Below the pieces are notes generated by a model that was not told the DNA's origin, made no database searches, and worked only from the letters and a program-made list of their open reading frames with translations. This document shows, piece by piece, positions 1 through 56,231 of a stretch of 56,231 nt of DNA; position 1 is the stretch's first letter; every line of letters begins with the position of its first letter. Both the position numbers and the translations under genes were made by a program. The stretch is from Bacteroidaceae bacterium. GTDB lineage: Bacteria; Bacteroidota; Bacteroidia; Bacteroidales; Bacteroidaceae. Where the stretch lies: NCBI GenBank assembly GCA_017556045.1, contig JAFZFF010000072.1:1-56231 (forward strand). Reading direction: 5' to 3'.

Positions 1-1
1 C

Positions 2-1387
2 GAGATGAATCGCTACGGCGTACCTCAGGAGCAGTGCCGTAAGTGGGCGGTCAGCTACTTTGCCGACTACGACACGCCCGATGTGGAGGCCATCGTGCGC
101 TCCTGCTACCGCAAGGTCGACGAGCACGCCACCATCAAGCCTCGCCGCACGGCCAAGGGGGAGAGCCGATATGCGTCGGTCGAGGACATCGAGGAGTTTC
201 TCACCCACCATGTAGACCTGCGCTACAATACCGTATCGCGCATGGTAGAGATCAGATATCATGATACTACATCGTGGAAACCTTTGGAGGATAAGGACCT
301 CAACTCTCTCTGGCGCATGATGAACAAGCAGTGTGGTATGCGCGTCATCAAGGACGACATGTACTCCATCATGCGCAGCGACTATCCCGTGACCTACAAC
401 CCCTTCGAGGAGTACATACAGTCGCTCCCCGCGTGGGACGGCCAGACCGACTACATCGCCCGCCTTGCCTCCTCGGTCACCGTAGAGAGCGATGCCGATG
501 AGTGGTGCAAGGTGTTTCGCAAGTGGTTCGTGGGTTTCATCGCAGCCATCTTCAGCACCGAGGAGGTCAACCACGAGATCTTGGTCTTCATCGGCGAGCA
601 AGGCAAGTACAAGAGCACTTGGTTCTACTACTTGCTGCCCGAGGAGCTACGCCGCTACTTCCTCATCAAGCTCATGGATGGTGCCATCACCAAGGACGAC
701 CTCTTCAACATCGCCCAGTCGGGACTCGTATGCCTCGAGGAGATTGACAATATGAAGCAGAAGGAGCTCAACCAGCTCAAGGCACTCACCACCATGCGCA
801 CCATCAACGTGCGCCGTCCCTATGGGCGCTTCAATGAGGTGCTTCCCCACATCGCCTCGTTCTGTGCTACGGGCAACAACCGCTACTACCTCACCGACCG
901 CACGGCCAACCGCCGCTTCCTCACCTTCGAGGTGAAGCATATCGAGACACCCCAGGAGTATGACTACCAATACGCCGGTCTCTATGCTCAGGCCTATGCC
1001 TTGTGGCTGCAGGGCTTCCGCTACTGGTTTGACGAGAAGGAGAACCGCGCCACCAACGAGCGCAACCTGGCCTTCGAGGCTCCCGACAGCGAGTATGAGC
1101 TGGTGACCAAGTATTACCGCCGTCCCATGCAGGGCGAGCCCTGCAAGTTTCTCACCGCGAGTGATGTGCTCGAGCGCCTCAGTGCTACCATCCACGGACT
1201 CAGCGCTGTCAAGGTCGGCTTAGCATTGGGCAAACTTGGCACACCCCGCGTACGCCTCAGCGGCAGGTATGGTTACCGCCTGGTAGAGCTCACCCCTACC
1301 GACATCGAGGCACGCCAGCGCGTCCCCGACGACTACAGCGAGCAAGCAGAAAGCTCCGTAGACCAACAGACCGCACTGCCATTCTAA
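2..1387 (+). CDS. VapE-family primase/ATPase, 5'-truncated by window edge
   Basis: The visible 460 residues match the virulence-associated protein E family, a P-loop ATPase/primase-type domain found in mobile and phage-satellite DNA of Bacteroidetes. A Walker A motif GEQGKYKST lies near residue 198, and an acidic Walker-B-like LVCLEEID near residue 239. The frame is open to the first bases of the window, and the first 40 residues (GVPQEQCRKWAV) look like the end of a primase C-terminal domain. The ATG at 5 is therefore probably internal and the gene starts upstream; that is inference. The family is usually longer, with an N-terminal BT4734-like domain. Base composition is clearly GC-richer than the block that follows. 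There is no neighbour in the same transcription unit downstream. Confidence 0.85.
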   Translation, partial: EMNRYGVPQEQCRKWAVSYFADYDTPDVEAIVRSCYRKVDEHATIKPRRTAKGESRYASVEDIEEFLTHHVDLRYNTVSRMVEIRYHDTTSWKPLEDKDLNSLWRMMNKQCGMRVIKDDMYSIMRSDYPVTYNPFEEYIQSLPAWDGQTDYIARLASSVTVESDADEWCKVFRKWFVGFIAAIFSTEEVNHEILVFIGEQGKYKSTWFYYLLPEELRRYFLIKLMDGAITKDDLFNIAQSGLVCLEEIDNMKQKELNQLKALTTMRTINVRRPYGRFNEVLPHIASFCATGNNRYYLTDRTANRRFLTFEVKHIETPQEYDYQYAGLYAQAYALWLQGFRYWFDEKENRATNERNLAFEAPDSEYELVTKYYRRPMQGEPCKFLTASDVLERLSATIHGLSAVKVGLALGKLGTPRVRLSGRYGYRLVELTPTDIEARQRVPDDYSEQAESSVDQQTALPF

Positions 1388-1406
1388 CCTCACGAAAGGT
1401 GTGTAT

Positions 1407-1537
1407 AGGGTATACCTTTGCACACCTTTTTCATAACTTCCATACGCACGAAAAATAAATCCCCTTTACTATATAGTAGAGCCTAATTAATTATTTTCTA
1501 TGGGAAGTTATAGAAAACCTATACAAAGGTATACCCT
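1407..1537. repeat. Long imperfect inverted repeat carrying inward -7 boxes
   Basis: AGGGTATACCTTTG (1407-1420) is the exact reverse complement of CAAAGGTATACCCT (1524-1537). Inside these, ATAACTTCC (1433-1441) pairs exactly with GGAAGTTAT (1503-1511). The two 35-base arms surround a 61-base AT-rich loop. Each arm contains TACCTTTG, which fits the Bacteroidetes -7 box, and both copies point inward. It could be an operator, a recombinase site or the end of a mobile element; no choice can be made from sequence alone. Confidence 0.6.
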
Positions 1538-1582
1538 AAGCCTGTGGACGGACGAGAGTCTGCGCACCGTCATTGCATAATT

Positions 1583-1712
1583 AGGACATTTTCATCATCT
1601 CTTATTATATATATATAATAAAATATTTACAATGTCAAAAAAGTCCTATTTTGTCAATATAATAATAGGACTTTTTGGACTGAAAAGTCCTTGAAAAAGG
1701 TGAAATAGTCCT
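1583..1712. promoter_or_regulatory. Five AGTCCT-type boxes with perfect hairpin
   Basis: Boxes related to AAAAGTCCT occur at 1639-1647, 1683-1691 and 1704-1712 (forward) and at 1583-1592 and 1667-1675 (reverse). The pair at 1638-1650 and 1664-1676 forms a perfect 13-bp inverted repeat with a 13-base AT-rich loop. The cluster ends 90 bases before the 1122-aa secreted protein. Several spaced copies in both orientations suggest a multi-site operator. The hairpin followed by T residues could also end transcription arriving from upstream. Confidence 0.45.
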
Positions 1713-1802
1713 AACAGCCGATAGGGTATAGGAATAACTTTGCAATATGATTTAATAGTGGAAATGGGATAGACTTAATCAAACAATAAATCACAAAAAG
1801 TT

Positions 1803-4800
1803 ATGAAAAAGCATTTGTTAACACTAGTGATGTTGCTCATGGGTTCAGTGGCATGGGCACAGGGCCAAAGTGGAAGTGGATGGACAAATCCAGCGAGTGA
1901 GTATCCTGCTCATACGGTGGTGTATCTGGCAATCCAGAGTGATAATTACGATGTCTTGCACACGGATGAGGGCGCTCCTGCGTATCCCGAAGTGGCCGCT
2001 TTCGTAGGTGGCGAACTTCGTGGTTGGGCCGACACCGAAAGCCTATTAATCAGTCCAGAGGACAAGACTTCCATCTTTAATCTCCGTGTCGGTGGTACCA
2101 TTGGTACAGATGAGAATAAGGAGATAACCTTCCAAGTATACGATTCGAAGACGGGTATTGTCTATCCTTTGTCTTGTGATAATACAATCACCTGGACTGG
2201 CGATGAAACTGGTAACTACCCCTCAGAGTACTACACGATGACTTTTGAGCCAGCTACAGAACTGAAGCTGTATAATGGGGAAGTGGAGATTACTGAGCTT
2301 TCGCTCCACGTAAACGAAGAGGTATCACTCGGTGACTGCACAGCCAAGCTGGTAAACTCTGCCGGTGCTGAAGTGGAGGCTATATTCCAGGGAAAGTGGG
2401 AAATCAATGAGGTATATCCTTATGTCTCTCTTGTAGAGAGCGATGGCGCATTTACGATCAAAGGTATGCAGGAAACTCCCGATGGAGATAAAGATGAGGA
2501 GAATGACTTTGTAGAAGAGGTAATCAGTTACGTAGTAGGTTCACTTGTGGCTCCGATTTCTGTACAGGTATTGCCTGAGTACTTCCCCGTTACCAGTATC
2601 GCCATTGAAGATGTCAATTATTACTGGCCTGGTTATGGTCGACTTGTCATCACTAATGATATGGTTATCTACAATGGTGGTGAGAGTACCCCGACCAACC
2701 CCGGTGTGAAGATTGTATCGAGCAGCAACGAGGATGTAGTGGCTATCGTTGACAATACTTTGAGTTATAAATGTTTTGGCTCATCTAAAATCACTGTAGC
2801 AGCTGTTGATAACGAAGCGGTTACTACCACCTTTACCATAAACATCCTCTCAGCCCTTGAGGGAATGCGTATGGATGGTTATACTGATGATATGCCCTTT
2901 ACCTATGAAAGAAATAGTGACGATGAAGAATATATAAAGCTACCTATGCCATTGTTCGATTGGATAATGGGTGATGACGGTGATTATGTAATCGCTGAGC
3001 GCGATGAAAGATTTACAATAAGCAGTAGTGATGAATCTATCCTCCGCATAGAGGAAGATGGCCAGCAGGCTGTATCACTGAAAAAGGGTACCGTAACAGT
3101 AACCTTCACCAGCGTATACGACCCCACCAAGAGCGTCAAGCTTACAGTTATCACCACTCAACCACCCACAGGTGTAGCCATTACCCAGATTGGAGCCGTA
3201 GAAATAGGAACCGACTCACCTGTAGAACCTGTCGTTGACGTTGCCGTAGGTCAGGGTGTGACAAGCACAGTTAAAATAAATCCTGCCGATGCCGATTTCG
3301 AAAATATCGTTATTATGATTACTGATGCCGATGGTTATTCGCCTATCGATTCTGAAATTGTAACAACAGGAGATCCTATATCGAAAGGTGATGGTACCTA
3401 TGAGTTTACTTTTACATTCTTATCAGTACCTGATGGAGATGTATACCTGCAGGCTATTGTTGATGAAAATTGGAGTTGGAGTGATCGTGTACAGCTCAAC
3501 GTCATCCAAAGTGTTACGGGAATCTCTCCCATTCCTGAGACTATAGACATTTGGGTTGTCGAAGAGGATTTCGGAATGTATACCGGCGAAATCGAAGTAA
3601 CTGTTCTCCCTGAAACAGCTAACAATAAGGCACTTTCTGTAAAGACATCAGATGAGGGCATCGTGACTATAGATAAAGGTCCTTCGGAGAATATATATAT
3701 CTATACTGTACAAGGCAAGGGTACTGCCACCATTACCTTTACGAGCGATGACAATCCTTCGGTATCGGGTACGTGCGTGATTACTGTTAAGAAGAAGGTG
3801 ACATCAATCGAAGTGGAAGGCTTAGGAGAAGCACTCCATAACGATGGTGAACCTCAAACTGTTACGGTAACAATCTTACCCGAGGATGCCGACTACGATA
3901 TGGAGAAACTCAGTGCCAGCGTGACATGTAGCGACATGTATCCTGAAGACTGGGAATTTGTGGCCATAGAGGAACTCTCTGTGGAAGACAATACTGCAAT
4001 GTACTCTGTAGTCGGACGTTCACTTTGTAGCTATGTAGGAATTACATTCGAGTATGATGCTATAGAGCAAGGAGAAGGTGATATCGTTGAATATCAAACA
4101 GAGATAAGTGTACGTGAGAAAGTTTGTTTCACACCTGGTTGGAACTGGACTTCAATTATCTCTGGTTGGATTTTTGTAAATGACATGGAAGGCACCCTTG
4201 ATGAGATGCGTAGCCAATCAGCTCTGATTATTGATGACCCCGTTTGGGGACTCTTCGGCAACCTCTATGAAATGGACAATAGCCAAGCTTACAAGGTCAA
4301 AACTAAAGTAGATGCCGACAACTACGAATTTGTCGTTGGGGAGAGTATGCTTAATGAAGAAGGTAGAGTTGAAGATATTACACTTGAGCATGGATGGAAT
4401 TGGAAATCTTACCCCTACGAATATGCTTATTACGTTTCTGATATCTTCGAGGCAGAACAGTTCAATGAAGGCGATAAGATTCTTTCCAAGAATGATGGTT
4501 TTGTTACCCTAACCGAAGGTATTTGGGAAGGTAACCTTGATGTGCTCAGACCCAACCAGGGATACTTGATATACTCAACTGTAGAGACAGGTGAACAAGC
4601 TGTAGTGAATATGCCTAACCGTTATGAACTTGAGCAAGGAACCTTTGAGAATCGATCTCAGGCTCCCCAACGCGAACGATTGGTTTGGAATTATGATGGC
4701 AGTCGCTTTGCCAACACGATGGCTATTATTGGTCAAATTGATGTTCAAGATGCCGAGGACTATTCTATTGGTGCTTTTGTAGGCGATGAGTGTCGCGGAA

Positions 4801-5171
4801 AAGGAAAGTTTGTCAATGGTAAGGCCTATATCACCGCAGCTGGTGAGCCTGGCGATATGGTGACTCTGCGTCTTTATAATCAGTGGACTGGCGAGTATGT
4901 AGAGGTACTCGGAGAGGTAGCATTTACTGACATTGCAGGTTCGGTCAAGGAGCCTATCCGCTTCAGTGCTGTAGAGACAGGTGTAGACCACCTCTCAGCT
5001 GCAACTCTCACTATCCAAGCAAATGTAGCTTACGCATCTGGTGACATTCAGGTATACGATGCACAGGGTAAGCTTGTTGCCGAAGGATACCAGCGTGTTG
5101 ATTTGAATCATCTCAATCAAGGTGTATATATGGTAAAATCAGGCGACCAAAGCCGTAAGATAGTGAAGTAA
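1803..5171 (+). CDS. Large T9SS-exported protein with Ig-like (Big_2) domains
   Basis: A 1122-residue surface or secreted protein. It has a clear signal peptide (MKKHLLTLVMLLMGSVAWAQ) and a C-terminal tail of about 40 residues (VYDAQGKLVAEG ... GVYMVKSGDQSRKIVK) of the T9SS type A sorting-domain pattern. Between these lie several bacterial Ig-like Big_2 segments (about residues 260-350, 380-465 and 590-680), two GWNW-S segments (about 778 and 863), and two copies of a short AFVG(D/G)E-RG domain (about 68 and 989) common in Bacteroidetes exported proteins. Expected fate is the outer surface after T9SS cleavage. The start was chosen by the signal peptide; TAAATCACAAAAAGTT precedes it. A strong hairpin follows the stop codon, so it may be transcribed separately from the genes downstream. 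Binding partner unknown; an adhesin or structural role is inference. Confidence 0.85.
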   Translation: MKKHLLTLVMLLMGSVAWAQGQSGSGWTNPASEYPAHTVVYLAIQSDNYDVLHTDEGAPAYPEVAAFVGGELRGWADTESLLISPEDKTSIFNLRVGGTIGTDENKEITFQVYDSKTGIVYPLSCDNTITWTGDETGNYPSEYYTMTFEPATELKLYNGEVEITELSLHVNEEVSLGDCTAKLVNSAGAEVEAIFQGKWEINEVYPYVSLVESDGAFTIKGMQETPDGDKDEENDFVEEVISYVVGSLVAPISVQVLPEYFPVTSIAIEDVNYYWPGYGRLVITNDMVIYNGGESTPTNPGVKIVSSSNEDVVAIVDNTLSYKCFGSSKITVAAVDNEAVTTTFTINILSALEGMRMDGYTDDMPFTYERNSDDEEYIKLPMPLFDWIMGDDGDYVIAERDERFTISSSDESILRIEEDGQQAVSLKKGTVTVTFTSVYDPTKSVKLTVITTQPPTGVAITQIGAVEIGTDSPVEPVVDVAVGQGVTSTVKINPADADFENIVIMITDADGYSPIDSEIVTTGDPISKGDGTYEFTFTFLSVPDGDVYLQAIVDENWSWSDRVQLNVIQSVTGISPIPETIDIWVVEEDFGMYTGEIEVTVLPETANNKALSVKTSDEGIVTIDKGPSENIYIYTVQGKGTATITFTSDDNPSVSGTCVITVKKKVTSIEVEGLGEALHNDGEPQTVTVTILPEDADYDMEKLSASVTCSDMYPEDWEFVAIEELSVEDNTAMYSVVGRSLCSYVGITFEYDAIEQGEGDIVEYQTEISVREKVCFTPGWNWTSIISGWIFVNDMEGTLDEMRSQSALIIDDPVWGLFGNLYEMDNSQAYKVKTKVDADNYEFVVGESMLNEEGRVEDITLEHGWNWKSYPYEYAYYVSDIFEAEQFNEGDKILSKNDGFVTLTEGIWEGNLDVLRPNQGYLIYSTVETGEQAVVNMPNRYELEQGTFENRSQAPQRERLVWNYDGSRFANTMAIIGQIDVQDAEDYSIGAFVGDECRGKGKFVNGKAYITAAGEPGDMVTLRLYNQWTGEYVEVLGEVAFTDIAGSVKEPIRFSAVETGVDHLSAATLTIQANVAYASGDIQVYDAQGKLVAEGYQRVDLNHLNQGVYMVKSGDQSRKIVK

Positions 5172-5180
5172 CATAGACAA

Positions 5181-5217
5181 GGGCTTGCAGAAGCAAAAAA
5201 CAGGCTTCTGCAAGCTC
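5181..5217 (+). terminator. Intrinsic terminator or attenuator
   Basis: A 14-bp stem, GGGCTTGCAGAAGC (5181-5194) with GCTTCTGCAAGCTC (5204-5217), has one G-T wobble and a 9-base loop, and is followed by TTATATT. It lies 9 bases after the 1122-aa gene and 22 bases before the next start codon. There is no promoter-like sequence in those 22 bases, so partial read-through is likely if the genes are co-expressed. Confidence 0.7.
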
Positions 5218-5239
5218 TTATATTCTAACAAGACAAATT

Positions 5240-7054
5240 ATGAACAAGAGGCCGATAATACTACTTTTGTGCATTCTCCTAAGCGCCAATGCTCGTATGG
5301 CTGCTCAGGATATTGCATCCATAGCGAAGAGCGACCCCCTCATTATCTCTGGCGCTATAGGTACTCAAAATACTTTCTATCACACATCTGGTGGCTATGG
5401 CTATGCTTCGCCACTATCGACCTCATTGTATGCTAACTTAAATATCAATGTGTACGGTATAAGTATGCCGTTTTCTTTCTATTATACGGGCGACAACACT
5501 TCATTCAGCTATCCGAGGTTTTCATTCAATATAAGTCCTACCTATAAGGGATGGACTCTCCATATGGGACAACGCACAATGTCGTTCAGTCCCTATACCT
5601 TTACCATGCCGTTTAATGGTGTGGGGGTCGAGTATCGCTCACAAAAAGCGGGTCTGCGTTTCGGTGCTTTCTATGGAACACTGCGCAAGGCCGTTAACGT
5701 CGATCCTACCGACCCAGTTGCACGTAATCCGAGCTACCATCGTACAGGTATGGGCTTGAAGATAGGTTACGGAAGCTATAGTAGTTATATAGATCTTTAT
5801 GTGTTCCGTGGTAAGGATGACCTCAACTCTATCAGCAAATATTGGCACGACCAACTCTTCGCTCAGGAGAATGTTGCCGTCGGCCTACGCACTCGTCTGG
5901 CCTTAGGAAATCACTTTTCGTTCAGTGGTAACCTGGGTACTTCAGTGTTTACAACTGACCTTACTTCTGAAATTCCTGATATCGAGCTGACCGATAAATA
6001 TGGCAAATATTATGACATACGTATGAGTTCGCTCGCCCGTTTTGCCGGTGATGTGGCATTCAGCACGAACTGGAAGCATTTCTCCGCTTCTCTCTACTAC
6101 CGACTCATCCAGCCCGACTACACCTCGTTGGGCGTATCCTATATTACCAACAATATGCAGAGTATTGGAGTCAACGCAGGCACTAATCTCGGACGCTTCT
6201 CAATGAACGGTAACTTCAGTGTGCAGAATGATAATCTCAATGGCGAGCAATTGTACACTACACGTGGTTACGTATATTCTGCCAATGCCTCCCTCCCCTT
6301 GGAGTGCGGAATTCATTTGGCTGCTAATTACAACGGCTATACACAAAAGCAGTATGATGGAGCTGCAATAGTGCAAGACAGCAGCCGTGTATATCGTGTG
6401 ACTAATAGTTTCTCGTTCTCACCTTCGTATGAGTTTAGCAATAAATATACCTATAATAACATCTCTCTCTCTGCAAACTATACTCGTAATGACGACCTTA
6501 ATCCTTTCGCTACAGGTGAGAGCGATGTCCAGACATTAGCAATTGGTGCAGGTTATAATATTTCGGTCATTCCTATTGAGACGGGCTTTGCACTCAATTA
6601 TAGCCACCAGCAGTCCGAAGGATATGGCTCTAAGTACAGCACCGATGTCTACTCATTGACAAGTTCGCGAGCCTTCCTCGAATCGCGAGGTCTCAACGCT
6701 TCGCTGACTCTTTCGCTTATCAATAATTCGATGGATGGCAATGGGAATAATCTATCGATGGGTGGCAATATGAGTCTCTCCTATACACTGCTTAAGGTAC
6801 ATAGCTTCTCTTTTATGGCAAGCTATAATCGTTATGTGAATTCGAATATCGTAGAGGAACAATACCTGCCCCAACAGCGCAGTCATGATATCATGTGCTC
6901 ATTGAGCTACAACTATACATTCTCGGCCTTGTCCATTAAACGACAAACGGAGGAGGCCTTGAAGGGTGACAAAAAGAAATACATCATTACTTCTGATTTT
7001 ACCAAGAAGAGGAGTAGTGAGGAAAAACGTAAAATGGGAGGACCTAGATTATGA
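5240..7054 (+). CDS. Predicted outer-membrane beta-barrel protein
   Basis: 604 residues with a signal peptide (MNKRPIILLLCILLSANARMAAQ). The rest is made of alternating amphipathic strands rich in Tyr, Ser, Asn and Gly (for example FSFSGNLGTSVF, HFSASLYYRLI, FSFMASYNRYV), as in outer-membrane barrels, and no long hydrophobic helix. The last 40 residues are Lys/Arg-rich (KKKYIITSDFTKKRSSEEKRK), an unusual periplasmic or cytosol-facing style of tail for a barrel. The stop codon overlaps the next start (ATGA), so it is translationally coupled to the 3181-aa giant gene. A role as anchor or export partner for that protein is inference from coupling. No enzyme or transporter family was recognised. 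Confidence 0.7.
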   Translation: MNKRPIILLLCILLSANARMAAQDIASIAKSDPLIISGAIGTQNTFYHTSGGYGYASPLSTSLYANLNINVYGISMPFSFYYTGDNTSFSYPRFSFNISPTYKGWTLHMGQRTMSFSPYTFTMPFNGVGVEYRSQKAGLRFGAFYGTLRKAVNVDPTDPVARNPSYHRTGMGLKIGYGSYSSYIDLYVFRGKDDLNSISKYWHDQLFAQENVAVGLRTRLALGNHFSFSGNLGTSVFTTDLTSEIPDIELTDKYGKYYDIRMSSLARFAGDVAFSTNWKHFSASLYYRLIQPDYTSLGVSYITNNMQSIGVNAGTNLGRFSMNGNFSVQNDNLNGEQLYTTRGYVYSANASLPLECGIHLAANYNGYTQKQYDGAAIVQDSSRVYRVTNSFSFSPSYEFSNKYTYNNISLSANYTRNDDLNPFATGESDVQTLAIGAGYNISVIPIETGFALNYSHQQSEGYGSKYSTDVYSLTSSRAFLESRGLNASLTLSLINNSMDGNGNNLSMGGNMSLSYTLLKVHSFSFMASYNRYVNSNIVEEQYLPQQRSHDIMCSLSYNYTFSALSIKRQTEEALKGDKKKYIITSDFTKKRSSEEKRKMGGPRL

Positions 7055-10000
7055 AAGCCAGACGTATATATATCCTTTTAGTATTGTTTGTTTTAACTGT
7101 CATACACTCTTCTGTATCGGCACAGCAGGCACATGTTAATGTAACTCGTTTGCAGAACCCTTTGCCTCCACAAATTTCAACCTATTATGAAAATCCTGGA
7201 CGTTTCTTCTCTGTCTCAGTTACTAATACTGATACAAAGATCCCTATACCTGTACGTTTGGAATTTTCATTGGTAGGTCCCATTGATGGTGGAGCAGATA
7301 TCTGGCCTGCATCAAGTAGTTCATACTTTATGCTGACAGGAAAACAAAGTCTTCCTACTGGCTTTATCATAGCGCCGGGACAGACCCGCTACATCAGCAG
7401 TATGGAACTCAGTCAGCATATGATGTCTTATCCCAGCTCATCATATTATGCCGGTGGTGCCATCAGTACAGCTATGACTAGTGCTAAGGAGGGTGTTTTC
7501 GGTCTATTGGACGAGGGACATTATGGAATCAAGATGATAGCCAAAACAAATTACGATGGCGAAGCTGGAGATATTATTGGTGAATCAACCTGTTTCTTTG
7601 ACATCTGTTATTCGGCTACAGCTCCCTCTTTCACCAATCCACAACCGGAAGGGTTTGATTTTTCGTCTGAATATGACGTCATTCGTTTCCCGACTGAGTA
7701 TGCCCATTTCGAATGGACAATACCTCAATTCAATATACAGTCACTGGCAAGAAACCGACAGTTCTCATACGAGTTCAAACTCTATCGCATGCTGCCCAAT
7801 CAGTCGCCAGAAGAAGCGGTAGCCAGTAACGGTATAGCTTTCCAGCAACCTGGTTTGTTAACCCCATTCTGTAATATTCCCTATAATATAGTGGAAAACC
7901 TTAGACGTGGTGGAACCAAACATTTTGTTGCGCAAGTCACAGCTACGCCTGTAGTTTCGGATGCACACAACCCTGACTATACCTTGATCAACAATAATGG
8001 CAAGAGCGCACTCATGGTGCTGAAATTCGCCGATGACGACACGGATAATAGTGGCGTGGTAGATAATGGACTTGTCATTGATAAAGGAGATGTCGGTGAA
8101 CAGGATTTCAAGGTGACAGTTGAACCGAAGTTTACCAAACTTACGAACGAACTTGCGCCCTATTTTGAGACCCCTGCAAAGCTCTTCCGTCTCACAATTG
8201 AGAACAAAACCACTGAGGATCGTACAATATCTGTACTCCTTCAGTTCTTCAAGGATAATTGGGGAGTATGCCCTTCGCCCAATATGCAACATTCGACCAA
8301 GTCGCTGACTATCATGGCTGGAGAGACGCTGACACTTTCCGACGAACAGCTCAACGATCTGGCTGGTGGATACGATTATGACGATGTCATTGCTTTCAAA
8401 GCCAAAACAGGTTTTATCATAGGAAAGCCTGCTCAAAATACTTTCCCGGGCACAGATTATACGGTGTCGGCTCGCATATGTAAGTTCACAGGTAAGCCCG
8501 TATTGCGTGAAGAGGTGTATGGAAGCGCTCGTGCTGATTTTATCACCGATGGTGAAGTGAATACTGACGATATATTCAAGATAACTTTTGAGAGTCGCAT
8601 TGATCCTATTCCGACCAATGTCACAACGCTTTTCACTCAACCATCGCGTCACTTTACTGCCCGCATTGAGAATCTAAGCAATATCCCTTATGACTTGCGT
8701 CCAACACTACATTACAAGCTATTGGGAGACACCATCTATACGGGAGGATATGCTGATCGTTTTCGCGAATCATTGCATGTCGAGCCTGGAGAAGTTCTCG
8801 AGCTCAGTGATATGAGTTTCAATGAAATGTGTGGAGGATTCACTGAGATCTTTAAGATCTATGATAATGGAGAACGTATAGATACTGTTCGGGATTTCAG
8901 TACCGTACTCCCTGCTCCTGATGGTAATTTAGTGGAATTGGCTCTGTATGATGCAAAAATATTAAGTGAACTCTATCCCGAAGATAAGGATTATGCATCC
9001 AAGGCATCTCTGCAACATGCTTATGTCGAACTATCCTCATCGGCTTCAGCATTTATGGGTGACGTTGATGTTACGATTACTCCGAAGAGTGCCCAAATGC
9101 CGGGGAATATCGGCGCATACTTCAACAAGACTTCTCAGCTCTTTGAGGTGACGCTAACCAATACGACTAATCGTATGCTTAAAGTTTCGCCACGTCTACT
9201 ATATATGTTAGGCGATAATAGTAGCATACAGAAGGTAAATGGTACACCATATGCACAGTACTACATAGCATTGAAACCTCGTGATAGTTATACACTTACA
9301 GAGGATGACCATCGTACTTTCTTTACGAGCACAAGCATACTCAGTTATACTGTGGATGATAAGGACCAGTTCGCTGAGATCCCAGATACCATTCAGATAG
9401 TCCCCAATTTCTTCAACGACGAAGATAACATTATATCATTTGATGAAGAGAACTTAGCCCATATTGATGTTTTTGACTATGATCTTCTGCAAATGGATAA
9501 GGAAAACCCCTCCGATGCAATCAGAGGTAAGGGAGATTGCGAGTTCATGTCATCTTCAGAGTATCAACTCTACGACGTCAATGTTAATGTTACACCACTG
9601 ATGAATCCGATGCCTGGTGATGGTAATGCTTACGCGAAATTACCTGGTAAATTGTTTGGCATAACACTCACCAACAATACGGATCAGCCAATTCGAGGTA
9701 TCCCCTCCATCCGATACAAATTTAAGGATAAGACATATGTATACTCGCCTTTGGTCGAACAATATGGAGAAGAATACTATTTATTGGAGCCGAAAGCAAA
9801 GATAACATTACCTGCGACTGACTTTACTCGTCTAGCTGGTGGTGATCGTATGATTCGTACAGGTGGTGAGACTACTCGCGACACATTGGATACGCTTGAC
9901 GGAATACTTGACCTGGAAAACGAGAATAGTGTTTGTGTTTTATTGGTAGACTACGACACCCTAAAGGTGCTTGCCGAGGAGAATCCTGATAATATGGCAC

Positions 10001-13000
10001 GCATCTTACGTGGAGCTGCTGCCTATAACTTTATGGCAGACTCTGCTGTACATATTGGAGATGTGACCATTACCATGACCACTCGCGATGGTAAGATGAG
10101 TGAAAATGCGACCGATTACTTCACGACTCCAGGGAAGTATTTCGATATTAAATTACGAAATACAGGTAGCAATCCACAGAAGGTAGGATTGCGCCTAACC
10201 TTGAACAATAAATATTATGGAGTCTCCGACAGTACTCTTATATTGCCCCCTGATAGTACGGTAAATCTTACAGAGACTCAACTCAACAATCTGTGTGGAG
10301 GTATTCCTTCAGAACGTATTTTTCAATTGGACACTCTTGGAAGTGACATCCAGCGCAAGGTTGCTCAGGAGATGAAGCTTCTTGATGGACAGAACAGTGT
10401 ACAAGCACTTGTATGGCAACTTTCCCAGGGTAAAGAACTATCCCAAATGGGAGAAAATGTAGACACGTTGGCTCTCGATAGCACCACATTCATCACCTCA
10501 TTCCGCGATGTTCAGATAGGCGAATTTGTTCTCTCTATACAAGAATCCCAACCTGTAGCAAAAAAAGACTCCTGCTACAGCGGAAAGGGTTATATTACCT
10601 GGAATGCGATGGGATTCCCCATGAGAATAGCTGTAGAGTTCGACTCTATCTATATTAACAAGGAAGCCGTAGTCTATCGTGGTCTTGTCAAATCTGCTCA
10701 GCGCAAAGGATTCGGAAATATCATCCCCTACGACATTTTCGATGGTGTCATTGATGCCAACGATGTGGAGAAAGCCAGTGAAAAGATTGAAGGTATGCTT
10801 TCTGGTACGGACTTTGCTCAATATTACAGTTATGCGACGGAGACTCTGGAAGCCATACCTATGACTTTTCAAGAAGGTCAGGCTATGCTCACCCTACCAC
10901 TCCGTATGCCAGAGTATCTAAAGGAAGAGAGCCCAGTTGACATCCAATTGCTCAGCATGGAGTTTCATCCTGATAAAGCCAATATGAACTTGTTGGCAGA
11001 ATTTGTACTTCCCGAAACCAATTATGTCACTTCGTCCAAAAATATATTGATATTCGGTGCCCCGCATCTGAGTATGTCTGATACGACACTTATCCCCAAA
11101 TCTGGAGAATTGGCGTTAATGACTGATTTGACAATTAAAGATCCCTCTTCGGGATTCAATATCACTTTCCTTGCTCCCAACAGTAAGGAGCCTCTTAGCA
11201 ATAGCGGTTGCTTTGTAACTTGGGAAGATGGTGAATTTGGCGAATTTGTTGTAGATGCCAAAATGGCGATTCCGAGCGAAGATATTCTTAAAGACGTAGA
11301 AGGAAAAGTCTCGGAAGGAGTAGCACCTGATATTCGCTTGACCGCACGTATTGCAGATAAGGAGGATTGGTTTGGACAGATTCGCATGGATGCATTCCAA
11401 TTGAAAGATGCTCCTGGTTATACCTTCGCTTTGGCAGGTAATGAAGCAGGTGTCCTTTATGACCATTCAAAACGAACTACACCTATTGGAGTAACTATAC
11501 CTGATGAGTATGATTGGGAACAAGCTGGACTTAAGAAAGGAGAGCTGAATGAATGGCAGGGATTCTATTTTGAGGAGCTCAGCGTACAGCTGCCAGAGTT
11601 TATCGAACTCAATGATGGCGGAGGTGACAAGCGCCTGAAGATAGGACTGCACCACACGATATATGATGACTCTGGTTTCTCGTGTGAGTTTGCCGCCAAG
11701 AATATCTTTGACCAGCACACCACTTCAATGGGTGGTTGGCGTATGTCGCTGGACGAGATTAACCTCACCATCCTGCAGAACGAATTCTCTAAGTTTGGTT
11801 TCAATGGAGAGTTTGAAGTTCCGTTACTCGAGGGTACTATCGGGTACGATGCCAAGGTGTTCTATGCCGACAAGAATACAGGAAAGGCCATTGCTAAGGA
11901 AAGTTCAGAGGAGAAGCAAACCGTAGCATCCGAAGAAGTCGATCGTGAGAATAGAGCCATCAAAATGATTTTTGAAACCCGTCAGACTGATAGCTTAAAA
12001 CTTGATTTCTTTGCCTGTGAGACTAATTTCAAGAAAGAAGAGACCTACTTTAATATCGTGTATTTCAACGAGGAGACAGAGGTGCAACTTTGCTTGGGAG
12101 GTACTATGAATATAGCGGGCGTAAAATCAGATAAATCGCCAATTAGTTTTGCTATCCCTGGTATCGATTTCTATGGTATGCGTTTGGCTAATTTTGAACG
12201 CAAAGAGGCTCTGCAGAATAATCTCTATTCCTTTGCATCCAAGTCGGGAGATTTCCATTTCGACCTTGGCCGTTGGAGCTTGGGCTCTATGGTACTTGGT
12301 GGTGAAAGCAATAAAGATGTAAAGAAGGATGAAGAGAAGAAGGACGAGGAGAAAGAAAATAAGGAAGAAAACGAAAAACTTCCCGAAATAGATTCGAATG
12401 TAGAGTATGGCCTCAATATGGCTGGGTTTAGCATCGGTATAGAGGAGTTCAGTACCGCAACCAATGCAGAGGGGCATTTTGGCCTTTATATCCAAGCCAA
12501 GACCTCACTGATGTCAATGATTACGGCTGAAGCTGGCTTCACTATTTGGGCCTCGATAGATACCAAAGAGATATCTGCCGACTACGAAGGTACCACCTTC
12601 AATGACCTTGAGGTGGAGTCTACGATGGGCGGAATGTACATCAAGGGTAGTCTGTCGGTGAAGAACGATGAGGAGTATGGTGACGGATACGCCGGAGCAT
12701 TGAAATTCCAGCTTCCAGGTAACCTCTTTACCGTAGATGCCAGTGGAGGCTACTTCCGTAAGGAGCATAGTGCAGGGTCAGGGTATACAGGAAAGTACTC
12801 ATGGGGATATTTTGAGTTGGCCGCGGGATCTAAAGCACTAGGTAGTCTGCAGCCTGTCTCTATCACCGAGATTGGTGGCGGATTCTATTTCAACTGCAAT
12901 GACCAGCACAAACCGACCTATGGTGTTGTGGGTGGCAAGTTCCTCATCGGGCTTACCGCTGGAGGTGATAATGTGATTGCAGGTAAGTTCGATGCTCTGA

Positions 13001-16000
13001 TGCTCTATGATATGGAAAATGATCGCATGACCAAGCTGCAACTGAGCGGAAAGGCTCATGTAATGGGTGGTAGTGTCGACGAAGATGGTGCCATTAATGC
13101 TGACGCAACGATTATATATGAACACACAGATAAAAAGAAATATTTCCAACTTACAGTATCTGTGGATGCTGTAGCTGATATGCAGGATATGGCTGAAAAA
13201 TTGGTTGCAGGGTATGTTCCTGGTATCAAATCTGCTACAGCTGGACTCCAAAGTGCTTTCGGACAAACAGAAGAGGATGTGTCTGATGCAGGTGCACAGC
13301 GCTCAGAGGATGGTAATGAGGGCAAGCAACAGCTCAAGGCCAGCGCAGGAGCGAATATGAACCTCGATCTGCTCATTGAGTTCAAGACGGACGTGAATCC
13401 CAATCCCAAGTGGCACTTGTGGCTTGGCAAACCGCAACCCGAGAGTGAGCGCTGTCAGGTGACTTTTATCGACTTCCAGTTGGGTGATAAGGATGACCCC
13501 ATCGCGATGTGGGCCAAGGTATGGGTAAACGCATATTTCTGTATAGGTAACGACTTGCCTATTGGACAGAATGGCCAAGTGCTTCCTCCTATCCCAGCCG
13601 AAGTCCAAGAATTCCTCGATGGCGATGGACTCGACGGTAAGCGCCAAAATTTATCAGCTACCGCGCAAAGCAAACGTGATGATGCTGTACAGAAGTTACT
13701 CAATGGTGGTATTAAGGGCGGAATGTTGTTTGGATCTGCTGCGGGTGCAACGATAGGTGCTAATATGGCCATTGCCTACTTCGATGTCACGATGATGGGC
13801 GGTTTTGACATTGCTTTGGTCAAACTGGCCGAGGGAGGCAGCAAGTGTTCTAACAACGGTCGTACGATGAGCGGTATCAATGGCTACTATGCCACTGGTC
13901 AGGCCTATGCATTGCTCAAGGGTGAAGTCGGTTTGATGATCAACCTCTGGATATTCAGCGGCAAGATCGCTTTGGTAAAGGCAGGTTTGGGAGCTAATAT
14001 ACAGGTAGGTTTTGCTCATCCGACATGGTTCTATGGCAAGGCTCGAGCCAAGTGTGAACTTTTTGGAGGACTCATCAAGTTTAACCAGGCCATCGAGATT
14101 GAAGCGGGCGACGTATGCGTACCCTACTACGCTAATCCTCTGCAGGACATCCAGATATTCGGTGACGTATATCCCGAATATGACAACAAGAGTGATGGAT
14201 GGGAAGAGGACAACAAAATATCACCCTACGCCATCCCACGCTTCACCACCAACATGCAGATAGGCACGCCTATCCGTCTGCTCGATGAGACCCGTCTGGC
14301 ACAGCTCGAAGCCGACGGCTACAATACCTCGGGTACTGGTTCGAAGAACGCCGAGCGCACCTACCGCTTCATGCTGGGCACACACACCGTCAAGGAGTAT
14401 GCCACCCCGAACGGTTCCCTGGCACGCCAGTACAGCGTGAACGCCATCAACACCACCGGCGACCGCACCAACTACACGCTGGAGCTGGGCGCCCTGAAGC
14501 CCGACACCTGCTACCATGTGCGCCTCATCGGATACGCCCAAGAGCAGAAGGGTGGCGTATGGGGACGTCCCTGGTTCTGCGACGAGGAGTCGAACTACGT
14601 CAACGTGCAGCGCCACTGGGGCGACACATGCGAATTCTACTTCCGCACCAAGTCACTGCCCCCACACATGACCGATGACGATGTCGCCCTTGCACGTCCC
14701 GACAACTGGGACATCGCAGCCAGCTCAGCCAGAGCCTTTATGTCTGAACTGGAGCGCCCCTACCTCTGTATGAAGCGCTCGCGTGCCGACCTCTTCAAGA
14801 GCGGCTACGATATGGTGGCTCGCATCGAATACTGGGGAGGCTCCAAATACAAGACCTTAGGCAAGGAGGTGCCCATCAGGGAATACATCGAGAACGAGGG
14901 CAATGCCAAGTATATCACCTGGCGCGTCACACAACCGATTGATGTCTCCATGCTGCGCAACGAATCGCTCAGGCACGCCACCTACTCTACCCGCTTCACC
15001 ATCCTGCGCATCAACCGCAGCAAGTACAACCAGTACCTCAAAGAGGGTGTGGAGAAGATTGTCAAGAGCAACATCCAGTATGAGAAATCCGAACTTAAGG
15101 CTTCGACAAAACAAGAGTTGGACCTTCTTAATGGCAAAGGAAAGGTTGTTGCTAACAATCAGAAACCTGCAGTCGGACAAAACAGCTTGCGGGGTGGACA
15201 GCTCAATGGATTGGTAGTGCAGGACAGCGACTTTGGTGAAGTGAATATGACCGAACTGTTTGCTCAGTTCGACACCGAGATGCAGGCCGAGATGAAGAAG
15301 GACGAAGTAGAGCATCAGATACGTGACTTTGTGCAGAGCATCGATATGAATGACTTTGCTGAGGTCATCTACACCTATCCGTTCTCTTATGTGTACGAAG
15401 AGACATTGCGCGACTATGTCATCAGCGAGATCAACAAGGGTCGCTTGAATATGGACAATTACAACTTCAATGCCGGTATCGATGTGCTCCTCTACGATCT
15501 CGACGATGAAGATGGTGTGCTCACCTATTCCAAGCAGCGCAGCAATAACACCTTCCTCAATACCACCAAGCAGCGTTGGGCAGGCTCCACCGTACCCTAC
15601 GCCTATGTCAATCCCTACTCGGCGTTCCTCTACCTCACTGATTATGCCTACTATGGAGGTATCGAGATGAAGAACTATAATTACAACCGCACGGGCGACA
15701 TCTACTCCAGTGAGAGTGGTATGTGGAAGACAAGGTCTATCGGCCAGTATTACAAATCTACGCCAACCTATGTGGGTAACCCCCTCTACAGTGTGGCGTA
15801 TCTAGTGTACAATGCCAATACGAAATCAAATACTCTCCATCTTGACCATACACTCTACAACTATGAGTATTTTTGGAATACCCTTACAAAAGATTCAAAG
15901 GGCTGGAATGGTTCACTAGTACTCAACAAGTCGGAGTTCAGCCTCTACAGTTTCCAAGAACGTATGAATCAGATTTCACCCAAGCTGGTTCGCACCAATT

Positions 16001-16596
16001 CCTACACCAAGCGTGACAGCAGGTCGAACCGCTGGCCATATATCCACAACCGCCTGCTCGAAATGATGGAGACAGATGCGTGGCTGGCTCAGATGTTTAC
16101 CCGATCAATGCGCGACTATCAGCGCAGTTTCGAGGACTATGTCGTGAAGAGCAAGACAGCCTCAAAGATTGACATTGATGCCGCAAAAGCAAGGACTTGG
16201 ATGAATACCCGTAGTCATTGGAATCTTAGTGTTGCAGGCCGTGGAGGTGCGAGCCAGTCTGATTACGTCACGCTGAAGGTGTATCAGATACCCTATATGT
16301 ATGGCATACTGAACGACCACGTATATGAGATAATACCTCAGGTGCGCCGCCAATATGCACGCAAGATCATTGACAATACGTACAACTACTATTTCAATGC
16401 ATCGCACTATCTCAATGGTATGGCCTATCTGCAATACCGTTTCATGCGCCCCAACGGCTACAACGTGAAGCAGAACGACGGCACACGCAACACAGGCCTG
16501 GTGGTGCGTCCGGGAGCGGAGAGCACCAACATCTATACGTATAAGTTTACAAAGCCATACAAGAACTATGAGTTCCTCTATGAAGAAACCCGATAA
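7051..16596 (+). CDS. Giant secreted protein, 3181 aa, with six TANFOR-like tandem repeats
   Basis: Signal peptide (MKARRIYILLVLFVLTVIHS..SAQ) followed by six degenerate repeats starting near residues 27, 352, 508, 671, 843 and 1004. Each opens with a V-(D/N/K)-V-T strand, then an aromatic plus P(G/A/S)(K/R) motif and (V/L)TN, and ends with L-P-G ... L ... GG. They resemble the Bacteroidetes TANFOR domain; that assignment is from memory. The middle (about 1150-1750) is beta-rich. A Lys/Glu-rich linker (KKDEEKKDEEKENKEE) sits near 1758. Residues about 1790-2350 hold Gly-rich barrel- or helix-like strands and a conserved-looking GINGYYATGQAYAL segment. The C-terminal 800 residues are Tyr/Asn/Arg-rich. 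There is no typical T9SS tail. Codon use and GC change abruptly inside the gene (AT-rich to about 14,220, then GC-rich, with AT-richer islands). Likely a surface fibre, adhesin or assembly scaffold; function not known. Confidence 0.8.
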   Translation: MKARRIYILLVLFVLTVIHSSVSAQQAHVNVTRLQNPLPPQISTYYENPGRFFSVSVTNTDTKIPIPVRLEFSLVGPIDGGADIWPASSSSYFMLTGKQSLPTGFIIAPGQTRYISSMELSQHMMSYPSSSYYAGGAISTAMTSAKEGVFGLLDEGHYGIKMIAKTNYDGEAGDIIGESTCFFDICYSATAPSFTNPQPEGFDFSSEYDVIRFPTEYAHFEWTIPQFNIQSLARNRQFSYEFKLYRMLPNQSPEEAVASNGIAFQQPGLLTPFCNIPYNIVENLRRGGTKHFVAQVTATPVVSDAHNPDYTLINNNGKSALMVLKFADDDTDNSGVVDNGLVIDKGDVGEQDFKVTVEPKFTKLTNELAPYFETPAKLFRLTIENKTTEDRTISVLLQFFKDNWGVCPSPNMQHSTKSLTIMAGETLTLSDEQLNDLAGGYDYDDVIAFKAKTGFIIGKPAQNTFPGTDYTVSARICKFTGKPVLREEVYGSARADFITDGEVNTDDIFKITFESRIDPIPTNVTTLFTQPSRHFTARIENLSNIPYDLRPTLHYKLLGDTIYTGGYADRFRESLHVEPGEVLELSDMSFNEMCGGFTEIFKIYDNGERIDTVRDFSTVLPAPDGNLVELALYDAKILSELYPEDKDYASKASLQHAYVELSSSASAFMGDVDVTITPKSAQMPGNIGAYFNKTSQLFEVTLTNTTNRMLKVSPRLLYMLGDNSSIQKVNGTPYAQYYIALKPRDSYTLTEDDHRTFFTSTSILSYTVDDKDQFAEIPDTIQIVPNFFNDEDNIISFDEENLAHIDVFDYDLLQMDKENPSDAIRGKGDCEFMSSSEYQLYDVNVNVTPLMNPMPGDGNAYAKLPGKLFGITLTNNTDQPIRGIPSIRYKFKDKTYVYSPLVEQYGEEYYLLEPKAKITLPATDFTRLAGGDRMIRTGGETTRDTLDTLDGILDLENENSVCVLLVDYDTLKVLAEENPDNMARILRGAAAYNFMADSAVHIGDVTITMTTRDGKMSENATDYFTTPGKYFDIKLRNTGSNPQKVGLRLTLNNKYYGVSDSTLILPPDSTVNLTETQLNNLCGGIPSERIFQLDTLGSDIQRKVAQEMKLLDGQNSVQALVWQLSQGKELSQMGENVDTLALDSTTFITSFRDVQIGEFVLSIQESQPVAKKDSCYSGKGYITWNAMGFPMRIAVEFDSIYINKEAVVYRGLVKSAQRKGFGNIIPYDIFDGVIDANDVEKASEKIEGMLSGTDFAQYYSYATETLEAIPMTFQEGQAMLTLPLRMPEYLKEESPVDIQLLSMEFHPDKANMNLLAEFVLPETNYVTSSKNILIFGAPHLSMSDTTLIPKSGELALMTDLTIKDPSSGFNITFLAPNSKEPLSNSGCFVTWEDGEFGEFVVDAKMAIPSEDILKDVEGKVSEGVAPDIRLTARIADKEDWFGQIRMDAFQLKDAPGYTFALAGNEAGVLYDHSKRTTPIGVTIPDEYDWEQAGLKKGELNEWQGFYFEELSVQLPEFIELNDGGGDKRLKIGLHHTIYDDSGFSCEFAAKNIFDQHTTSMGGWRMSLDEINLTILQNEFSKFGFNGEFEVPLLEGTIGYDAKVFYADKNTGKAIAKESSEEKQTVASEEVDRENRAIKMIFETRQTDSLKLDFFACETNFKKEETYFNIVYFNEETEVQLCLGGTMNIAGVKSDKSPISFAIPGIDFYGMRLANFERKEALQNNLYSFASKSGDFHFDLGRWSLGSMVLGGESNKDVKKDEEKKDEEKENKEENEKLPEIDSNVEYGLNMAGFSIGIEEFSTATNAEGHFGLYIQAKTSLMSMITAEAGFTIWASIDTKEISADYEGTTFNDLEVESTMGGMYIKGSLSVKNDEEYGDGYAGALKFQLPGNLFTVDASGGYFRKEHSAGSGYTGKYSWGYFELAAGSKALGSLQPVSITEIGGGFYFNCNDQHKPTYGVVGGKFLIGLTAGGDNVIAGKFDALMLYDMENDRMTKLQLSGKAHVMGGSVDEDGAINADATIIYEHTDKKKYFQLTVSVDAVADMQDMAEKLVAGYVPGIKSATAGLQSAFGQTEEDVSDAGAQRSEDGNEGKQQLKASAGANMNLDLLIEFKTDVNPNPKWHLWLGKPQPESERCQVTFIDFQLGDKDDPIAMWAKVWVNAYFCIGNDLPIGQNGQVLPPIPAEVQEFLDGDGLDGKRQNLSATAQSKRDDAVQKLLNGGIKGGMLFGSAAGATIGANMAIAYFDVTMMGGFDIALVKLAEGGSKCSNNGRTMSGINGYYATGQAYALLKGEVGLMINLWIFSGKIALVKAGLGANIQVGFAHPTWFYGKARAKCELFGGLIKFNQAIEIEAGDVCVPYYANPLQDIQIFGDVYPEYDNKSDGWEEDNKISPYAIPRFTTNMQIGTPIRLLDETRLAQLEADGYNTSGTGSKNAERTYRFMLGTHTVKEYATPNGSLARQYSVNAINTTGDRTNYTLELGALKPDTCYHVRLIGYAQEQKGGVWGRPWFCDEESNYVNVQRHWGDTCEFYFRTKSLPPHMTDDDVALARPDNWDIAASSARAFMSELERPYLCMKRSRADLFKSGYDMVARIEYWGGSKYKTLGKEVPIREYIENEGNAKYITWRVTQPIDVSMLRNESLRHATYSTRFTILRINRSKYNQYLKEGVEKIVKSNIQYEKSELKASTKQELDLLNGKGKVVANNQKPAVGQNSLRGGQLNGLVVQDSDFGEVNMTELFAQFDTEMQAEMKKDEVEHQIRDFVQSIDMNDFAEVIYTYPFSYVYEETLRDYVISEINKGRLNMDNYNFNAGIDVLLYDLDDEDGVLTYSKQRSNNTFLNTTKQRWAGSTVPYAYVNPYSAFLYLTDYAYYGGIEMKNYNYNRTGDIYSSESGMWKTRSIGQYYKSTPTYVGNPLYSVAYLVYNANTKSNTLHLDHTLYNYEYFWNTLTKDSKGWNGSLVLNKSEFSLYSFQERMNQISPKLVRTNSYTKRDSRSNRWPYIHNRLLEMMETDAWLAQMFTRSMRDYQRSFEDYVVKSKTASKIDIDAAKARTWMNTRSHWNLSVAGRGGASQSDYVTLKVYQIPYMYGILNDHVYEIIPQVRRQYARKIIDNTYNYYFNASHYLNGMAYLQYRFMRPNGYNVKQNDGTRNTGLVVRPGAESTNIYTYKFTKPYKNYEFLYEETR
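7129..10500 (+). repeat. Six tandem protein-domain repeats in the giant gene
   Basis: Repeat units begin near bases 7129, 8107, 8575, 9064, 9580 and 10063. Spacing is about 156-172 codons except the first unit, which carries an insertion. Signature openings are VNVTRLQNPLPPQISTYY, FKVTVEPKFTKLTNELAPYF, FKITFESRIDPIPTNVTTLF, VDVTITPKSAQMPGNIGAYF, VNVNVTPLMNPMPGDGNAYA and VTITMTTRDGKMSENATDYF. DNA identity is low, so these are old duplications at protein level rather than recent DNA repeats. Confidence 0.75.
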
Positions 16597-16609
16597 ACAC
16601 CATTTTACG

Positions 16610-18922
16610 ATGACAATGATGATACGACATATTGCAAGAAGAGTAGCCTCACTGCTGTTGACAGTGGGCATAGCCACTACGCTGATGGCACAGACCGATG
16701 ATGAGAAACCTGTATTGACCGACCTCAGTACTCTACCTACCGACTCGGTGGTGGAGCCGCCACATGCCTACAACATATATGTAACTACACGCTCCTACGA
16801 TGACAACATCTATATCCGCTGGGCCCCCGATGAGTATGTACCCTGGCGCACGCTCAACTATTGGGGCTACGATGTGGTGCGTGTGTGGCAGGATAAGGAC
16901 GTCATCGAAATGGACACGCTGGCACGTGTGAAGCCGCTATCGCTGGAGCAGTTCATCGAGTCGTTCGAGGCCAGCGACACACTGGCAGCTGCAGCTGCCG
17001 AGATTATCTACGGCAAGCGCACTGAGATAGGTAATACCGAGGCGCACCCGAACTCCATGGCATCCATCGTGGATCTGATGGAGGAGCAGCAGATGGTATA
17101 CAGCTACGCCATGCTCATCGCCGAGCAGCGGCGCGACATTGCCATAGCCATGGGTCTCGCCTTCGAAGACCGCACGGCCAGGGCCAACCGCGTGTACGAC
17201 TATGTGATAGCTCCCGTGGTGCCTGACTCTGTGCTCCGTATCAACCAATATGTCACCCGAGCCGACAAACTGGGCACGTGGAAACCTGAGCGCTACACCA
17301 CCACCATCACCGACTCCATACAGCCCCCTGCCAATGTGCTGCTCAAGTGGCAGCGCACACAGCAGTTCACCGCTTTCAGCATAGAGCGCCGCTGCGTGAG
17401 CAGGGGAGGGGAGTGGACTACCCTCAACGACAAGCCCTACATCATGATGCTTCAGGCCGAGGAGTACGAGGACGGATACAACCGATACCTTGACGAGATG
17501 GTACAGCCTGGCATCTACGAATACCGCATCAAGGGTTATGACATGTTTGGCGACCTGTCGGCTCCCTGCGCCTCACACCGCGTGGAGATGCCCGACCTCA
17601 TGCCGCCAGCTGCTCCACTCATCAAATATATAGAGATCATACGCCACGAAGACAGCCACCGCATCGATGCCCGCATCTTTATCCAGAAAGACACCATCGA
17701 GGAGGATCTGATGGGCTACATCCCCTTCTACCAGAACGAGAGCTACCAAGGAAATATTGGACAGTCTTTGCTGGATAGTATAGCTGGACAATTGTCGCAA
17801 GAACAAAAACAACTCTTGGACGAAGGACGCATGATGCCATTGGTAACAGATCCGATATCTCCTGATAATACAATACTTACAGTGGATGTTACGGGATTGG
17901 AAAGTGGTAAAATTATTGTAGTTGCTACAGATACCGCACTTAATATGACACATTCCATGCCGATACCCATACATATTGCGGATCTTAATCCTCCAACTCC
18001 TCCTTCTCATTTGCGTTCAGCGATGAGCCTCGATGGTGTATTAATGCTAAGCTGGACACCTTCACCGGAAGTTGATATCGAGGGATATGAAATCTATTGG
18101 GCGAATGATCCTTCTCAGACATTTATGCAAGTTGGTAGTTTTTATAAGAAGGACACCATGTTTATGGATACATTGTCACTGGCTACAGCAGAGCCATATC
18201 GATATTATTACGTTAAGTCTCGTGATTATTCAGGAAATGGTTCTGTGCCTTCAGATACATTACGTGTAGAACGACCAACTAACATCAAGCCACAGACTTG
18301 CCGTGTTGATTCATTATGGATGACATCAAAAACCGTAAATATGAGATGGTATCCTTCGCCAGAACCAGATGTGCTCAGTTATCATGTGTACAGACGCCTC
18401 GAAGGGGAAGATTCTTGGGAAGTGATACTCAAGTTGTCGCCAGACTCTTTGGTTAATAATAGGCTCTACATCGTGGATTCTCCTGCGCCTAATATGAATA
18501 AGCGCTATTACTATGCCATAGAGACTACAAACCGTAGTGGATTGTCGTCGGGTATGTCAATACAGACCTCTTTCCTTTTTAAAGGCGAAGTAGTGTTGCC
18601 TATCGAGATTAAACTCTTCGGACAGTTTAATGAGGAAACGAAAAAAGCTCAGTTGGCATGGGAGATTAATGGACTTACTGATGATATTAGAAAAGATGCA
18701 TATCTCGTGATATCACGTAAGAAAGATACAGACGAATTCTTCCGTTTCTTAAAGTCTGTATCTGTCAATGATGCACATACGATAGACCATAAACTTAACC
18801 CGGGTGAGGTCGCTGAATATGAAATTCGTTTACGCACAAATGAGGGAAGATTTAGTCCTTATAGCAATGTTGTTAAAGTGGAAAATACGTGTATGCCCGA
18901 AGATTCTAACGAGAGTAAATAA
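16610..18922 (+). CDS. Exported fibronectin type III protein
   Basis: About 770 residues. The ATG at 16610 gives a compact signal peptide (MTMMIRHIARRVASLLLTVG..LMAQ); in-frame ATGs at 16568 and 16580 would overlap the giant gene and make the peptide too long. Fibronectin-III-like modules are visible: NIYVTTRSYDDNIYIRWAPD near the start, PPANVLLKWQRTQQFTAFSIERR in the middle, and two clear units near the end (TPPSHLRSAMSLDGVLMLSW..YEIYW, and VDSLWMTSKTVNMRWYPSPEP..YHVYRR). No enzyme motif was found. Composition switches sharply near 17,745: upstream is GC-rich with C-ending codons, downstream AT-rich. It follows the 3181-aa gene by 13 bases. Probably an extracellular or periplasmic structural partner of that protein, by context. 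Confidence 0.75.
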   Translation: MTMMIRHIARRVASLLLTVGIATTLMAQTDDEKPVLTDLSTLPTDSVVEPPHAYNIYVTTRSYDDNIYIRWAPDEYVPWRTLNYWGYDVVRVWQDKDVIEMDTLARVKPLSLEQFIESFEASDTLAAAAAEIIYGKRTEIGNTEAHPNSMASIVDLMEEQQMVYSYAMLIAEQRRDIAIAMGLAFEDRTARANRVYDYVIAPVVPDSVLRINQYVTRADKLGTWKPERYTTTITDSIQPPANVLLKWQRTQQFTAFSIERRCVSRGGEWTTLNDKPYIMMLQAEEYEDGYNRYLDEMVQPGIYEYRIKGYDMFGDLSAPCASHRVEMPDLMPPAAPLIKYIEIIRHEDSHRIDARIFIQKDTIEEDLMGYIPFYQNESYQGNIGQSLLDSIAGQLSQEQKQLLDEGRMMPLVTDPISPDNTILTVDVTGLESGKIIVVATDTALNMTHSMPIPIHIADLNPPTPPSHLRSAMSLDGVLMLSWTPSPEVDIEGYEIYWANDPSQTFMQVGSFYKKDTMFMDTLSLATAEPYRYYYVKSRDYSGNGSVPSDTLRVERPTNIKPQTCRVDSLWMTSKTVNMRWYPSPEPDVLSYHVYRRLEGEDSWEVILKLSPDSLVNNRLYIVDSPAPNMNKRYYYAIETTNRSGLSSGMSIQTSFLFKGEVVLPIEIKLFGQFNEETKKAQLAWEINGLTDDIRKDAYLVISRKKDTDEFFRFLKSVSVNDAHTIDHKLNPGEVAEYEIRLRTNEGRFSPYSNVVKVENTCMPEDSNESK

Positions 18923-18923
18923 T

Positions 18924-19652
18924 ATGGGAAAAAGTAAATCTTTGATACTATGTATAGTGCTGATGACACTAACTTCATGTGCCGAGTTCTTCGAATTCAT
19001 TGAAATCGCAGAACGCACGGTACTAAATCCACTGTACAATGTCGAATTGTCACCAAATAGAGTTGATCTCTTGGTGGGTGATTCGGTTATTTTTAACACC
19101 GAAGTACTGCCAGATACAGCGGAAGCGACCTATCGTTGGTTTCTGTCAGACGCAAAAACGTCTGTGGTAAGCATAATAGGAAAACGTCTGTACGCTCGTA
19201 ATGAGGGAACTGTAACTGTGTATGTGGAGGCGTTACCACCGGGGATGACTTCTGATGATGTCCCTGCGGATAGTATGGTCATAGATTCATGCATGGTGAC
19301 GGTCTCGCGTCGAATAGAAATTCCATCTTTTGAATTCCCTTACGAAACGATTGTTATAGCTGCATTGGAACTAGCTGACACATTGGTCACTGATCCCGTT
19401 GAGGCTGCTCGTTTGACGGCATTGGTTGACGGTGAGGTTCGTGGACATGCTGAGGTTCGCAATGCTTTTGGCATTGATTATTTGGAACTTCGTATTGGTA
19501 GTCGTAAATCTTATGGAGAGGAAGTCACCATAGATTACTATAATCGCGAGTTGAGAAGAAGACATGTATTTACAACATTTATATTGGATGGTGAGACTCA
19601 TGGTACACTCTCCGATCCTATAGTATTCAAAGTGTCTTCTGAGAGTTTGTAA
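18924..19652 (+). CDS. Lipoprotein with Ig-like and AFVGDE-RG-type domains
   Basis: 242 residues. The start at 18924 gives MGKSKSLILCIVLMTLTSCAE, a standard lipobox (LTSC) ahead of Cys; the longer in-frame reading from 18804 lies inside the previous gene and is not used. It begins 1 base after the previous stop. Residues about 30-130 look like a Big_2 Ig-like domain (VELSPNRVDLLVGDSVIF). The C-terminal part (ALVDGEVRGHAEVRNAF ... GEEVTIDYYNRELRRRHVF) resembles the AFVGDE-RG domains found twice in the 1122-aa T9SS protein at the left end of the block. Location is inferred as the outer membrane or cell surface. Confidence 0.75.
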   Translation: MGKSKSLILCIVLMTLTSCAEFFEFIEIAERTVLNPLYNVELSPNRVDLLVGDSVIFNTEVLPDTAEATYRWFLSDAKTSVVSIIGKRLYARNEGTVTVYVEALPPGMTSDDVPADSMVIDSCMVTVSRRIEIPSFEFPYETIVIAALELADTLVTDPVEAARLTALVDGEVRGHAEVRNAFGIDYLELRIGSRKSYGEEVTIDYYNRELRRRHVFTTFILDGETHGTLSDPIVFKVSSESL

Positions 19653-19680
19653 TTTTATGTATAATAAAGTCTAAATATGT

Positions 19681-20208
19681 ATGAAACGTTTACTTATATC
19701 ACTTTTATGGGTAAGTCTTTTGCCCGTAGGAATCTATGCTGAAGATGAGGTGAAGATGTATAGCTACGTAACCTTGATGCTACACGATGGGGCGAAATAT
19801 AATATCCCCATTGAACATGGTTCGCAGATATACTCTTATGCAAGAGGCATAGGCACGAATACCTATTTTGTAGTAGATGTCACAGGAAAGGATTGTTACT
19901 ATCAGTTCAGACGCGAGGAGATAGCCTCTATGAAACTAGTGGAAGACACGATCAACCATACGGATATAGAGATTATATACGAACAGCCAGTTCTTAATGA
20001 TGCACACCAATCGAAACTACATTATCGGAAGGGTGAACTATTGGTACACCATACACTCAACGGAGAATGGCTAACCATAGTGGATCTTCGTGGAAGACAG
20101 ATCTATGCAACCCGCGTAGAAACACCCTTTGCTTTAGATTTGGGATTCCTTCCTGAAGGGACCTATATTGCTAGAATTAATGAACACACCCTAAAAATTA
20201 GAAAGTAA
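19681..20208 (+). CDS. Small secreted protein with T9SS-like C-terminal domain
   Basis: 175 residues: signal peptide (MKRLLISLLWVSLLPVGIYA), an unrecognised domain of about 95 residues (MLHDGAKYNIPIEHGSQIYSY), and a terminal segment (WLTIVDLRGRQIYATRVE ... GTYIARINEHTLKIRK) matching the pattern of T9SS sorting domains: a D-x-x-G-R/K turn, then G-x-Y-x-x-x-I and a basic end. The stop overlaps the next start as TAATG, implying translational coupling with the 1124-aa protein. Probably a small cargo or cap protein; no function recognised. Confidence 0.7.
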   Translation: MKRLLISLLWVSLLPVGIYAEDEVKMYSYVTLMLHDGAKYNIPIEHGSQIYSYARGIGTNTYFVVDVTGKDCYYQFRREEIASMKLVEDTINHTDIEIIYEQPVLNDAHQSKLHYRKGELLVHHTLNGEWLTIVDLRGRQIYATRVETPFALDLGFLPEGTYIARINEHTLKIRK

Positions 20209-23200
20209 TGAGACGCATAATACATTATATGTTAATCATAGCAGCAATGCTATGGATGGTTTGTCCGCAGATTAAGGCACAGAAGGTAAACTTGGACCAC
20301 GACCCTGGTATCATGTATATCATGCGCAGAGAAGGTGTGGATATTAATTTTCAGGAAGGCAATGAATGGGAGATAACCTTTACGGCTATCGATACACTAG
20401 GAAATGAATACTACTCTCCTGTGGGTATGGAAATTAAAGGTGGTGTATATGGCGACTCTAGCTATGTTATGCTACAAACGATAGACAGCATACTGATGTA
20501 TCAACCTGAGCCAGTGATGCAGGAGGGAGTATTTCTCATCACTGAGGAGTATTTCCCTTATGTAGCGCAGGTGGACAGTTTTACAACAATACATTTCTAT
20601 GCTGATATCCCATACTCATTGCCACGAGTAAAGCAGAAGGTTGCATGTAATATTTTTAAAGAGCCACTACGAAATGGCTTTATGGGTACAGTGCTGTCAC
20701 TACGCCATGAGGGAGACCGCATCGTGATGGAGTGTGACCCAACCGTTGAGAATATACGCGATTTTTATCAACAGCTAATCTACTGTGGTAAGGGTGGTGA
20801 AACTGCTGAAGAAGTTCGAGCACGTGAACGCATAGAAAGGACGCAACGAATGCGACGAGGCGTAGTGGTGAAGGCTGCTAAGGAGAAAAACTCCATTGAC
20901 AACCCCGACGTGGAAATCTCCCTTGAAATCGCCCTGGCGGGAAAGGATGTAACATACCCGGAAAGGAACCCGCCCTTCCCTCTTCCCAGGATAATCACGG
21001 ATACCGATAATAAGGGTGAAGGCAAGTTTGATGGTGGTGTCACACTTACAGGTACAGCCAAAGGTCTACTGACAATCATCGCCGACGAAAAAGACGAGAA
21101 GATGGGCCTGGAGGTGAGTTTGGAAGGTAAACTGGCTGGAAAAGCAGGCGTAAGCGGCAGTGTGCAAGGTGCACTTCCACTCAAGTTTGGAAAGGCAACC
21201 ACCGTGAAGCTCCCGATGAACTCTTCTGTATTCCTTGCTGCGGGTTTTTTCTTGCGGGGACAGGCATCGATATCACTCTCTGCATCCGTAGAGTGTAGTG
21301 CCACAGGCTATCTGGCATTCCAAAAAGACGATGATGGCGAATGGGGTGTTAGATATAGTGGAACGAGTGGGCTGGGCGATATGGCTGGACTGACAGGCGA
21401 ACTGAACGGAATGGCTGCATACTCGCTCGGTGTGTTGGGAGATGTTGATTTCCTCAACAAGAAAGCAACTGCCGATTTTGGCCTATATGTTGACGGTATG
21501 AGAGTGGACGGAAAACTGACAGGAGACCTCAATCTGAACATCAACGAAGACAAGCCTGAAGACCTGTATGGGCAATACAAGACATATAGCGGCGGTAACA
21601 GTATCGTACGCTCATCGAAAATTACAGGCGAAATCCACACAAAGTACAAGGACAAGGATGTGAAACTTGGTGGTACAAAAACATTGGCAGAGATTGTCTA
21701 CAACTTCGCTCCCGAAGTGAGTCTGGAGTCTGGGATTGATGCACCAGACCCATCACAAAGTGACAAGTTGCGGGCAAGAGTCAAGAACAAGGGAATGAGT
21801 CTATTCCCCGCAGATGTGGAACTATGGATATACGACGAGGGTGAAAAACTCTGGGCGCAGAAGGTGGTATTAGGAAAGATGGGGGCGTTGGACGACAGCA
21901 ACTTCGACTTCACGACCGATGTGGAAGTGGAGAAAGGGCATACCTATACCTTCTGTCCCGTGTTCAAACCTGTAAATTCCAATATGCACATCTCAGATGC
22001 ACCGCTGATGGAGAAGCTCTATATCCCCTACCATGTGGAGATGGAACGCCCGACATTCGACAATCATAAGAAACTGACACTGAGGGCTTCATATGAGCAG
22101 GTGCTGGGAGCAAGGGCGGGATTCCTCTATACCGACGGTACTACACCGCAAATAGAGCTGGAGCCAGATATAGAAGTTGACGGCTCCATAGAGGTAGAGG
22201 TGGAGATGCCTCGGACACCTTTCAAAGTATTAGCCTTCGTGGAGGTTGACGGAAAGAGAAGCCTGAGTGAGGAGTACGAGATGAAGCCGCTTTTGGAGGG
22301 CACGCCAATATTGCTTCCTCCGACAAACGTTACACACAACGGAGCTACATTTAAAATGAGGTTATCTGATATGTTTAACGAAAATAGCGATTGTATAGCA
22401 GGGTTTGAATATTGGACCGATGGGGAAAATCATAGGCAAATAAATGCCAATATGAATAAGATCAAGGATGGTATTCTCACTGCAACAGTAAATGATCTCA
22501 ATGTGAGGACTGATTATACCGTGGTTGCATACTTGAACTATAATAACGCATCTTATTCATCTCTAACTAAAGAGAATTTTACGACATCTACTCCCATCGA
22601 AGATATTACAGTCACCCCTTCGTATAGTTCGGCAGAGTTTAGTGCAGTAGTGGTAGACGAATATGTCATAAGTTATGTGATAGTGGAACTTTTTGTGGAT
22701 AAGAGAAAAGAACTCGCCAATCCCATGCGTTATGAGGTTGATACTGAACTAAGTGATAGAGGTATTGCTGCCACATACGAATTTGATGGGCTGGAGATGA
22801 ATACCACTTACTACTATCAGGTCAAGGTTAGTATTCCGACACTGGATGAGGTATACTACAGCGATGTTCTCAGTTTTACTACTCAAAACGGACTCGCCGT
22901 AACCAATCGTACGCCGACCGTGAAATCTACATCGGCAACCTTAAAAGGACGCGTCTCGGAATTTGTCCTCAAAGCTATCGAGGAGGGTACTCCCTATTCG
23001 GGACGCTTCTACTTCAGCAAGAGCAAGTCGAGCGTGACAGCTCTCAAAAGTGACTATGTGGACGTATCCATAACAGGTACGGATGTAAAAACCGATCTGG
23101 AGGGATTAATGCGTGAGACCAAATATTATACGATGTTCACCCTCGAACTGAACGGTGAGACCATCAGTAAGAGTGAAATCAAATCGTTCACCACACCAGA

Positions 23201-23582
23201 CCCCTACGAGGTGGCCACACAGGAGGCCTTTGTAGAGGATGCTACGGTGACGCTTGCTGGAGTGATGACATTGGAGGCATATGATGAAATCAAATCAGAC
23301 AAATACAACACCATCTATGCCGGATTTGAGTATGCGTTCAGCAAAGAGGAACTGATGAGTGACTCCAAGGAGGGAGTTACTCGACTACTCGAAGTAGACA
23401 TCGAGAAAAGTGAAACTGATGCTCTGTTCTACCGCACCCTTGACTTGGAACCAGGTTCATTATACTATTACCGAGCGTTCATCTATGTTGACGGAAAGGA
23501 TTATCCTGCTCAGATAAAAACCTTCCAAACATTGAGGTATGATGGAGGACTTATTCCTTTAGCGAAGAAGAAAAGAGAGTAG
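20208..23582 (+). CDS. Exported 1124-aa protein with C-terminal FnIII-like repeats
   Basis: Signal peptide (MRRIIHYMLIIAAMLWMVCPQIKAQ). The middle third (about residues 270-480) is Gly/Ala/Leu-rich with beta-strand repeats (GLLTIIADEKDEKMGLEVSL, LSASVECSATGYLAF), similar in style to the 1800-2300 region of the 3181-aa protein. From about residue 700 there are fibronectin-III-like units built on N-T-T-Y-Y-Y / T-D-Y-T-V-V-A motifs (NTTYYYQVKVSIPT, RETKYYTMFTLEL, GSLYYYRAFIYVDG). Base composition is GC-rich between about 20,880 and 22,330 and AT-rich on both sides, again a mosaic. No sorting tail is visible. It is coupled to the preceding small T9SS-like gene. Role unknown. Confidence 0.75.
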   Translation: MRRIIHYMLIIAAMLWMVCPQIKAQKVNLDHDPGIMYIMRREGVDINFQEGNEWEITFTAIDTLGNEYYSPVGMEIKGGVYGDSSYVMLQTIDSILMYQPEPVMQEGVFLITEEYFPYVAQVDSFTTIHFYADIPYSLPRVKQKVACNIFKEPLRNGFMGTVLSLRHEGDRIVMECDPTVENIRDFYQQLIYCGKGGETAEEVRARERIERTQRMRRGVVVKAAKEKNSIDNPDVEISLEIALAGKDVTYPERNPPFPLPRIITDTDNKGEGKFDGGVTLTGTAKGLLTIIADEKDEKMGLEVSLEGKLAGKAGVSGSVQGALPLKFGKATTVKLPMNSSVFLAAGFFLRGQASISLSASVECSATGYLAFQKDDDGEWGVRYSGTSGLGDMAGLTGELNGMAAYSLGVLGDVDFLNKKATADFGLYVDGMRVDGKLTGDLNLNINEDKPEDLYGQYKTYSGGNSIVRSSKITGEIHTKYKDKDVKLGGTKTLAEIVYNFAPEVSLESGIDAPDPSQSDKLRARVKNKGMSLFPADVELWIYDEGEKLWAQKVVLGKMGALDDSNFDFTTDVEVEKGHTYTFCPVFKPVNSNMHISDAPLMEKLYIPYHVEMERPTFDNHKKLTLRASYEQVLGARAGFLYTDGTTPQIELEPDIEVDGSIEVEVEMPRTPFKVLAFVEVDGKRSLSEEYEMKPLLEGTPILLPPTNVTHNGATFKMRLSDMFNENSDCIAGFEYWTDGENHRQINANMNKIKDGILTATVNDLNVRTDYTVVAYLNYNNASYSSLTKENFTTSTPIEDITVTPSYSSAEFSAVVVDEYVISYVIVELFVDKRKELANPMRYEVDTELSDRGIAATYEFDGLEMNTTYYYQVKVSIPTLDEVYYSDVLSFTTQNGLAVTNRTPTVKSTSATLKGRVSEFVLKAIEEGTPYSGRFYFSKSKSSVTALKSDYVDVSITGTDVKTDLEGLMRETKYYTMFTLELNGETISKSEIKSFTTPDPYEVATQEAFVEDATVTLAGVMTLEAYDEIKSDKYNTIYAGFEYAFSKEELMSDSKEGVTRLLEVDIEKSETDALFYRTLDLEPGSLYYYRAFIYVDGKDYPAQIKTFQTLRYDGGLIPLAKKKRE

Positions 23583-23596
23583 AATTGATTTAGAGA

Positions 23597-24175
23597 ATGA
23601 ATAGAATTGTAACTACTAATCTTGTACACTACCTACCGACAATAATCATCGGATTGTTGTCGGTAGCATTGGTGTGCCTAATATGGATGCTTGGACAAGC
23701 TCGAAGAAAACAAAAACAGTTAGAGCAGAAAATAAGACTTTTGGAACTAGATACTCCTGTTAAGACAGAACCTGAAATTAAAAGCTGCGTTGAGAATCCC
23801 AACAATATAGATAAAACTTGTCAAATAGAAATAGAACACATACCTGAAAACCTATTTGTCGCCCATGTGGATCAGCTGATTATACGTAATATCTCTAGTC
23901 CTGAATTTACAGCAAATACAATAGCTGACATTCTACATCTTTCAAGAACCCAACTTGATAGGCGTATGAAGCAGTTGGTTGGTAAAACGATTTCAGCATA
24001 TCTACTGGATAGGCGTATGATGCATGCGCGCGAGTTATTGCTTACTTCTGACATGCCGATAGTTGATGTCGCTGTAAAATGTGGATTTGATGACACAAGT
24101 TACTTCTCCAGAGTATTTCGCAATTACCATAGCAAAACTCCCTCTGATGTAAGAAAAGAGGAACGCAAAGATTGA
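23597..24175 (+). CDS. Membrane-anchored AraC-family regulator
   Basis: 192 residues. One N-terminal transmembrane helix (TIIIGLLSVALVCLIWMLG, about residues 16-34), a short basic coiled-coil-like segment (ARRKQKQLEQKIRLLE), a linker, and an AraC-type double helix-turn-helix at about 95-188 (LSRTQLDRRMKQLVGKTIS; VAVKCGFDDTSYFSRVFR; TPSDVR). It has no ligand-binding or receiver domain of its own. The DNA-binding part is closely similar to the C-terminus of the 937-aa hybrid kinase next door. It starts 14 bases after the previous stop, so it belongs to the surface-protein operon. Direct control of that operon is inference. Confidence 0.8.
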   Translation: MNRIVTTNLVHYLPTIIIGLLSVALVCLIWMLGQARRKQKQLEQKIRLLELDTPVKTEPEIKSCVENPNNIDKTCQIEIEHIPENLFVAHVDQLIIRNISSPEFTANTIADILHLSRTQLDRRMKQLVGKTISAYLLDRRMMHARELLLTSDMPIVDVAVKCGFDDTSYFSRVFRNYHSKTPSDVRKEERKD

Positions 24176-24191
24176 AAATGTTTAGTTGTCG

Positions 24192-24222
24192 TTGACAATT
24201 GTCGTGAAAAGAGTTACCTTTG
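24192..24222 (+). promoter_or_regulatory. Promoter of the hybrid kinase gene with palindrome
   Basis: TTG (24192-24194), 20 bases, then TACCTTTG (24215-24222) fits the Bacteroidetes promoter pattern; the start codon is 27 bases on. A perfect 10-bp palindrome, GACAATTGTC (24194-24203), overlaps the -33 element and could be a repressor or activator site. This suggests the kinase is transcribed apart from the operon. Confidence 0.6.
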
Positions 24223-24248
24223 TCTAATCGAAGTAATATAATCTCACA

Positions 24249-27062
24249 ATGAAGTGTTATAGTAAAATATGGCTGTGGACAATAGCTCTCTTGGCAATGT
24301 TTGCTTGCAGCAATAAGCATGATGGGATAGACAACTCGGAAACGAGAAAACAATTCCTAAAAAATGAGATTAATCGAGTGCAGAGAAATGATTCGTTGGG
24401 ATATTATATAGAACGTTATCTGCAAGAAGGAGACTTTTACGCCGCAGCATTAGCTTACAATACGTTGGGCCGAAACTATCGTAATAATGCTTGTTATACC
24501 GAGGCGCTGGAAGCACATAATAGGTCACTCAACTATGCCGTGATGGCGGTGGATACACCAGAAATAGTACAGGCCTATAACAATCTTGGTACTGATTACC
24601 GTCGTTTAGGCTCAATCAAAGAGGCCTCACTGCATCATTACAAGGCATTGGAGTATTGTGAGAAGTACAGCGACAAAGACTCTTATGCCGCGATAAAAAA
24701 TCGTGTGGTATCGCTCAATGGTATTGGAAACATACATCTTGGCATTGGCGATATGAAGGTGGCTGAGAAGACATTCAGATTGGCACTGGAGGGTGAAACA
24801 AAACTCGGAAGCGAATTGGGATGTGCCATCAATTACGCCAACCTCGGAGCGATTTTTGAAAGTTATGAGCAGTATGACTCTGCTAAGGTCTACTATAGTC
24901 TGTCGATGGATTATAACAAGAAAGCTGGGTCGGCATTAGGTGTTTCACTCTGTCACGATCACTTCGGACGCCTGTATGAAGTCGCAGAGATGTACGACAG
25001 TGCACTCGTAGAGTACGAAAAGGCATACATGCTAATGCAGGATAATCACGATAGTTGGCATGCGCTAAAAGCTGCAATGTCTATTGCTCGTGTATATATG
25101 GAGCAAGGTCACCGTATCAAGGCATATCCTTACTTGAAGGAGGCGGTTGAAATGGCAGAAACGACAAATTCTTATGGGCGTATGGCAGAGGCACTTCGTA
25201 TGCTTGCGACTTATGAAGAACTGAGCGGGAATCATAAAGCGGCACTGACCCATTACAAGCAAAGCATAGCATATAATGATAGTGCAGATAATGAAGAGGG
25301 TAGGCAGCAACTACGTGATTCTTATGTCGAGTATGAGAAAGGACAAAGCCTACAGCAAGTAGAAAACATACGTTCGGCATACGAAGAAGAGGTGAAGACC
25401 AAGCGTATGGTGCTATGGACCGCGTTGGTCGTAGTATTGTGTGCTCTGACAGTGATAGCTTTGCTATGGTATGCACTATATACTCGAAGAACCAACATAC
25501 GGATGCTAGAGCGTTTAGAACGTATTCGCACAACATTCTTTACAAATATCACGCATGAGTTTCGTACACCTCTAACCGTGATCTTGGGGCTAAGCAATCA
25601 ATTGCAACAAGAGGGTATAAGTGTTGAGGACCAGACACATTACTTGGCTTCTATAGAACGACAAGGCAAGGGATTGTTGGGATTGGTCAACCAACTGCTT
25701 GATATCACAAAGTTGGCGTCTGGTATGGTTAATGCGACGTGGGTGAAGACTGACATCGTAAAGTATGTACACCACACCCTTGGTGGATATGTTGATTATG
25801 CAAAACTACGAAAGGTATATTTAAGTTTTCATGCGCAGGTCGATGAACTCGTAATATGCTTTGTTCCAGAATATATAGACAAAATGGTACGCAACTTATT
25901 GTCCAATGCCTTCAAGTATACTCCTGCAAATGGGCGTATTGCAGTGGACCTTTTAATAAGTTCTGGAGAAATGATACTGCAAGTGTCTGACTCCGGACAT
26001 GGAATACCTGATGAGGACCTACCACATATATTCGAACTCTTTTATCAAGGAGAAAGCAATACGGATATGGTGGGAACGGGTGTAGGTCTTCCCTTTGTAA
26101 AACAAATGGCTGAAAATATGGGTGGAAGTGTTGAGGCTGGAAACTGTAAATTAGGTGGGGCAAAAATAGTAGTAAAATTGCCTTTGGAGCAGTCTCCAGA
26201 GATTCAGCGCAAGGCTCAGTATGCTAGTTCTGTTACTAACAATACAGAAGAGATCTGCACTAACAATAATTCTCAACAAACGGAACAATGTTCAGATACA
26301 AAACGACCAATTGTATTGGTGGCAGAGGATAATTTGGATGTAGCAGAATATATCAGAACTTTGTTGCAAAAATATTATGAGGTACATACTATAAGTGATG
26401 GATGCGAGGCTCTCTTGCTTGCTGAAGACTTGAACCCTGATCTGATAATAACTGACATTATGATGCCAGGAATGGATGGATATGAGCTATGTAATCAAAT
26501 ACGTAATTCCGATTTCTTATGCCACATACCGATTATAGTAGTCACTGCACGTAGCGAGGACTCTGATCGTATACGTGGAATAGAGGAGGGGGCTGATGCT
26601 TATATTCAGAAGCCATTTAATCCTACGGAACTGATGGTTAGGGTCAACAAGTTAATAGAGCAACGACGCAAATTGCAGGAACGATTTGAGAGGATGCTCA
26701 ACCATAGCCTCGGTTCTGATGTAAGTATCTCTGAGGAAGATAGAGAGTTCCTCAATAAATTGAAGGATTTGGTTTGCGACCACATGAATGATGGTAACTT
26801 GTGTGTGGAATTCTTGGCCGAACAGATGCGCATGAGCCATTCCAGTTTATACCGTAAGATACGCACTCTCACAGGATACAGCATCAGTTCGTACATACTG
26901 AATATACGTATGGAGAAAGCTAAGCAACAGCTCCTTGATACAACCGATAGTGTGAGCGATGTGGCGATGCGATGTGGATTTGATGACTCAAGTTATTTTA
27001 CACGTATCTTCAGAAGTTCATTCGGATGCACTCCCTCACAAATCAGGAAGGGTAAAGGGTAA
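24249..27062 (+). CDS. TPR hybrid histidine kinase/response regulator with AraC output (HTCS-like)
   Basis: 937 residues. N-terminal signal with lipobox-like LLAMFAC|SNK; tetratricopeptide repeats from about 45 to 365 (AYNTLGRNYRNNACYTEAL, AYNNLGTDYRRLGSIKEAS); one transmembrane helix (about 392-414); then a HisKA domain with phospho-accepting His near 436 (NITHEFRTPLTVILG). An HATPase domain follows (NLLSNAFKYTP, DSGHGIP, GTGVGLPFV), then a receiver domain with Asp near 736 (LIITDIMMPGMDGYE) and Lys in IQKPF, and an AraC domain (MSHSSLYRKIRTL, MRCGFDDSSYFTRIFR). All catalytic residues are present. It is a one-protein two-component system. It differs from classical polysaccharide HTCS sensors in having TPRs in place of Y_Y_Y/beta-propeller repeats. 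Target genes are probably the upstream surface block, by position. Confidence 0.9.
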   Translation: MKCYSKIWLWTIALLAMFACSNKHDGIDNSETRKQFLKNEINRVQRNDSLGYYIERYLQEGDFYAAALAYNTLGRNYRNNACYTEALEAHNRSLNYAVMAVDTPEIVQAYNNLGTDYRRLGSIKEASLHHYKALEYCEKYSDKDSYAAIKNRVVSLNGIGNIHLGIGDMKVAEKTFRLALEGETKLGSELGCAINYANLGAIFESYEQYDSAKVYYSLSMDYNKKAGSALGVSLCHDHFGRLYEVAEMYDSALVEYEKAYMLMQDNHDSWHALKAAMSIARVYMEQGHRIKAYPYLKEAVEMAETTNSYGRMAEALRMLATYEELSGNHKAALTHYKQSIAYNDSADNEEGRQQLRDSYVEYEKGQSLQQVENIRSAYEEEVKTKRMVLWTALVVVLCALTVIALLWYALYTRRTNIRMLERLERIRTTFFTNITHEFRTPLTVILGLSNQLQQEGISVEDQTHYLASIERQGKGLLGLVNQLLDITKLASGMVNATWVKTDIVKYVHHTLGGYVDYAKLRKVYLSFHAQVDELVICFVPEYIDKMVRNLLSNAFKYTPANGRIAVDLLISSGEMILQVSDSGHGIPDEDLPHIFELFYQGESNTDMVGTGVGLPFVKQMAENMGGSVEAGNCKLGGAKIVVKLPLEQSPEIQRKAQYASSVTNNTEEICTNNNSQQTEQCSDTKRPIVLVAEDNLDVAEYIRTLLQKYYEVHTISDGCEALLLAEDLNPDLIITDIMMPGMDGYELCNQIRNSDFLCHIPIIVVTARSEDSDRIRGIEEGADAYIQKPFNPTELMVRVNKLIEQRRKLQERFERMLNHSLGSDVSISEEDREFLNKLKDLVCDHMNDGNLCVEFLAEQMRMSHSSLYRKIRTLTGYSISSYILNIRMEKAKQQLLDTTDSVSDVAMRCGFDDSSYFTRIFRSSFGCTPSQIRKGKG

Positions 27063-27136
27063 TAGGGTTTCATGTCTTAGAATCTGGGCAGGAAAGGGCA
27101 AAGCTTGCAGCAGATTTTTACTTTTCGCTCCACGGA

Positions 27137-27168
27137 TTTGGATAAATGAGTGGTTTGTCTTAGCTTTG
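27137..27168 (+). promoter_or_regulatory. Promoter of nth
   Basis: TTTG (27137-27140), exactly 20 bases, TAGCTTTG (27161-27168): a full match to the Bacteroidetes pattern. The start codon lies only 8 bases after the -7 box, so the mRNA would be leaderless or nearly so. Confidence 0.65.
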
Positions 27169-27176
27169 TATACCCT

Positions 27177-27818
27177 ATGAGAAAGAAAGATCTATACGAA
27201 AAGGTGATAGCCTACTTTGAGGAGGCGATGCCGGTGGCTGAGACGGAGCTGGACTATGACTCGCCGTTTGGCCTGCTCGTGGCGGTGATACTCTCGGCAC
27301 AGTGTACCGACAAGAGGGTCAATATGGTGACACCACGCCTCATGCACGACTATCCTACGCCCGAGGCGATGGCGCTGGCTACGCCGGAGGTGATATTCGA
27401 ATACGTCAAGAGTGTGTCGTACCCTAACAACAAGGCTAAGCACCTGGTGGGGATGGCGCAGATGCTGGTCAAGGAGTTTGGCGGTGAGGTGCCCGACACG
27501 CGCGAGGAGCTGGTGCGCCTGCCTGGGGTGGGGCGCAAGACGGCCAATGTCATCCAGTCTGTCGTGTGGGGCAAGGCGGCCTTTGCCGTAGATACGCATG
27601 TGTTTCGCGTGAGCCACCGCATAGGCTTGGTGCCTGCGCGATGCACTACGCCCTATAGCGTGGAGATGGAGCTAATGAGACACATACCTGCGCAGCTCGT
27701 GCCCAAGGCTCATCATTGGCTCATCTTGCACGGACGATATACCTGCACGGCACGCAAGCCTCGCTGTGAGGAGTGTGGACTGGCGGCGGTGTGTAAGTCG
27801 GCGATGAAGAGTATGTGA
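27177..27818 (+). CDS. nth: Endonuclease III (DNA glycosylase/AP lyase)
   Basis: 213 residues, the normal length. Base-excision repair enzyme removing oxidised pyrimidines and cutting abasic sites. The helix-hairpin-helix (LPGVGRKTANVI) carries the catalytic Lys and is followed by the catalytic Asp in VDTHVFRV. The 4Fe-4S ligands C-x6-C-x2-C-x5-C are intact at the C-terminus (CTARKPRCEECGLAAVC). The ATG at 27177 aligns with the usual family start; a longer reading from 27150 would begin upstream of the promoter's -7 box and is rejected. Composition is GC-rich, marking a return to core genome after the accessory block. Confidence 0.95.
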   Translation: MRKKDLYEKVIAYFEEAMPVAETELDYDSPFGLLVAVILSAQCTDKRVNMVTPRLMHDYPTPEAMALATPEVIFEYVKSVSYPNNKAKHLVGMAQMLVKEFGGEVPDTREELVRLPGVGRKTANVIQSVVWGKAAFAVDTHVFRVSHRIGLVPARCTTPYSVEMELMRHIPAQLVPKAHHWLILHGRYTCTARKPRCEECGLAAVCKSAMKSM

Positions 27819-27830
27819 TAATTTTAGGAG

Positions 27831-27913
27831 ATAAATGGAGTTAAATGGAGGTAAATGGAGATAAAGGCCAAATGTATTGTACGCGGTGCACTAAACTATT
27901 GGCATTTAACTCC
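27831..27913 (+). repeat. Dispersed palindromic repeat, copy 1, with 10-bp tandem units
   Basis: Three tandem 10-mers of the form nTAAATGGAG (27831-27860) lead into a 52-bp unit (27861-27912) that recurs inverted at 53165-53216 with 47 of 52 bases identical. GGAGTTAAATG (27837-27847) pairs exactly with CATTTAACTCC (27903-27913), and GCCAA with TTGGC inside, so the element can fold as a nested hairpin. It lies between nth and the acetyltransferase gene. Confidence 0.75.
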
Positions 27914-27972
27914 CTAACGAAGCAAAGCGAAGTGTTATCTTCTTTTAACTCCTAAACTACTAAATATGAACT

Positions 27973-28473
27973 ATGTATCAGATAAGAAAAGCAACCACTA
28001 AGGATATTGAGGTGATAAGGGCGATGGCTACCGTCGTGTTTCCTCACACCTACTGTGAGATACTCTCTGCAGAGCAGATTGACTATATGATGGAGTGGAT
28101 GTACTCGGCCGAGAGCCTGCATCGTCAAATGACTGAGGAGGGACACATCTACTACTTGGCGTTCCAGGGGGATAGGCCTGCGGGGTATCTGTCTGTGCAG
28201 CCCGAAGGTGAGCATACGTATCACCTGCAGAAGCTCTATGTGATGCCCGACTTCCAGGGCAAGCAGCTGGGGCGAGTGCTCTTTGGCCGGGCCATAGAGG
28301 TCATCAGAGAGCTACACCCGGGGCCTTGCGAGATGCGCCTCAATGTCAATCGCCACAACAGGGCGCTGGAGTTTTACAAAAAGATGGGCATGACCAAGGT
28401 GGACGAGGGTGACTTTGCCATCGGGAATGGCTACTACATGAATGACTATATCATGGGGCTGCGCATCGATTGA
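27973..28473 (+). CDS. GNAT-family N-acetyltransferase
   Basis: 166 residues, the usual size for a single-domain GNAT enzyme, which moves an acetyl group from acetyl-CoA to an amine. The acetyl-CoA-binding motif A is clear (LQKLYVMPDFQGKQLGRVLF, with Q-G-K-Q-L-G), followed by LNVNRHNRALEFYKKMGM, a typical motif B region. The substrate cannot be read from sequence. Predicted cytoplasmic. It stands alone between nth and pgk, after the palindromic repeat. Confidence 0.85.
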   Translation: MYQIRKATTKDIEVIRAMATVVFPHTYCEILSAEQIDYMMEWMYSAESLHRQMTEEGHIYYLAFQGDRPAGYLSVQPEGEHTYHLQKLYVMPDFQGKQLGRVLFGRAIEVIRELHPGPCEMRLNVNRHNRALEFYKKMGMTKVDEGDFAIGNGYYMNDYIMGLRID

Positions 28474-28626
28474 TGAGCGGGGAAGGTGGAGTGTGCCAAA
28501 TTGCAAATGCTATGCAAGTGTTGCAAGCCACTGAGTACGGCAAGGTGAGAAAATGGTGAAAAGGGTTTAAAGTGAAAGAATTGAAAGATTTCGCACTTTT
28601 TGTGTACGACTTAACAAACCTTTTCT

Positions 28627-28634
28627 TAACTTTG
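28627..28634 (+). promoter_or_regulatory. -7 box ahead of pgk
   Basis: TAACTTTG (28627-28634) fits the -7 consensus, 67 bases ahead of pgk. The nearest TTTG (28599-28602) is 24 bases upstream, longer than the usual 19-21, so the -33 element is uncertain. Confidence 0.45.
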
Positions 28635-28701
28635 CAGATGACTGCGAATATAGATAATTAAAGAAGAAACTAACTATTACTTTAATAACATTATAAGTAT
28701 T

Positions 28702-29973
28702 ATGCAAAACATTGACAATTTCAACTTTGCCGGTAAGAAGGCAATTGTTCGTGTGGACTTCAATGTACCCTTGAACGAAGAAGGTAAGATCACTGACGAC
28801 ACCCGTATCCGCGGCGCTCTCCCCACCTTGAAGAAGGTGTTGGCTGACGGTGGTGCGCTCATCATCATGTCACACATGGGTAAGCCCAAAGGCAAGGTGA
28901 ACGCTAAGTACTCACTCAGCCAGATCGTTGACGCTGTATCTGAGAAGCTCGGTGTACCCGTTCAGTTCGCTCCCGACTGCGCAAAGGCTGCTGAGGCTGC
29001 TGCTGCTCTCAAGGCTGGCGAAGTATTGTTGCTCGAGAACCTCCGCTTCTACCCCGAGGAAGAGGGTAAGCCCGTAGGTATCGACAAGGCTGATCCCGCA
29101 TACGAGGAGGCTAAGAAGGCTATGAAGGCTTCACAGAAGGAGTTCTCTAAGACTCTCGCTTCATACGCAGACTGCTATATCAACGACGCATTCGGTACTG
29201 CTCACCGTAAGCACGCTTCTACCGCTGTTATCGCTGACTACTTCGATGCTGACAACAAGATGCTCGGCTACCTCATGCAGAAGGAGGTACAGGCTGTTGA
29301 CAACGTATTGTCAAACATCAAGCGTCCCTTCGTAGCTATCATGGGTGGCTCAAAGGTGTCTTCTAAGATCGGTATCATCGAGAACTTGTTGGGCAAGGTT
29401 GACAAGCTCATCCTCTGCGGTGGTATGACATATACCTTCTCTAAGGCTCACGGTGGTGAGATTGGTGAGTCAATCGTTGAGATGGATAAGCTCGATGTAG
29501 CTCTCGGCGTTGAGGAGTTGGCTAAGAAGAATGGCGTAGAGTTGGTACTCAGCACAGACTGCACAGCTACCAATGGCCTCGACTTCGGTACAATGAGCGT
29601 TAAGGAAGGTGCAAGCATCATCTCTTGCCCCGCAAATCAGATCCCCGAGGGTTACGAGGGTGTTGACGCTGGTGAGGAGAGCCAGAAGGCATTCGCTGCT
29701 GCTATCGAGGGCGCTAAGACCATCCTCTGGAACGGTCCTGCTGGTGTGTTCGAGTGCGACGCATTCACCGCTGGTTCACGTGCTATCGGTGAGGCTATCG
29801 CTAAGGCTACTGCTGAGGGTGCATTCTCACTCATCGGTGGTGGTGACTCAGTAGCTTGCGTTAACAAGTTCGGCTTGGCTGACAAGGTATCATACATCTC
29901 TACTGGTGGTGGTGCTCTTCTCGAGGCTATCGAGGGTAAGGTACTCCCCGGTGTAGCTGCTATCCAGGGCTAA
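28702..29973 (+). CDS. pgk: Phosphoglycerate kinase
   Basis: 423 residues, slightly longer than the E. coli enzyme (about 387) but normal for Bacteroidetes. Glycolytic enzyme exchanging phosphate between 1,3-bisphosphoglycerate and ADP. Hallmarks: the signature [17 protein letters not shown] near the N-terminus, substrate-binding Arg residues ([34 protein letters not shown]), ADP-binding NGPAGVFE, and GGGDSVA with GGGALLE at the C-terminus. Strong codon bias (GCT, CTC, AAG, GGT) indicates high expression. It is monocistronic: own promoter-like box and a strong terminator immediately after. Confidence 0.97.
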
Positions 29974-29998
29974 TCACACAACTGATTATGATAAATAG

Positions 29999-30035
29999 AG
30001 TAGGGGGTCCCATCGGGGACTCCCTACTTGTTTTT
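29999..30035 (+). terminator. Terminator of pgk
   Basis: A 13-bp stem, AGTAGGGGGTCCC (29999-30011) with GGGACTCCCTACT (30016-30028), has one wobble and a 4-base loop, followed by TTTTT at 30031-30035. It ends 62 bases after the pgk stop. Confidence 0.85.
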
Positions 30036-30045
30036 ATAGGTGATG

Positions 30046-30329
30046 ATATAGATGTTTGCTGGGGATGGTGTGAAAAATAGGAAGTAATATAGGAGTTTAC
30101 CCACCTTGAGATTCTCCTCCTAAGGTAGGAGGCCGACGCGGTATGAAAGCGTCGGTTACGACGACGGGAGATTTATCTCCCCAAAGGAGCGCCGAAGGCT
30201 TTTCCCCTCGCAGAGGGGGAGGTGGTATGATTAGTTGCTAAAAAATACCCCCTCCGCTTCGCTCGTCCCCCTAATCTAAGGGGACAATCCAGAGACTCGG
30301 GTAAACATCTATATTATTGCTAAAAAATA
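30046..30329. repeat. MITE-like non-coding element with hairpins
   Basis: ATATAGATGTTT (30046-30057) is the exact reverse complement of AAACATCTATAT (30303-30314), enclosing 269 bp with no ORF. Inside are an inverted GTTTACCC/GGGTAAAC pair (30095-30102, 30299-30306), the hairpins at 30133-30181, and further G/C-rich hairpins (CCCCTC-GAGGGG near 30204; GTCCCC-GGGGAC near 30275). A 13-bp direct repeat, TTGCTAAAAAATA, occurs at 30235-30247 and 30317-30329. No transposase is present. It occupies the 360-bp gap between pgk and the rhamnosidase gene. Confidence 0.5.
30131..30181 (+). repeat. Dispersed double-hairpin element, copy 1
   Basis: Hairpin 1 is CCGACGC (30133-30139), loop GGTATGAAA, GCGTCGG (30149-30155). 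Hairpin 2 is GGGAGA, loop TTTA, TCTCCC (30166-30181). The same two hairpins recur at 53102-53150: the first is identical, and the second has the same TTTA loop but a different, still fully paired stem. Confidence 0.7.
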
Positions 30330-30333
30330 AGCC

Positions 30334-32907
30334 TTACTTGACCTGCACCGCATACTCGCCACTGGTGTAGCGCTTGGCTTCTGATTCGCCGGGCAGGGTT
30401 ACCGATGCGGTGGCACCTTCGGGGATGGTGAAGGTCCAGGTCCATGTGTCGCCTTCGTATCTCCATGCGCTCTTGATGATGCCTGCGGCTGAGTGGTACT
30501 CGGCGGTGACGTGTCCCAAGCGCTTGTCGGGCAGAGGCTTCATGATGATATGCTTGAAGCCTGGCGCTGCAGGGTCGGCAGCTATACCAGCCACAGACTC
30601 CCATATCCACTCGCACACGCAGCCATAGGCATAGTGGTTGAAGCTATTCATGCCGCGAGGGCCCATACCATATTCTATCATATAGCTGTTCCATCGCTCC
30701 CAGATCGTGGTGGCGCCATTGTCTATCGAGTATAGCCAGCTGGGGTTCTTACGCTGGAAGAGCAGCTCGTAGGCTATGTCTTGCATGCCATTCTCGGTGA
30801 GGGTAGGCATGAGCACTGAGGTGCCCAGGAATCCTGTCTGCAGGCAGTTGCCATGTTGCTCAAAGTTGCTACGCAGGCGAGCTATCATATCCTCCTTGGC
30901 CTTGCCCTCTACGAGCTGGGTCTTCAGTGCAAAGAGTGCGGGTGTCTGCATGGTGTTGAGGATATCTGTCTTGAAGGTGCCATCCTCATAGATAAAGTGC
31001 TCTTTGATGTATGCCTTAGCCTCGTCGGCCATGTGCTGGTATATCTCAGCATCGCGTCCTGTGGCAGCGGCCATATCGCGCATCATGGCGGCGTCTATGG
31101 CCCAGTAGCATGCGCTCAGGTAGTTCCAGTAGCTGATAGCTTCGGGCAGAGGTCCCTCGCGTGAGAAGGCCAGTCCGCCACAGCTCTCCAGAGGCTCATA
31201 GCTGAGCCAGTCTGCCCACTGGTAGTTGTGGTTCTCGCCACGCAGTGTCATGTGGTCATACTTGGTCTCGTAGATGTGTGTCATAAATCGGTTCATGGCC
31301 TCCCAGTTCTCATCCACGATCTGTGTGTCGCCAAACTGCTTCCATACGGTCCAAGGCACTATGATGCCTGCATCGGCCCATCCCAGGCGCATCATCTCAT
31401 TGCCATATTGTGCAAAGGGAGCCACACCGGGGAAGCCGCCCTGGTCACTCTGGCTATCGCGCATGTCGCGCATCCACTTGTGGAAGAAGTCCTGCGTGTT
31501 GGCAAAGAAGGTGCCCGTCTCGGCAAATACCTGCGTGTCGGCCGTCCATCCCAAGCGTTCATTGCGCTGCGGGCAGTCGGTAGGTACAGAGAGGTAGTTT
31601 GACAATTGTCCCCAGTAGGTGTTAGAGATGAGCTTGTTTATCATCTCATTGCCGGTGGTGATGAAGCCCGTCTCCATCTCCTTGGCGATAGAGGTCACGG
31701 GTATCGATTGTATGCGTCGGAATGTCACCTCATCGGTGGCGGTCACCGAGATGAAGCGGTAGCCAAAGAAGGTGCATGTGGGGTGATATGTCACGAATGC
31801 CTTGTCGCCGGCAAAGGTGTAGTCTACTCTGAAGCAGTCGCCATGAGCACGTAGGTTCTCGCGGTGTACGCTACCCTCAGGACCATCCATGCCACGGCTG
31901 CGAGCGCCATTGCCATCGTTGAGCAACTCGCCTGGCAAGCAGGTCAGCACGGTGCCCTCCTTGGCCTTAAATGTGAAGGCTGGCACGGCAGCACTATTCT
32001 GTCCGAAGTCTACCACCAATGTCTCGCCTACTCGCAATGTGATCAGCTCATCGGGGGCAAACTCCTTGGTCATCACCACCTTGCCATGCTCGTTCTCCTT
32101 AGCGCCCTCTACGCCATTCCATATATATGCCTTCACGGGGCTGAGTGTGAGGTCGTGGCGCAGATATACCTCGGCGCCGTTGGTTGGGAATATCTGTCCG
32201 CGAAACTCCTTGTTCTCCTCGGGTGTGGCAAGCGTCTCGATGCAGTCGTATCCCATCTTCTCGCGAGCATCATACTCTTCGCCGTCAAAGATGCCTGCAT
32301 GCTTCACCGGGCCAGCAATGCCCGCCTTCCAGTGCTCCAGGTCGGTGCCATACCACTCGGTGGTGCCATCGGTGAAGGTGAGCTCCACTACGCCTCGGAA
32401 TGCGCACTTGGTGCCATACATGCCTCTGCTGCCTCCAGGGGTCACAATCTTGTCGCCCCACCATCCCGGTGTCACCTGCGCGGCGAGCACGTTCTCTCCT
32501 CCTGCCTTGCTGAGGTATGCATCGGTGATGTCGTAGGTAAACGATAGCTTTGTCTTGAAGGCATGGGTGAAGCCGGGCTTCAAGAACTCATTGCCCACGC
32601 ACTGCCCATTGAGGTAGAGCTGGTATACGCCCAAGCCAGCAGTCATCCACTTGGCTGAGGCCACCTTCTTCTCATTCTTTATAGTCGTGACAAACCAGCT
32701 GGCCCCATCGGGAGCACGGTCTATGTGGTGGTCGGTGATGATGGGGGCGTCTGCCGCAGATATCCACTTCGAGGCGCTCCATGCCGCATCATCCAGTGCA
32801 TCCACTCGTGTGCCTACATTCGTAAAATCTCTGTTACTACAAGCCGTGAGGCAGATGGCAATCATAGCCAAGGCAATGCCCAATGAGAGAAAGCGATTTG
32901 TTTTCAT
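30334..32907 (-). CDS. GH78 alpha-L-rhamnosidase lipoprotein
   Basis: 857 residues from the ATG at 32907, chosen because it gives a lipoprotein signal (MKTNRFLSLGIALAMIAICLTAC, lipobox LTAC); a reading from 32967 adds an unlikely leader. Releases terminal L-rhamnose from plant or bacterial glycans at the outer membrane or in the periplasm. N-terminal beta-sandwich domains (about 40-330) precede an (alpha/alpha)6 barrel with the GH78 signature DCPQRNERLGWTADTQVF, which includes the catalytic acid Glu, and later ENHNYQWADWLSYEP and NSFNHYAYGCVCEWI, typical of the family. It is complete and stands alone: no SusC/SusD pair or other glycosidase is next to it. The specific substrate is not visible. 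Confidence 0.92.
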   Translation of the reverse strand: MKTNRFLSLGIALAMIAICLTACSNRDFTNVGTRVDALDDAAWSASKWISAADAPIITDHHIDRAPDGASWFVTTIKNEKKVASAKWMTAGLGVYQLYLNGQCVGNEFLKPGFTHAFKTKLSFTYDITDAYLSKAGGENVLAAQVTPGWWGDKIVTPGGSRGMYGTKCAFRGVVELTFTDGTTEWYGTDLEHWKAGIAGPVKHAGIFDGEEYDAREKMGYDCIETLATPEENKEFRGQIFPTNGAEVYLRHDLTLSPVKAYIWNGVEGAKENEHGKVVMTKEFAPDELITLRVGETLVVDFGQNSAAVPAFTFKAKEGTVLTCLPGELLNDGNGARSRGMDGPEGSVHRENLRAHGDCFRVDYTFAGDKAFVTYHPTCTFFGYRFISVTATDEVTFRRIQSIPVTSIAKEMETGFITTGNEMINKLISNTYWGQLSNYLSVPTDCPQRNERLGWTADTQVFAETGTFFANTQDFFHKWMRDMRDSQSDQGGFPGVAPFAQYGNEMMRLGWADAGIIVPWTVWKQFGDTQIVDENWEAMNRFMTHIYETKYDHMTLRGENHNYQWADWLSYEPLESCGGLAFSREGPLPEAISYWNYLSACYWAIDAAMMRDMAAATGRDAEIYQHMADEAKAYIKEHFIYEDGTFKTDILNTMQTPALFALKTQLVEGKAKEDMIARLRSNFEQHGNCLQTGFLGTSVLMPTLTENGMQDIAYELLFQRKNPSWLYSIDNGATTIWERWNSYMIEYGMGPRGMNSFNHYAYGCVCEWIWESVAGIAADPAAPGFKHIIMKPLPDKRLGHVTAEYHSAAGIIKSAWRYEGDTWTWTFTIPEGATASVTLPGESEAKRYTSGEYAVQVK

Positions 32908-33222
32908 GATCTTATTTTGTATTAGCAATTTATCAAGCGACGTTGATACTTCACTTGGTGTGAACAAAGATAGTGCAAAAGAGTGAATAAAGCTTGCTTT
33001 ATTTCCAACGAGTGCAGTCTATCTTCGCGGGTCTACTGCAAAGATATGGATTTTAACTTAATATTCGAAGTCTCGAGGTGAGATATTTATAGAGCCCACC
33101 TGCAAAAATCTTGCATTAATGGTTGTGGATTGAACCTTTTGCACTACTTTTGTATGTTCTTAGGAGATAATATAGGGGGCTCAAGCAGTTGGCCCCAACG
33201 AAACTTAAAATAAGGAATAATT
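32908..33222. promoter_or_regulatory. 315-bp divergent intergenic region
   Basis: No ORF. It separates the minus-strand rhamnosidase from the plus-strand TPR gene. On the minus strand there are two TATCTTTG -7-like boxes (32972-32965 and 33048-33041), neither with a convincing -33 TTTG. On the plus strand there is the promoter at 33123-33152. Nothing else was seen. Confidence 0.5.
33123..33152 (+). promoter_or_regulatory. Promoter of the TPR gene
   Basis: TTG (33123-33125), 19 bases, TACTTTTG (33145-33152). The segment GCACTACTTTTG is identical to that in the promoter at 42056-42086. The start codon is 70 bases downstream. Confidence 0.5.
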
Positions 33223-35427
33223 GTGAAAACAGATATGATGTCTGGCCGAAGAGCCGCATTGATAGAGAATCAGCAGTTCTACTCCTTCTTGGAGCAGCTG
33301 CAGGCCGAGCTCAAGGAGGCGCGCCTGTCGGCACTGGAGTATGAGCTGAGTGGTATCATGGCCACGTATGATGCACTGATCGACTATTTCGGGCAGGGAG
33401 CCGATGACCCTGAGCGCGACCGCGTATATCGTCAGCTCGTAGGCCGTGCCCTGCTCCTCAGTGACCGATGTGCTATAGCACTACACGGTGCCAACCAGTT
33501 GCCCTACTATACGGCACAAAACAAGACGGCACGCCATGAGTCGCTACGTGTGTATCAGCTCCAGCTCGAGGCCTTTGCCGAGGGTATCAAGGCTACTGCC
33601 GACATGGATGAGCTGAAGCGCCTGGCGACTACGCACGATACACAATTGAGCAATCTGTTTGCTGACCTTTGGACATCAGATGTGTGGGATGCTACCACGG
33701 CATCGGAGGCTGACGGACTGCTGCTGTCATCTACCATCACGGTGGCCGACCAGTGTACCATCGTCAGTGCGGTGACGCTGAGCCTCATGCGCATGTTCGA
33801 CCCCCTGAAGATGCTCTTCCTATGTGATGCCTACTACCATCCGCAGGCTGCTGTGAATAGCAGAGCGCTGGTGGGTATTGTCATTGTCTGTTACTGCTGG
33901 GCAAGCCGCATAGGCTACTACAGTGAGGTGCAGGCGCGTCTCGATCTGCTGTGTGAGGATAGTATCTTCAGCGACCAGGTGTGTGAGGTGGTGTTGCAAT
34001 TTGCCCGTAGCACAGACACCGAGGAGATAGACCGCAAGATGCGTGAGGAGATAATCCCTGGACTGATGAAAAATCCGAAGCTGCGACAGATGCCGGGTAT
34101 CACGAAGGAGGATGTGAATGCCGACGATATCAACCCCGATTGGGAGCAGTGGATGCACGAGAGTGGGCTGGAGGAGAGTATGCGCGAGATCACCGAGTGG
34201 CAGATGGAGGGTGCCGATGTGAACATGAGCACCTTCTCGCAACTGAAGCGCTATCCCTTCTTCTATAACATCATGGGATGGTTTCGCCCGTTCGATGCGT
34301 GGCAGGCCGATGTGTTGGGTATCATAGGCAATCCGAACGAGAAGGGTAGTGTGCTGTCAGGTACGGTATTGCAGTCAAACTTCCTGTGCGACTCTGACAA
34401 ATACTCCTTCTGCTACGCCATACGCGAGATACCACAGATGCAGCGTGATGCCATGATGTCACAGCTCGAGGAGCAGAACAGGGCACTGAAGGAGAATGCC
34501 GACATGCCCGACCTGAAGCGCCTGAGCAAGCAGACTACGCAGGGGCTGATGCGCCAATATGTGCAGAACCTCTACCGATTCTTCAAGCTCTTCCCAAACA
34601 TACAGGAGTTTGACAATCCCATCCATCACATAGTGCTGTGTCCGATGCGCATCAATCCGCTATATGGCAATATCACTGAGGCTGAGCATCTGTTCAAACT
34701 CATCGGACTCAACATCAAGCAGAAGCAGTACCTGCGTGCTATCGAGTACTTTGTGCGCCTCGAGGCGCTCTATCCCGAACGCATGGAGGCTACCCAACTG
34801 CAACAGCTGGGACTATGCTATCAGAAAAAGAAGATGTATGATGCTGCCATAGAGGCCTACACCAAGGCCGATTTGCAGAAGCCCGACAGCTACTGGACCA
34901 TACTCCACCTGGCACAATGTTATCGCGAGATGGAAAATGAGGAGGAGGCTCTGAAGTATTATGAGATTGCCGAGAGCATGAAGCCAGATAATCTCAATCT
35001 TACTTATCATGTGGTCGAGCAACTCTATGCCTTGGGCGAATATGAAGAGGCATTGCCCCGACTGCATAAGATAGACTATCACCATCCTGAGTCATTGAAG
35101 ACGGTGCGCCTATTGGCCGAGTGTAACCTATTCAGCTGCAAGTTTGGTCAGGCTACGCGCTATTATGAGCGTATGATGTCAGAGCATACCGGCGAACTCA
35201 CATCTCACGACTGGCGCCATGCGGCCTACACCTATTGGCTACAGGGTGAGCGCAAGCGTTGCTTCGAGTGTCTGCAGCGTGCCGAGGCCCTACACCTGGA
35301 GGATGAGTATACCCCCTCGTTTGCCGATGTGGTGCATAAGGAGTCACACATGCTCATCTCGCTGGGTGCACATAAGGAGGACATCACCTACTTCTACGAT
35401 GCCTATTGCAGGAGCAAGAGAGGGTAG
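33223..35427 (+). CDS. Cytoplasmic TPR-repeat protein
   Basis: 734 residues from a GTG at 33223; an ATG four codons later (33235) is an equally possible start. No signal peptide or membrane helix. The N-terminal 450 residues are helical and not recognised. From about 490 there are tetratricopeptide repeats (QYLRAIEYFVRLEALYP, KKMYDAAIEAYTKADLQKP, ENEEEALKYYEIAESMKPD, LGEYEEALPRLHKIDYHHP), which usually serve as protein-binding scaffolds. No catalytic motif. It is flanked by its own promoter and a bidirectional terminator, so it is monocistronic. Function unknown. Confidence 0.8.
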   Translation: MKTDMMSGRRAALIENQQFYSFLEQLQAELKEARLSALEYELSGIMATYDALIDYFGQGADDPERDRVYRQLVGRALLLSDRCAIALHGANQLPYYTAQNKTARHESLRVYQLQLEAFAEGIKATADMDELKRLATTHDTQLSNLFADLWTSDVWDATTASEADGLLLSSTITVADQCTIVSAVTLSLMRMFDPLKMLFLCDAYYHPQAAVNSRALVGIVIVCYCWASRIGYYSEVQARLDLLCEDSIFSDQVCEVVLQFARSTDTEEIDRKMREEIIPGLMKNPKLRQMPGITKEDVNADDINPDWEQWMHESGLEESMREITEWQMEGADVNMSTFSQLKRYPFFYNIMGWFRPFDAWQADVLGIIGNPNEKGSVLSGTVLQSNFLCDSDKYSFCYAIREIPQMQRDAMMSQLEEQNRALKENADMPDLKRLSKQTTQGLMRQYVQNLYRFFKLFPNIQEFDNPIHHIVLCPMRINPLYGNITEAEHLFKLIGLNIKQKQYLRAIEYFVRLEALYPERMEATQLQQLGLCYQKKKMYDAAIEAYTKADLQKPDSYWTILHLAQCYREMENEEEALKYYEIAESMKPDNLNLTYHVVEQLYALGEYEEALPRLHKIDYHHPESLKTVRLLAECNLFSCKFGQATRYYERMMSEHTGELTSHDWRHAAYTYWLQGERKRCFECLQRAEALHLEDEYTPSFADVVHKESHMLISLGAHKEDITYFYDAYCRSKRG

Positions 35428-35453
35428 GCCCCTTCGCACCATATATAAATAAT

Positions 35454-35483
35454 AGTAGCCACCTCAGCGATGGGGTGGCTACT
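35454..35483. terminator. Bidirectional terminator between TPR gene and rubrerythrin
   Basis: A perfect 10-bp stem, AGTAGCCACC (35454-35463) with GGTGGCTACT (35474-35483), is followed on the plus strand by TTACTTTTAG. The two flanking genes converge on it, so it may serve both. Confidence 0.75.
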
Positions 35484-35506
35484 TTACTTTTAGTGACTGT
35501 CAGAGA

Positions 35507-36040
35507 TTAATAGTTCTCGGGCTTGAGCTGGAAGTGAGCCTGAGGATGATCACATACGGGACATACCTCGGGAGCCTCCTTGCCTACGCAGATGTGGCCA
35601 CAGTTGCGGCACTGCCAGATGCAGTCACCCTCGCGTGAGAATACCACCTTGCCCTGTACGTTCTCGAGCAACTTGCGGTAGCGCTCTTCGTGCTCCTTCT
35701 CGATGGCTGCTACGCCCTCAAACTGCTCAGCGATAGCGATGAAGCCCTCTTCGCGAGCCTCCTTAGCCATCTGAGCATACATGTCGGTCCACTCTTCGTG
35801 CTCGCCAGCAGCTGCTGCGAGGAGGTTCTCAGCTGTAGAGCCGATGCCGCCGAGGTGCTTAAACCACAGCTTAGCGTGCTCCTTCTCATTGTCAGCAGTC
35901 TCCTGGAAGATAGCTGCAATCTGCTCGTAACCCTCTTTCTTAGCCTTAGATGCGTAGTAAGTGTACTTGTTGCGTGCCTGTGACTCACCAGCAAATGCGG
36001 TCCACAGGTTCTTTTCGGTCTTTGATCCTTTGAGTTCCAT
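35507..36040 (-). CDS. rbr: Rubrerythrin
   Basis: 177 residues, slightly shorter than the classic 191. Non-haem iron peroxidase that removes hydrogen peroxide in anaerobes. The N-terminal four-helix bundle carries the diiron ligands ([41 protein letters not shown]). The C-terminal rubredoxin-like domain has both CxxC pairs ([12 protein letters not shown] and VCPVCDHPQ). It is monocistronic, with a strong promoter of its own on the minus strand. It fits an oxygen-sensitive gut-type lifestyle. Confidence 0.95.
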
Positions 36041-36089
36041 AGTTGTTGTCTTATGAGTTGTTATTAATTGTGTTTTGTTGTTTGTAGAG

Positions 36090-36121
36090 CAAAGTTAGAA
36101 GATATTTTATAACACCACAAA
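36090..36121 (-). promoter_or_regulatory. Promoter of rubrerythrin
   Basis: On the minus strand: TTTG (36121-36118), exactly 20 bases, TAACTTTG (36097-36090), a full consensus match. It lies 49 bases ahead of the rubrerythrin start. Confidence 0.7.
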
Positions 36122-36190
36122 TTTTCTGTGGAAATATTTTTATATTCTCCAACACATCCTTATCTTTGCTGCTAACAGCGAAGATAATTT

Positions 36191-36252
36191 CGCTCGCAGT
36201 GAAAAAATATTCAAGTGAACTTGATTATTTCGCTCGCTTATTATTATCTTTG
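36191..36252 (+). promoter_or_regulatory. gdhA promoter with CGCTCGC-palindrome-CGCTCGC module
   Basis: Two CGCTCGC boxes (36191-36197 and 36231-36237) lie exactly 40 bp apart with the palindrome TCAAGTGAACTTGA (36211-36224) midway. The second box is 7 bases before the -7 box TATCTTTG (36245-36252). The palindrome overlaps the expected -33 position. The same layout is found upstream of the DUF1080 lipoprotein gene (54568-54628, minus). A further TATCTTTG at 36161-36168 may be a second promoter. Probably the binding site of a shared activator or repressor. Confidence 0.65.
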
Positions 36253-36300
36253 CGCTTAGAATTGTGTTTAATTTTTGTAAAACTAAAAAAACGCAGTGTT

Positions 36301-37638
36301 ATGAAGATTCAAGAAATCATTCAAGACCTCGAGCGCAAGCATCCGAACGAGCCCGAGTACATTCAGGCAGTGACCGAAGTGCTTCACTCAGTTGAAGAAA
36401 TCTATTACCAGCACCCCGAGTTTGAGAAAGCTAAGATCATCGAGCGTATGGTAGAGCCCGACCGCATCATCACCTTCCGTGTGACATGGGTAGATGATAA
36501 GGGAGAGGTGCAGACCAACCTCGGCTATCGCGTACAATATAATAATGCTATCGGCCCGTACAAGGGTGGCTTACGATTCCACGCATCAGTGAACCTTAGC
36601 ATCCTGAAGTTCCTCGGCTTCGAGCAGACCTTCAAGAATGCGCTCACCTCGCTCCCCATGGGCGGCGGTAAGGGAGGTTCAGACTTCTCACCCCGTGGCA
36701 AGAGCCAGAACGAGATTATGCGCTTCTGCCAGGCCTATATGACCGAGCTGTGGCACAATCTGGGTCCCGATACCGACGTGCCTGCAGGCGACATCGGCGT
36801 AGGTGGTCGTGAGGTAGGCTACCTCATGGGTATGTACAAGAAGCTCACACGCGAGTGTACAGGTGTGATGACCGGTAAGGGCCTCGACTTCGGAGGTTCG
36901 CTTATCCGTCCCGAGGCTACAGGTTATGGCGGCTTGTATTTTGTAAATCAGATGCTCGCTACCCGCGGTCTAGACATCAGTGGCAAGACCGTTGCCATCA
37001 GCGGATTCGGTAACGTGGCATGGGGCGCAGCGCTCAAGGCTACCGAGCTGGGTGCCAAGGTGGTGACCATCAGCGGTCCCGACGGCTACGTATACGACCC
37101 CGACGGCATCAGCGGAGAGAAGATTGAGTACATGCTCGAGCTCCGCGACTCAGGCGAAGACATCGTAGAACCCTACGTAGAGCAGTTCCCCGAGGCAACC
37201 TTCTATCCTGGTCGCAGACCTTGGGAACAGAAGGTAGACATTTGCCTCTGCTGTGCTACACAGAACGAGCTCAATGGTGAGGATGCACAGCGCATCATCG
37301 ACAATGACGTCATCTGTGTAGGCGAGATCTCTAACATGGGATGTACCCCCGAGGCTATCGAGCTCTTCATCGAGAATAAGATGCTCTACGCACCCGGTAA
37401 GGCAGTGAACGCAGGTGGTGTAGCTACCAGTGGTCTCGAGATGAGCCAAAACGCTTGCCACATCAGCTGGAGTGCTGCCGAGGTAGACAAGAAGTTGCAG
37501 TACATCATGTACTCTATCCATGAGCAGTGCGTGAAGTATGGTAAGCAGCCCGACGGCTACATCAACTACGTGAAGGGAGCCAACATCTCAGGCTTCATGA
37601 AGGTGGCCAACGCTATGCTCGCACAAGGTATCTACTAA
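36301..37638 (+). CDS. gdhA: Glutamate dehydrogenase (hexameric, probably NADP-specific)
   Basis: 445 residues from the ATG at 36301, the normal size and start; a longer reading from 36166 runs through the promoter and is rejected. Makes glutamate from 2-oxoglutarate and ammonia, the main ammonium entry route in gut Bacteroidales. Motifs: GGLRFHASVN, the catalytic-Lys region LPMGGGKGGSDF, PAGDIGVGGREVGYL, and the Rossmann loop AISGFGNVAWGAA. The cofactor type is inferred from overall similarity to bacterial 445-450-residue enzymes. Expression is likely regulated through the module at 36191-36252. Followed by a terminator. Confidence 0.95.
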   Translation: MKIQEIIQDLERKHPNEPEYIQAVTEVLHSVEEIYYQHPEFEKAKIIERMVEPDRIITFRVTWVDDKGEVQTNLGYRVQYNNAIGPYKGGLRFHASVNLSILKFLGFEQTFKNALTSLPMGGGKGGSDFSPRGKSQNEIMRFCQAYMTELWHNLGPDTDVPAGDIGVGGREVGYLMGMYKKLTRECTGVMTGKGLDFGGSLIRPEATGYGGLYFVNQMLATRGLDISGKTVAISGFGNVAWGAALKATELGAKVVTISGPDGYVYDPDGISGEKIEYMLELRDSGEDIVEPYVEQFPEATFYPGRRPWEQKVDICLCCATQNELNGEDAQRIIDNDVICVGEISNMGCTPEAIELFIENKMLYAPGKAVNAGGVATSGLEMSQNACHISWSAAEVDKKLQYIMYSIHEQCVKYGKQPDGYINYVKGANISGFMKVANAMLAQGIY

Positions 37639-37663
37639 TCCTACTTTTTAGTCGATAAATATA

Positions 37664-37693
37664 GATGGGCGTACCCCGTGGGGTATGCCCATC
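37664..37693 (+). terminator. Terminator of gdhA
   Basis: A 14-bp inverted repeat, GATGGGCGTACCCC (37664-37677) with GGGGTATGCCCATC (37680-37693), has one wobble. It is followed by TTCTATATA, a weak U-tract. Confidence 0.7.
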
Positions 37694-37838
37694 TTCTATA
37701 TAGCGATGAGAAAGAAGTATAGGATTTATCTCTTCTATCTCACCGCAACCGCTGGTACCTTAGGTATAGTGAACTGCATGAACCTCACCGTAAAGGGAAT
37801 GAGCATGCACCCGTTCCTTTTATTTTGAAATGTCAATA

Positions 37839-37870
37839 TTTGCAAATCTAAAGGCTTTTTGCTACCTTTA
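37839..37870 (+). promoter_or_regulatory. Promoter of the secreted two-gene unit
   Basis: TTTG (37839-37842), exactly 20 bases, TACCTTTA (37863-37870), one mismatch to the -7 consensus. It implies a leader of roughly 90 bases before the start codon at 37969. Confidence 0.6.
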
Positions 37871-37968
37871 CACATTCGAACATACGTTAGCGGTGGCCAT
37901 AATGGGGTTCAGGTCGCAAGCTGGCAAGAAGAACAATCAAAGAGCCCTCAATTAAAAGATTTAAGACG

Positions 37969-38682
37969 ATGAAAAAGAGAAATTTATCAGTGATTCTTTT
38001 TCTATTTTTATGCGTGATGGGTGCTCAGGCACAAATCAAGCTGAGCAGCGGCAACCAGGTGTATTGGTATAATCTGTTGTCGGCAAAGAGTGGCGTGAGA
38101 AATCTTGCCATCGGTGAGAATGCTGAGGCTGGCGCTGCATTTCCCATCGCAGTGGTGGACCAGAATGTCAGTGACCCGAGCCAGCAGTGGAAGTTTGTGG
38201 CTGCTCAGGGTGGCAACTACTACATCGTAAACCGCAAGAGTGGCAAGCAGATACTCGCGAGCTCACTGGCTCAGGGTACGCTGAACGCTACGCAACTCGG
38301 CACGGATGAGGCTGACAAGGGCCTTACCGTAGAGGAGATCGAGGGTGGTCAGTACATGATCTATGGCACCGAGGAGGATGGCGTGGTACGCTACCTCGCA
38401 CTGCAGGAGCTCTCGTCAGAGGGCGTGGTGCTCAACAAGAAGAAGATGATCAACTCGCCCTTCGCATGGAGTATTCAGATCGTAGATGGCACGGGCATCG
38501 CGGCTATCACAGAGGGCGACGTGCTGATTATGGTGAAGGAGCGCCAGATCGTGGTGGAGAATGCCAAGAGATACAGCGTGACGAACCTCGCTGGTGTGAA
38601 GATGCCAAAGAACGCTATTCTGGAGCCTGGCGTATACGTGGTGACCGTGGGCGGCGTATCTAAGAATGTATATGTGGAATAA
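37969..38682 (+). CDS. Secreted protein, ricin-like (beta-trefoil) style, T9SS-like tail
   Basis: 237 residues with a signal peptide (MKKRNLSVILFLFLCVMGAQAQ). Residues about 25-165 have the W-Y-x-L, S-Q-Q-W-K-F and N-Y-Y-I-V-N-R-K-S-G-K pattern of ricin-type carbohydrate-binding trefoils. The last 50 residues (QIVVENAKRYSVTNLAGVKM ... GVYVVTVGGVSKNVYVE) resemble a T9SS sorting domain. It is followed by a metallophosphoesterase gene after 19 bases, so the two are probably co-transcribed. It may help hold or target the partner to glycans; this is inference. Confidence 0.65.
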   Translation: MKKRNLSVILFLFLCVMGAQAQIKLSSGNQVYWYNLLSAKSGVRNLAIGENAEAGAAFPIAVVDQNVSDPSQQWKFVAAQGGNYYIVNRKSGKQILASSLAQGTLNATQLGTDEADKGLTVEEIEGGQYMIYGTEEDGVVRYLALQELSSEGVVLNKKKMINSPFAWSIQIVDGTGIAAITEGDVLIMVKERQIVVENAKRYSVTNLAGVKMPKNAILEPGVYVVTVGGVSKNVYVE

Positions 38683-38701
38683 TCTAACAAAATAGGATGA
38701 T

Positions 38702-41700
38702 ATGAAGAAGTACGCTTTATATGCGTGGCTGATGGTGTCGGCATGTACGCTGATGCCTGCTAATGCACAGGACTATGTGGTGACCTCTGTGGCCGAACAG
38801 GGTAGCACCTATCTCGAGACAGAGAAGAATGTATACTTCGGCACTGATGCCAGCGAGAGACTCGTGGCGGTGAAGGCTAACGTGGACTTTTCCGTCGTAA
38901 GCGATGCCGACTGGTGCCAGGTGGAGAAGGCTGAGAAGGCTGTACGCATCACCGTGACGGCAAACACTGACGCGGCTGACCGCACGGCTAAGGTGAACCT
39001 CAAGGGTAAGGATGCGCTCTCATATACCATGGAGGTGTGTCAGCATGGTACCGACGCTGAGAAGTACCCCACCTTTGCGGTGATCTCTGACGTACACTTC
39101 GGCAACTCAAAGGGTGATGGCCCCATGGTGAAGGTGCCTCGTACGCTGAAGCAGCTGACCTCGAAGGGTAAGCTCGATGCTATCATCGTGGTGGGTGACC
39201 TCACGGAGGGTGGCTATGAGGATCAATACAACCAATTTGTACAGGTGTTCTCTAACAAGGCCAACTTCATCAACCCCGTCGACACCATGCTCTTCATGCT
39301 CGGTAACCACGATAACTATGGTGGCCGCAAGGGTAACTACGTGACCAAGCTGCGCCCCTTCAACAATGGCAACGACTATCCTTATGATCAGTACACTGTT
39401 ATCAAGGGCTATCCCTTTATCACGATCAGCGTGAGAGGTAGCGACAACAATGACGACACCAACCCCGCAGATGGTCCCGAGTCGTTCCCCCAGGAGGTGC
39501 AGGACAAGCTCGCTGCATGGCTAGAGCAGGCTGCTAAGGAGTGTCCCGGCAAGCCCATCTTCGTGTTTGCTCACGTGCCACCCAAGTATACCTGCTATAG
39601 CACATGGCCCGGTGAGGGTGACGGCACCACATGGCCTACATGGGGTATGCGCACCATCAACCCTATCCTCAACAAGTATCCTCAGGTAGTGGTGTTCGGT
39701 GGTCATAGCCACTATCCTCTGGGCGACCCCCGCTCTATACACCAGGGTGTAGACCCCAATAGCGATAAGCAGAACTACTACACTGGCGTGGGTACTGGCT
39801 CGGTGACATACAGTGAGATTCAGAGCCCTGCGGTGGACTGGCCTGATAAGATCCACCCCAACTTCTACGACTACATCACTGAGGGTCTGATCGTAGATGT
39901 CAAGCCCGCAGGTAACGTAGAACTCCGCCGTTATGACACACGTATCGACGAGGAGATACAGCCCGAGAATCGCTGGAACCTCGAGCCTCCGTTTGACGGC
40001 TCTAAGTTTGCCTATGCTGATGTGCGTGACATTCGCGACAATGTCAGCAATAAGCCCTATCGTACAGGTCTTCCCGCACCAGCATTCGCTGCTGATGCTG
40101 TGATGAATGTGAAGCAGTCTGGCGCAAGCGTGACAGCTACCTTCCCCCAGGCTACTGACAATGACTGCGTATTCCGCTACAAGGTGACAGTGCTCAACGA
40201 TAAGGGATTTGCAGTGCGCAACCAATGGATCTTCTCTGAGTTCTATAAGAATAGTGAACAGCCCGACTCATTCACCGTGTCATACTCAGGCTTGGAGCCT
40301 GGCGTGGAGCACACCGTAGTGGTGGAGGCATACGACTCATACGATAATGTGTCTGAGGCGCTGACCTATGGCCCCTACATCCAGGGTGGTGGCGACTTTG
40401 AGGTGCCTGCATGTCTCGGTTTGTGGAAGTTTGATACTCTCAATGATACGATCGTGTGTGACGAAGGTTCTGTAGAGTTGACTCCAGGTAAGGTGTTGAG
40501 CTCAGGTACCGTATCTACCAAGAAGGTGCTCTCTGATATCAATGTGACCCATGTGGATGGTCCCACAGAGGACAATGGCGCTATACGCGTGCCGAAGGGG
40601 GCTGTATTCCGCATCAAGCATGCCAAGAAGCTTGCTTCGTATACCCTCATGCTCGATGTCAAGATCCCCGACTATAGCAGATTTAGAGCATTGCTCCAGA
40701 CCAATCGCTCTAATGATGACGATGCTGAATTGTTTATCAATCAGCAGGGTGCTGTAGGATTGGGCGTATCAGAATTGGGCTATGGCGGTAAGTGTCAGCT
40801 CAATACATGGCACCGTATCGTGATCAGCACCGACAATGGCTGCCCCGCAATCTACCTCGATGGCGAGAAGGTCTGCCAGGGCACCAGCAAGGGCAATACA
40901 TCATGGGTGATCAATGCTAATAGCGGATTCCTCTTCTGCGATAACGATGGCGAGATGGCAGAGCTCGATGTGGCAGAGATTGGCTTGTGGGATGTGGCTC
41001 TCTCTGAGGGCGAGGTATTGGCGCTCGGCTTCTACAAGTATCCCAAGACCTATGAGCTAACTGTCAATGAGAAGTCATTTGACCTCACCGATATGACTGA
41101 GTTTAACCTCAACGTATCAGCTACCATTGAGCCTACATTCACCTATCCTGAGTGGGTATACATGAAGCGCCCCGTTCCCTCAATCGGTACCTTCACCTAC
41201 ATCTTCGGCGTAGGGCCTATGCCCGAAGGTGTATCAGAGCGTAAGGGCGAGCTCATCATCTCGGCTCCTGCAGGTAGTGGTATTGACCCCATCACCGTTC
41301 CCTTGACGCAGACAAACAATAATGCCGAGCTCCCTCAGGCTGCTGGCGTATGGGGCTTTGACGATGCCGATGACTGGTATAAGAGTAGTCAGGGCGACAT
41401 CCAGCTGATGCCCTATAAGGTGGGTAGTAACAATACGGCTCCTACGGCCTTTGCTGCTGGCGCAGCTACTGGCGTGACTAAGACCGATGAGGGTATCGCA
41501 TTGCCCAAGACCACCTGTCTCTTCATGGACCTCAATGAGCCGAGCACACTGCGCAACTATACACTCACACTCGATGTGAAGGCATCAAATGTGACAAACT
41601 TCATCTCGCTCTTCCAGACCAGACTTGCCAACAATGCAGATGGTAGCCTCTTTATCTCAAATAATAAGTTGGGTATCAATGCTGGCGGACTAGGCTATGG

Positions 41701-41956
41701 TGGCTTAATATTGCCCAACACCTGGCACCGCATCACTATCGCTGTGCGTGATGGTATCATCTCTACCTATATCGACGGAGAGATTGTAGGTACCTCTGCC
41801 AATACACATAACGATGCTTGGTGTATCGATAAGGAGGGTGTATACCTCTTCTGCGATAACGATGGTGAGCACAACAATATCGAGGTGGCTGGCGTGCAGT
41901 TCTGGAAGCAGACACTCAGCAAGGGGCAGATAGCTACCTTGGGTAAGGTGAAGTGA
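38702..41956 (+). CDS. Secreted multidomain metallophosphoesterase
   Basis: 1084 residues. Signal peptide (MKKYALYAWLMVSACTLMPANAQ); an N-terminal BACON-like domain (about 35-118, ending EVCQHG); a calcineurin-type phosphoesterase domain (about 122-400) with the metal motifs ISDVHFG, VVGDLTEGG, LGNHDNYGG, FAHVPP and FGGHSHYPLGD all present. A fibronectin-like segment (about 455-560), a LamG/concanavalin-like domain (about 565-775), another BACON-like segment (about 780-870) and a second LamG-like domain (about 875-1080) follow. The two LamG-like halves share motifs (LPNTWHRI/LNTWHRI, LFCDNDGE). The substrate could be a phosphodiester or phosphorylated glycan outside the cell; not determinable here. 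Second gene of a two-gene unit. Confidence 0.85.
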   Translation: MKKYALYAWLMVSACTLMPANAQDYVVTSVAEQGSTYLETEKNVYFGTDASERLVAVKANVDFSVVSDADWCQVEKAEKAVRITVTANTDAADRTAKVNLKGKDALSYTMEVCQHGTDAEKYPTFAVISDVHFGNSKGDGPMVKVPRTLKQLTSKGKLDAIIVVGDLTEGGYEDQYNQFVQVFSNKANFINPVDTMLFMLGNHDNYGGRKGNYVTKLRPFNNGNDYPYDQYTVIKGYPFITISVRGSDNNDDTNPADGPESFPQEVQDKLAAWLEQAAKECPGKPIFVFAHVPPKYTCYSTWPGEGDGTTWPTWGMRTINPILNKYPQVVVFGGHSHYPLGDPRSIHQGVDPNSDKQNYYTGVGTGSVTYSEIQSPAVDWPDKIHPNFYDYITEGLIVDVKPAGNVELRRYDTRIDEEIQPENRWNLEPPFDGSKFAYADVRDIRDNVSNKPYRTGLPAPAFAADAVMNVKQSGASVTATFPQATDNDCVFRYKVTVLNDKGFAVRNQWIFSEFYKNSEQPDSFTVSYSGLEPGVEHTVVVEAYDSYDNVSEALTYGPYIQGGGDFEVPACLGLWKFDTLNDTIVCDEGSVELTPGKVLSSGTVSTKKVLSDINVTHVDGPTEDNGAIRVPKGAVFRIKHAKKLASYTLMLDVKIPDYSRFRALLQTNRSNDDDAELFINQQGAVGLGVSELGYGGKCQLNTWHRIVISTDNGCPAIYLDGEKVCQGTSKGNTSWVINANSGFLFCDNDGEMAELDVAEIGLWDVALSEGEVLALGFYKYPKTYELTVNEKSFDLTDMTEFNLNVSATIEPTFTYPEWVYMKRPVPSIGTFTYIFGVGPMPEGVSERKGELIISAPAGSGIDPITVPLTQTNNNAELPQAAGVWGFDDADDWYKSSQGDIQLMPYKVGSNNTAPTAFAAGAATGVTKTDEGIALPKTTCLFMDLNEPSTLRNYTLTLDVKASNVTNFISLFQTRLANNADGSLFISNNKLGINAGGLGYGGLILPNTWHRITIAVRDGIISTYIDGEIVGTSANTHNDAWCIDKEGVYLFCDNDGEHNNIEVAGVQFWKQTLSKGQIATLGKVK

Positions 41957-41991
41957 TATATCACGCATACACGACAATTAGAATATCAAGG

Positions 41992-42024
41992 AGTGCGGAG
42001 GCCATGTGGTCTCCGTACTTTTTT
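41992..42024 (+). terminator. Terminator of the phosphoesterase unit
   Basis: A 13-bp stem, AGTGCGGAGGCCA (41992-42004) with TGGTCTCCGTACT (42007-42019), has two wobble pairs and is followed by a run of T to 42024. Confidence 0.8.
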
Positions 42025-42055
42025 ATGCTAAATCACTATGTTAGTCCGATGAAAC

Positions 42056-42086
42056 TTGTTTTTTCGCCCATCTTGCACTACTTTTG
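42056..42086 (+). promoter_or_regulatory. Promoter of the citramalate/isopropylmalate synthase gene
   Basis: CTTG with TTG at 42056-42058, 20 bases, TACTTTTG (42079-42086), 36 bases ahead of the start codon. Confidence 0.55.
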
Positions 42087-42122
42087 CAGAGTTTTTAGGT
42101 AAAAAGATTAGGATTATATATA

Positions 42123-43652
42123 ATGATGGACTGTACAAACAGACAGATTGAAATCATGGATACTACGCTGCGCGATGGCGAACAGACCAGCGGCGTATCA
42201 TTCGTGCCCCACGAAAAACTTTCTATCGCACGATGTCTGCTCGATGACCTCTGCGTAAATCGCATCGAGGTGGCTTCGGCACGTGTGTCTGATGGCGAAG
42301 CAGAGTCGGTGAAAGCTATATGTGACTGGGCTAAGCGTGCCGGACATATTGATAAGGTGGAAATCCTGGGATTCGTAGATGGTACTACTTCGGTAGACTG
42401 GATACGTCGCTGTGGTGCTCGTGTGATGAACCTTCTTACTAAGGGTTCGCTCAAACATTGCACCGAGCAGCTCAAGCGCACTCCCGAAGAGCATATTGCT
42501 GACATCCGTCGCTCTGTGGCTTATGCCACTGAGCAGGGTGTGATGGTGAATGTATACCTTGAGGACTGGAGCAACGGCATGAAGAACTTTCCCGACTACG
42601 TCTTCCAGCTCATGGATGGGCTGCAGGGTTGTGGTATTCGCCGATATATGCTCCCCGATACGCTCGGTGTCCTCAATCCGATGCAGGTGCAGGAGTATAT
42701 GGGTGTGATGGTTCAGCGCTATCCCGACGTACACTTTGACTTCCATGCTCATAATGACTATGACCTCGCAGTGAGCAATGTATATGCTGCGGTCTTGGCT
42801 GGTGCACGCGGACTCCACACTACGATCAATGGTCTTGGCGAGCGTGCTGGTAATGCTCCTTTGGCCAGCGTACAGGCTATCTTGCGCGACCATTTTGGTG
42901 CCGATACTACGATCAACGAGGAGCGCCTCAATGATGTGAGCCGCCTGGTAGAGTCATATTCGGGTATCACCATCCCCGCAAATAAGCCCATCGTAGGTGA
43001 AAACGTCTTTACCCAGGTAGCAGGCGTGCATGCTGATGGCGACAATAAGAACAACCTTTACTGCAATGAACTCTTGCCCGAGCGCTTTGGCCGTAAGCGC
43101 GAGTATGCACTCGGTAAGACCAGTGGTAAGGCTAATATCCGTAAGAACCTCGAAGCTCTGGGCCTCGAACTTGATGATGATGCTATGCGCAAGGTTACAG
43201 CACGTATCATCGAACTGGGTGATAAGAAAGAGGTGGTAACTCAGGAGGACCTCCCTTATATCATCTCTGATGTGTTGAAGCACTCTGTAGAGGATGCCCG
43301 TGTGAAGCTTCTCAGCTACTATGTCACCCTCTCGCAGGGCCTCAAGCCTATGGCTTCGCTCAAGCTTAGCATCGGTGACCAGGTATATGAGCAGAATGCC
43401 AGCGGAGATGGTCAGTATGATGCCTTCGTGCGTGCTTTGCGTAAGATCTATAAAGAGACACTGCAGCGTAAGTTCCCTATGCTTACAAACTATGCCGTGT
43501 CAATCCCCCCTGGTGGCCGTACTGACGCTTTCGTACAGACCATCATCACGTGGGAGTACGAAGGCAAGACCTTCAAGACCCGAGGCCTCGATGCAGACCA
43601 GACGGAGGCAGCTATCAAGGCTACCATAAAGATGCTGAATATAATCGAGTAA
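42123..43652 (+). CDS. 2-isopropylmalate/citramalate synthase family enzyme
   Basis: 509 residues. DRE-TIM metallolyase that condenses acetyl-CoA with a 2-keto acid. Motifs: IEIMDTTLRDGEQT (metal and catalytic Arg), FDFHAHNDYDLA (metal His pair), GLGERAGNAPL, then a C-terminal LeuA-type allosteric domain (about 395-508). In the classic LeuA line the substrate is 2-ketoisovalerate (leucine synthesis); in the CimA line it is pyruvate (isoleucine synthesis through citramalate). No other leu or ilv gene is adjacent, and the first residues differ from typical LeuA, so citramalate synthase is a fair possibility. Strong promoter and terminator; monocistronic. Confidence 0.85.
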   Translation: MMDCTNRQIEIMDTTLRDGEQTSGVSFVPHEKLSIARCLLDDLCVNRIEVASARVSDGEAESVKAICDWAKRAGHIDKVEILGFVDGTTSVDWIRRCGARVMNLLTKGSLKHCTEQLKRTPEEHIADIRRSVAYATEQGVMVNVYLEDWSNGMKNFPDYVFQLMDGLQGCGIRRYMLPDTLGVLNPMQVQEYMGVMVQRYPDVHFDFHAHNDYDLAVSNVYAAVLAGARGLHTTINGLGERAGNAPLASVQAILRDHFGADTTINEERLNDVSRLVESYSGITIPANKPIVGENVFTQVAGVHADGDNKNNLYCNELLPERFGRKREYALGKTSGKANIRKNLEALGLELDDDAMRKVTARIIELGDKKEVVTQEDLPYIISDVLKHSVEDARVKLLSYYVTLSQGLKPMASLKLSIGDQVYEQNASGDGQYDAFVRALRKIYKETLQRKFPMLTNYAVSIPPGGRTDAFVQTIITWEYEGKTFKTRGLDADQTEAAIKATIKMLNIIE

Positions 43653-43673
43653 ATAAGACTCTGATATAAAAAG

Positions 43674-43700
43674 AAAAACCGCTGTAGTACAGCGGTTTTT
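43674..43700. terminator. Bidirectional terminator
   Basis: A perfect 12-bp stem, AAAAACCGCTGT (43674-43685), loop AGT, ACAGCGGTTTTT (43689-43700). A and T runs on both sides serve the convergent synthase and histone-like genes. Confidence 0.9.
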
Positions 43701-43723
43701 TTCTTTTAAGGAAAAGGGGAAGA

Positions 43724-43897
43724 TTACTTCGCAGCTTCCAAAGAGGCTTTGCGGAACTCCTTCATCAACTTCTCGAGCTCGAGTGAAGCCTTACGAGCAC
43801 GTGTGCCGGCAGCCTTATTACCCTTTTCTACTTGCTGAGCTGCGTCTGCAGCAAAAGCAGCATACTTCTCCTGAATTTTTTCTACGAGTTCTTTCAT
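43724..43897 (-). CDS. Histone H1-like mini-protein
   Basis: 57 residues: MKELVEKIQEKYAAFAADAA, then QQVEKGNKAAGTRARKASLE and LEKLMKEFRKASLEAAK. It is a small Lys/Ala-rich helical protein of the histone H1-like family annotated widely in Bacteroidales as a nucleoid-associated protein. Length and the K-A-A-G-x-R-A-R-K-A-S-L core fit that family. It has its own promoter-like sequence and shares a bidirectional terminator with the synthase. DNA binding is established for the chlamydial H1 homologues; here it is inferred. Confidence 0.85.
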   Translation of the reverse strand: MKELVEKIQEKYAAFAADAAQQVEKGNKAAGTRARKASLELEKLMKEFRKASLEAAK

Positions 43898-43927
43898 TTC
43901 TTTTAGATTTTAATTGATTTACGGATG

Positions 43928-43957
43928 CAAATATAGTAAAAATCAGAACGATGCAAG
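43928..43957 (-). promoter_or_regulatory. Promoter of the histone H1-like gene
   Basis: Minus strand: CTTG (43957-43954), 18 bases, TATATTTG (43935-43928). The -7 box fits the consensus; the -33 is one base off and the spacing a little short. Confidence 0.45.
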
Positions 43958-44000
43958 CATTTTTTGTCAAGAAATCAAAAAAAGTGATGTTTTTTTTGGT

Positions 44001-47000
44001 TTACATAGGTCCAAAACCGCCTGCAGGGGGTCCAAATCCACCTGGAGGGGGTGTGAAACCGCCTCCCATGGGCATCTCGGGGCGTTCGCCAGGAGGCATG
44101 GGGAAGCGGCTGTCATTGCCGCTCTGATTGCCTCGTGCCTGACTACGTGATTCGCGGTCACCGAAGAGGTTGAGGCGATAGATGAAGTGTACCATGAAGT
44201 AGCTGTTGACGGTGTTGTACCAGGTATCGCTGCGCATGGTAGCGTTGATGACACGGCTCACATTGCTCTGCTGGCGCAAGATGTCAAACATCTGTATGCT
44301 GACGGTAGCAGCATTCTGTGCGAGGAAACTCTTTGAGACCTGTGCGTTCCAGATGAGCTCGTCGGTATTGAAGTCGGGGTCACTATATCCGCGGCGACTG
44401 TTCATAGAGATGTCTGATGACAGCTTGAGGTTCCACCAAGGCAAGTTGATGTTGGTAGAGGGCCCATAAGAGAATATGTAGGTGTCGAGATTTGCTGTGG
44501 GCTGCATATCATTGCGAGCACGATTGTAGTTAAGTGTACCCTGCATAGTCACTTCGAACCATTCGTTTTGATAGCTACCAGAGAGGCGCTCAGAGAGGTT
44601 TACTGAGTGTGTGGTAGCCAAGGGGAAGTCTCCAGTCTCAGTAGCGGTACGTACGTATCCCTCTTGGTGGTTATAACGTGCGTTGGTAGATGAGCTTACC
44701 TTAAAGTGCTGGTTAGGCAAAGCGGTGTTGTAGGCAACGCCTGCGCTGGTATTCCAGTTGCTCCATATGCCATCAAGGTTGGTAGGTTGTGATATGCGTC
44801 CACCAGTCTCCTCATTATAAGTAATCTTGTTGACGATGCTGTTGAGTGTATTGCCAAATCCGACATTTGCAGAGATGTTGCGTAAGGTCTCAATCTTGTA
44901 GTCCTGGAAGCGCACGTTAAGGTTGTTGTTAAATGTGGGCTTCAGTCCAGGGTTACCCATGGTGATGTTAAGCGGGTTGCTATCATCGGTGATGGGGAGC
45001 AGGTCTGTCATTGAAGGCTGGCTGCTACGTCCGCGATAGTTGATGCGCAGGTTGGTCTGCTTGCTCCAGCGGTAGCGGAAGTTCATGGTAGGTGTGAAGT
45101 TGAATACGGTACGTATAGTATCGATGTCATGTCCCATGTACTGATAGTTCATCTTGCTACGTTGTGGGAGCAGTGAGAAGCCGACATTCATGTTGTACTT
45201 GTCGCGGATGAAGCGCAACTGTGCAGTAATGTCGTGGTCCATATTCTCATAAGTAGCAAATTTGCTAAGCTCCTCACTCTTATAACGCTCGTAGTCATCG
45301 GGCAATATCCACTCGGGCAGTACCCATCCGTCGATGTTGTCGGGCAGGTCGTATGTAGAGCGCTGGCTATCGTTGTAGCGGTAGCTGAACTGGTAGCTCA
45401 ACTGCAAGAATGTAGCCTCCCACAAGGGTTCGCTCCACATGGCGCGAGTGTTGTAGTTATAGGTCTTTGAGGGTGTAGTGTTGTATCTATTGATGGTAGA
45501 TGTGCTATCGGCACGCTGGTAGAAGCGTGTGAATGATTTAGAGTAAGATTCGTTGTCGCTCAATGAATAGCCTCCTCTTACGCTCAATGTGACGTTACGT
45601 CCCTCATTGTTGAGCTTACGATTGACGGTAAGGTCTCCATTTACCGAGGTGCTCTCGCCCGCTCCTGAAGATTGGCGGCGGCTGAAGTTGACGCGGCTGT
45701 TATAGAGGGTGTCTACCCACGACTCATCCAGGGGATCATCGGCACGGTCTATCTCGCTGAGTGTCTTATAGGGGTCGCGATTGAATGTAGCAGACTCGCT
45801 CTCAGAGAAGTTGCCCGAGGTAGAGTGTGATACGCTGGGGCGGAATACGAGGCTGGTCATCGTGTCGGGACGCCACTCGAAGCGCAGGTCTGCACCTACG
45901 TTAAGGTTCTGATTGCCTGATTGGCTACGGCTATTTGAGAATGAGTTCTTGCTGCCTTGAGTCAAGAATGTCTCTGAGGCCGACTGGCTCTGTACGTCAG
46001 AGTCGTTGTGTCTGAAGCGCACGCCTCCACCCAACTGATACTGATACTTGTTCTTCTCGACCTCTTCACCGAAGTTCTTTGCCATAGAAAATCCACCCAT
46101 AGAGCTTTGGTTCATGCCATTGCCGCCACCGCGACCGCCACGACCACCGCCACCGGGGAATCCCATGTCGTTCACGTTATTGGTAGAGAGTATTACCGAG
46201 TAGTGCTCATTGTCCTTGAAGCGGTTTACCATACCCTTCACGGTGTAGAGGTTATTGATGTCGTAGGCGTTCTCCTGTGTGGGACGTCCGTAGCCAAGGT
46301 CGATATTTGAGAACCATCCCTTCTTGGCGTCAGCCTTTACGGTAAGGTCCAATACCAACTCCTCTTCTCCGTCGTCAATGCCAGTCATCTCGGCCAGGTC
46401 GCTCTTCTTCTCATAGCTCTTTACCTTCTTGACCATGTTGGCGGGGAGGTTCTTCATGGCTATGCTCTTATCTTCAGAGAAAAATTCCTTGCCGTCCACG
46501 AGGATTTTCTTGACGGTCTGTCCATTATATGTCACAGTACCATCGTCGGCCACTTCGTAGCCTGGGAGCTTACGGATGAGCTCTTCGAGCATTGAGCCCT
46601 CGGGCACACGGAAGGTCTCAGCGTTGAATACCACCGTGTCGTCTACTATCTGCACCTGAGCCATCTGTGCTTCGATGACAGCCTCCTTCAGGAGCAATGC
46701 GTCGCTCTTGAGCATGATAGTGTCAAATCTCAGGCGTCGGGTGTCGTCGGCAACTGAGAAGTTGCGTACCTCGTCGCCATAGCCTACGAATGAGGCCTTC
46801 AGCATATATTTACCAATCTTGAGGCGTCCGTCAATCTCAAAGTCTCCCTTGAGGTCAGTCGTTGCTCCCTGCAAGAATGTGCTATCGGGCAGGGTGAACA
46901 GCTGTATCGTAGCCATACCTACGGGCTCAGAGGTCTCAAAGTCTGTGACATGTCCTGTCACCTTTACATGTTTGTCTTGCGCATAGCTAGCACCCACAGT

Positions 47001-47039
47001 GCATAGGGCGAGCAAGAGCATTAGCAATGTTTTTTTCAT
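44001..47039 (-). CDS. Outer-membrane TonB-receptor-like beta-barrel
   Basis: 1012 residues from the ATG at 47039, giving a clean signal peptide (MKKTLLMLLLALCTVGASYAQ); a reading from 47090 adds 17 residues and is rejected. A carboxypeptidase-regulatory-like beta-sandwich (about 25-110; VTGHVTDFETSEPVGMATI) and a plug-like domain (about 125-225; LEELIRKLPGYEVADDG, KKILVDGKEFF) precede an OMP_b-brl_3-type barrel. A Gly-rich insert (GFPGGGGRGGRGGG) sits near 310, and the C-terminus is a Pro/Gly/Met-rich tail (MPPGERPEMPMGGGF) past the last strand, unlike most barrels, which end on an aromatic residue. No SusD partner is adjacent. Ligand unknown. Confidence 0.85.
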   Translation of the reverse strand: MKKTLLMLLLALCTVGASYAQDKHVKVTGHVTDFETSEPVGMATIQLFTLPDSTFLQGATTDLKGDFEIDGRLKIGKYMLKASFVGYGDEVRNFSVADDTRRLRFDTIMLKSDALLLKEAVIEAQMAQVQIVDDTVVFNAETFRVPEGSMLEELIRKLPGYEVADDGTVTYNGQTVKKILVDGKEFFSEDKSIAMKNLPANMVKKVKSYEKKSDLAEMTGIDDGEEELVLDLTVKADAKKGWFSNIDLGYGRPTQENAYDINNLYTVKGMVNRFKDNEHYSVILSTNNVNDMGFPGGGGRGGRGGGNGMNQSSMGGFSMAKNFGEEVEKNKYQYQLGGGVRFRHNDSDVQSQSASETFLTQGSKNSFSNSRSQSGNQNLNVGADLRFEWRPDTMTSLVFRPSVSHSTSGNFSESESATFNRDPYKTLSEIDRADDPLDESWVDTLYNSRVNFSRRQSSGAGESTSVNGDLTVNRKLNNEGRNVTLSVRGGYSLSDNESYSKSFTRFYQRADSTSTINRYNTTPSKTYNYNTRAMWSEPLWEATFLQLSYQFSYRYNDSQRSTYDLPDNIDGWVLPEWILPDDYERYKSEELSKFATYENMDHDITAQLRFIRDKYNMNVGFSLLPQRSKMNYQYMGHDIDTIRTVFNFTPTMNFRYRWSKQTNLRINYRGRSSQPSMTDLLPITDDSNPLNITMGNPGLKPTFNNNLNVRFQDYKIETLRNISANVGFGNTLNSIVNKITYNEETGGRISQPTNLDGIWSNWNTSAGVAYNTALPNQHFKVSSSTNARYNHQEGYVRTATETGDFPLATTHSVNLSERLSGSYQNEWFEVTMQGTLNYNRARNDMQPTANLDTYIFSYGPSTNINLPWWNLKLSSDISMNSRRGYSDPDFNTDELIWNAQVSKSFLAQNAATVSIQMFDILRQQSNVSRVINATMRSDTWYNTVNSYFMVHFIYRLNLFGDRESRSQARGNQSGNDSRFPMPPGERPEMPMGGGFTPPPGGFGPPAGGFGPM

Positions 47040-47142
47040 ATCTTTACTTATTGTTTTATTCGTGTTTTTTCTCATTTGGCCAATAGCCAACGATGATATG
47101 ACTCAGAAGAGGTCAAAAGGTTTAAGCGGAAATGAAAAAATA

Positions 47143-47967
47143 TTACTCCTTGGCAGCATATACCGCATGGCGCAGCCACTGGCCAAACTCCTCGATGGTG
47201 TGTGAGGCGAGATATTGCTGCTGCTCATCCACGCTGATGGGTGCTCCTATGTGTAGTCGGGTGGGGCGGTGGTGCTTGTTGAATAGCTCCGCGGGTAGCC
47301 TCAGCAGGCGTATGCGCCAGTCGATAAGGCCTAATATATAATATAGGTATGAATTGCCGTCGATAAAGTGTACCGGCACTATGGGCACATGGGCTCGTGC
47401 TATGAGGCGTATGATGGCAGGTTGCCACGTGCGGTCACTGATGCAGCGATGCCTAAGGTCGAGGTTGCTCACAGCTCCTGCGGGGAATAGCCCCAAGGCT
47501 CCTCCTTCGTGCAGATGCTGTAGCGCTCGTCTGATGCCAATGATGCTCTCTGCCGTAGGCTTGGTGCGCTCTGTTCCCGTAGGAGTGACGGCGATGAGCG
47601 AGGGTGCCAATGGCTCTATGCGCTGCAATAGCTGGTTGGCCATGATCTTGTAATCGGGAGTACGGTGTCCAAAGAGGTCGGCCAGGATGATGCCGTCGAT
47701 ACTCCCGTAGGGATGATTGCTGATGGTGATGTAGGGTGGCTCAGGCAGCAGTCCCTCTCTGCCCCCTTGCATAGTGCATACCACCTCGAGCTCGGCTAAT
47801 ACGCCATGGGCAAAATCGGCTCCCTGCAGGTGAGCATTGTGGTCGTATAGCTCGTTTGCCTTATCTATAGCCAACGCCTTCATGATGGCATGGGCAAGAG
47901 CATGACCAGCTCTGCCACTAAAGAGTGGCGTCATCTGCTCTAAGTCGTGTAGGGTGAGTAGGGGCAC
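47143..47967 (-). CDS. PlsC-type acyltransferase
   Basis: 274 residues. Glycerolipid or hemolysin-type lysophospholipid acyltransferase. The HX4D catalytic motif is present as SNHPYGSID, and block III as LFPAGAVS (Ala-Gly instead of the usual Glu-Gly, seen in ornithine/glycine-lipid O-acyltransferase relatives). A role in aminoacyl-lipid or phospholipid synthesis at the inner membrane follows from family. Its stop-to-start gap with the upstream CDP-alcohol phosphatidyltransferase is 46 bases on the same strand, so the two probably form one lipid-synthesis unit. The exact acceptor is not resolvable. Confidence 0.8.
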   Translation of the reverse strand: MPLLTLHDLEQMTPLFSGRAGHALAHAIMKALAIDKANELYDHNAHLQGADFAHGVLAELEVVCTMQGGREGLLPEPPYITISNHPYGSIDGIILADLFGHRTPDYKIMANQLLQRIEPLAPSLIAVTPTGTERTKPTAESIIGIRRALQHLHEGGALGLFPAGAVSNLDLRHRCISDRTWQPAIIRLIARAHVPIVPVHFIDGNSYLYYILGLIDWRIRLLRLPAELFNKHHRPTRLHIGAPISVDEQQQYLASHTIEEFGQWLRHAVYAAKE

Positions 47968-48013
47968 TTGTAAAGTAAAAAAATGAAGTTAAAAATTAAA
48001 AGTCATGCCATCG

Positions 48014-48718
48014 TCACTTGCTATATGCTTTCACTGGGTCAATCTCCGAGTACCCCTTGGCATCTTTGACAAAGTTGCTCAGATATATCACCACCAGTAT
48101 CATCAGTATGGCGCCTCCTACGAAGTCAAATGCTCCGAAGACCACATCCGTCTGACACACGGAGAAGTGTACCGCCCATTCGCGCAGTGGCGCTATAGAG
48201 ACAAAGAGCGTATTTACGGCTATCATGATGAGGCGAAACTCGGTAGGCCCCATGCCCGCATACGTCAGCTTAAACTCCCCCTTCAGGTGTGCATTGATAT
48301 ATACCGAGATAGATAGTAATAGGTACACCGCCAATACCGCCATGGCGATGTAGAGATTGAGCATATCGCTCAGTCCTGCTCCTATGGACATGATGCCCAT
48401 CGTGATGCCATCAATGTTGTGGTCGAGGTAGAATCCGTAGATAGGGCGCTGCGTGTGTCGCACTCGTGCCAATGTGCCATCGAGCGAGTCTCCATACCAG
48501 TTGATGACAAAGCCCAAGGAGGCCAACCATAGCCACCCGATGTGGTAGTTTGAGAGGAAGTACCCCACAGCTACCACCACGGCACCTACCACGCCGATGC
48601 CCGTGAGCAGATCCGATGTTACCCACCATGGCTGCCTCTCTGCCAGCCACACAAGTGCTCTCTTCTCTACGCTGCTCAGCAGCGATGTCAGTATGCGGTT
48701 TGATTGTTCCTGTTTCAT
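48014..48718 (-). CDS. CDP-alcohol phosphatidyltransferase family protein
   Basis: 234 residues with about six hydrophobic helices. The CDP-alcohol phosphotransferase signature D-x2-DG-x2-AR-x9-G-x3-D-x3-D is complete (DSLDGTLAR ... GFYLDHNID). It transfers a phosphoalcohol or phosphatidyl group from a CDP-activated substrate in the inner membrane. The spacing of the motif and the length do not tell whether it is a PgsA, Pis or sterol/inositol-type enzyme. First gene of a pair with the acyltransferase. Confidence 0.85.
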   Translation of the reverse strand: MKQEQSNRILTSLLSSVEKRALVWLAERQPWWVTSDLLTGIGVVGAVVVAVGYFLSNYHIGWLWLASLGFVINWYGDSLDGTLARVRHTQRPIYGFYLDHNIDGITMGIMSIGAGLSDMLNLYIAMAVLAVYLLLSISVYINAHLKGEFKLTYAGMGPTEFRLIMIAVNTLFVSIAPLREWAVHFSVCQTDVVFGAFDFVGGAILMILVVIYLSNFVKDAKGYSEIDPVKAYSK

Positions 48719-48841
48719 GGTATTTTATTTCTTTATGGTTATTACTCCTTGGTCTTGTGGGGTATCCCCGCTATGTATAAAGAATAATTATTTTGTTAAA
48801 AAAATGTTCAATCCCCCATGTGCTAAATCACCGCTATATAT

Positions 48842-48881
48842 AAAAAGGAGAGAGAGACTGCAATGCGTTGCAGCCTCTCTC
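48842..48881 (-). terminator. Terminator of the oxidoreductase-HEAT/DUF1080 unit
   Basis: A 14-bp stem (48850-48863 with 48868-48881) has one mismatch and a TGCG loop. Read on the minus strand it is followed by TTTTT (complement of 48842-48846). It lies 41 bases after the HEAT/DUF1080 stop. Confidence 0.8.
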
Positions 48882-48921
48882 TTACTATGTGATATAATTG
48901 CTCTTGCGAGCAGGTGTCATA

Positions 48922-51708
48922 TTATTTGCTCAAGTCCTTGATACGGATGTTACGGAACTTGAGGCCTTCACCATGACCCATGAAGCCGATGTAGCCGCTC
49001 TTGTTGAAGAGGCCAGGATGGTTCTTATTGTCTACGGTGTATGGGTTCTTGCTTGAGCCATCTTCTGACACGTTGTGTCCCTTACATGCCTTGCGGATGT
49101 TGCCCTCAGTGATCACTTCGCCATTGACGGTCACTCTGATGTAGTCTCCCTTGACGTAGATCTCCTCGGTGTTCCAAGTGCCCAACTCGGGTGACTTGAT
49201 ACGCTTAGCGGGGATGATGCCATATACTGAGCCGTGTACCTGGTACTCGCGCAAGTTCTTGTAGATAGGAGCGTCGTGGTGGAGCACCTGGATCTCCATA
49301 CCCTCATACGCAGCATCTACGTTTCTCGGAGTACGGATACCGATACCATTGTTTACACCCTCCTTCATGAAGCAGAACTCGAAGCGGAAGATAAAGTCGC
49401 TATACTCCTTCTCTGTGTAGAGGTTACCACCATTGCCATAGTTAGCGCTCACGCAGATAGCACCATTCATCGGTACATAGTCGATGGTGTTGCCTTCCCA
49501 CTTGCTCATGTCTTCTCCGTCAAACAAGAGCTCGAAGCCCTCCTTCACCTCCTGGGGAGTGAGGCTATACTTGGGTGAGGTCTCCATCTCGGGGAGCTTC
49601 TCAAGCATACCCTTGATGTCATCGATAGCGTAGCCTGCGTCAGCATCGCCTACAGCCTCGTAGCACTTGATAGCCTTGTTGAGCATACCGCGGATCTGGT
49701 CGCCACCCAAGGTCTTGATGTTCTTCGATACGATGGTGCGTACGGCAGCAGCAGCGGTCTCTGCATTCGCCTTCTTATCCATATAAGGCTCCACGATCAA
49801 GAGTGCCTGATAGGTATGTGTGTCGCCCAACAGCTTGATCAAGCGGTTTTGCAGGTTAGCATCTGTAGCCATCTCCAAGGCAGCGCTATACTGCTTGAAC
49901 TTATCGATCTGACGCTGGCTTCCCTTCTCTACCAATGTAGTGTAGCGATTGAGGATAGCCTGTGAGTTAGCCTTGTCGGCCTGTGCCATCTCGAAGAGCA
50001 CGGGGATCATATCCTGATTGTCGATAGCGAGCAATGCCTCATAAGCAGCTTGCTTGTACTTACCATCATAGCCCTTGCGGATCTCGGCGATAGCCTGAGC
50101 GTTACCAACCTGTGCCAATACGGGGTAGTAGAGTGAGGGGTTGCCTGCCTTGCTCATGCTTGCCTGTATCTTGGCGATCTGCTCCTCCTTAGACAAGGGG
50201 AGGAGAGCGCTCTTCATAGCCTTCTGGATAGCAGGTACCTGCTTGCCCTTCTCGAGCAATGTGCTCAAGCGGTCAAAGTGTGTGGGCTCTACTACGCCAG
50301 CCAAGGTCTGATAAGCAGCATCGCTGATAGCCTTGTCCTCAGCATCGAGCAGTGCGAACACCTGGTCGGCGGTCTCCTCAATGCTACGTGTAGAGGCGAT
50401 GCGCAGTGCGGGGAGCTGTGTCTCCTTGTCGCCAGCCAAAGCCTTCTGTACACCTGTGCAGATGTCGCCATTGAATGCCAACAGTGCCTTCTCAGCAGCT
50501 GCGCCGTGTGTGCCGGTGAGCTGAGCGATAAGGCTCTCGAGGGCGAGCTCGCCACCGATCTTACCTGCAGCCTTGATAGCAGCCACAGCCACCTCTTCGT
50601 CAGCAGCGCCCATCTGAGCTACTACAGCCTCTACCTGTGACTCCACGTGATTGGTACCCAACCAGTTCAGCACGTCAGCCTTAGTCGCAGCGTCAGCCTT
50701 GCCCTTGAGGGTCTTAGCTACGGTAGCGTACCATGCTTCGTCAGCCACGCTCTCTGAGAGGCGCAATGCATTTACGCGGTAAGCTCTATCCTTGTTCTTC
50801 AGTGCAGCCTTCAAGAGGGGCATAGCCTTAGCACCCTCTGCGGCTACCACAGCCTCGAGTGCGCCACCCTGTACGTAGGTGATGTCAGTAGCCTTCATCA
50901 GCGCCTTGGCAGCACTTGCAGCCTGCTTCTTCTCATCGCCAGTAGCCAACTTCTGCAACAGACGGAGATAAGCAGCAGTAGCGTCGCTTGCCTCCCACTC
51001 GTATGCAGCCTTCTTAGCAGCCTGCTTCAGCGCGGGGATAGAAGCCGATGTGCCACACTGAGCCAATGACTGATAGATAGCTCTTGTGAGCGCCTCATCA
51101 GCACCCTTGAGCCAAGCCAACAGTATGGGCTCAGCCTCGGTGAGCTTCTTGGTGCCAGCAGCATGTGCGAGCATCGCCTTATCTGCAGCCTCCTCCTTCA
51201 TCAAGCCCAGGAGTGTCTCCTCGGTGCCAGGGATGAATGTGAGTCCGCTGATAGCCCACTCTGCCAAATACTTATCATTAATATACTTTACAAATACGGG
51301 AGCATCCTCCACTTCGCCACACAGGCGGAGCAGTGTGAGCAGGAACGCCTTGTTGGGCATGTCTGTGCAAGCCTCGATAGACTTTTTCAGACCTTCGCGC
51401 ACGGCCTTCTTCTCAGCCTCCTTACCGGGTGTAGTGGCATAGGCTACTACGCCATTGAGTGCATACTCCACGATGGCATTCTTGCCCTCGCTGGCGGGTA
51501 CGAGCATATCTGCTATCTGCGCAATACCTGCAGCACCTGTCGATGCTATCTCACCCATCACCTCATCGTAGAGCTTCTGGTTAGAGGCAGGGAGCTGATT
51601 CAATGCATCGGCGATGATGGTTTCCGATGTACGCTGGCGGGCATCTTGTGCCACCACATTCCACGGCAACAGTGCCGCTAAAGCGAATATCAAAAATATC
51701 TTTTTCAT
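48922..51708 (-). CDS. HEAT-like repeat protein fused to 3-keto-glycoside hydrolase (DUF1080) domain
   Basis: 928 residues with a signal peptide (MKKIFLIFALAALLPWNVVAQ). Residues about 35-690 are Ala/Leu/Lys-rich helical pairs of HEAT type (AVAAIKAAGKIGGELALESL, KQAAYEALLAI). Residues about 715-925 form a DUF1080 domain (FELLFDGEDMSKWEG, NGIGIRTPRN, GHGEGLKFRNIRIKDL) of the 3-keto-disaccharide hydrolase family. It follows the Gfo/Idh/MocA gene by 20 bases. By family knowledge, the oxidoreductase makes a 3-keto sugar and DUF1080 proteins cleave the keto-glycoside; the long HEAT scaffold may bind the partner. Codon use suggests good expression. Confidence 0.85.
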   Translation of the reverse strand: MKKIFLIFALAALLPWNVVAQDARQRTSETIIADALNQLPASNQKLYDEVMGEIASTGAAGIAQIADMLVPASEGKNAIVEYALNGVVAYATTPGKEAEKKAVREGLKKSIEACTDMPNKAFLLTLLRLCGEVEDAPVFVKYINDKYLAEWAISGLTFIPGTEETLLGLMKEEAADKAMLAHAAGTKKLTEAEPILLAWLKGADEALTRAIYQSLAQCGTSASIPALKQAAKKAAYEWEASDATAAYLRLLQKLATGDEKKQAASAAKALMKATDITYVQGGALEAVVAAEGAKAMPLLKAALKNKDRAYRVNALRLSESVADEAWYATVAKTLKGKADAATKADVLNWLGTNHVESQVEAVVAQMGAADEEVAVAAIKAAGKIGGELALESLIAQLTGTHGAAAEKALLAFNGDICTGVQKALAGDKETQLPALRIASTRSIEETADQVFALLDAEDKAISDAAYQTLAGVVEPTHFDRLSTLLEKGKQVPAIQKAMKSALLPLSKEEQIAKIQASMSKAGNPSLYYPVLAQVGNAQAIAEIRKGYDGKYKQAAYEALLAIDNQDMIPVLFEMAQADKANSQAILNRYTTLVEKGSQRQIDKFKQYSAALEMATDANLQNRLIKLLGDTHTYQALLIVEPYMDKKANAETAAAAVRTIVSKNIKTLGGDQIRGMLNKAIKCYEAVGDADAGYAIDDIKGMLEKLPEMETSPKYSLTPQEVKEGFELLFDGEDMSKWEGNTIDYVPMNGAICVSANYGNGGNLYTEKEYSDFIFRFEFCFMKEGVNNGIGIRTPRNVDAAYEGMEIQVLHHDAPIYKNLREYQVHGSVYGIIPAKRIKSPELGTWNTEEIYVKGDYIRVTVNGEVITEGNIRKACKGHNVSEDGSSKNPYTVDNKNHPGLFNKSGYIGFMGHGEGLKFRNIRIKDLSK

Positions 51709-51728
51709 GATTCTTTACTTTTTTCAAA

Positions 51729-53027
51729 TTACAACTTCCAAATACCTCTCATCGGCTGGTCGATTAGTCTGTTAGCAGCCTCGTCATTGATAAACTGCTG
51801 TGCTACGGGGTCGAAGTGCAAGGTGCGGTTCAGGCGGAGAGCACACAATCCCATGTTGACGATGTTACAGCTACGATGACCATTCATCTCGTTCAGTGCA
51901 AACAGCTCACGATTCTTTACACACTGGATGAAGTCGGTGTTCTGAGGCTGTGGGTCGGGCAGGTCGGCGATGATGCTCATGATGTTGGGAGCTGGCTTGC
52001 CATTGAGCTCACACTCAAATCCCTTGAACACCTTACCGTTAGGACCTTCGATGTAGGGCACCTTACCCTTGCTCTCGAATCCCTCGCCCTCGAGTACGAT
52101 CTGGCAGCCATCCTCATAGGTATAGGTAATCTTGCGCCAGATGCCGATAGCGTCAGAGTGCTGCTGCGGAGCGTCCACCTCTACCTTGATGGGGTTGGTG
52201 TCGTCCTTGCCCAGCATATACTGTACGGGGTCGATGTAGTGCTGACCCATGTCGCCGAGGCCACCGCCATCGTAGTCCCAGTAGCCACGGAAGGTACCGT
52301 GTACGCGGTGAGAGTTATAGGGCTTGTAGGGAGCCGGGCCGAGCCACATGTCATAGTCCAGCTCAGCAGGTACTGGCTCTGGAGCCAAGTTTTCCTTACC
52401 TACCCAGAAGAACTTCCATGCGAAGCCTGTAGCGCCCGAGATGGTCACCTTCAAGGGCCAGCCCAGGAGGCCGCTATCGATGAGCTTCTTGAGAGGCTCT
52501 ACTGTGGTGCCCAAGCCGTAGAAGTTATCGGTAAAGCGGAACCATGTGTTGAGGCGGAAGATACGATTGTTTTGCTTCACAGCCTCTACCACGCGCTTAC
52601 CCTCACCGATGGTACGTGTCATAGGCTTCTCACACCAGATGTCCTTACCTGCCTTAGCAGCCTCGATAGCCATGAGGCCATGCCAGTGGGGAGGAGTAGC
52701 GATGTGTACGATATCGATGTTGGGGTCTTTGATCAGGTCGCGGAAGTCGTGGTATGCCTTCACCGTCTCGTTGAACTTCTCCTTAGCAAGGTCTACACCC
52801 TTCTGCAGATGATTCTTGTCGACGTCACATACCGACACCAAACGGCACTTCTCATTGCTGGTAAAGTGGTAGCTGCTTCGGCCGATACCACCTACACCAA
52901 TGATACCTTTGGTCAACTGGTCACTCGGGGCGATATGGTTGGGGCCACCAAGCACCTTTGCTGGGACGATGGTAAACAGACCCAGTCCGCCCATCGTCTT
53001 GAGAAAATCTCTTCTATTAGTCTCCAT
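51729..53027 (-). CDS. Gfo/Idh/MocA oxidoreductase with Tat signal
   Basis: 432 residues. The N-terminus METNRRDFLKTMGGLGLFTI is a twin-arginine signal, so the protein is exported folded with its cofactor to the periplasm. Rossmann motif GVGGIGRSSYH, the family's EKP motif (IWCEKPMTRTIGEG), and the GGGLGDMGQHYIDPV substrate-site motif are present. NAD(P)-dependent sugar oxidoreductase; together with the DUF1080 proteins on either side it fits a 3-keto-sugar route for glycoside cleavage. The next gene starts 20 bases after its stop; upstream lies a repeat-filled gap of 224 bases. Confidence 0.9.
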   Translation of the reverse strand: METNRRDFLKTMGGLGLFTIVPAKVLGGPNHIAPSDQLTKGIIGVGGIGRSSYHFTSNEKCRLVSVCDVDKNHLQKGVDLAKEKFNETVKAYHDFRDLIKDPNIDIVHIATPPHWHGLMAIEAAKAGKDIWCEKPMTRTIGEGKRVVEAVKQNNRIFRLNTWFRFTDNFYGLGTTVEPLKKLIDSGLLGWPLKVTISGATGFAWKFFWVGKENLAPEPVPAELDYDMWLGPAPYKPYNSHRVHGTFRGYWDYDGGGLGDMGQHYIDPVQYMLGKDDTNPIKVEVDAPQQHSDAIGIWRKITYTYEDGCQIVLEGEGFESKGKVPYIEGPNGKVFKGFECELNGKPAPNIMSIIADLPDPQPQNTDFIQCVKNRELFALNEMNGHRSCNIVNMGLCALRLNRTLHFDPVAQQFINDEAANRLIDQPMRGIWKL

Positions 53028-53101
53028 AGTAGTAGTGTATAATATTTTGTTATAATATGTTGTTAAGTTTCGCTGGACTCATTTTTTTAGGAGTTAAAGG
53101 G

Positions 53102-53150
53102 CCGACGCGGTATGAAAGCGTCGGTTGCGACGAAAGGAACTTTAGTTCCT
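53102..53150 (+). repeat. Dispersed double-hairpin element, copy 2
   Basis: CCGACGC (53102-53108), loop GGTATGAAA, GCGTCGG (53118-53124), identical to the copy at 30133. It is followed by AGGAAC, TTTA, GTTCCT (53135-53150), where the loop equals that of copy 1 but the stem differs by paired changes. It sits in the gap between two genes of the keto-sugar cluster. Confidence 0.7.
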
Positions 53151-53164
53151 CCGAGGAGTCTTTA

Positions 53165-53236
53165 GAGTTAAATGCCAATAGTTTAGTACATCGCGTACAG
53201 ATCATTTGGCCTTTATCTCCTTTATCTCCATTTAAC
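53165..53236 (-). repeat. Dispersed palindromic repeat, copy 2 (inverted)
   Basis: The reverse complement of 53165-53216 matches 27861-27912 at 47 of 52 positions. The outer arms GTTAAATG (53167-53174) and CATTTAAC (53229-53236) and inner arms GCCAA/TTGGC are kept, as is a central GTAC ... GTAC. Confidence 0.75.
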
Positions 53237-53251
53237 TTCTCATCTCCTTGT

Positions 53252-54541
53252 TTAGAGTCTTGTCACCTTGATATTGCGCCACAGCACCTTGATGCCACCA
53301 CCGTCGTGGATCTGCAGAGCGATGCGTCCCTGTGCAGCACCTATCTTCTCATCCTCGAAGTCAGTCATCAGCTCACCATTGAGCCAAGTCTGCACGTGGT
53401 TGCCCACTACGCGGATACGCATGGTGTTCCACTCACCCTGCTTCAGGATATTCTCCTTCTCATCGGGGATCTTCACCAACCATCCACGTCCGTACGACTC
53501 ATAGATACCACCTGTATCCTGATTCTGGGGAGCCACCTCACACTGCCATCCGTGTACCTTTACAGGAGGCTCTACGAATGAGCGGAAGAATATGCCCGAG
53601 TTGCCGTTTGCCAACTGCTTGAAGTCGATGCTCAGGTCAAAGTCGTTGTAGTAGTCGCGAGTAGCCAAGTAGCCATACTTCTTCTCCTCGCCACTCTCGC
53701 ATACCATGTGGCCCTCCTCATCTACGTACCAGAGCTCAGTGCCATAGGCCTGCCATCCGGTGAGGTCCTTGCCGTTGAAGAGAGACTCCTCCTTGCCAGT
53801 AGCCTTCTTGGGGAGCTCCTTGATCTTGATGTTGCGGAACGATGCGGGGTAGCCATGGTCTTGCAAGCAGATCACACCCTTGCGAGCCAATCCGTACTCG
53901 GGAGCCATCTCCCACTTGCCGCTACCCTTGCGAGCAAACCAGTCCTCGGTCCATGCCTCAAACTCCAATATCTTGTGGCCATTGAGGTAGTGCTCCACGT
54001 GACCGTTGTCAAATACGATGCGTGAGTTGTTCCACTCGCCCTGTGGGTTTACAAACATCGAGTCCGCGTTGGGCAGATACATCGCATAGTCTACACCCAG
54101 CTTCTGCCACTCCTGCAGCTTGGTCGGAGCGTGTGTAGCCTCCCATCCATCATTGTCTATCAGCTGATATTCGGGTCCAGTCACATAAGGCACCTTGAAG
54201 TAGGGGTCCTCCACCACGTGATACAGCATACCGCTGTTGCCACCGTATGAGAGCTTCCAGTCCCAGTCAAGGATAAAGTTTTCGTACTGCTTCTCTGTCA
54301 CGATATATCCCGACAGGTCGCTACCATCGCCATTGGCCTGGATGCATCCATCCACCACGTGCCAAGGCTGTGTCAGTGTGTCACCATTGAAGTCTTTCCA
54401 GCCCTTCATCGTCTGTCCGTCAAAGAGCAGTTCCCAGCCATCTTCCATCTCGGCCTTGGTCAAAGTGTTGTGCTTCACGTTAGTGCATGACGCCATCAGC
54501 GACACCGCACCCAATAAGATAAGTCCCTTCATTTTTTTCAT
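53252..54541 (-). CDS. Lipoprotein with two tandem DUF1080 domains (3-keto-disaccharide hydrolase family)
   Basis: 429 residues. Lipoprotein signal (MKKMKGLILLGAVSLMASC, lipobox MASC). Domain 1 covers about 30-235 (GWELLFDGQTMKGWKDFNG, GNSGMLYHVV, SFRNIKIKEL), domain 2 about 245-428 (ESLFNGKDLTGWQAYG, GNSGIFFRSFVEPP, VLWRNIKVTRL). Expected to cleave 3-keto-glycosides at the outer membrane or in the periplasm, in concert with the oxidoreductase gene that follows. Its promoter carries the same CGCTCGC module as gdhA. It is separated from the oxidoreductase gene by 224 bases with two dispersed repeats, so co-transcription is uncertain. Confidence 0.88.
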   Translation of the reverse strand: MKKMKGLILLGAVSLMASCTNVKHNTLTKAEMEDGWELLFDGQTMKGWKDFNGDTLTQPWHVVDGCIQANGDGSDLSGYIVTEKQYENFILDWDWKLSYGGNSGMLYHVVEDPYFKVPYVTGPEYQLIDNDGWEATHAPTKLQEWQKLGVDYAMYLPNADSMFVNPQGEWNNSRIVFDNGHVEHYLNGHKILEFEAWTEDWFARKGSGKWEMAPEYGLARKGVICLQDHGYPASFRNIKIKELPKKATGKEESLFNGKDLTGWQAYGTELWYVDEEGHMVCESGEEKKYGYLATRDYYNDFDLSIDFKQLANGNSGIFFRSFVEPPVKVHGWQCEVAPQNQDTGGIYESYGRGWLVKIPDEKENILKQGEWNTMRIRVVGNHVQTWLNGELMTDFEDEKIGAAQGRIALQIHDGGGIKVLWRNIKVTRL

Positions 54542-54567
54542 ATTTACAGATTTTTATATGTTGGATA

Positions 54568-54628
54568 CAAAGATACTAAAAGCGAGCGAGAAATACCAAG
54601 TTTACTTGGATATTTTTCAAAGCGAGCG
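54568..54628 (-). promoter_or_regulatory. DUF1080 gene promoter with CGCTCGC-palindrome-CGCTCGC module
   Basis: Minus strand: CGCTCGC (54628-54622), palindrome CCAAGTAAACTTGG (54609-54596), CGCTCGC (54588-54582), six bases, then TATCTTTG (54575-54568). Box-to-box distance is 40 bp, as at gdhA. The -7 box lies 26 bases ahead of the start codon. Confidence 0.65.
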
Positions 54629-55128
54629 CAAATATCTTAGAGATTTTATCTCAAAATTAATAATTTATTATTAAAAGACAAAATCTTCAGTAGACTGATT
54701 TGAGAGGCAGAACGAAAGCATGGAGTACATATACACTCCACGATTATTCTCACTTGATTGCGCGAAAGTATGCGCTGTTTCAATTTTCAATTCAGAGAGA
54801 GAGCATATTAATTGACTACTGATTACTGACTACCTTTCGTACCTTTATCACCTTTCGCTTGTGATAGGGGGTGGGTACATTTCATCCCATCCCTCGCTGG
54901 GGTCACGTTTCGTGACCTCATCTCTACATTCGTTCGTTTAGGACAGATGAGCATAACGGGGAACGATTCGTTCACCGTCCCCATCCTCAGCCCATATATC
55001 GAGGGGGTCCATTTTAGAACATCCCGTCTATGAGACCCTATTTTAGGGAGTCATCCTCTATGAATAAAACGACGATGAAAAACTACCATCGCCCCATACT
55101 TGCTCCTTGATGGGGTTCCAAAATACAC

Positions 55129-55167
55129 GCTCAATGGGATGTCGCGAAACACGACACCCCTTTGAGC
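55129..55167. repeat. Long hairpin
   Basis: Left arm 55129-55144 (GCTCAATGGGATGTCG), loop CGAAACA, right arm 55152-55167 (CGACACCCCTTTGAGC): 14 of 16 pairs form. There is no T-run after it, so it is not a normal terminator. Confidence 0.6.
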
Positions 55168-55250
55168 ACGAAACATCACCCATTTCAGGGGAGTGGTTGG
55201 GGAGAGTCAACTGACGCTGGAGTGAGAGCAGGAAAAGACACCTTGATATA

Positions 55251-55439
55251 GGTTAACAGTTAACGGTTAACAATTAATATGCGCTGTCCCGATGGAAGCT
55301 GAAATGTTTATGTATAAATTTCATATTTGAGTAATTAGATATACATAGTATATATAATTACATAAATATGCCCCTATATATAAGGGGGGTGTGAGCAGCA
55401 AAGTAAGAGGAAGTAATTGTTAACTGTTAACTGTTAACC
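55251..55439. repeat. 25-bp inverted repeat of GTTAAC heptamers
   Basis: Left arm (55251-55275) holds three GTTAAC hexamers at 7-bp spacing. The right arm (55415-55439) is its reverse complement with one mismatch. The 139 bp between are very AT-rich and include CCCCTATATATAAGGGG. The arrangement resembles recombinase-type invertible segments, but no recombinase gene is in the window. Confidence 0.65.
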
Positions 55440-55570
55440 TGCTCTCGTACATCCCTCGCTACCGCGCCAAATAGCAGATAATCGCGCAAAGGTAGTGCGC
55501 CGCGCGAAAAACTTTTTTCCAGCCATAACGCACGGAGCATCAACAACATACAATCGCAACACCTCAAAAT

Positions 55571-55610
55571 AAACGACAATAAACGACAGCAAACGACAGT
55601 AAACGACAAT
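55571..55610. repeat. 10-bp tandem repeat, four units
   Basis: Four consecutive 10-mers of AAACGACA followed by AT or GC/GT (55571-55580, 55581-55590, 55591-55600, 55601-55610). Apparent reading frames across it are repeat artefacts. Confidence 0.75.
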
Positions 55611-55740
55611 AAAGTCAAAGGCCAAAAAACTTTGTAGTAACTTTGCAGCAGAAATCAAGTCGGGATGGCCACCCGCCTTGATTAATGGAAAATTGAGAAT
55701 GGAGAATTGAGAATTTGCCGTCCGGAAGGCATTACCCCTC

Positions 55741-55815
55741 AACCCTTAACCCTTAACCTTTAACCTTTAACCCCTAATTATTAACCCCTAATTATTAACC
55801 CTTAACCCATAACCC
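55741..55815. repeat. TTAACCC-type heptamer array
   Basis: AACCCTT / AACCTTT units at 7-bp spacing, plus two copies of CCCCTAATTATTAA, run without break to 4 bases before the HU start codon. Low complexity, probably variable in length between strains. Confidence 0.7.
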
Positions 55816-55818
55816 ATT

Positions 55819-56231
55819 ATGAGTATCAACTACAAAGTATCAAGATGCAAGAATCCCGGCAAGAATGCCGTACAGGGCGTGAACTACTTCTCATGCAAGG
55901 CCTCAAAGGTCAGTGACTATGACTTCAAGGAGCTCGCCGACGACATCGCTACCGCCACCACCGTGACCAAGGCTGACGCGCTCGCCGTGCTCGCAAGTAT
56001 CAAGCCCTACATCAAGAACGCGCTCCTCAGTGGTCGCCGCGTAGTGCTCAACGACCTCGGCTCGTTCGTCATCTCAGTCCGCTCCAAGTGCTTCTCCCAG
56101 GATGCTATGGCGGCCAGCGACTTCTCGCCCTCGGCACAGATCAAGGGCTACCACATCAACTTCCGTCCCGAGGTGGAGCTCAAGAAGGAGATCGCGCAGA
56201 AGATTTCGTTTAAGCGTATCGTGGACGCTTA
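55819..56231 (+). CDS. HU-family DNA-binding protein, 3'-truncated by window edge
   Basis: 137 codons are visible from ATG 55819 (MSINYKVSRCKNPGKNAVQG...). The protein has the HU/IHF-type pattern of the Bacteroidetes HU-HIG branch: a short N-terminal extension, helices (ELADDIATATTVTKADALAVL), then GRRVVLNDLGSFVISVRS, the equivalent of the HU beta-arm start, and a basic C-terminal part (VELKKEIAQKISFKR). These proteins bind and bend DNA and often sit beside VapE-type genes. The start follows the heptamer array directly. The gene continues past the window. Confidence 0.88.
   Translation, partial: MSINYKVSRCKNPGKNAVQGVNYFSCKASKVSDYDFKELADDIATATTVTKADALAVLASIKPYIKNALLSGRRVVLNDLGSFVISVRSKCFSQDAMAASDFSPSAQIKGYHINFRPEVELKKEIAQKISFKRIVDA

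Follow-up and report, generated by a model that had tools for sequence, protein, structure and literature searches.

A predicted outer-membrane barrel and TANFOR-headed giant proteins as a candidate surface-display or export unit of Bacteroidota

What kind of system is built around a 3181-aa protein that matched no Pfam or NCBIfam model and yielded no domain? This giant, P0003 (7051–16596, plus strand), lies in the window, by which we mean the whole stretch of DNA analysed, 56,231 nucleotides from a Bacteroidaceae bacterium. The initial annotation had read the genes around it as one undescribed machine, with a barrel anchor, a giant fibre or scaffold, FnIII accessories and a dedicated sensor. 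Our analysis suggests that the barrel and the giant, whose head is TANFOR-like, on balance probably represent a phylum-wide surface-display or export unit, and that the version in the window lacks a toxin signature.

Organisation and conservation of the locus

All nine open reading frames of the row were present where they had been placed, all on the plus strand. The first, P0001 (1803–5171, 1122 aa), is an Ig-like protein with a T9SS type A sorting tail (TIGR04183, 30.5 bits against a cut-off of 23). It is followed by P0002 (5240–7054, 604 aa), the giant's partner and a predicted outer-membrane beta-barrel, by P0003 itself and by P0004 (16568–18922, 784 aa), an FnIII-type partner. P0005 (18924–19652) encodes a Big_2-like lipoprotein (15.1 bits, below the cut-off) whose start was set by eye, and shares with P0001 a domain of about 110 residues (hhalign, 98.8%). 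P0006 (19681–20208, 175 aa) carries a weak T9SS tail, and P0007 (20208–23582, 1124 aa) a strongly amphipathic beta pattern over approximately residues 200–750. The row closes with two regulators, as the initial annotation had proposed, both with clear domain matches: P0008 (23597–24175), of the AraC type (HTH_18, 84.4 bits) with an N-terminal membrane helix recognised by eye, and P0009 (24249–27062), a TPR hybrid histidine kinase with response regulator and AraC domains. Other labels fared less well. The T9SS tail held for P0001 but not for P0006 (18.7 bits), the FnIII label of P0004 fell just short (fn3, 23.9 bits against a cut-off of 25), and P0007 had no fn3 match, only sub-threshold matches to other families.

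The reported overlaps were likewise found, P0002 and P0003 sharing an ATGA at 7051–7054 and P0006 and P0007 a TAATG at 20208. The P0003 and P0004 frames overlap by 29 bases if P0004 is counted from its first ATG. The P0005 frame was listed from a GTG at 18804; its signal, which like the other signal peptides of the locus was called by eye, starts at the ATG at 18924, 1 base past the P0004 stop. Further intergenic gaps measure 28 and 14 bases, with 68 bases between the first two genes and 73 between the last two. No exact site for the Bacteroidetes-type promoter pattern that we applied occurred between 1.8 and 27.06 kb, and sigma-70-type sites in a scan of 1.2–8.2 kb were as numerous as in shuffled sequence. 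Upstream of the operon, at the left contig end (2–1387), lies a VapE-like gene (PF05272), which may point to a mobile element; short tandem repeats with units of 10, 14 and 7 bases occur at 27827–27865 and 55568–55815.

Using residues 1101–3181 of P0003 as query, we found matches in 47 of 399 same-family genomes (the window's included), spread over 12 of 30 genera. Neighbourhoods were taken for 31 giants from a subset of the genomes with a match. They comprise 27 window-type loci from 26 genomes, the window included, three distant short versions (G008, G360 and G049) and one locus truncated at the edge of its contig (G010b). Among the fetched relatives whose giant is full-length, the closest is a Bacteroidaceae MAG of sheep-rectum origin (L007, JAFXEF010000033.1). 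The barrel and the FnIII protein flank the giant in 27/27 loci. Relatives of P0001 occur in 26 (all except G393) and of the lipoprotein P0005 in 23 (missing from G010, G361, G393 and G217), and a P0009-like kinase or regulator lies at most 8–9 genes away in 17, some of these matches being weak. P0006 and P0007 were each matched in only 7 of the 27; in 19 loci the third downstream frame encodes 751–919 aa with no profile link to either. The gene order thus recurs in other genera beyond chance, and the idea of a single machine survives as a conserved unit from which P0006 and P0007 drop out. Because this unit is conserved and the barrel is strongly associated with the giant throughout the phylum, the barrel partner, the giant and the FnIII accessory can be regarded as a genetic module; the fibre, scaffold or adhesive function first proposed stays conjectural.

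TANFOR homology and the pairing with a predicted barrel

P0003 consists of six tandem, divergent TANFOR copies, a core of about 1200 aa and a fast-evolving C-terminal part. All six TANFOR-like domains were delimited by a repeat profile (residues 28–166, 7132–7548; 353–488, 8107–8514; 509–643, 8575–8979; 672–815, 9064–9495; 843–977, 9577–9981; and 1005–1131, 10063–10443). The core (residues 1160–2370, 10528–14160), defined by conservation, hhalign and an amphipathic beta pattern, is nearly constant in length (1176–1370 aa in 27 loci). The C-terminal part (residues 2371–3181, 14161–16593) ranges from 668 to 2695 aa across the same loci, and in the window it is about 34% identical to its counterpart in the closest full-length giant fetched, against 60% in the core.

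The repeat profile was built from six internal repeats of P0003 spotted by eye. It counts six copies in the window giant, eight in a giant from the window's genus (G134), seven apiece in a further four giants and a single copy in every remaining one, and after iteration it extended to five TIGR02542 proteins, matching their TANFOR domain. A non-circular profile, made from 27 giant N-termini and no TIGR02542 protein, matched six of the 133 open reading frames in eight TANFOR loci, all of them TANFOR proteins (E values 1.7e-12 to 4.5e-5); the other three of the nine TANFOR proteins there (that of T710 and the two of T596) escaped it, and it matched 0 of the 124 other frames. In the reverse search, each of the 30 matches listed was either a TANFOR protein or a giant, and the window giant was not one of them. 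Profile–profile alignment of the giant N-terminus with TANFOR gave 98.7% and an E value of 1.8e-16 over 201 columns (hhalign). TIGR02542 itself matched neither P0003 nor anything else in the window genome. On these profile comparisons, the N-terminal domain of P0003 is homologous to TANFOR. The giant is therefore not of a wholly unknown kind, as had been supposed, since its head is a tandem array of a domain described for polymorphic toxins of Bacteroidetes.

The assignment to a known system extends in part to the neighbours, since relatives of the core, the barrel and the FnIII partner are all encoded in loci that contain TIGR02542-positive proteins. We fetched eight such loci. Seven contain a barrel homologous to P0002; in the exception, T606, the barrel lies elsewhere in the genome, outside the fetched locus. 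All eight encode an FnIII protein that matches P0004 to some degree, in five of them strongly, and six match the giant profile. The order barrel, TANFOR protein, FnIII protein is found in T786, T685 and T710, and in T645 one gene intervenes ahead of the FnIII gene. T600, T712, T596, G008 and G360 encode the core as a protein of its own, homologous to the P0003 core (hhalign, E 3.6e-79), and each nearby TANFOR protein is followed by a smaller gene. Between the window-type and TANFOR-locus families, hhalign gave E values of 1e-87 for the barrel and 2e-56 for the FnIII protein.

Across the phylum, the barrel profile matched 85 of 395 genomes and the core profile 45. The barrel was present in 43 of the 45 core genomes (all except G602 and G614), against 85/395 overall (Fisher p 4e-31). 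Counted from the listed positions, 38 of these 43 genomes carry barrel and core no more than about 21 kb apart on a single contig, and five (G494, G663, G701, G760 and G776) have them on different contigs. TIGR02542 was found in 12/395 genomes, with all scores below its cut-off, and the barrel in all 12 (p 5e-9). The barrel is thus seen far beyond the reach of TIGR02542.

An iterated TANFOR profile, which takes in the signal-peptide stretch and left all non-TANFOR frames of the set unmatched, matched 56 of 814 open reading frames in 55 loci, every match beginning within the first 71 residues of its frame. Of these, 43 are the large frame directly downstream of the barrel, and the remaining 13, from the same loci, comprise TANFOR proteins and additional TANFOR-headed frames. 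Viewed from the barrel, 47 of 53 barrel-profile frames are followed by a same-strand frame of more than 2 kb, and 43 of the 47 are TANFOR-positive; as exceptions, four precede a large frame without TANFOR and six have no adjoining large frame. The 43 stem from loci chosen by the giant (28), by TIGR02542 (4) and by the barrel alone (11). The barrel-only sample comprised 16 loci (L145–L160), hand-picked and non-random, from 42 barrel genomes without a core match. A TANFOR-positive frame adjoined the barrel in eight of them before iteration (10 of 169 frames matched, all in those eight loci) and in 13 after it, a count that includes L152, with a short frame, and L153, where the barrel was placed by profile-match coordinates only. 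In L158 a single frame carries both TANFOR and barrel matches. TIGR02542 reported none of the L145–L160 genomes, and the NCBI model seems narrow. Because the barrel family is wider than TIGR02542 and 13/16 barrel loci are TANFOR-headed, one partner gene could serve to find numerous as yet unnamed giants of the cell surface in Bacteroidota, both from the gut and from the environment.

The barrel call itself draws on strand periodicity, a crude measure of our own. Mean values were 1.31 for the core, 1.25 for the barrel family, 1.21 for the P0007 family and 1.15 for the P0001 and P0005 families, against 0.93 for both the giant C-termini and 85 background frames, one of which exceeded 1.2. All-beta soluble Ig proteins also raise the measure, as the P0001 family illustrates. 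P0002 resembles the outer-membrane protein control in its periodicity, which together with aromatic C-termini seen by eye supports its prediction as an outer-membrane beta-barrel. AlphaFold2 models of the core and of the barrel, each from a two-sequence alignment, reached a pLDDT of 27 and were left unused, so that the term barrel refers to sequence periodicity and these C-termini. Searches against the sequences of solved structures returned nothing for the barrel; the core gave a single match, to a ribosomal protein (E 0.0028), that we regard as due to chance. PorP_SprF was absent from the matches of 20 barrel family members at E values up to 0.1.

DUF6603 was considered as the identity of the core and rejected: 6 of 18 members matched it (best E 2.8e-7), and of two members examined more closely one gave a partial match below the cut-off and the other none. 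We found no mention of DUF6603 in the open-licence papers searched. Among viral contigs, 37 stretches with the pattern contained 0 relatives of the system.

Candidate export routes

The TANFOR domain class is already published: Jana, Salomon and Bosis (2020; PMC7073777) described TANFOR-containing polymorphic toxins with TANFOR as the N-terminal head and hypothesised T9SS as their exporter. The word barrel is absent from the main text of that paper, which leaves the export route of TANFOR proteins open; the barrel, adjoining the majority of TANFOR-headed genes, is a concrete candidate. The open-licence papers listed in our searches yielded no account of the barrel, the core or the two-gene unit, and it is this unit, possibly with a new pathway behind it, that may be new. 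The tandem genes of Flavobacterium collinsii, judged from the available part of their description (PMC9950754), are unrelated.

The pairing, the homology, the repeat structure, the conservation and the giant's lack of a detectable sorting tail, all established at the level of sequence, underlie the following model. The operon would encode a surface-display unit of barrel P0002, giant P0003 and FnIII partner P0004. The giant would leave the cytosol via Sec, as the signal peptide recognised by eye suggests, and its TANFOR head would dock on the barrel, which would either export the giant or anchor it at the surface; we infer this docking because the genes pair and the head is common to cargoes that otherwise differ. 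A stalk could arise from the tandem TANFOR copies together with the FnIII protein, the beta-patterned core might sit at or in the outer membrane, and the variable C-terminus may be an exposed tip. T9SS would export the Ig protein P0001 and perhaps P0006, both of which would join the structure, and control probably lies with the kinase and the AraC-type genes. In other loci this head and barrel accompany toxin-type proteins; to judge by the window copy, the module may have been put to new use, with no toxin, in a surface structure under regulation.

Two roles of the barrel both fit by analogy, anchoring of the SprF kind and a pore of the two-partner-secretion kind. In two-partner secretion (TpsB–TpsA, type Vb), a barrel gene is paired with a giant cargo gene, and the cargoes share an N-terminal head with a variable rest. 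The system described here is alike in its barrel–giant gene pairing, common head and variable remainder. It differs in that searches of P0002, P0003 and 20 barrel relatives returned no POTRA, filamentous-haemagglutinin or two-partner-secretion head. Analogously, the barrel and the TANFOR head might constitute a Bacteroidota secretion pathway of their own, independent of T9SS, with TANFOR as the export signal and the barrel as the pore. We advance this only tentatively, on the recurrent pairing, the dissimilarity of the cargoes apart from the head, the lack of sorting tails in the cargoes tested and the G008 locus discussed below. With equal reserve, such a pathway could be imagined to serve toxins, giant fibres and other cargoes.

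The alternative is that T9SS exports the giant and the barrel only anchors it, as SprF does for SprB in Flavobacterium johnsoniae, and we grant it a similarly limited chance. According to the relevant part of PMC9143113, SprF is a PorP-like barrel to which SprB attaches through its C-terminal region; there, SprB–SprF and PorP–PG1035 pair a T9SS type B substrate with a barrel, and the present system resembles them in its large surface protein and dedicated outer-membrane barrel. In the window assembly (2.54 Mb, 104 contigs, 78% complete) GldM was found and SprA was not; with the tail of P0001 and, weakly, that of P0006, a T9SS substrate lies nearby and T9SS is present. SprA_N was also enriched with the giant inside the family (41 of 47 genomes with it against 18 of 33 without, p 0.002), as a T9SS-dependent giant would give, and GldM was found in five of the six SprA_N-negative giant genomes (G000, G134, G256, G279 and G010), being absent only from the sixth, G008. 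Outside the family, SprA occurred in 48/48 system genomes, but it says nothing there, being nearly universal (14/15 comparison genomes). Against T9SS export of the giant, NCBIfam searches gave no type A or B sorting tail in P0003, nor was a tail found in five further TANFOR-headed giants or in the two TANFOR proteins of G008, and the barrel has no PorP_SprF match.

The G008 genome (99% complete, three contigs) bears on this question. It had no match to SprA, GldM or PF18962 genome-wide, and for that reason looks T9SS-negative, yet it holds a toxin-type TANFOR locus. Its two TANFOR proteins share 97–100% identity across the first 900 residues; where the following 100 residues align, identity is 93%, and beyond approximately residue 1000 it is only 20–29%. 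In sequence terms, this break is the mark of a polymorphic toxin. Neither these proteins nor the genes that follow them matched a toxin or immunity family, so the term toxin-type refers to the identity pattern and the published class. The locus also encodes a PKD lipoprotein, a SusD-like protein and a partial SprB-repeat protein. The last scores 35.5 bits with TIGR04183 (cut-off 23), although no single stretch passes and the best stretch lies off its end, and 21.5 bits with PF18962. Because this one non-TANFOR protein scores on a T9SS tail model, the locus may be an import, maybe recent and from a T9SS host, into a host where it is silent; the canonical core occurs in 1 of 15 genomes of the genus, G008 itself, the other match (G207) being of the window's type. 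The G008 locus and the missing sorting tails together tilt us toward a dedicated barrel partner.

As an arrangement, the G008 locus (L076/L077) is also of note for uniting two toxin-type TANFOR genes, small following genes, barrel, core and FnIII gene. A similar toxin-type TANFOR locus in G360 (L092/L093) stands beside genes that by eye resemble those of a conjugative element.

Transport and toxin readings, and divergent relatives

Outer-membrane-like periodicity inside otherwise secreted-looking proteins, as in the giant core (10528–14160) and in P0007 (20208–23582), is a peculiarity of this locus. It could be taken to mean an envelope-spanning device that transports lipids or glycans, in which P0003 and P0007 provide TamB-like grooves through their amphipathic beta regions. 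The core and P0007 family values stand well above the 0.93 background, and weak matches to TamB in P0007 (E 0.0067) and to YhdP in a relative (E 0.016) point the same way. Both matches are far below their cut-offs, however, and the TANFOR, FnIII, Ig and T9SS-tailed parts point outward, which makes transport an improbable explanation.

The giant could also itself be a polymorphic toxin with its toxin domain at the C-terminus. It shares with the published TANFOR toxins (PMC7073777) an N-terminal TANFOR by profile comparison and T9SS-tailed and FnIII neighbours, and homologues of its barrel, core and FnIII protein stand in TIGR02542-positive loci. It differs in its six TANFOR copies, in a core fused to the head and in the lack of a TIGR02542 match, an exchanged C-terminus or an immunity gene. 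Its C-terminus evolves fastest, and in seven pairs of window-type giants identity falls in that direction, in one pair by a step from 82% to 46%. The lowest full 200-residue blocks in these pairs nevertheless keep 28–31% identity, most lying well above, and none of the seven falls to unrelated sequence, in contrast to the TANFOR pair of G008. Most giant C-termini can be aligned over much of their length across genera; those of G110, G361, G217, G337 and G345b align only partially with most others. The FnIII gene directly follows the giant in 27/27 loci (gap −122 to +151 bases), with no immunity gene between them. Since the C-termini mostly align and no gene intervenes, we do not file the giant, which has no domain match of any kind in Pfam or NCBIfam, as a toxin, and consider that reading very unlikely.

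Some relatives of the giant and its core have unusual features. A 4866-aa giant from G200 (L049:3-3233) ends in four L7/L12 C-terminal domains (PF00542, E 2e-52), which is odd for an exported protein, and the ends of three more giants from the same genus look alike by eye. Relatives of the core are also borne on plasmids, in Bergeyella porcorum (pQD2021; L143) and in Persicobacter (L144); that of L143 lies close to FnIII genes and a gene with a deaminase domain, in frames that look interrupted.
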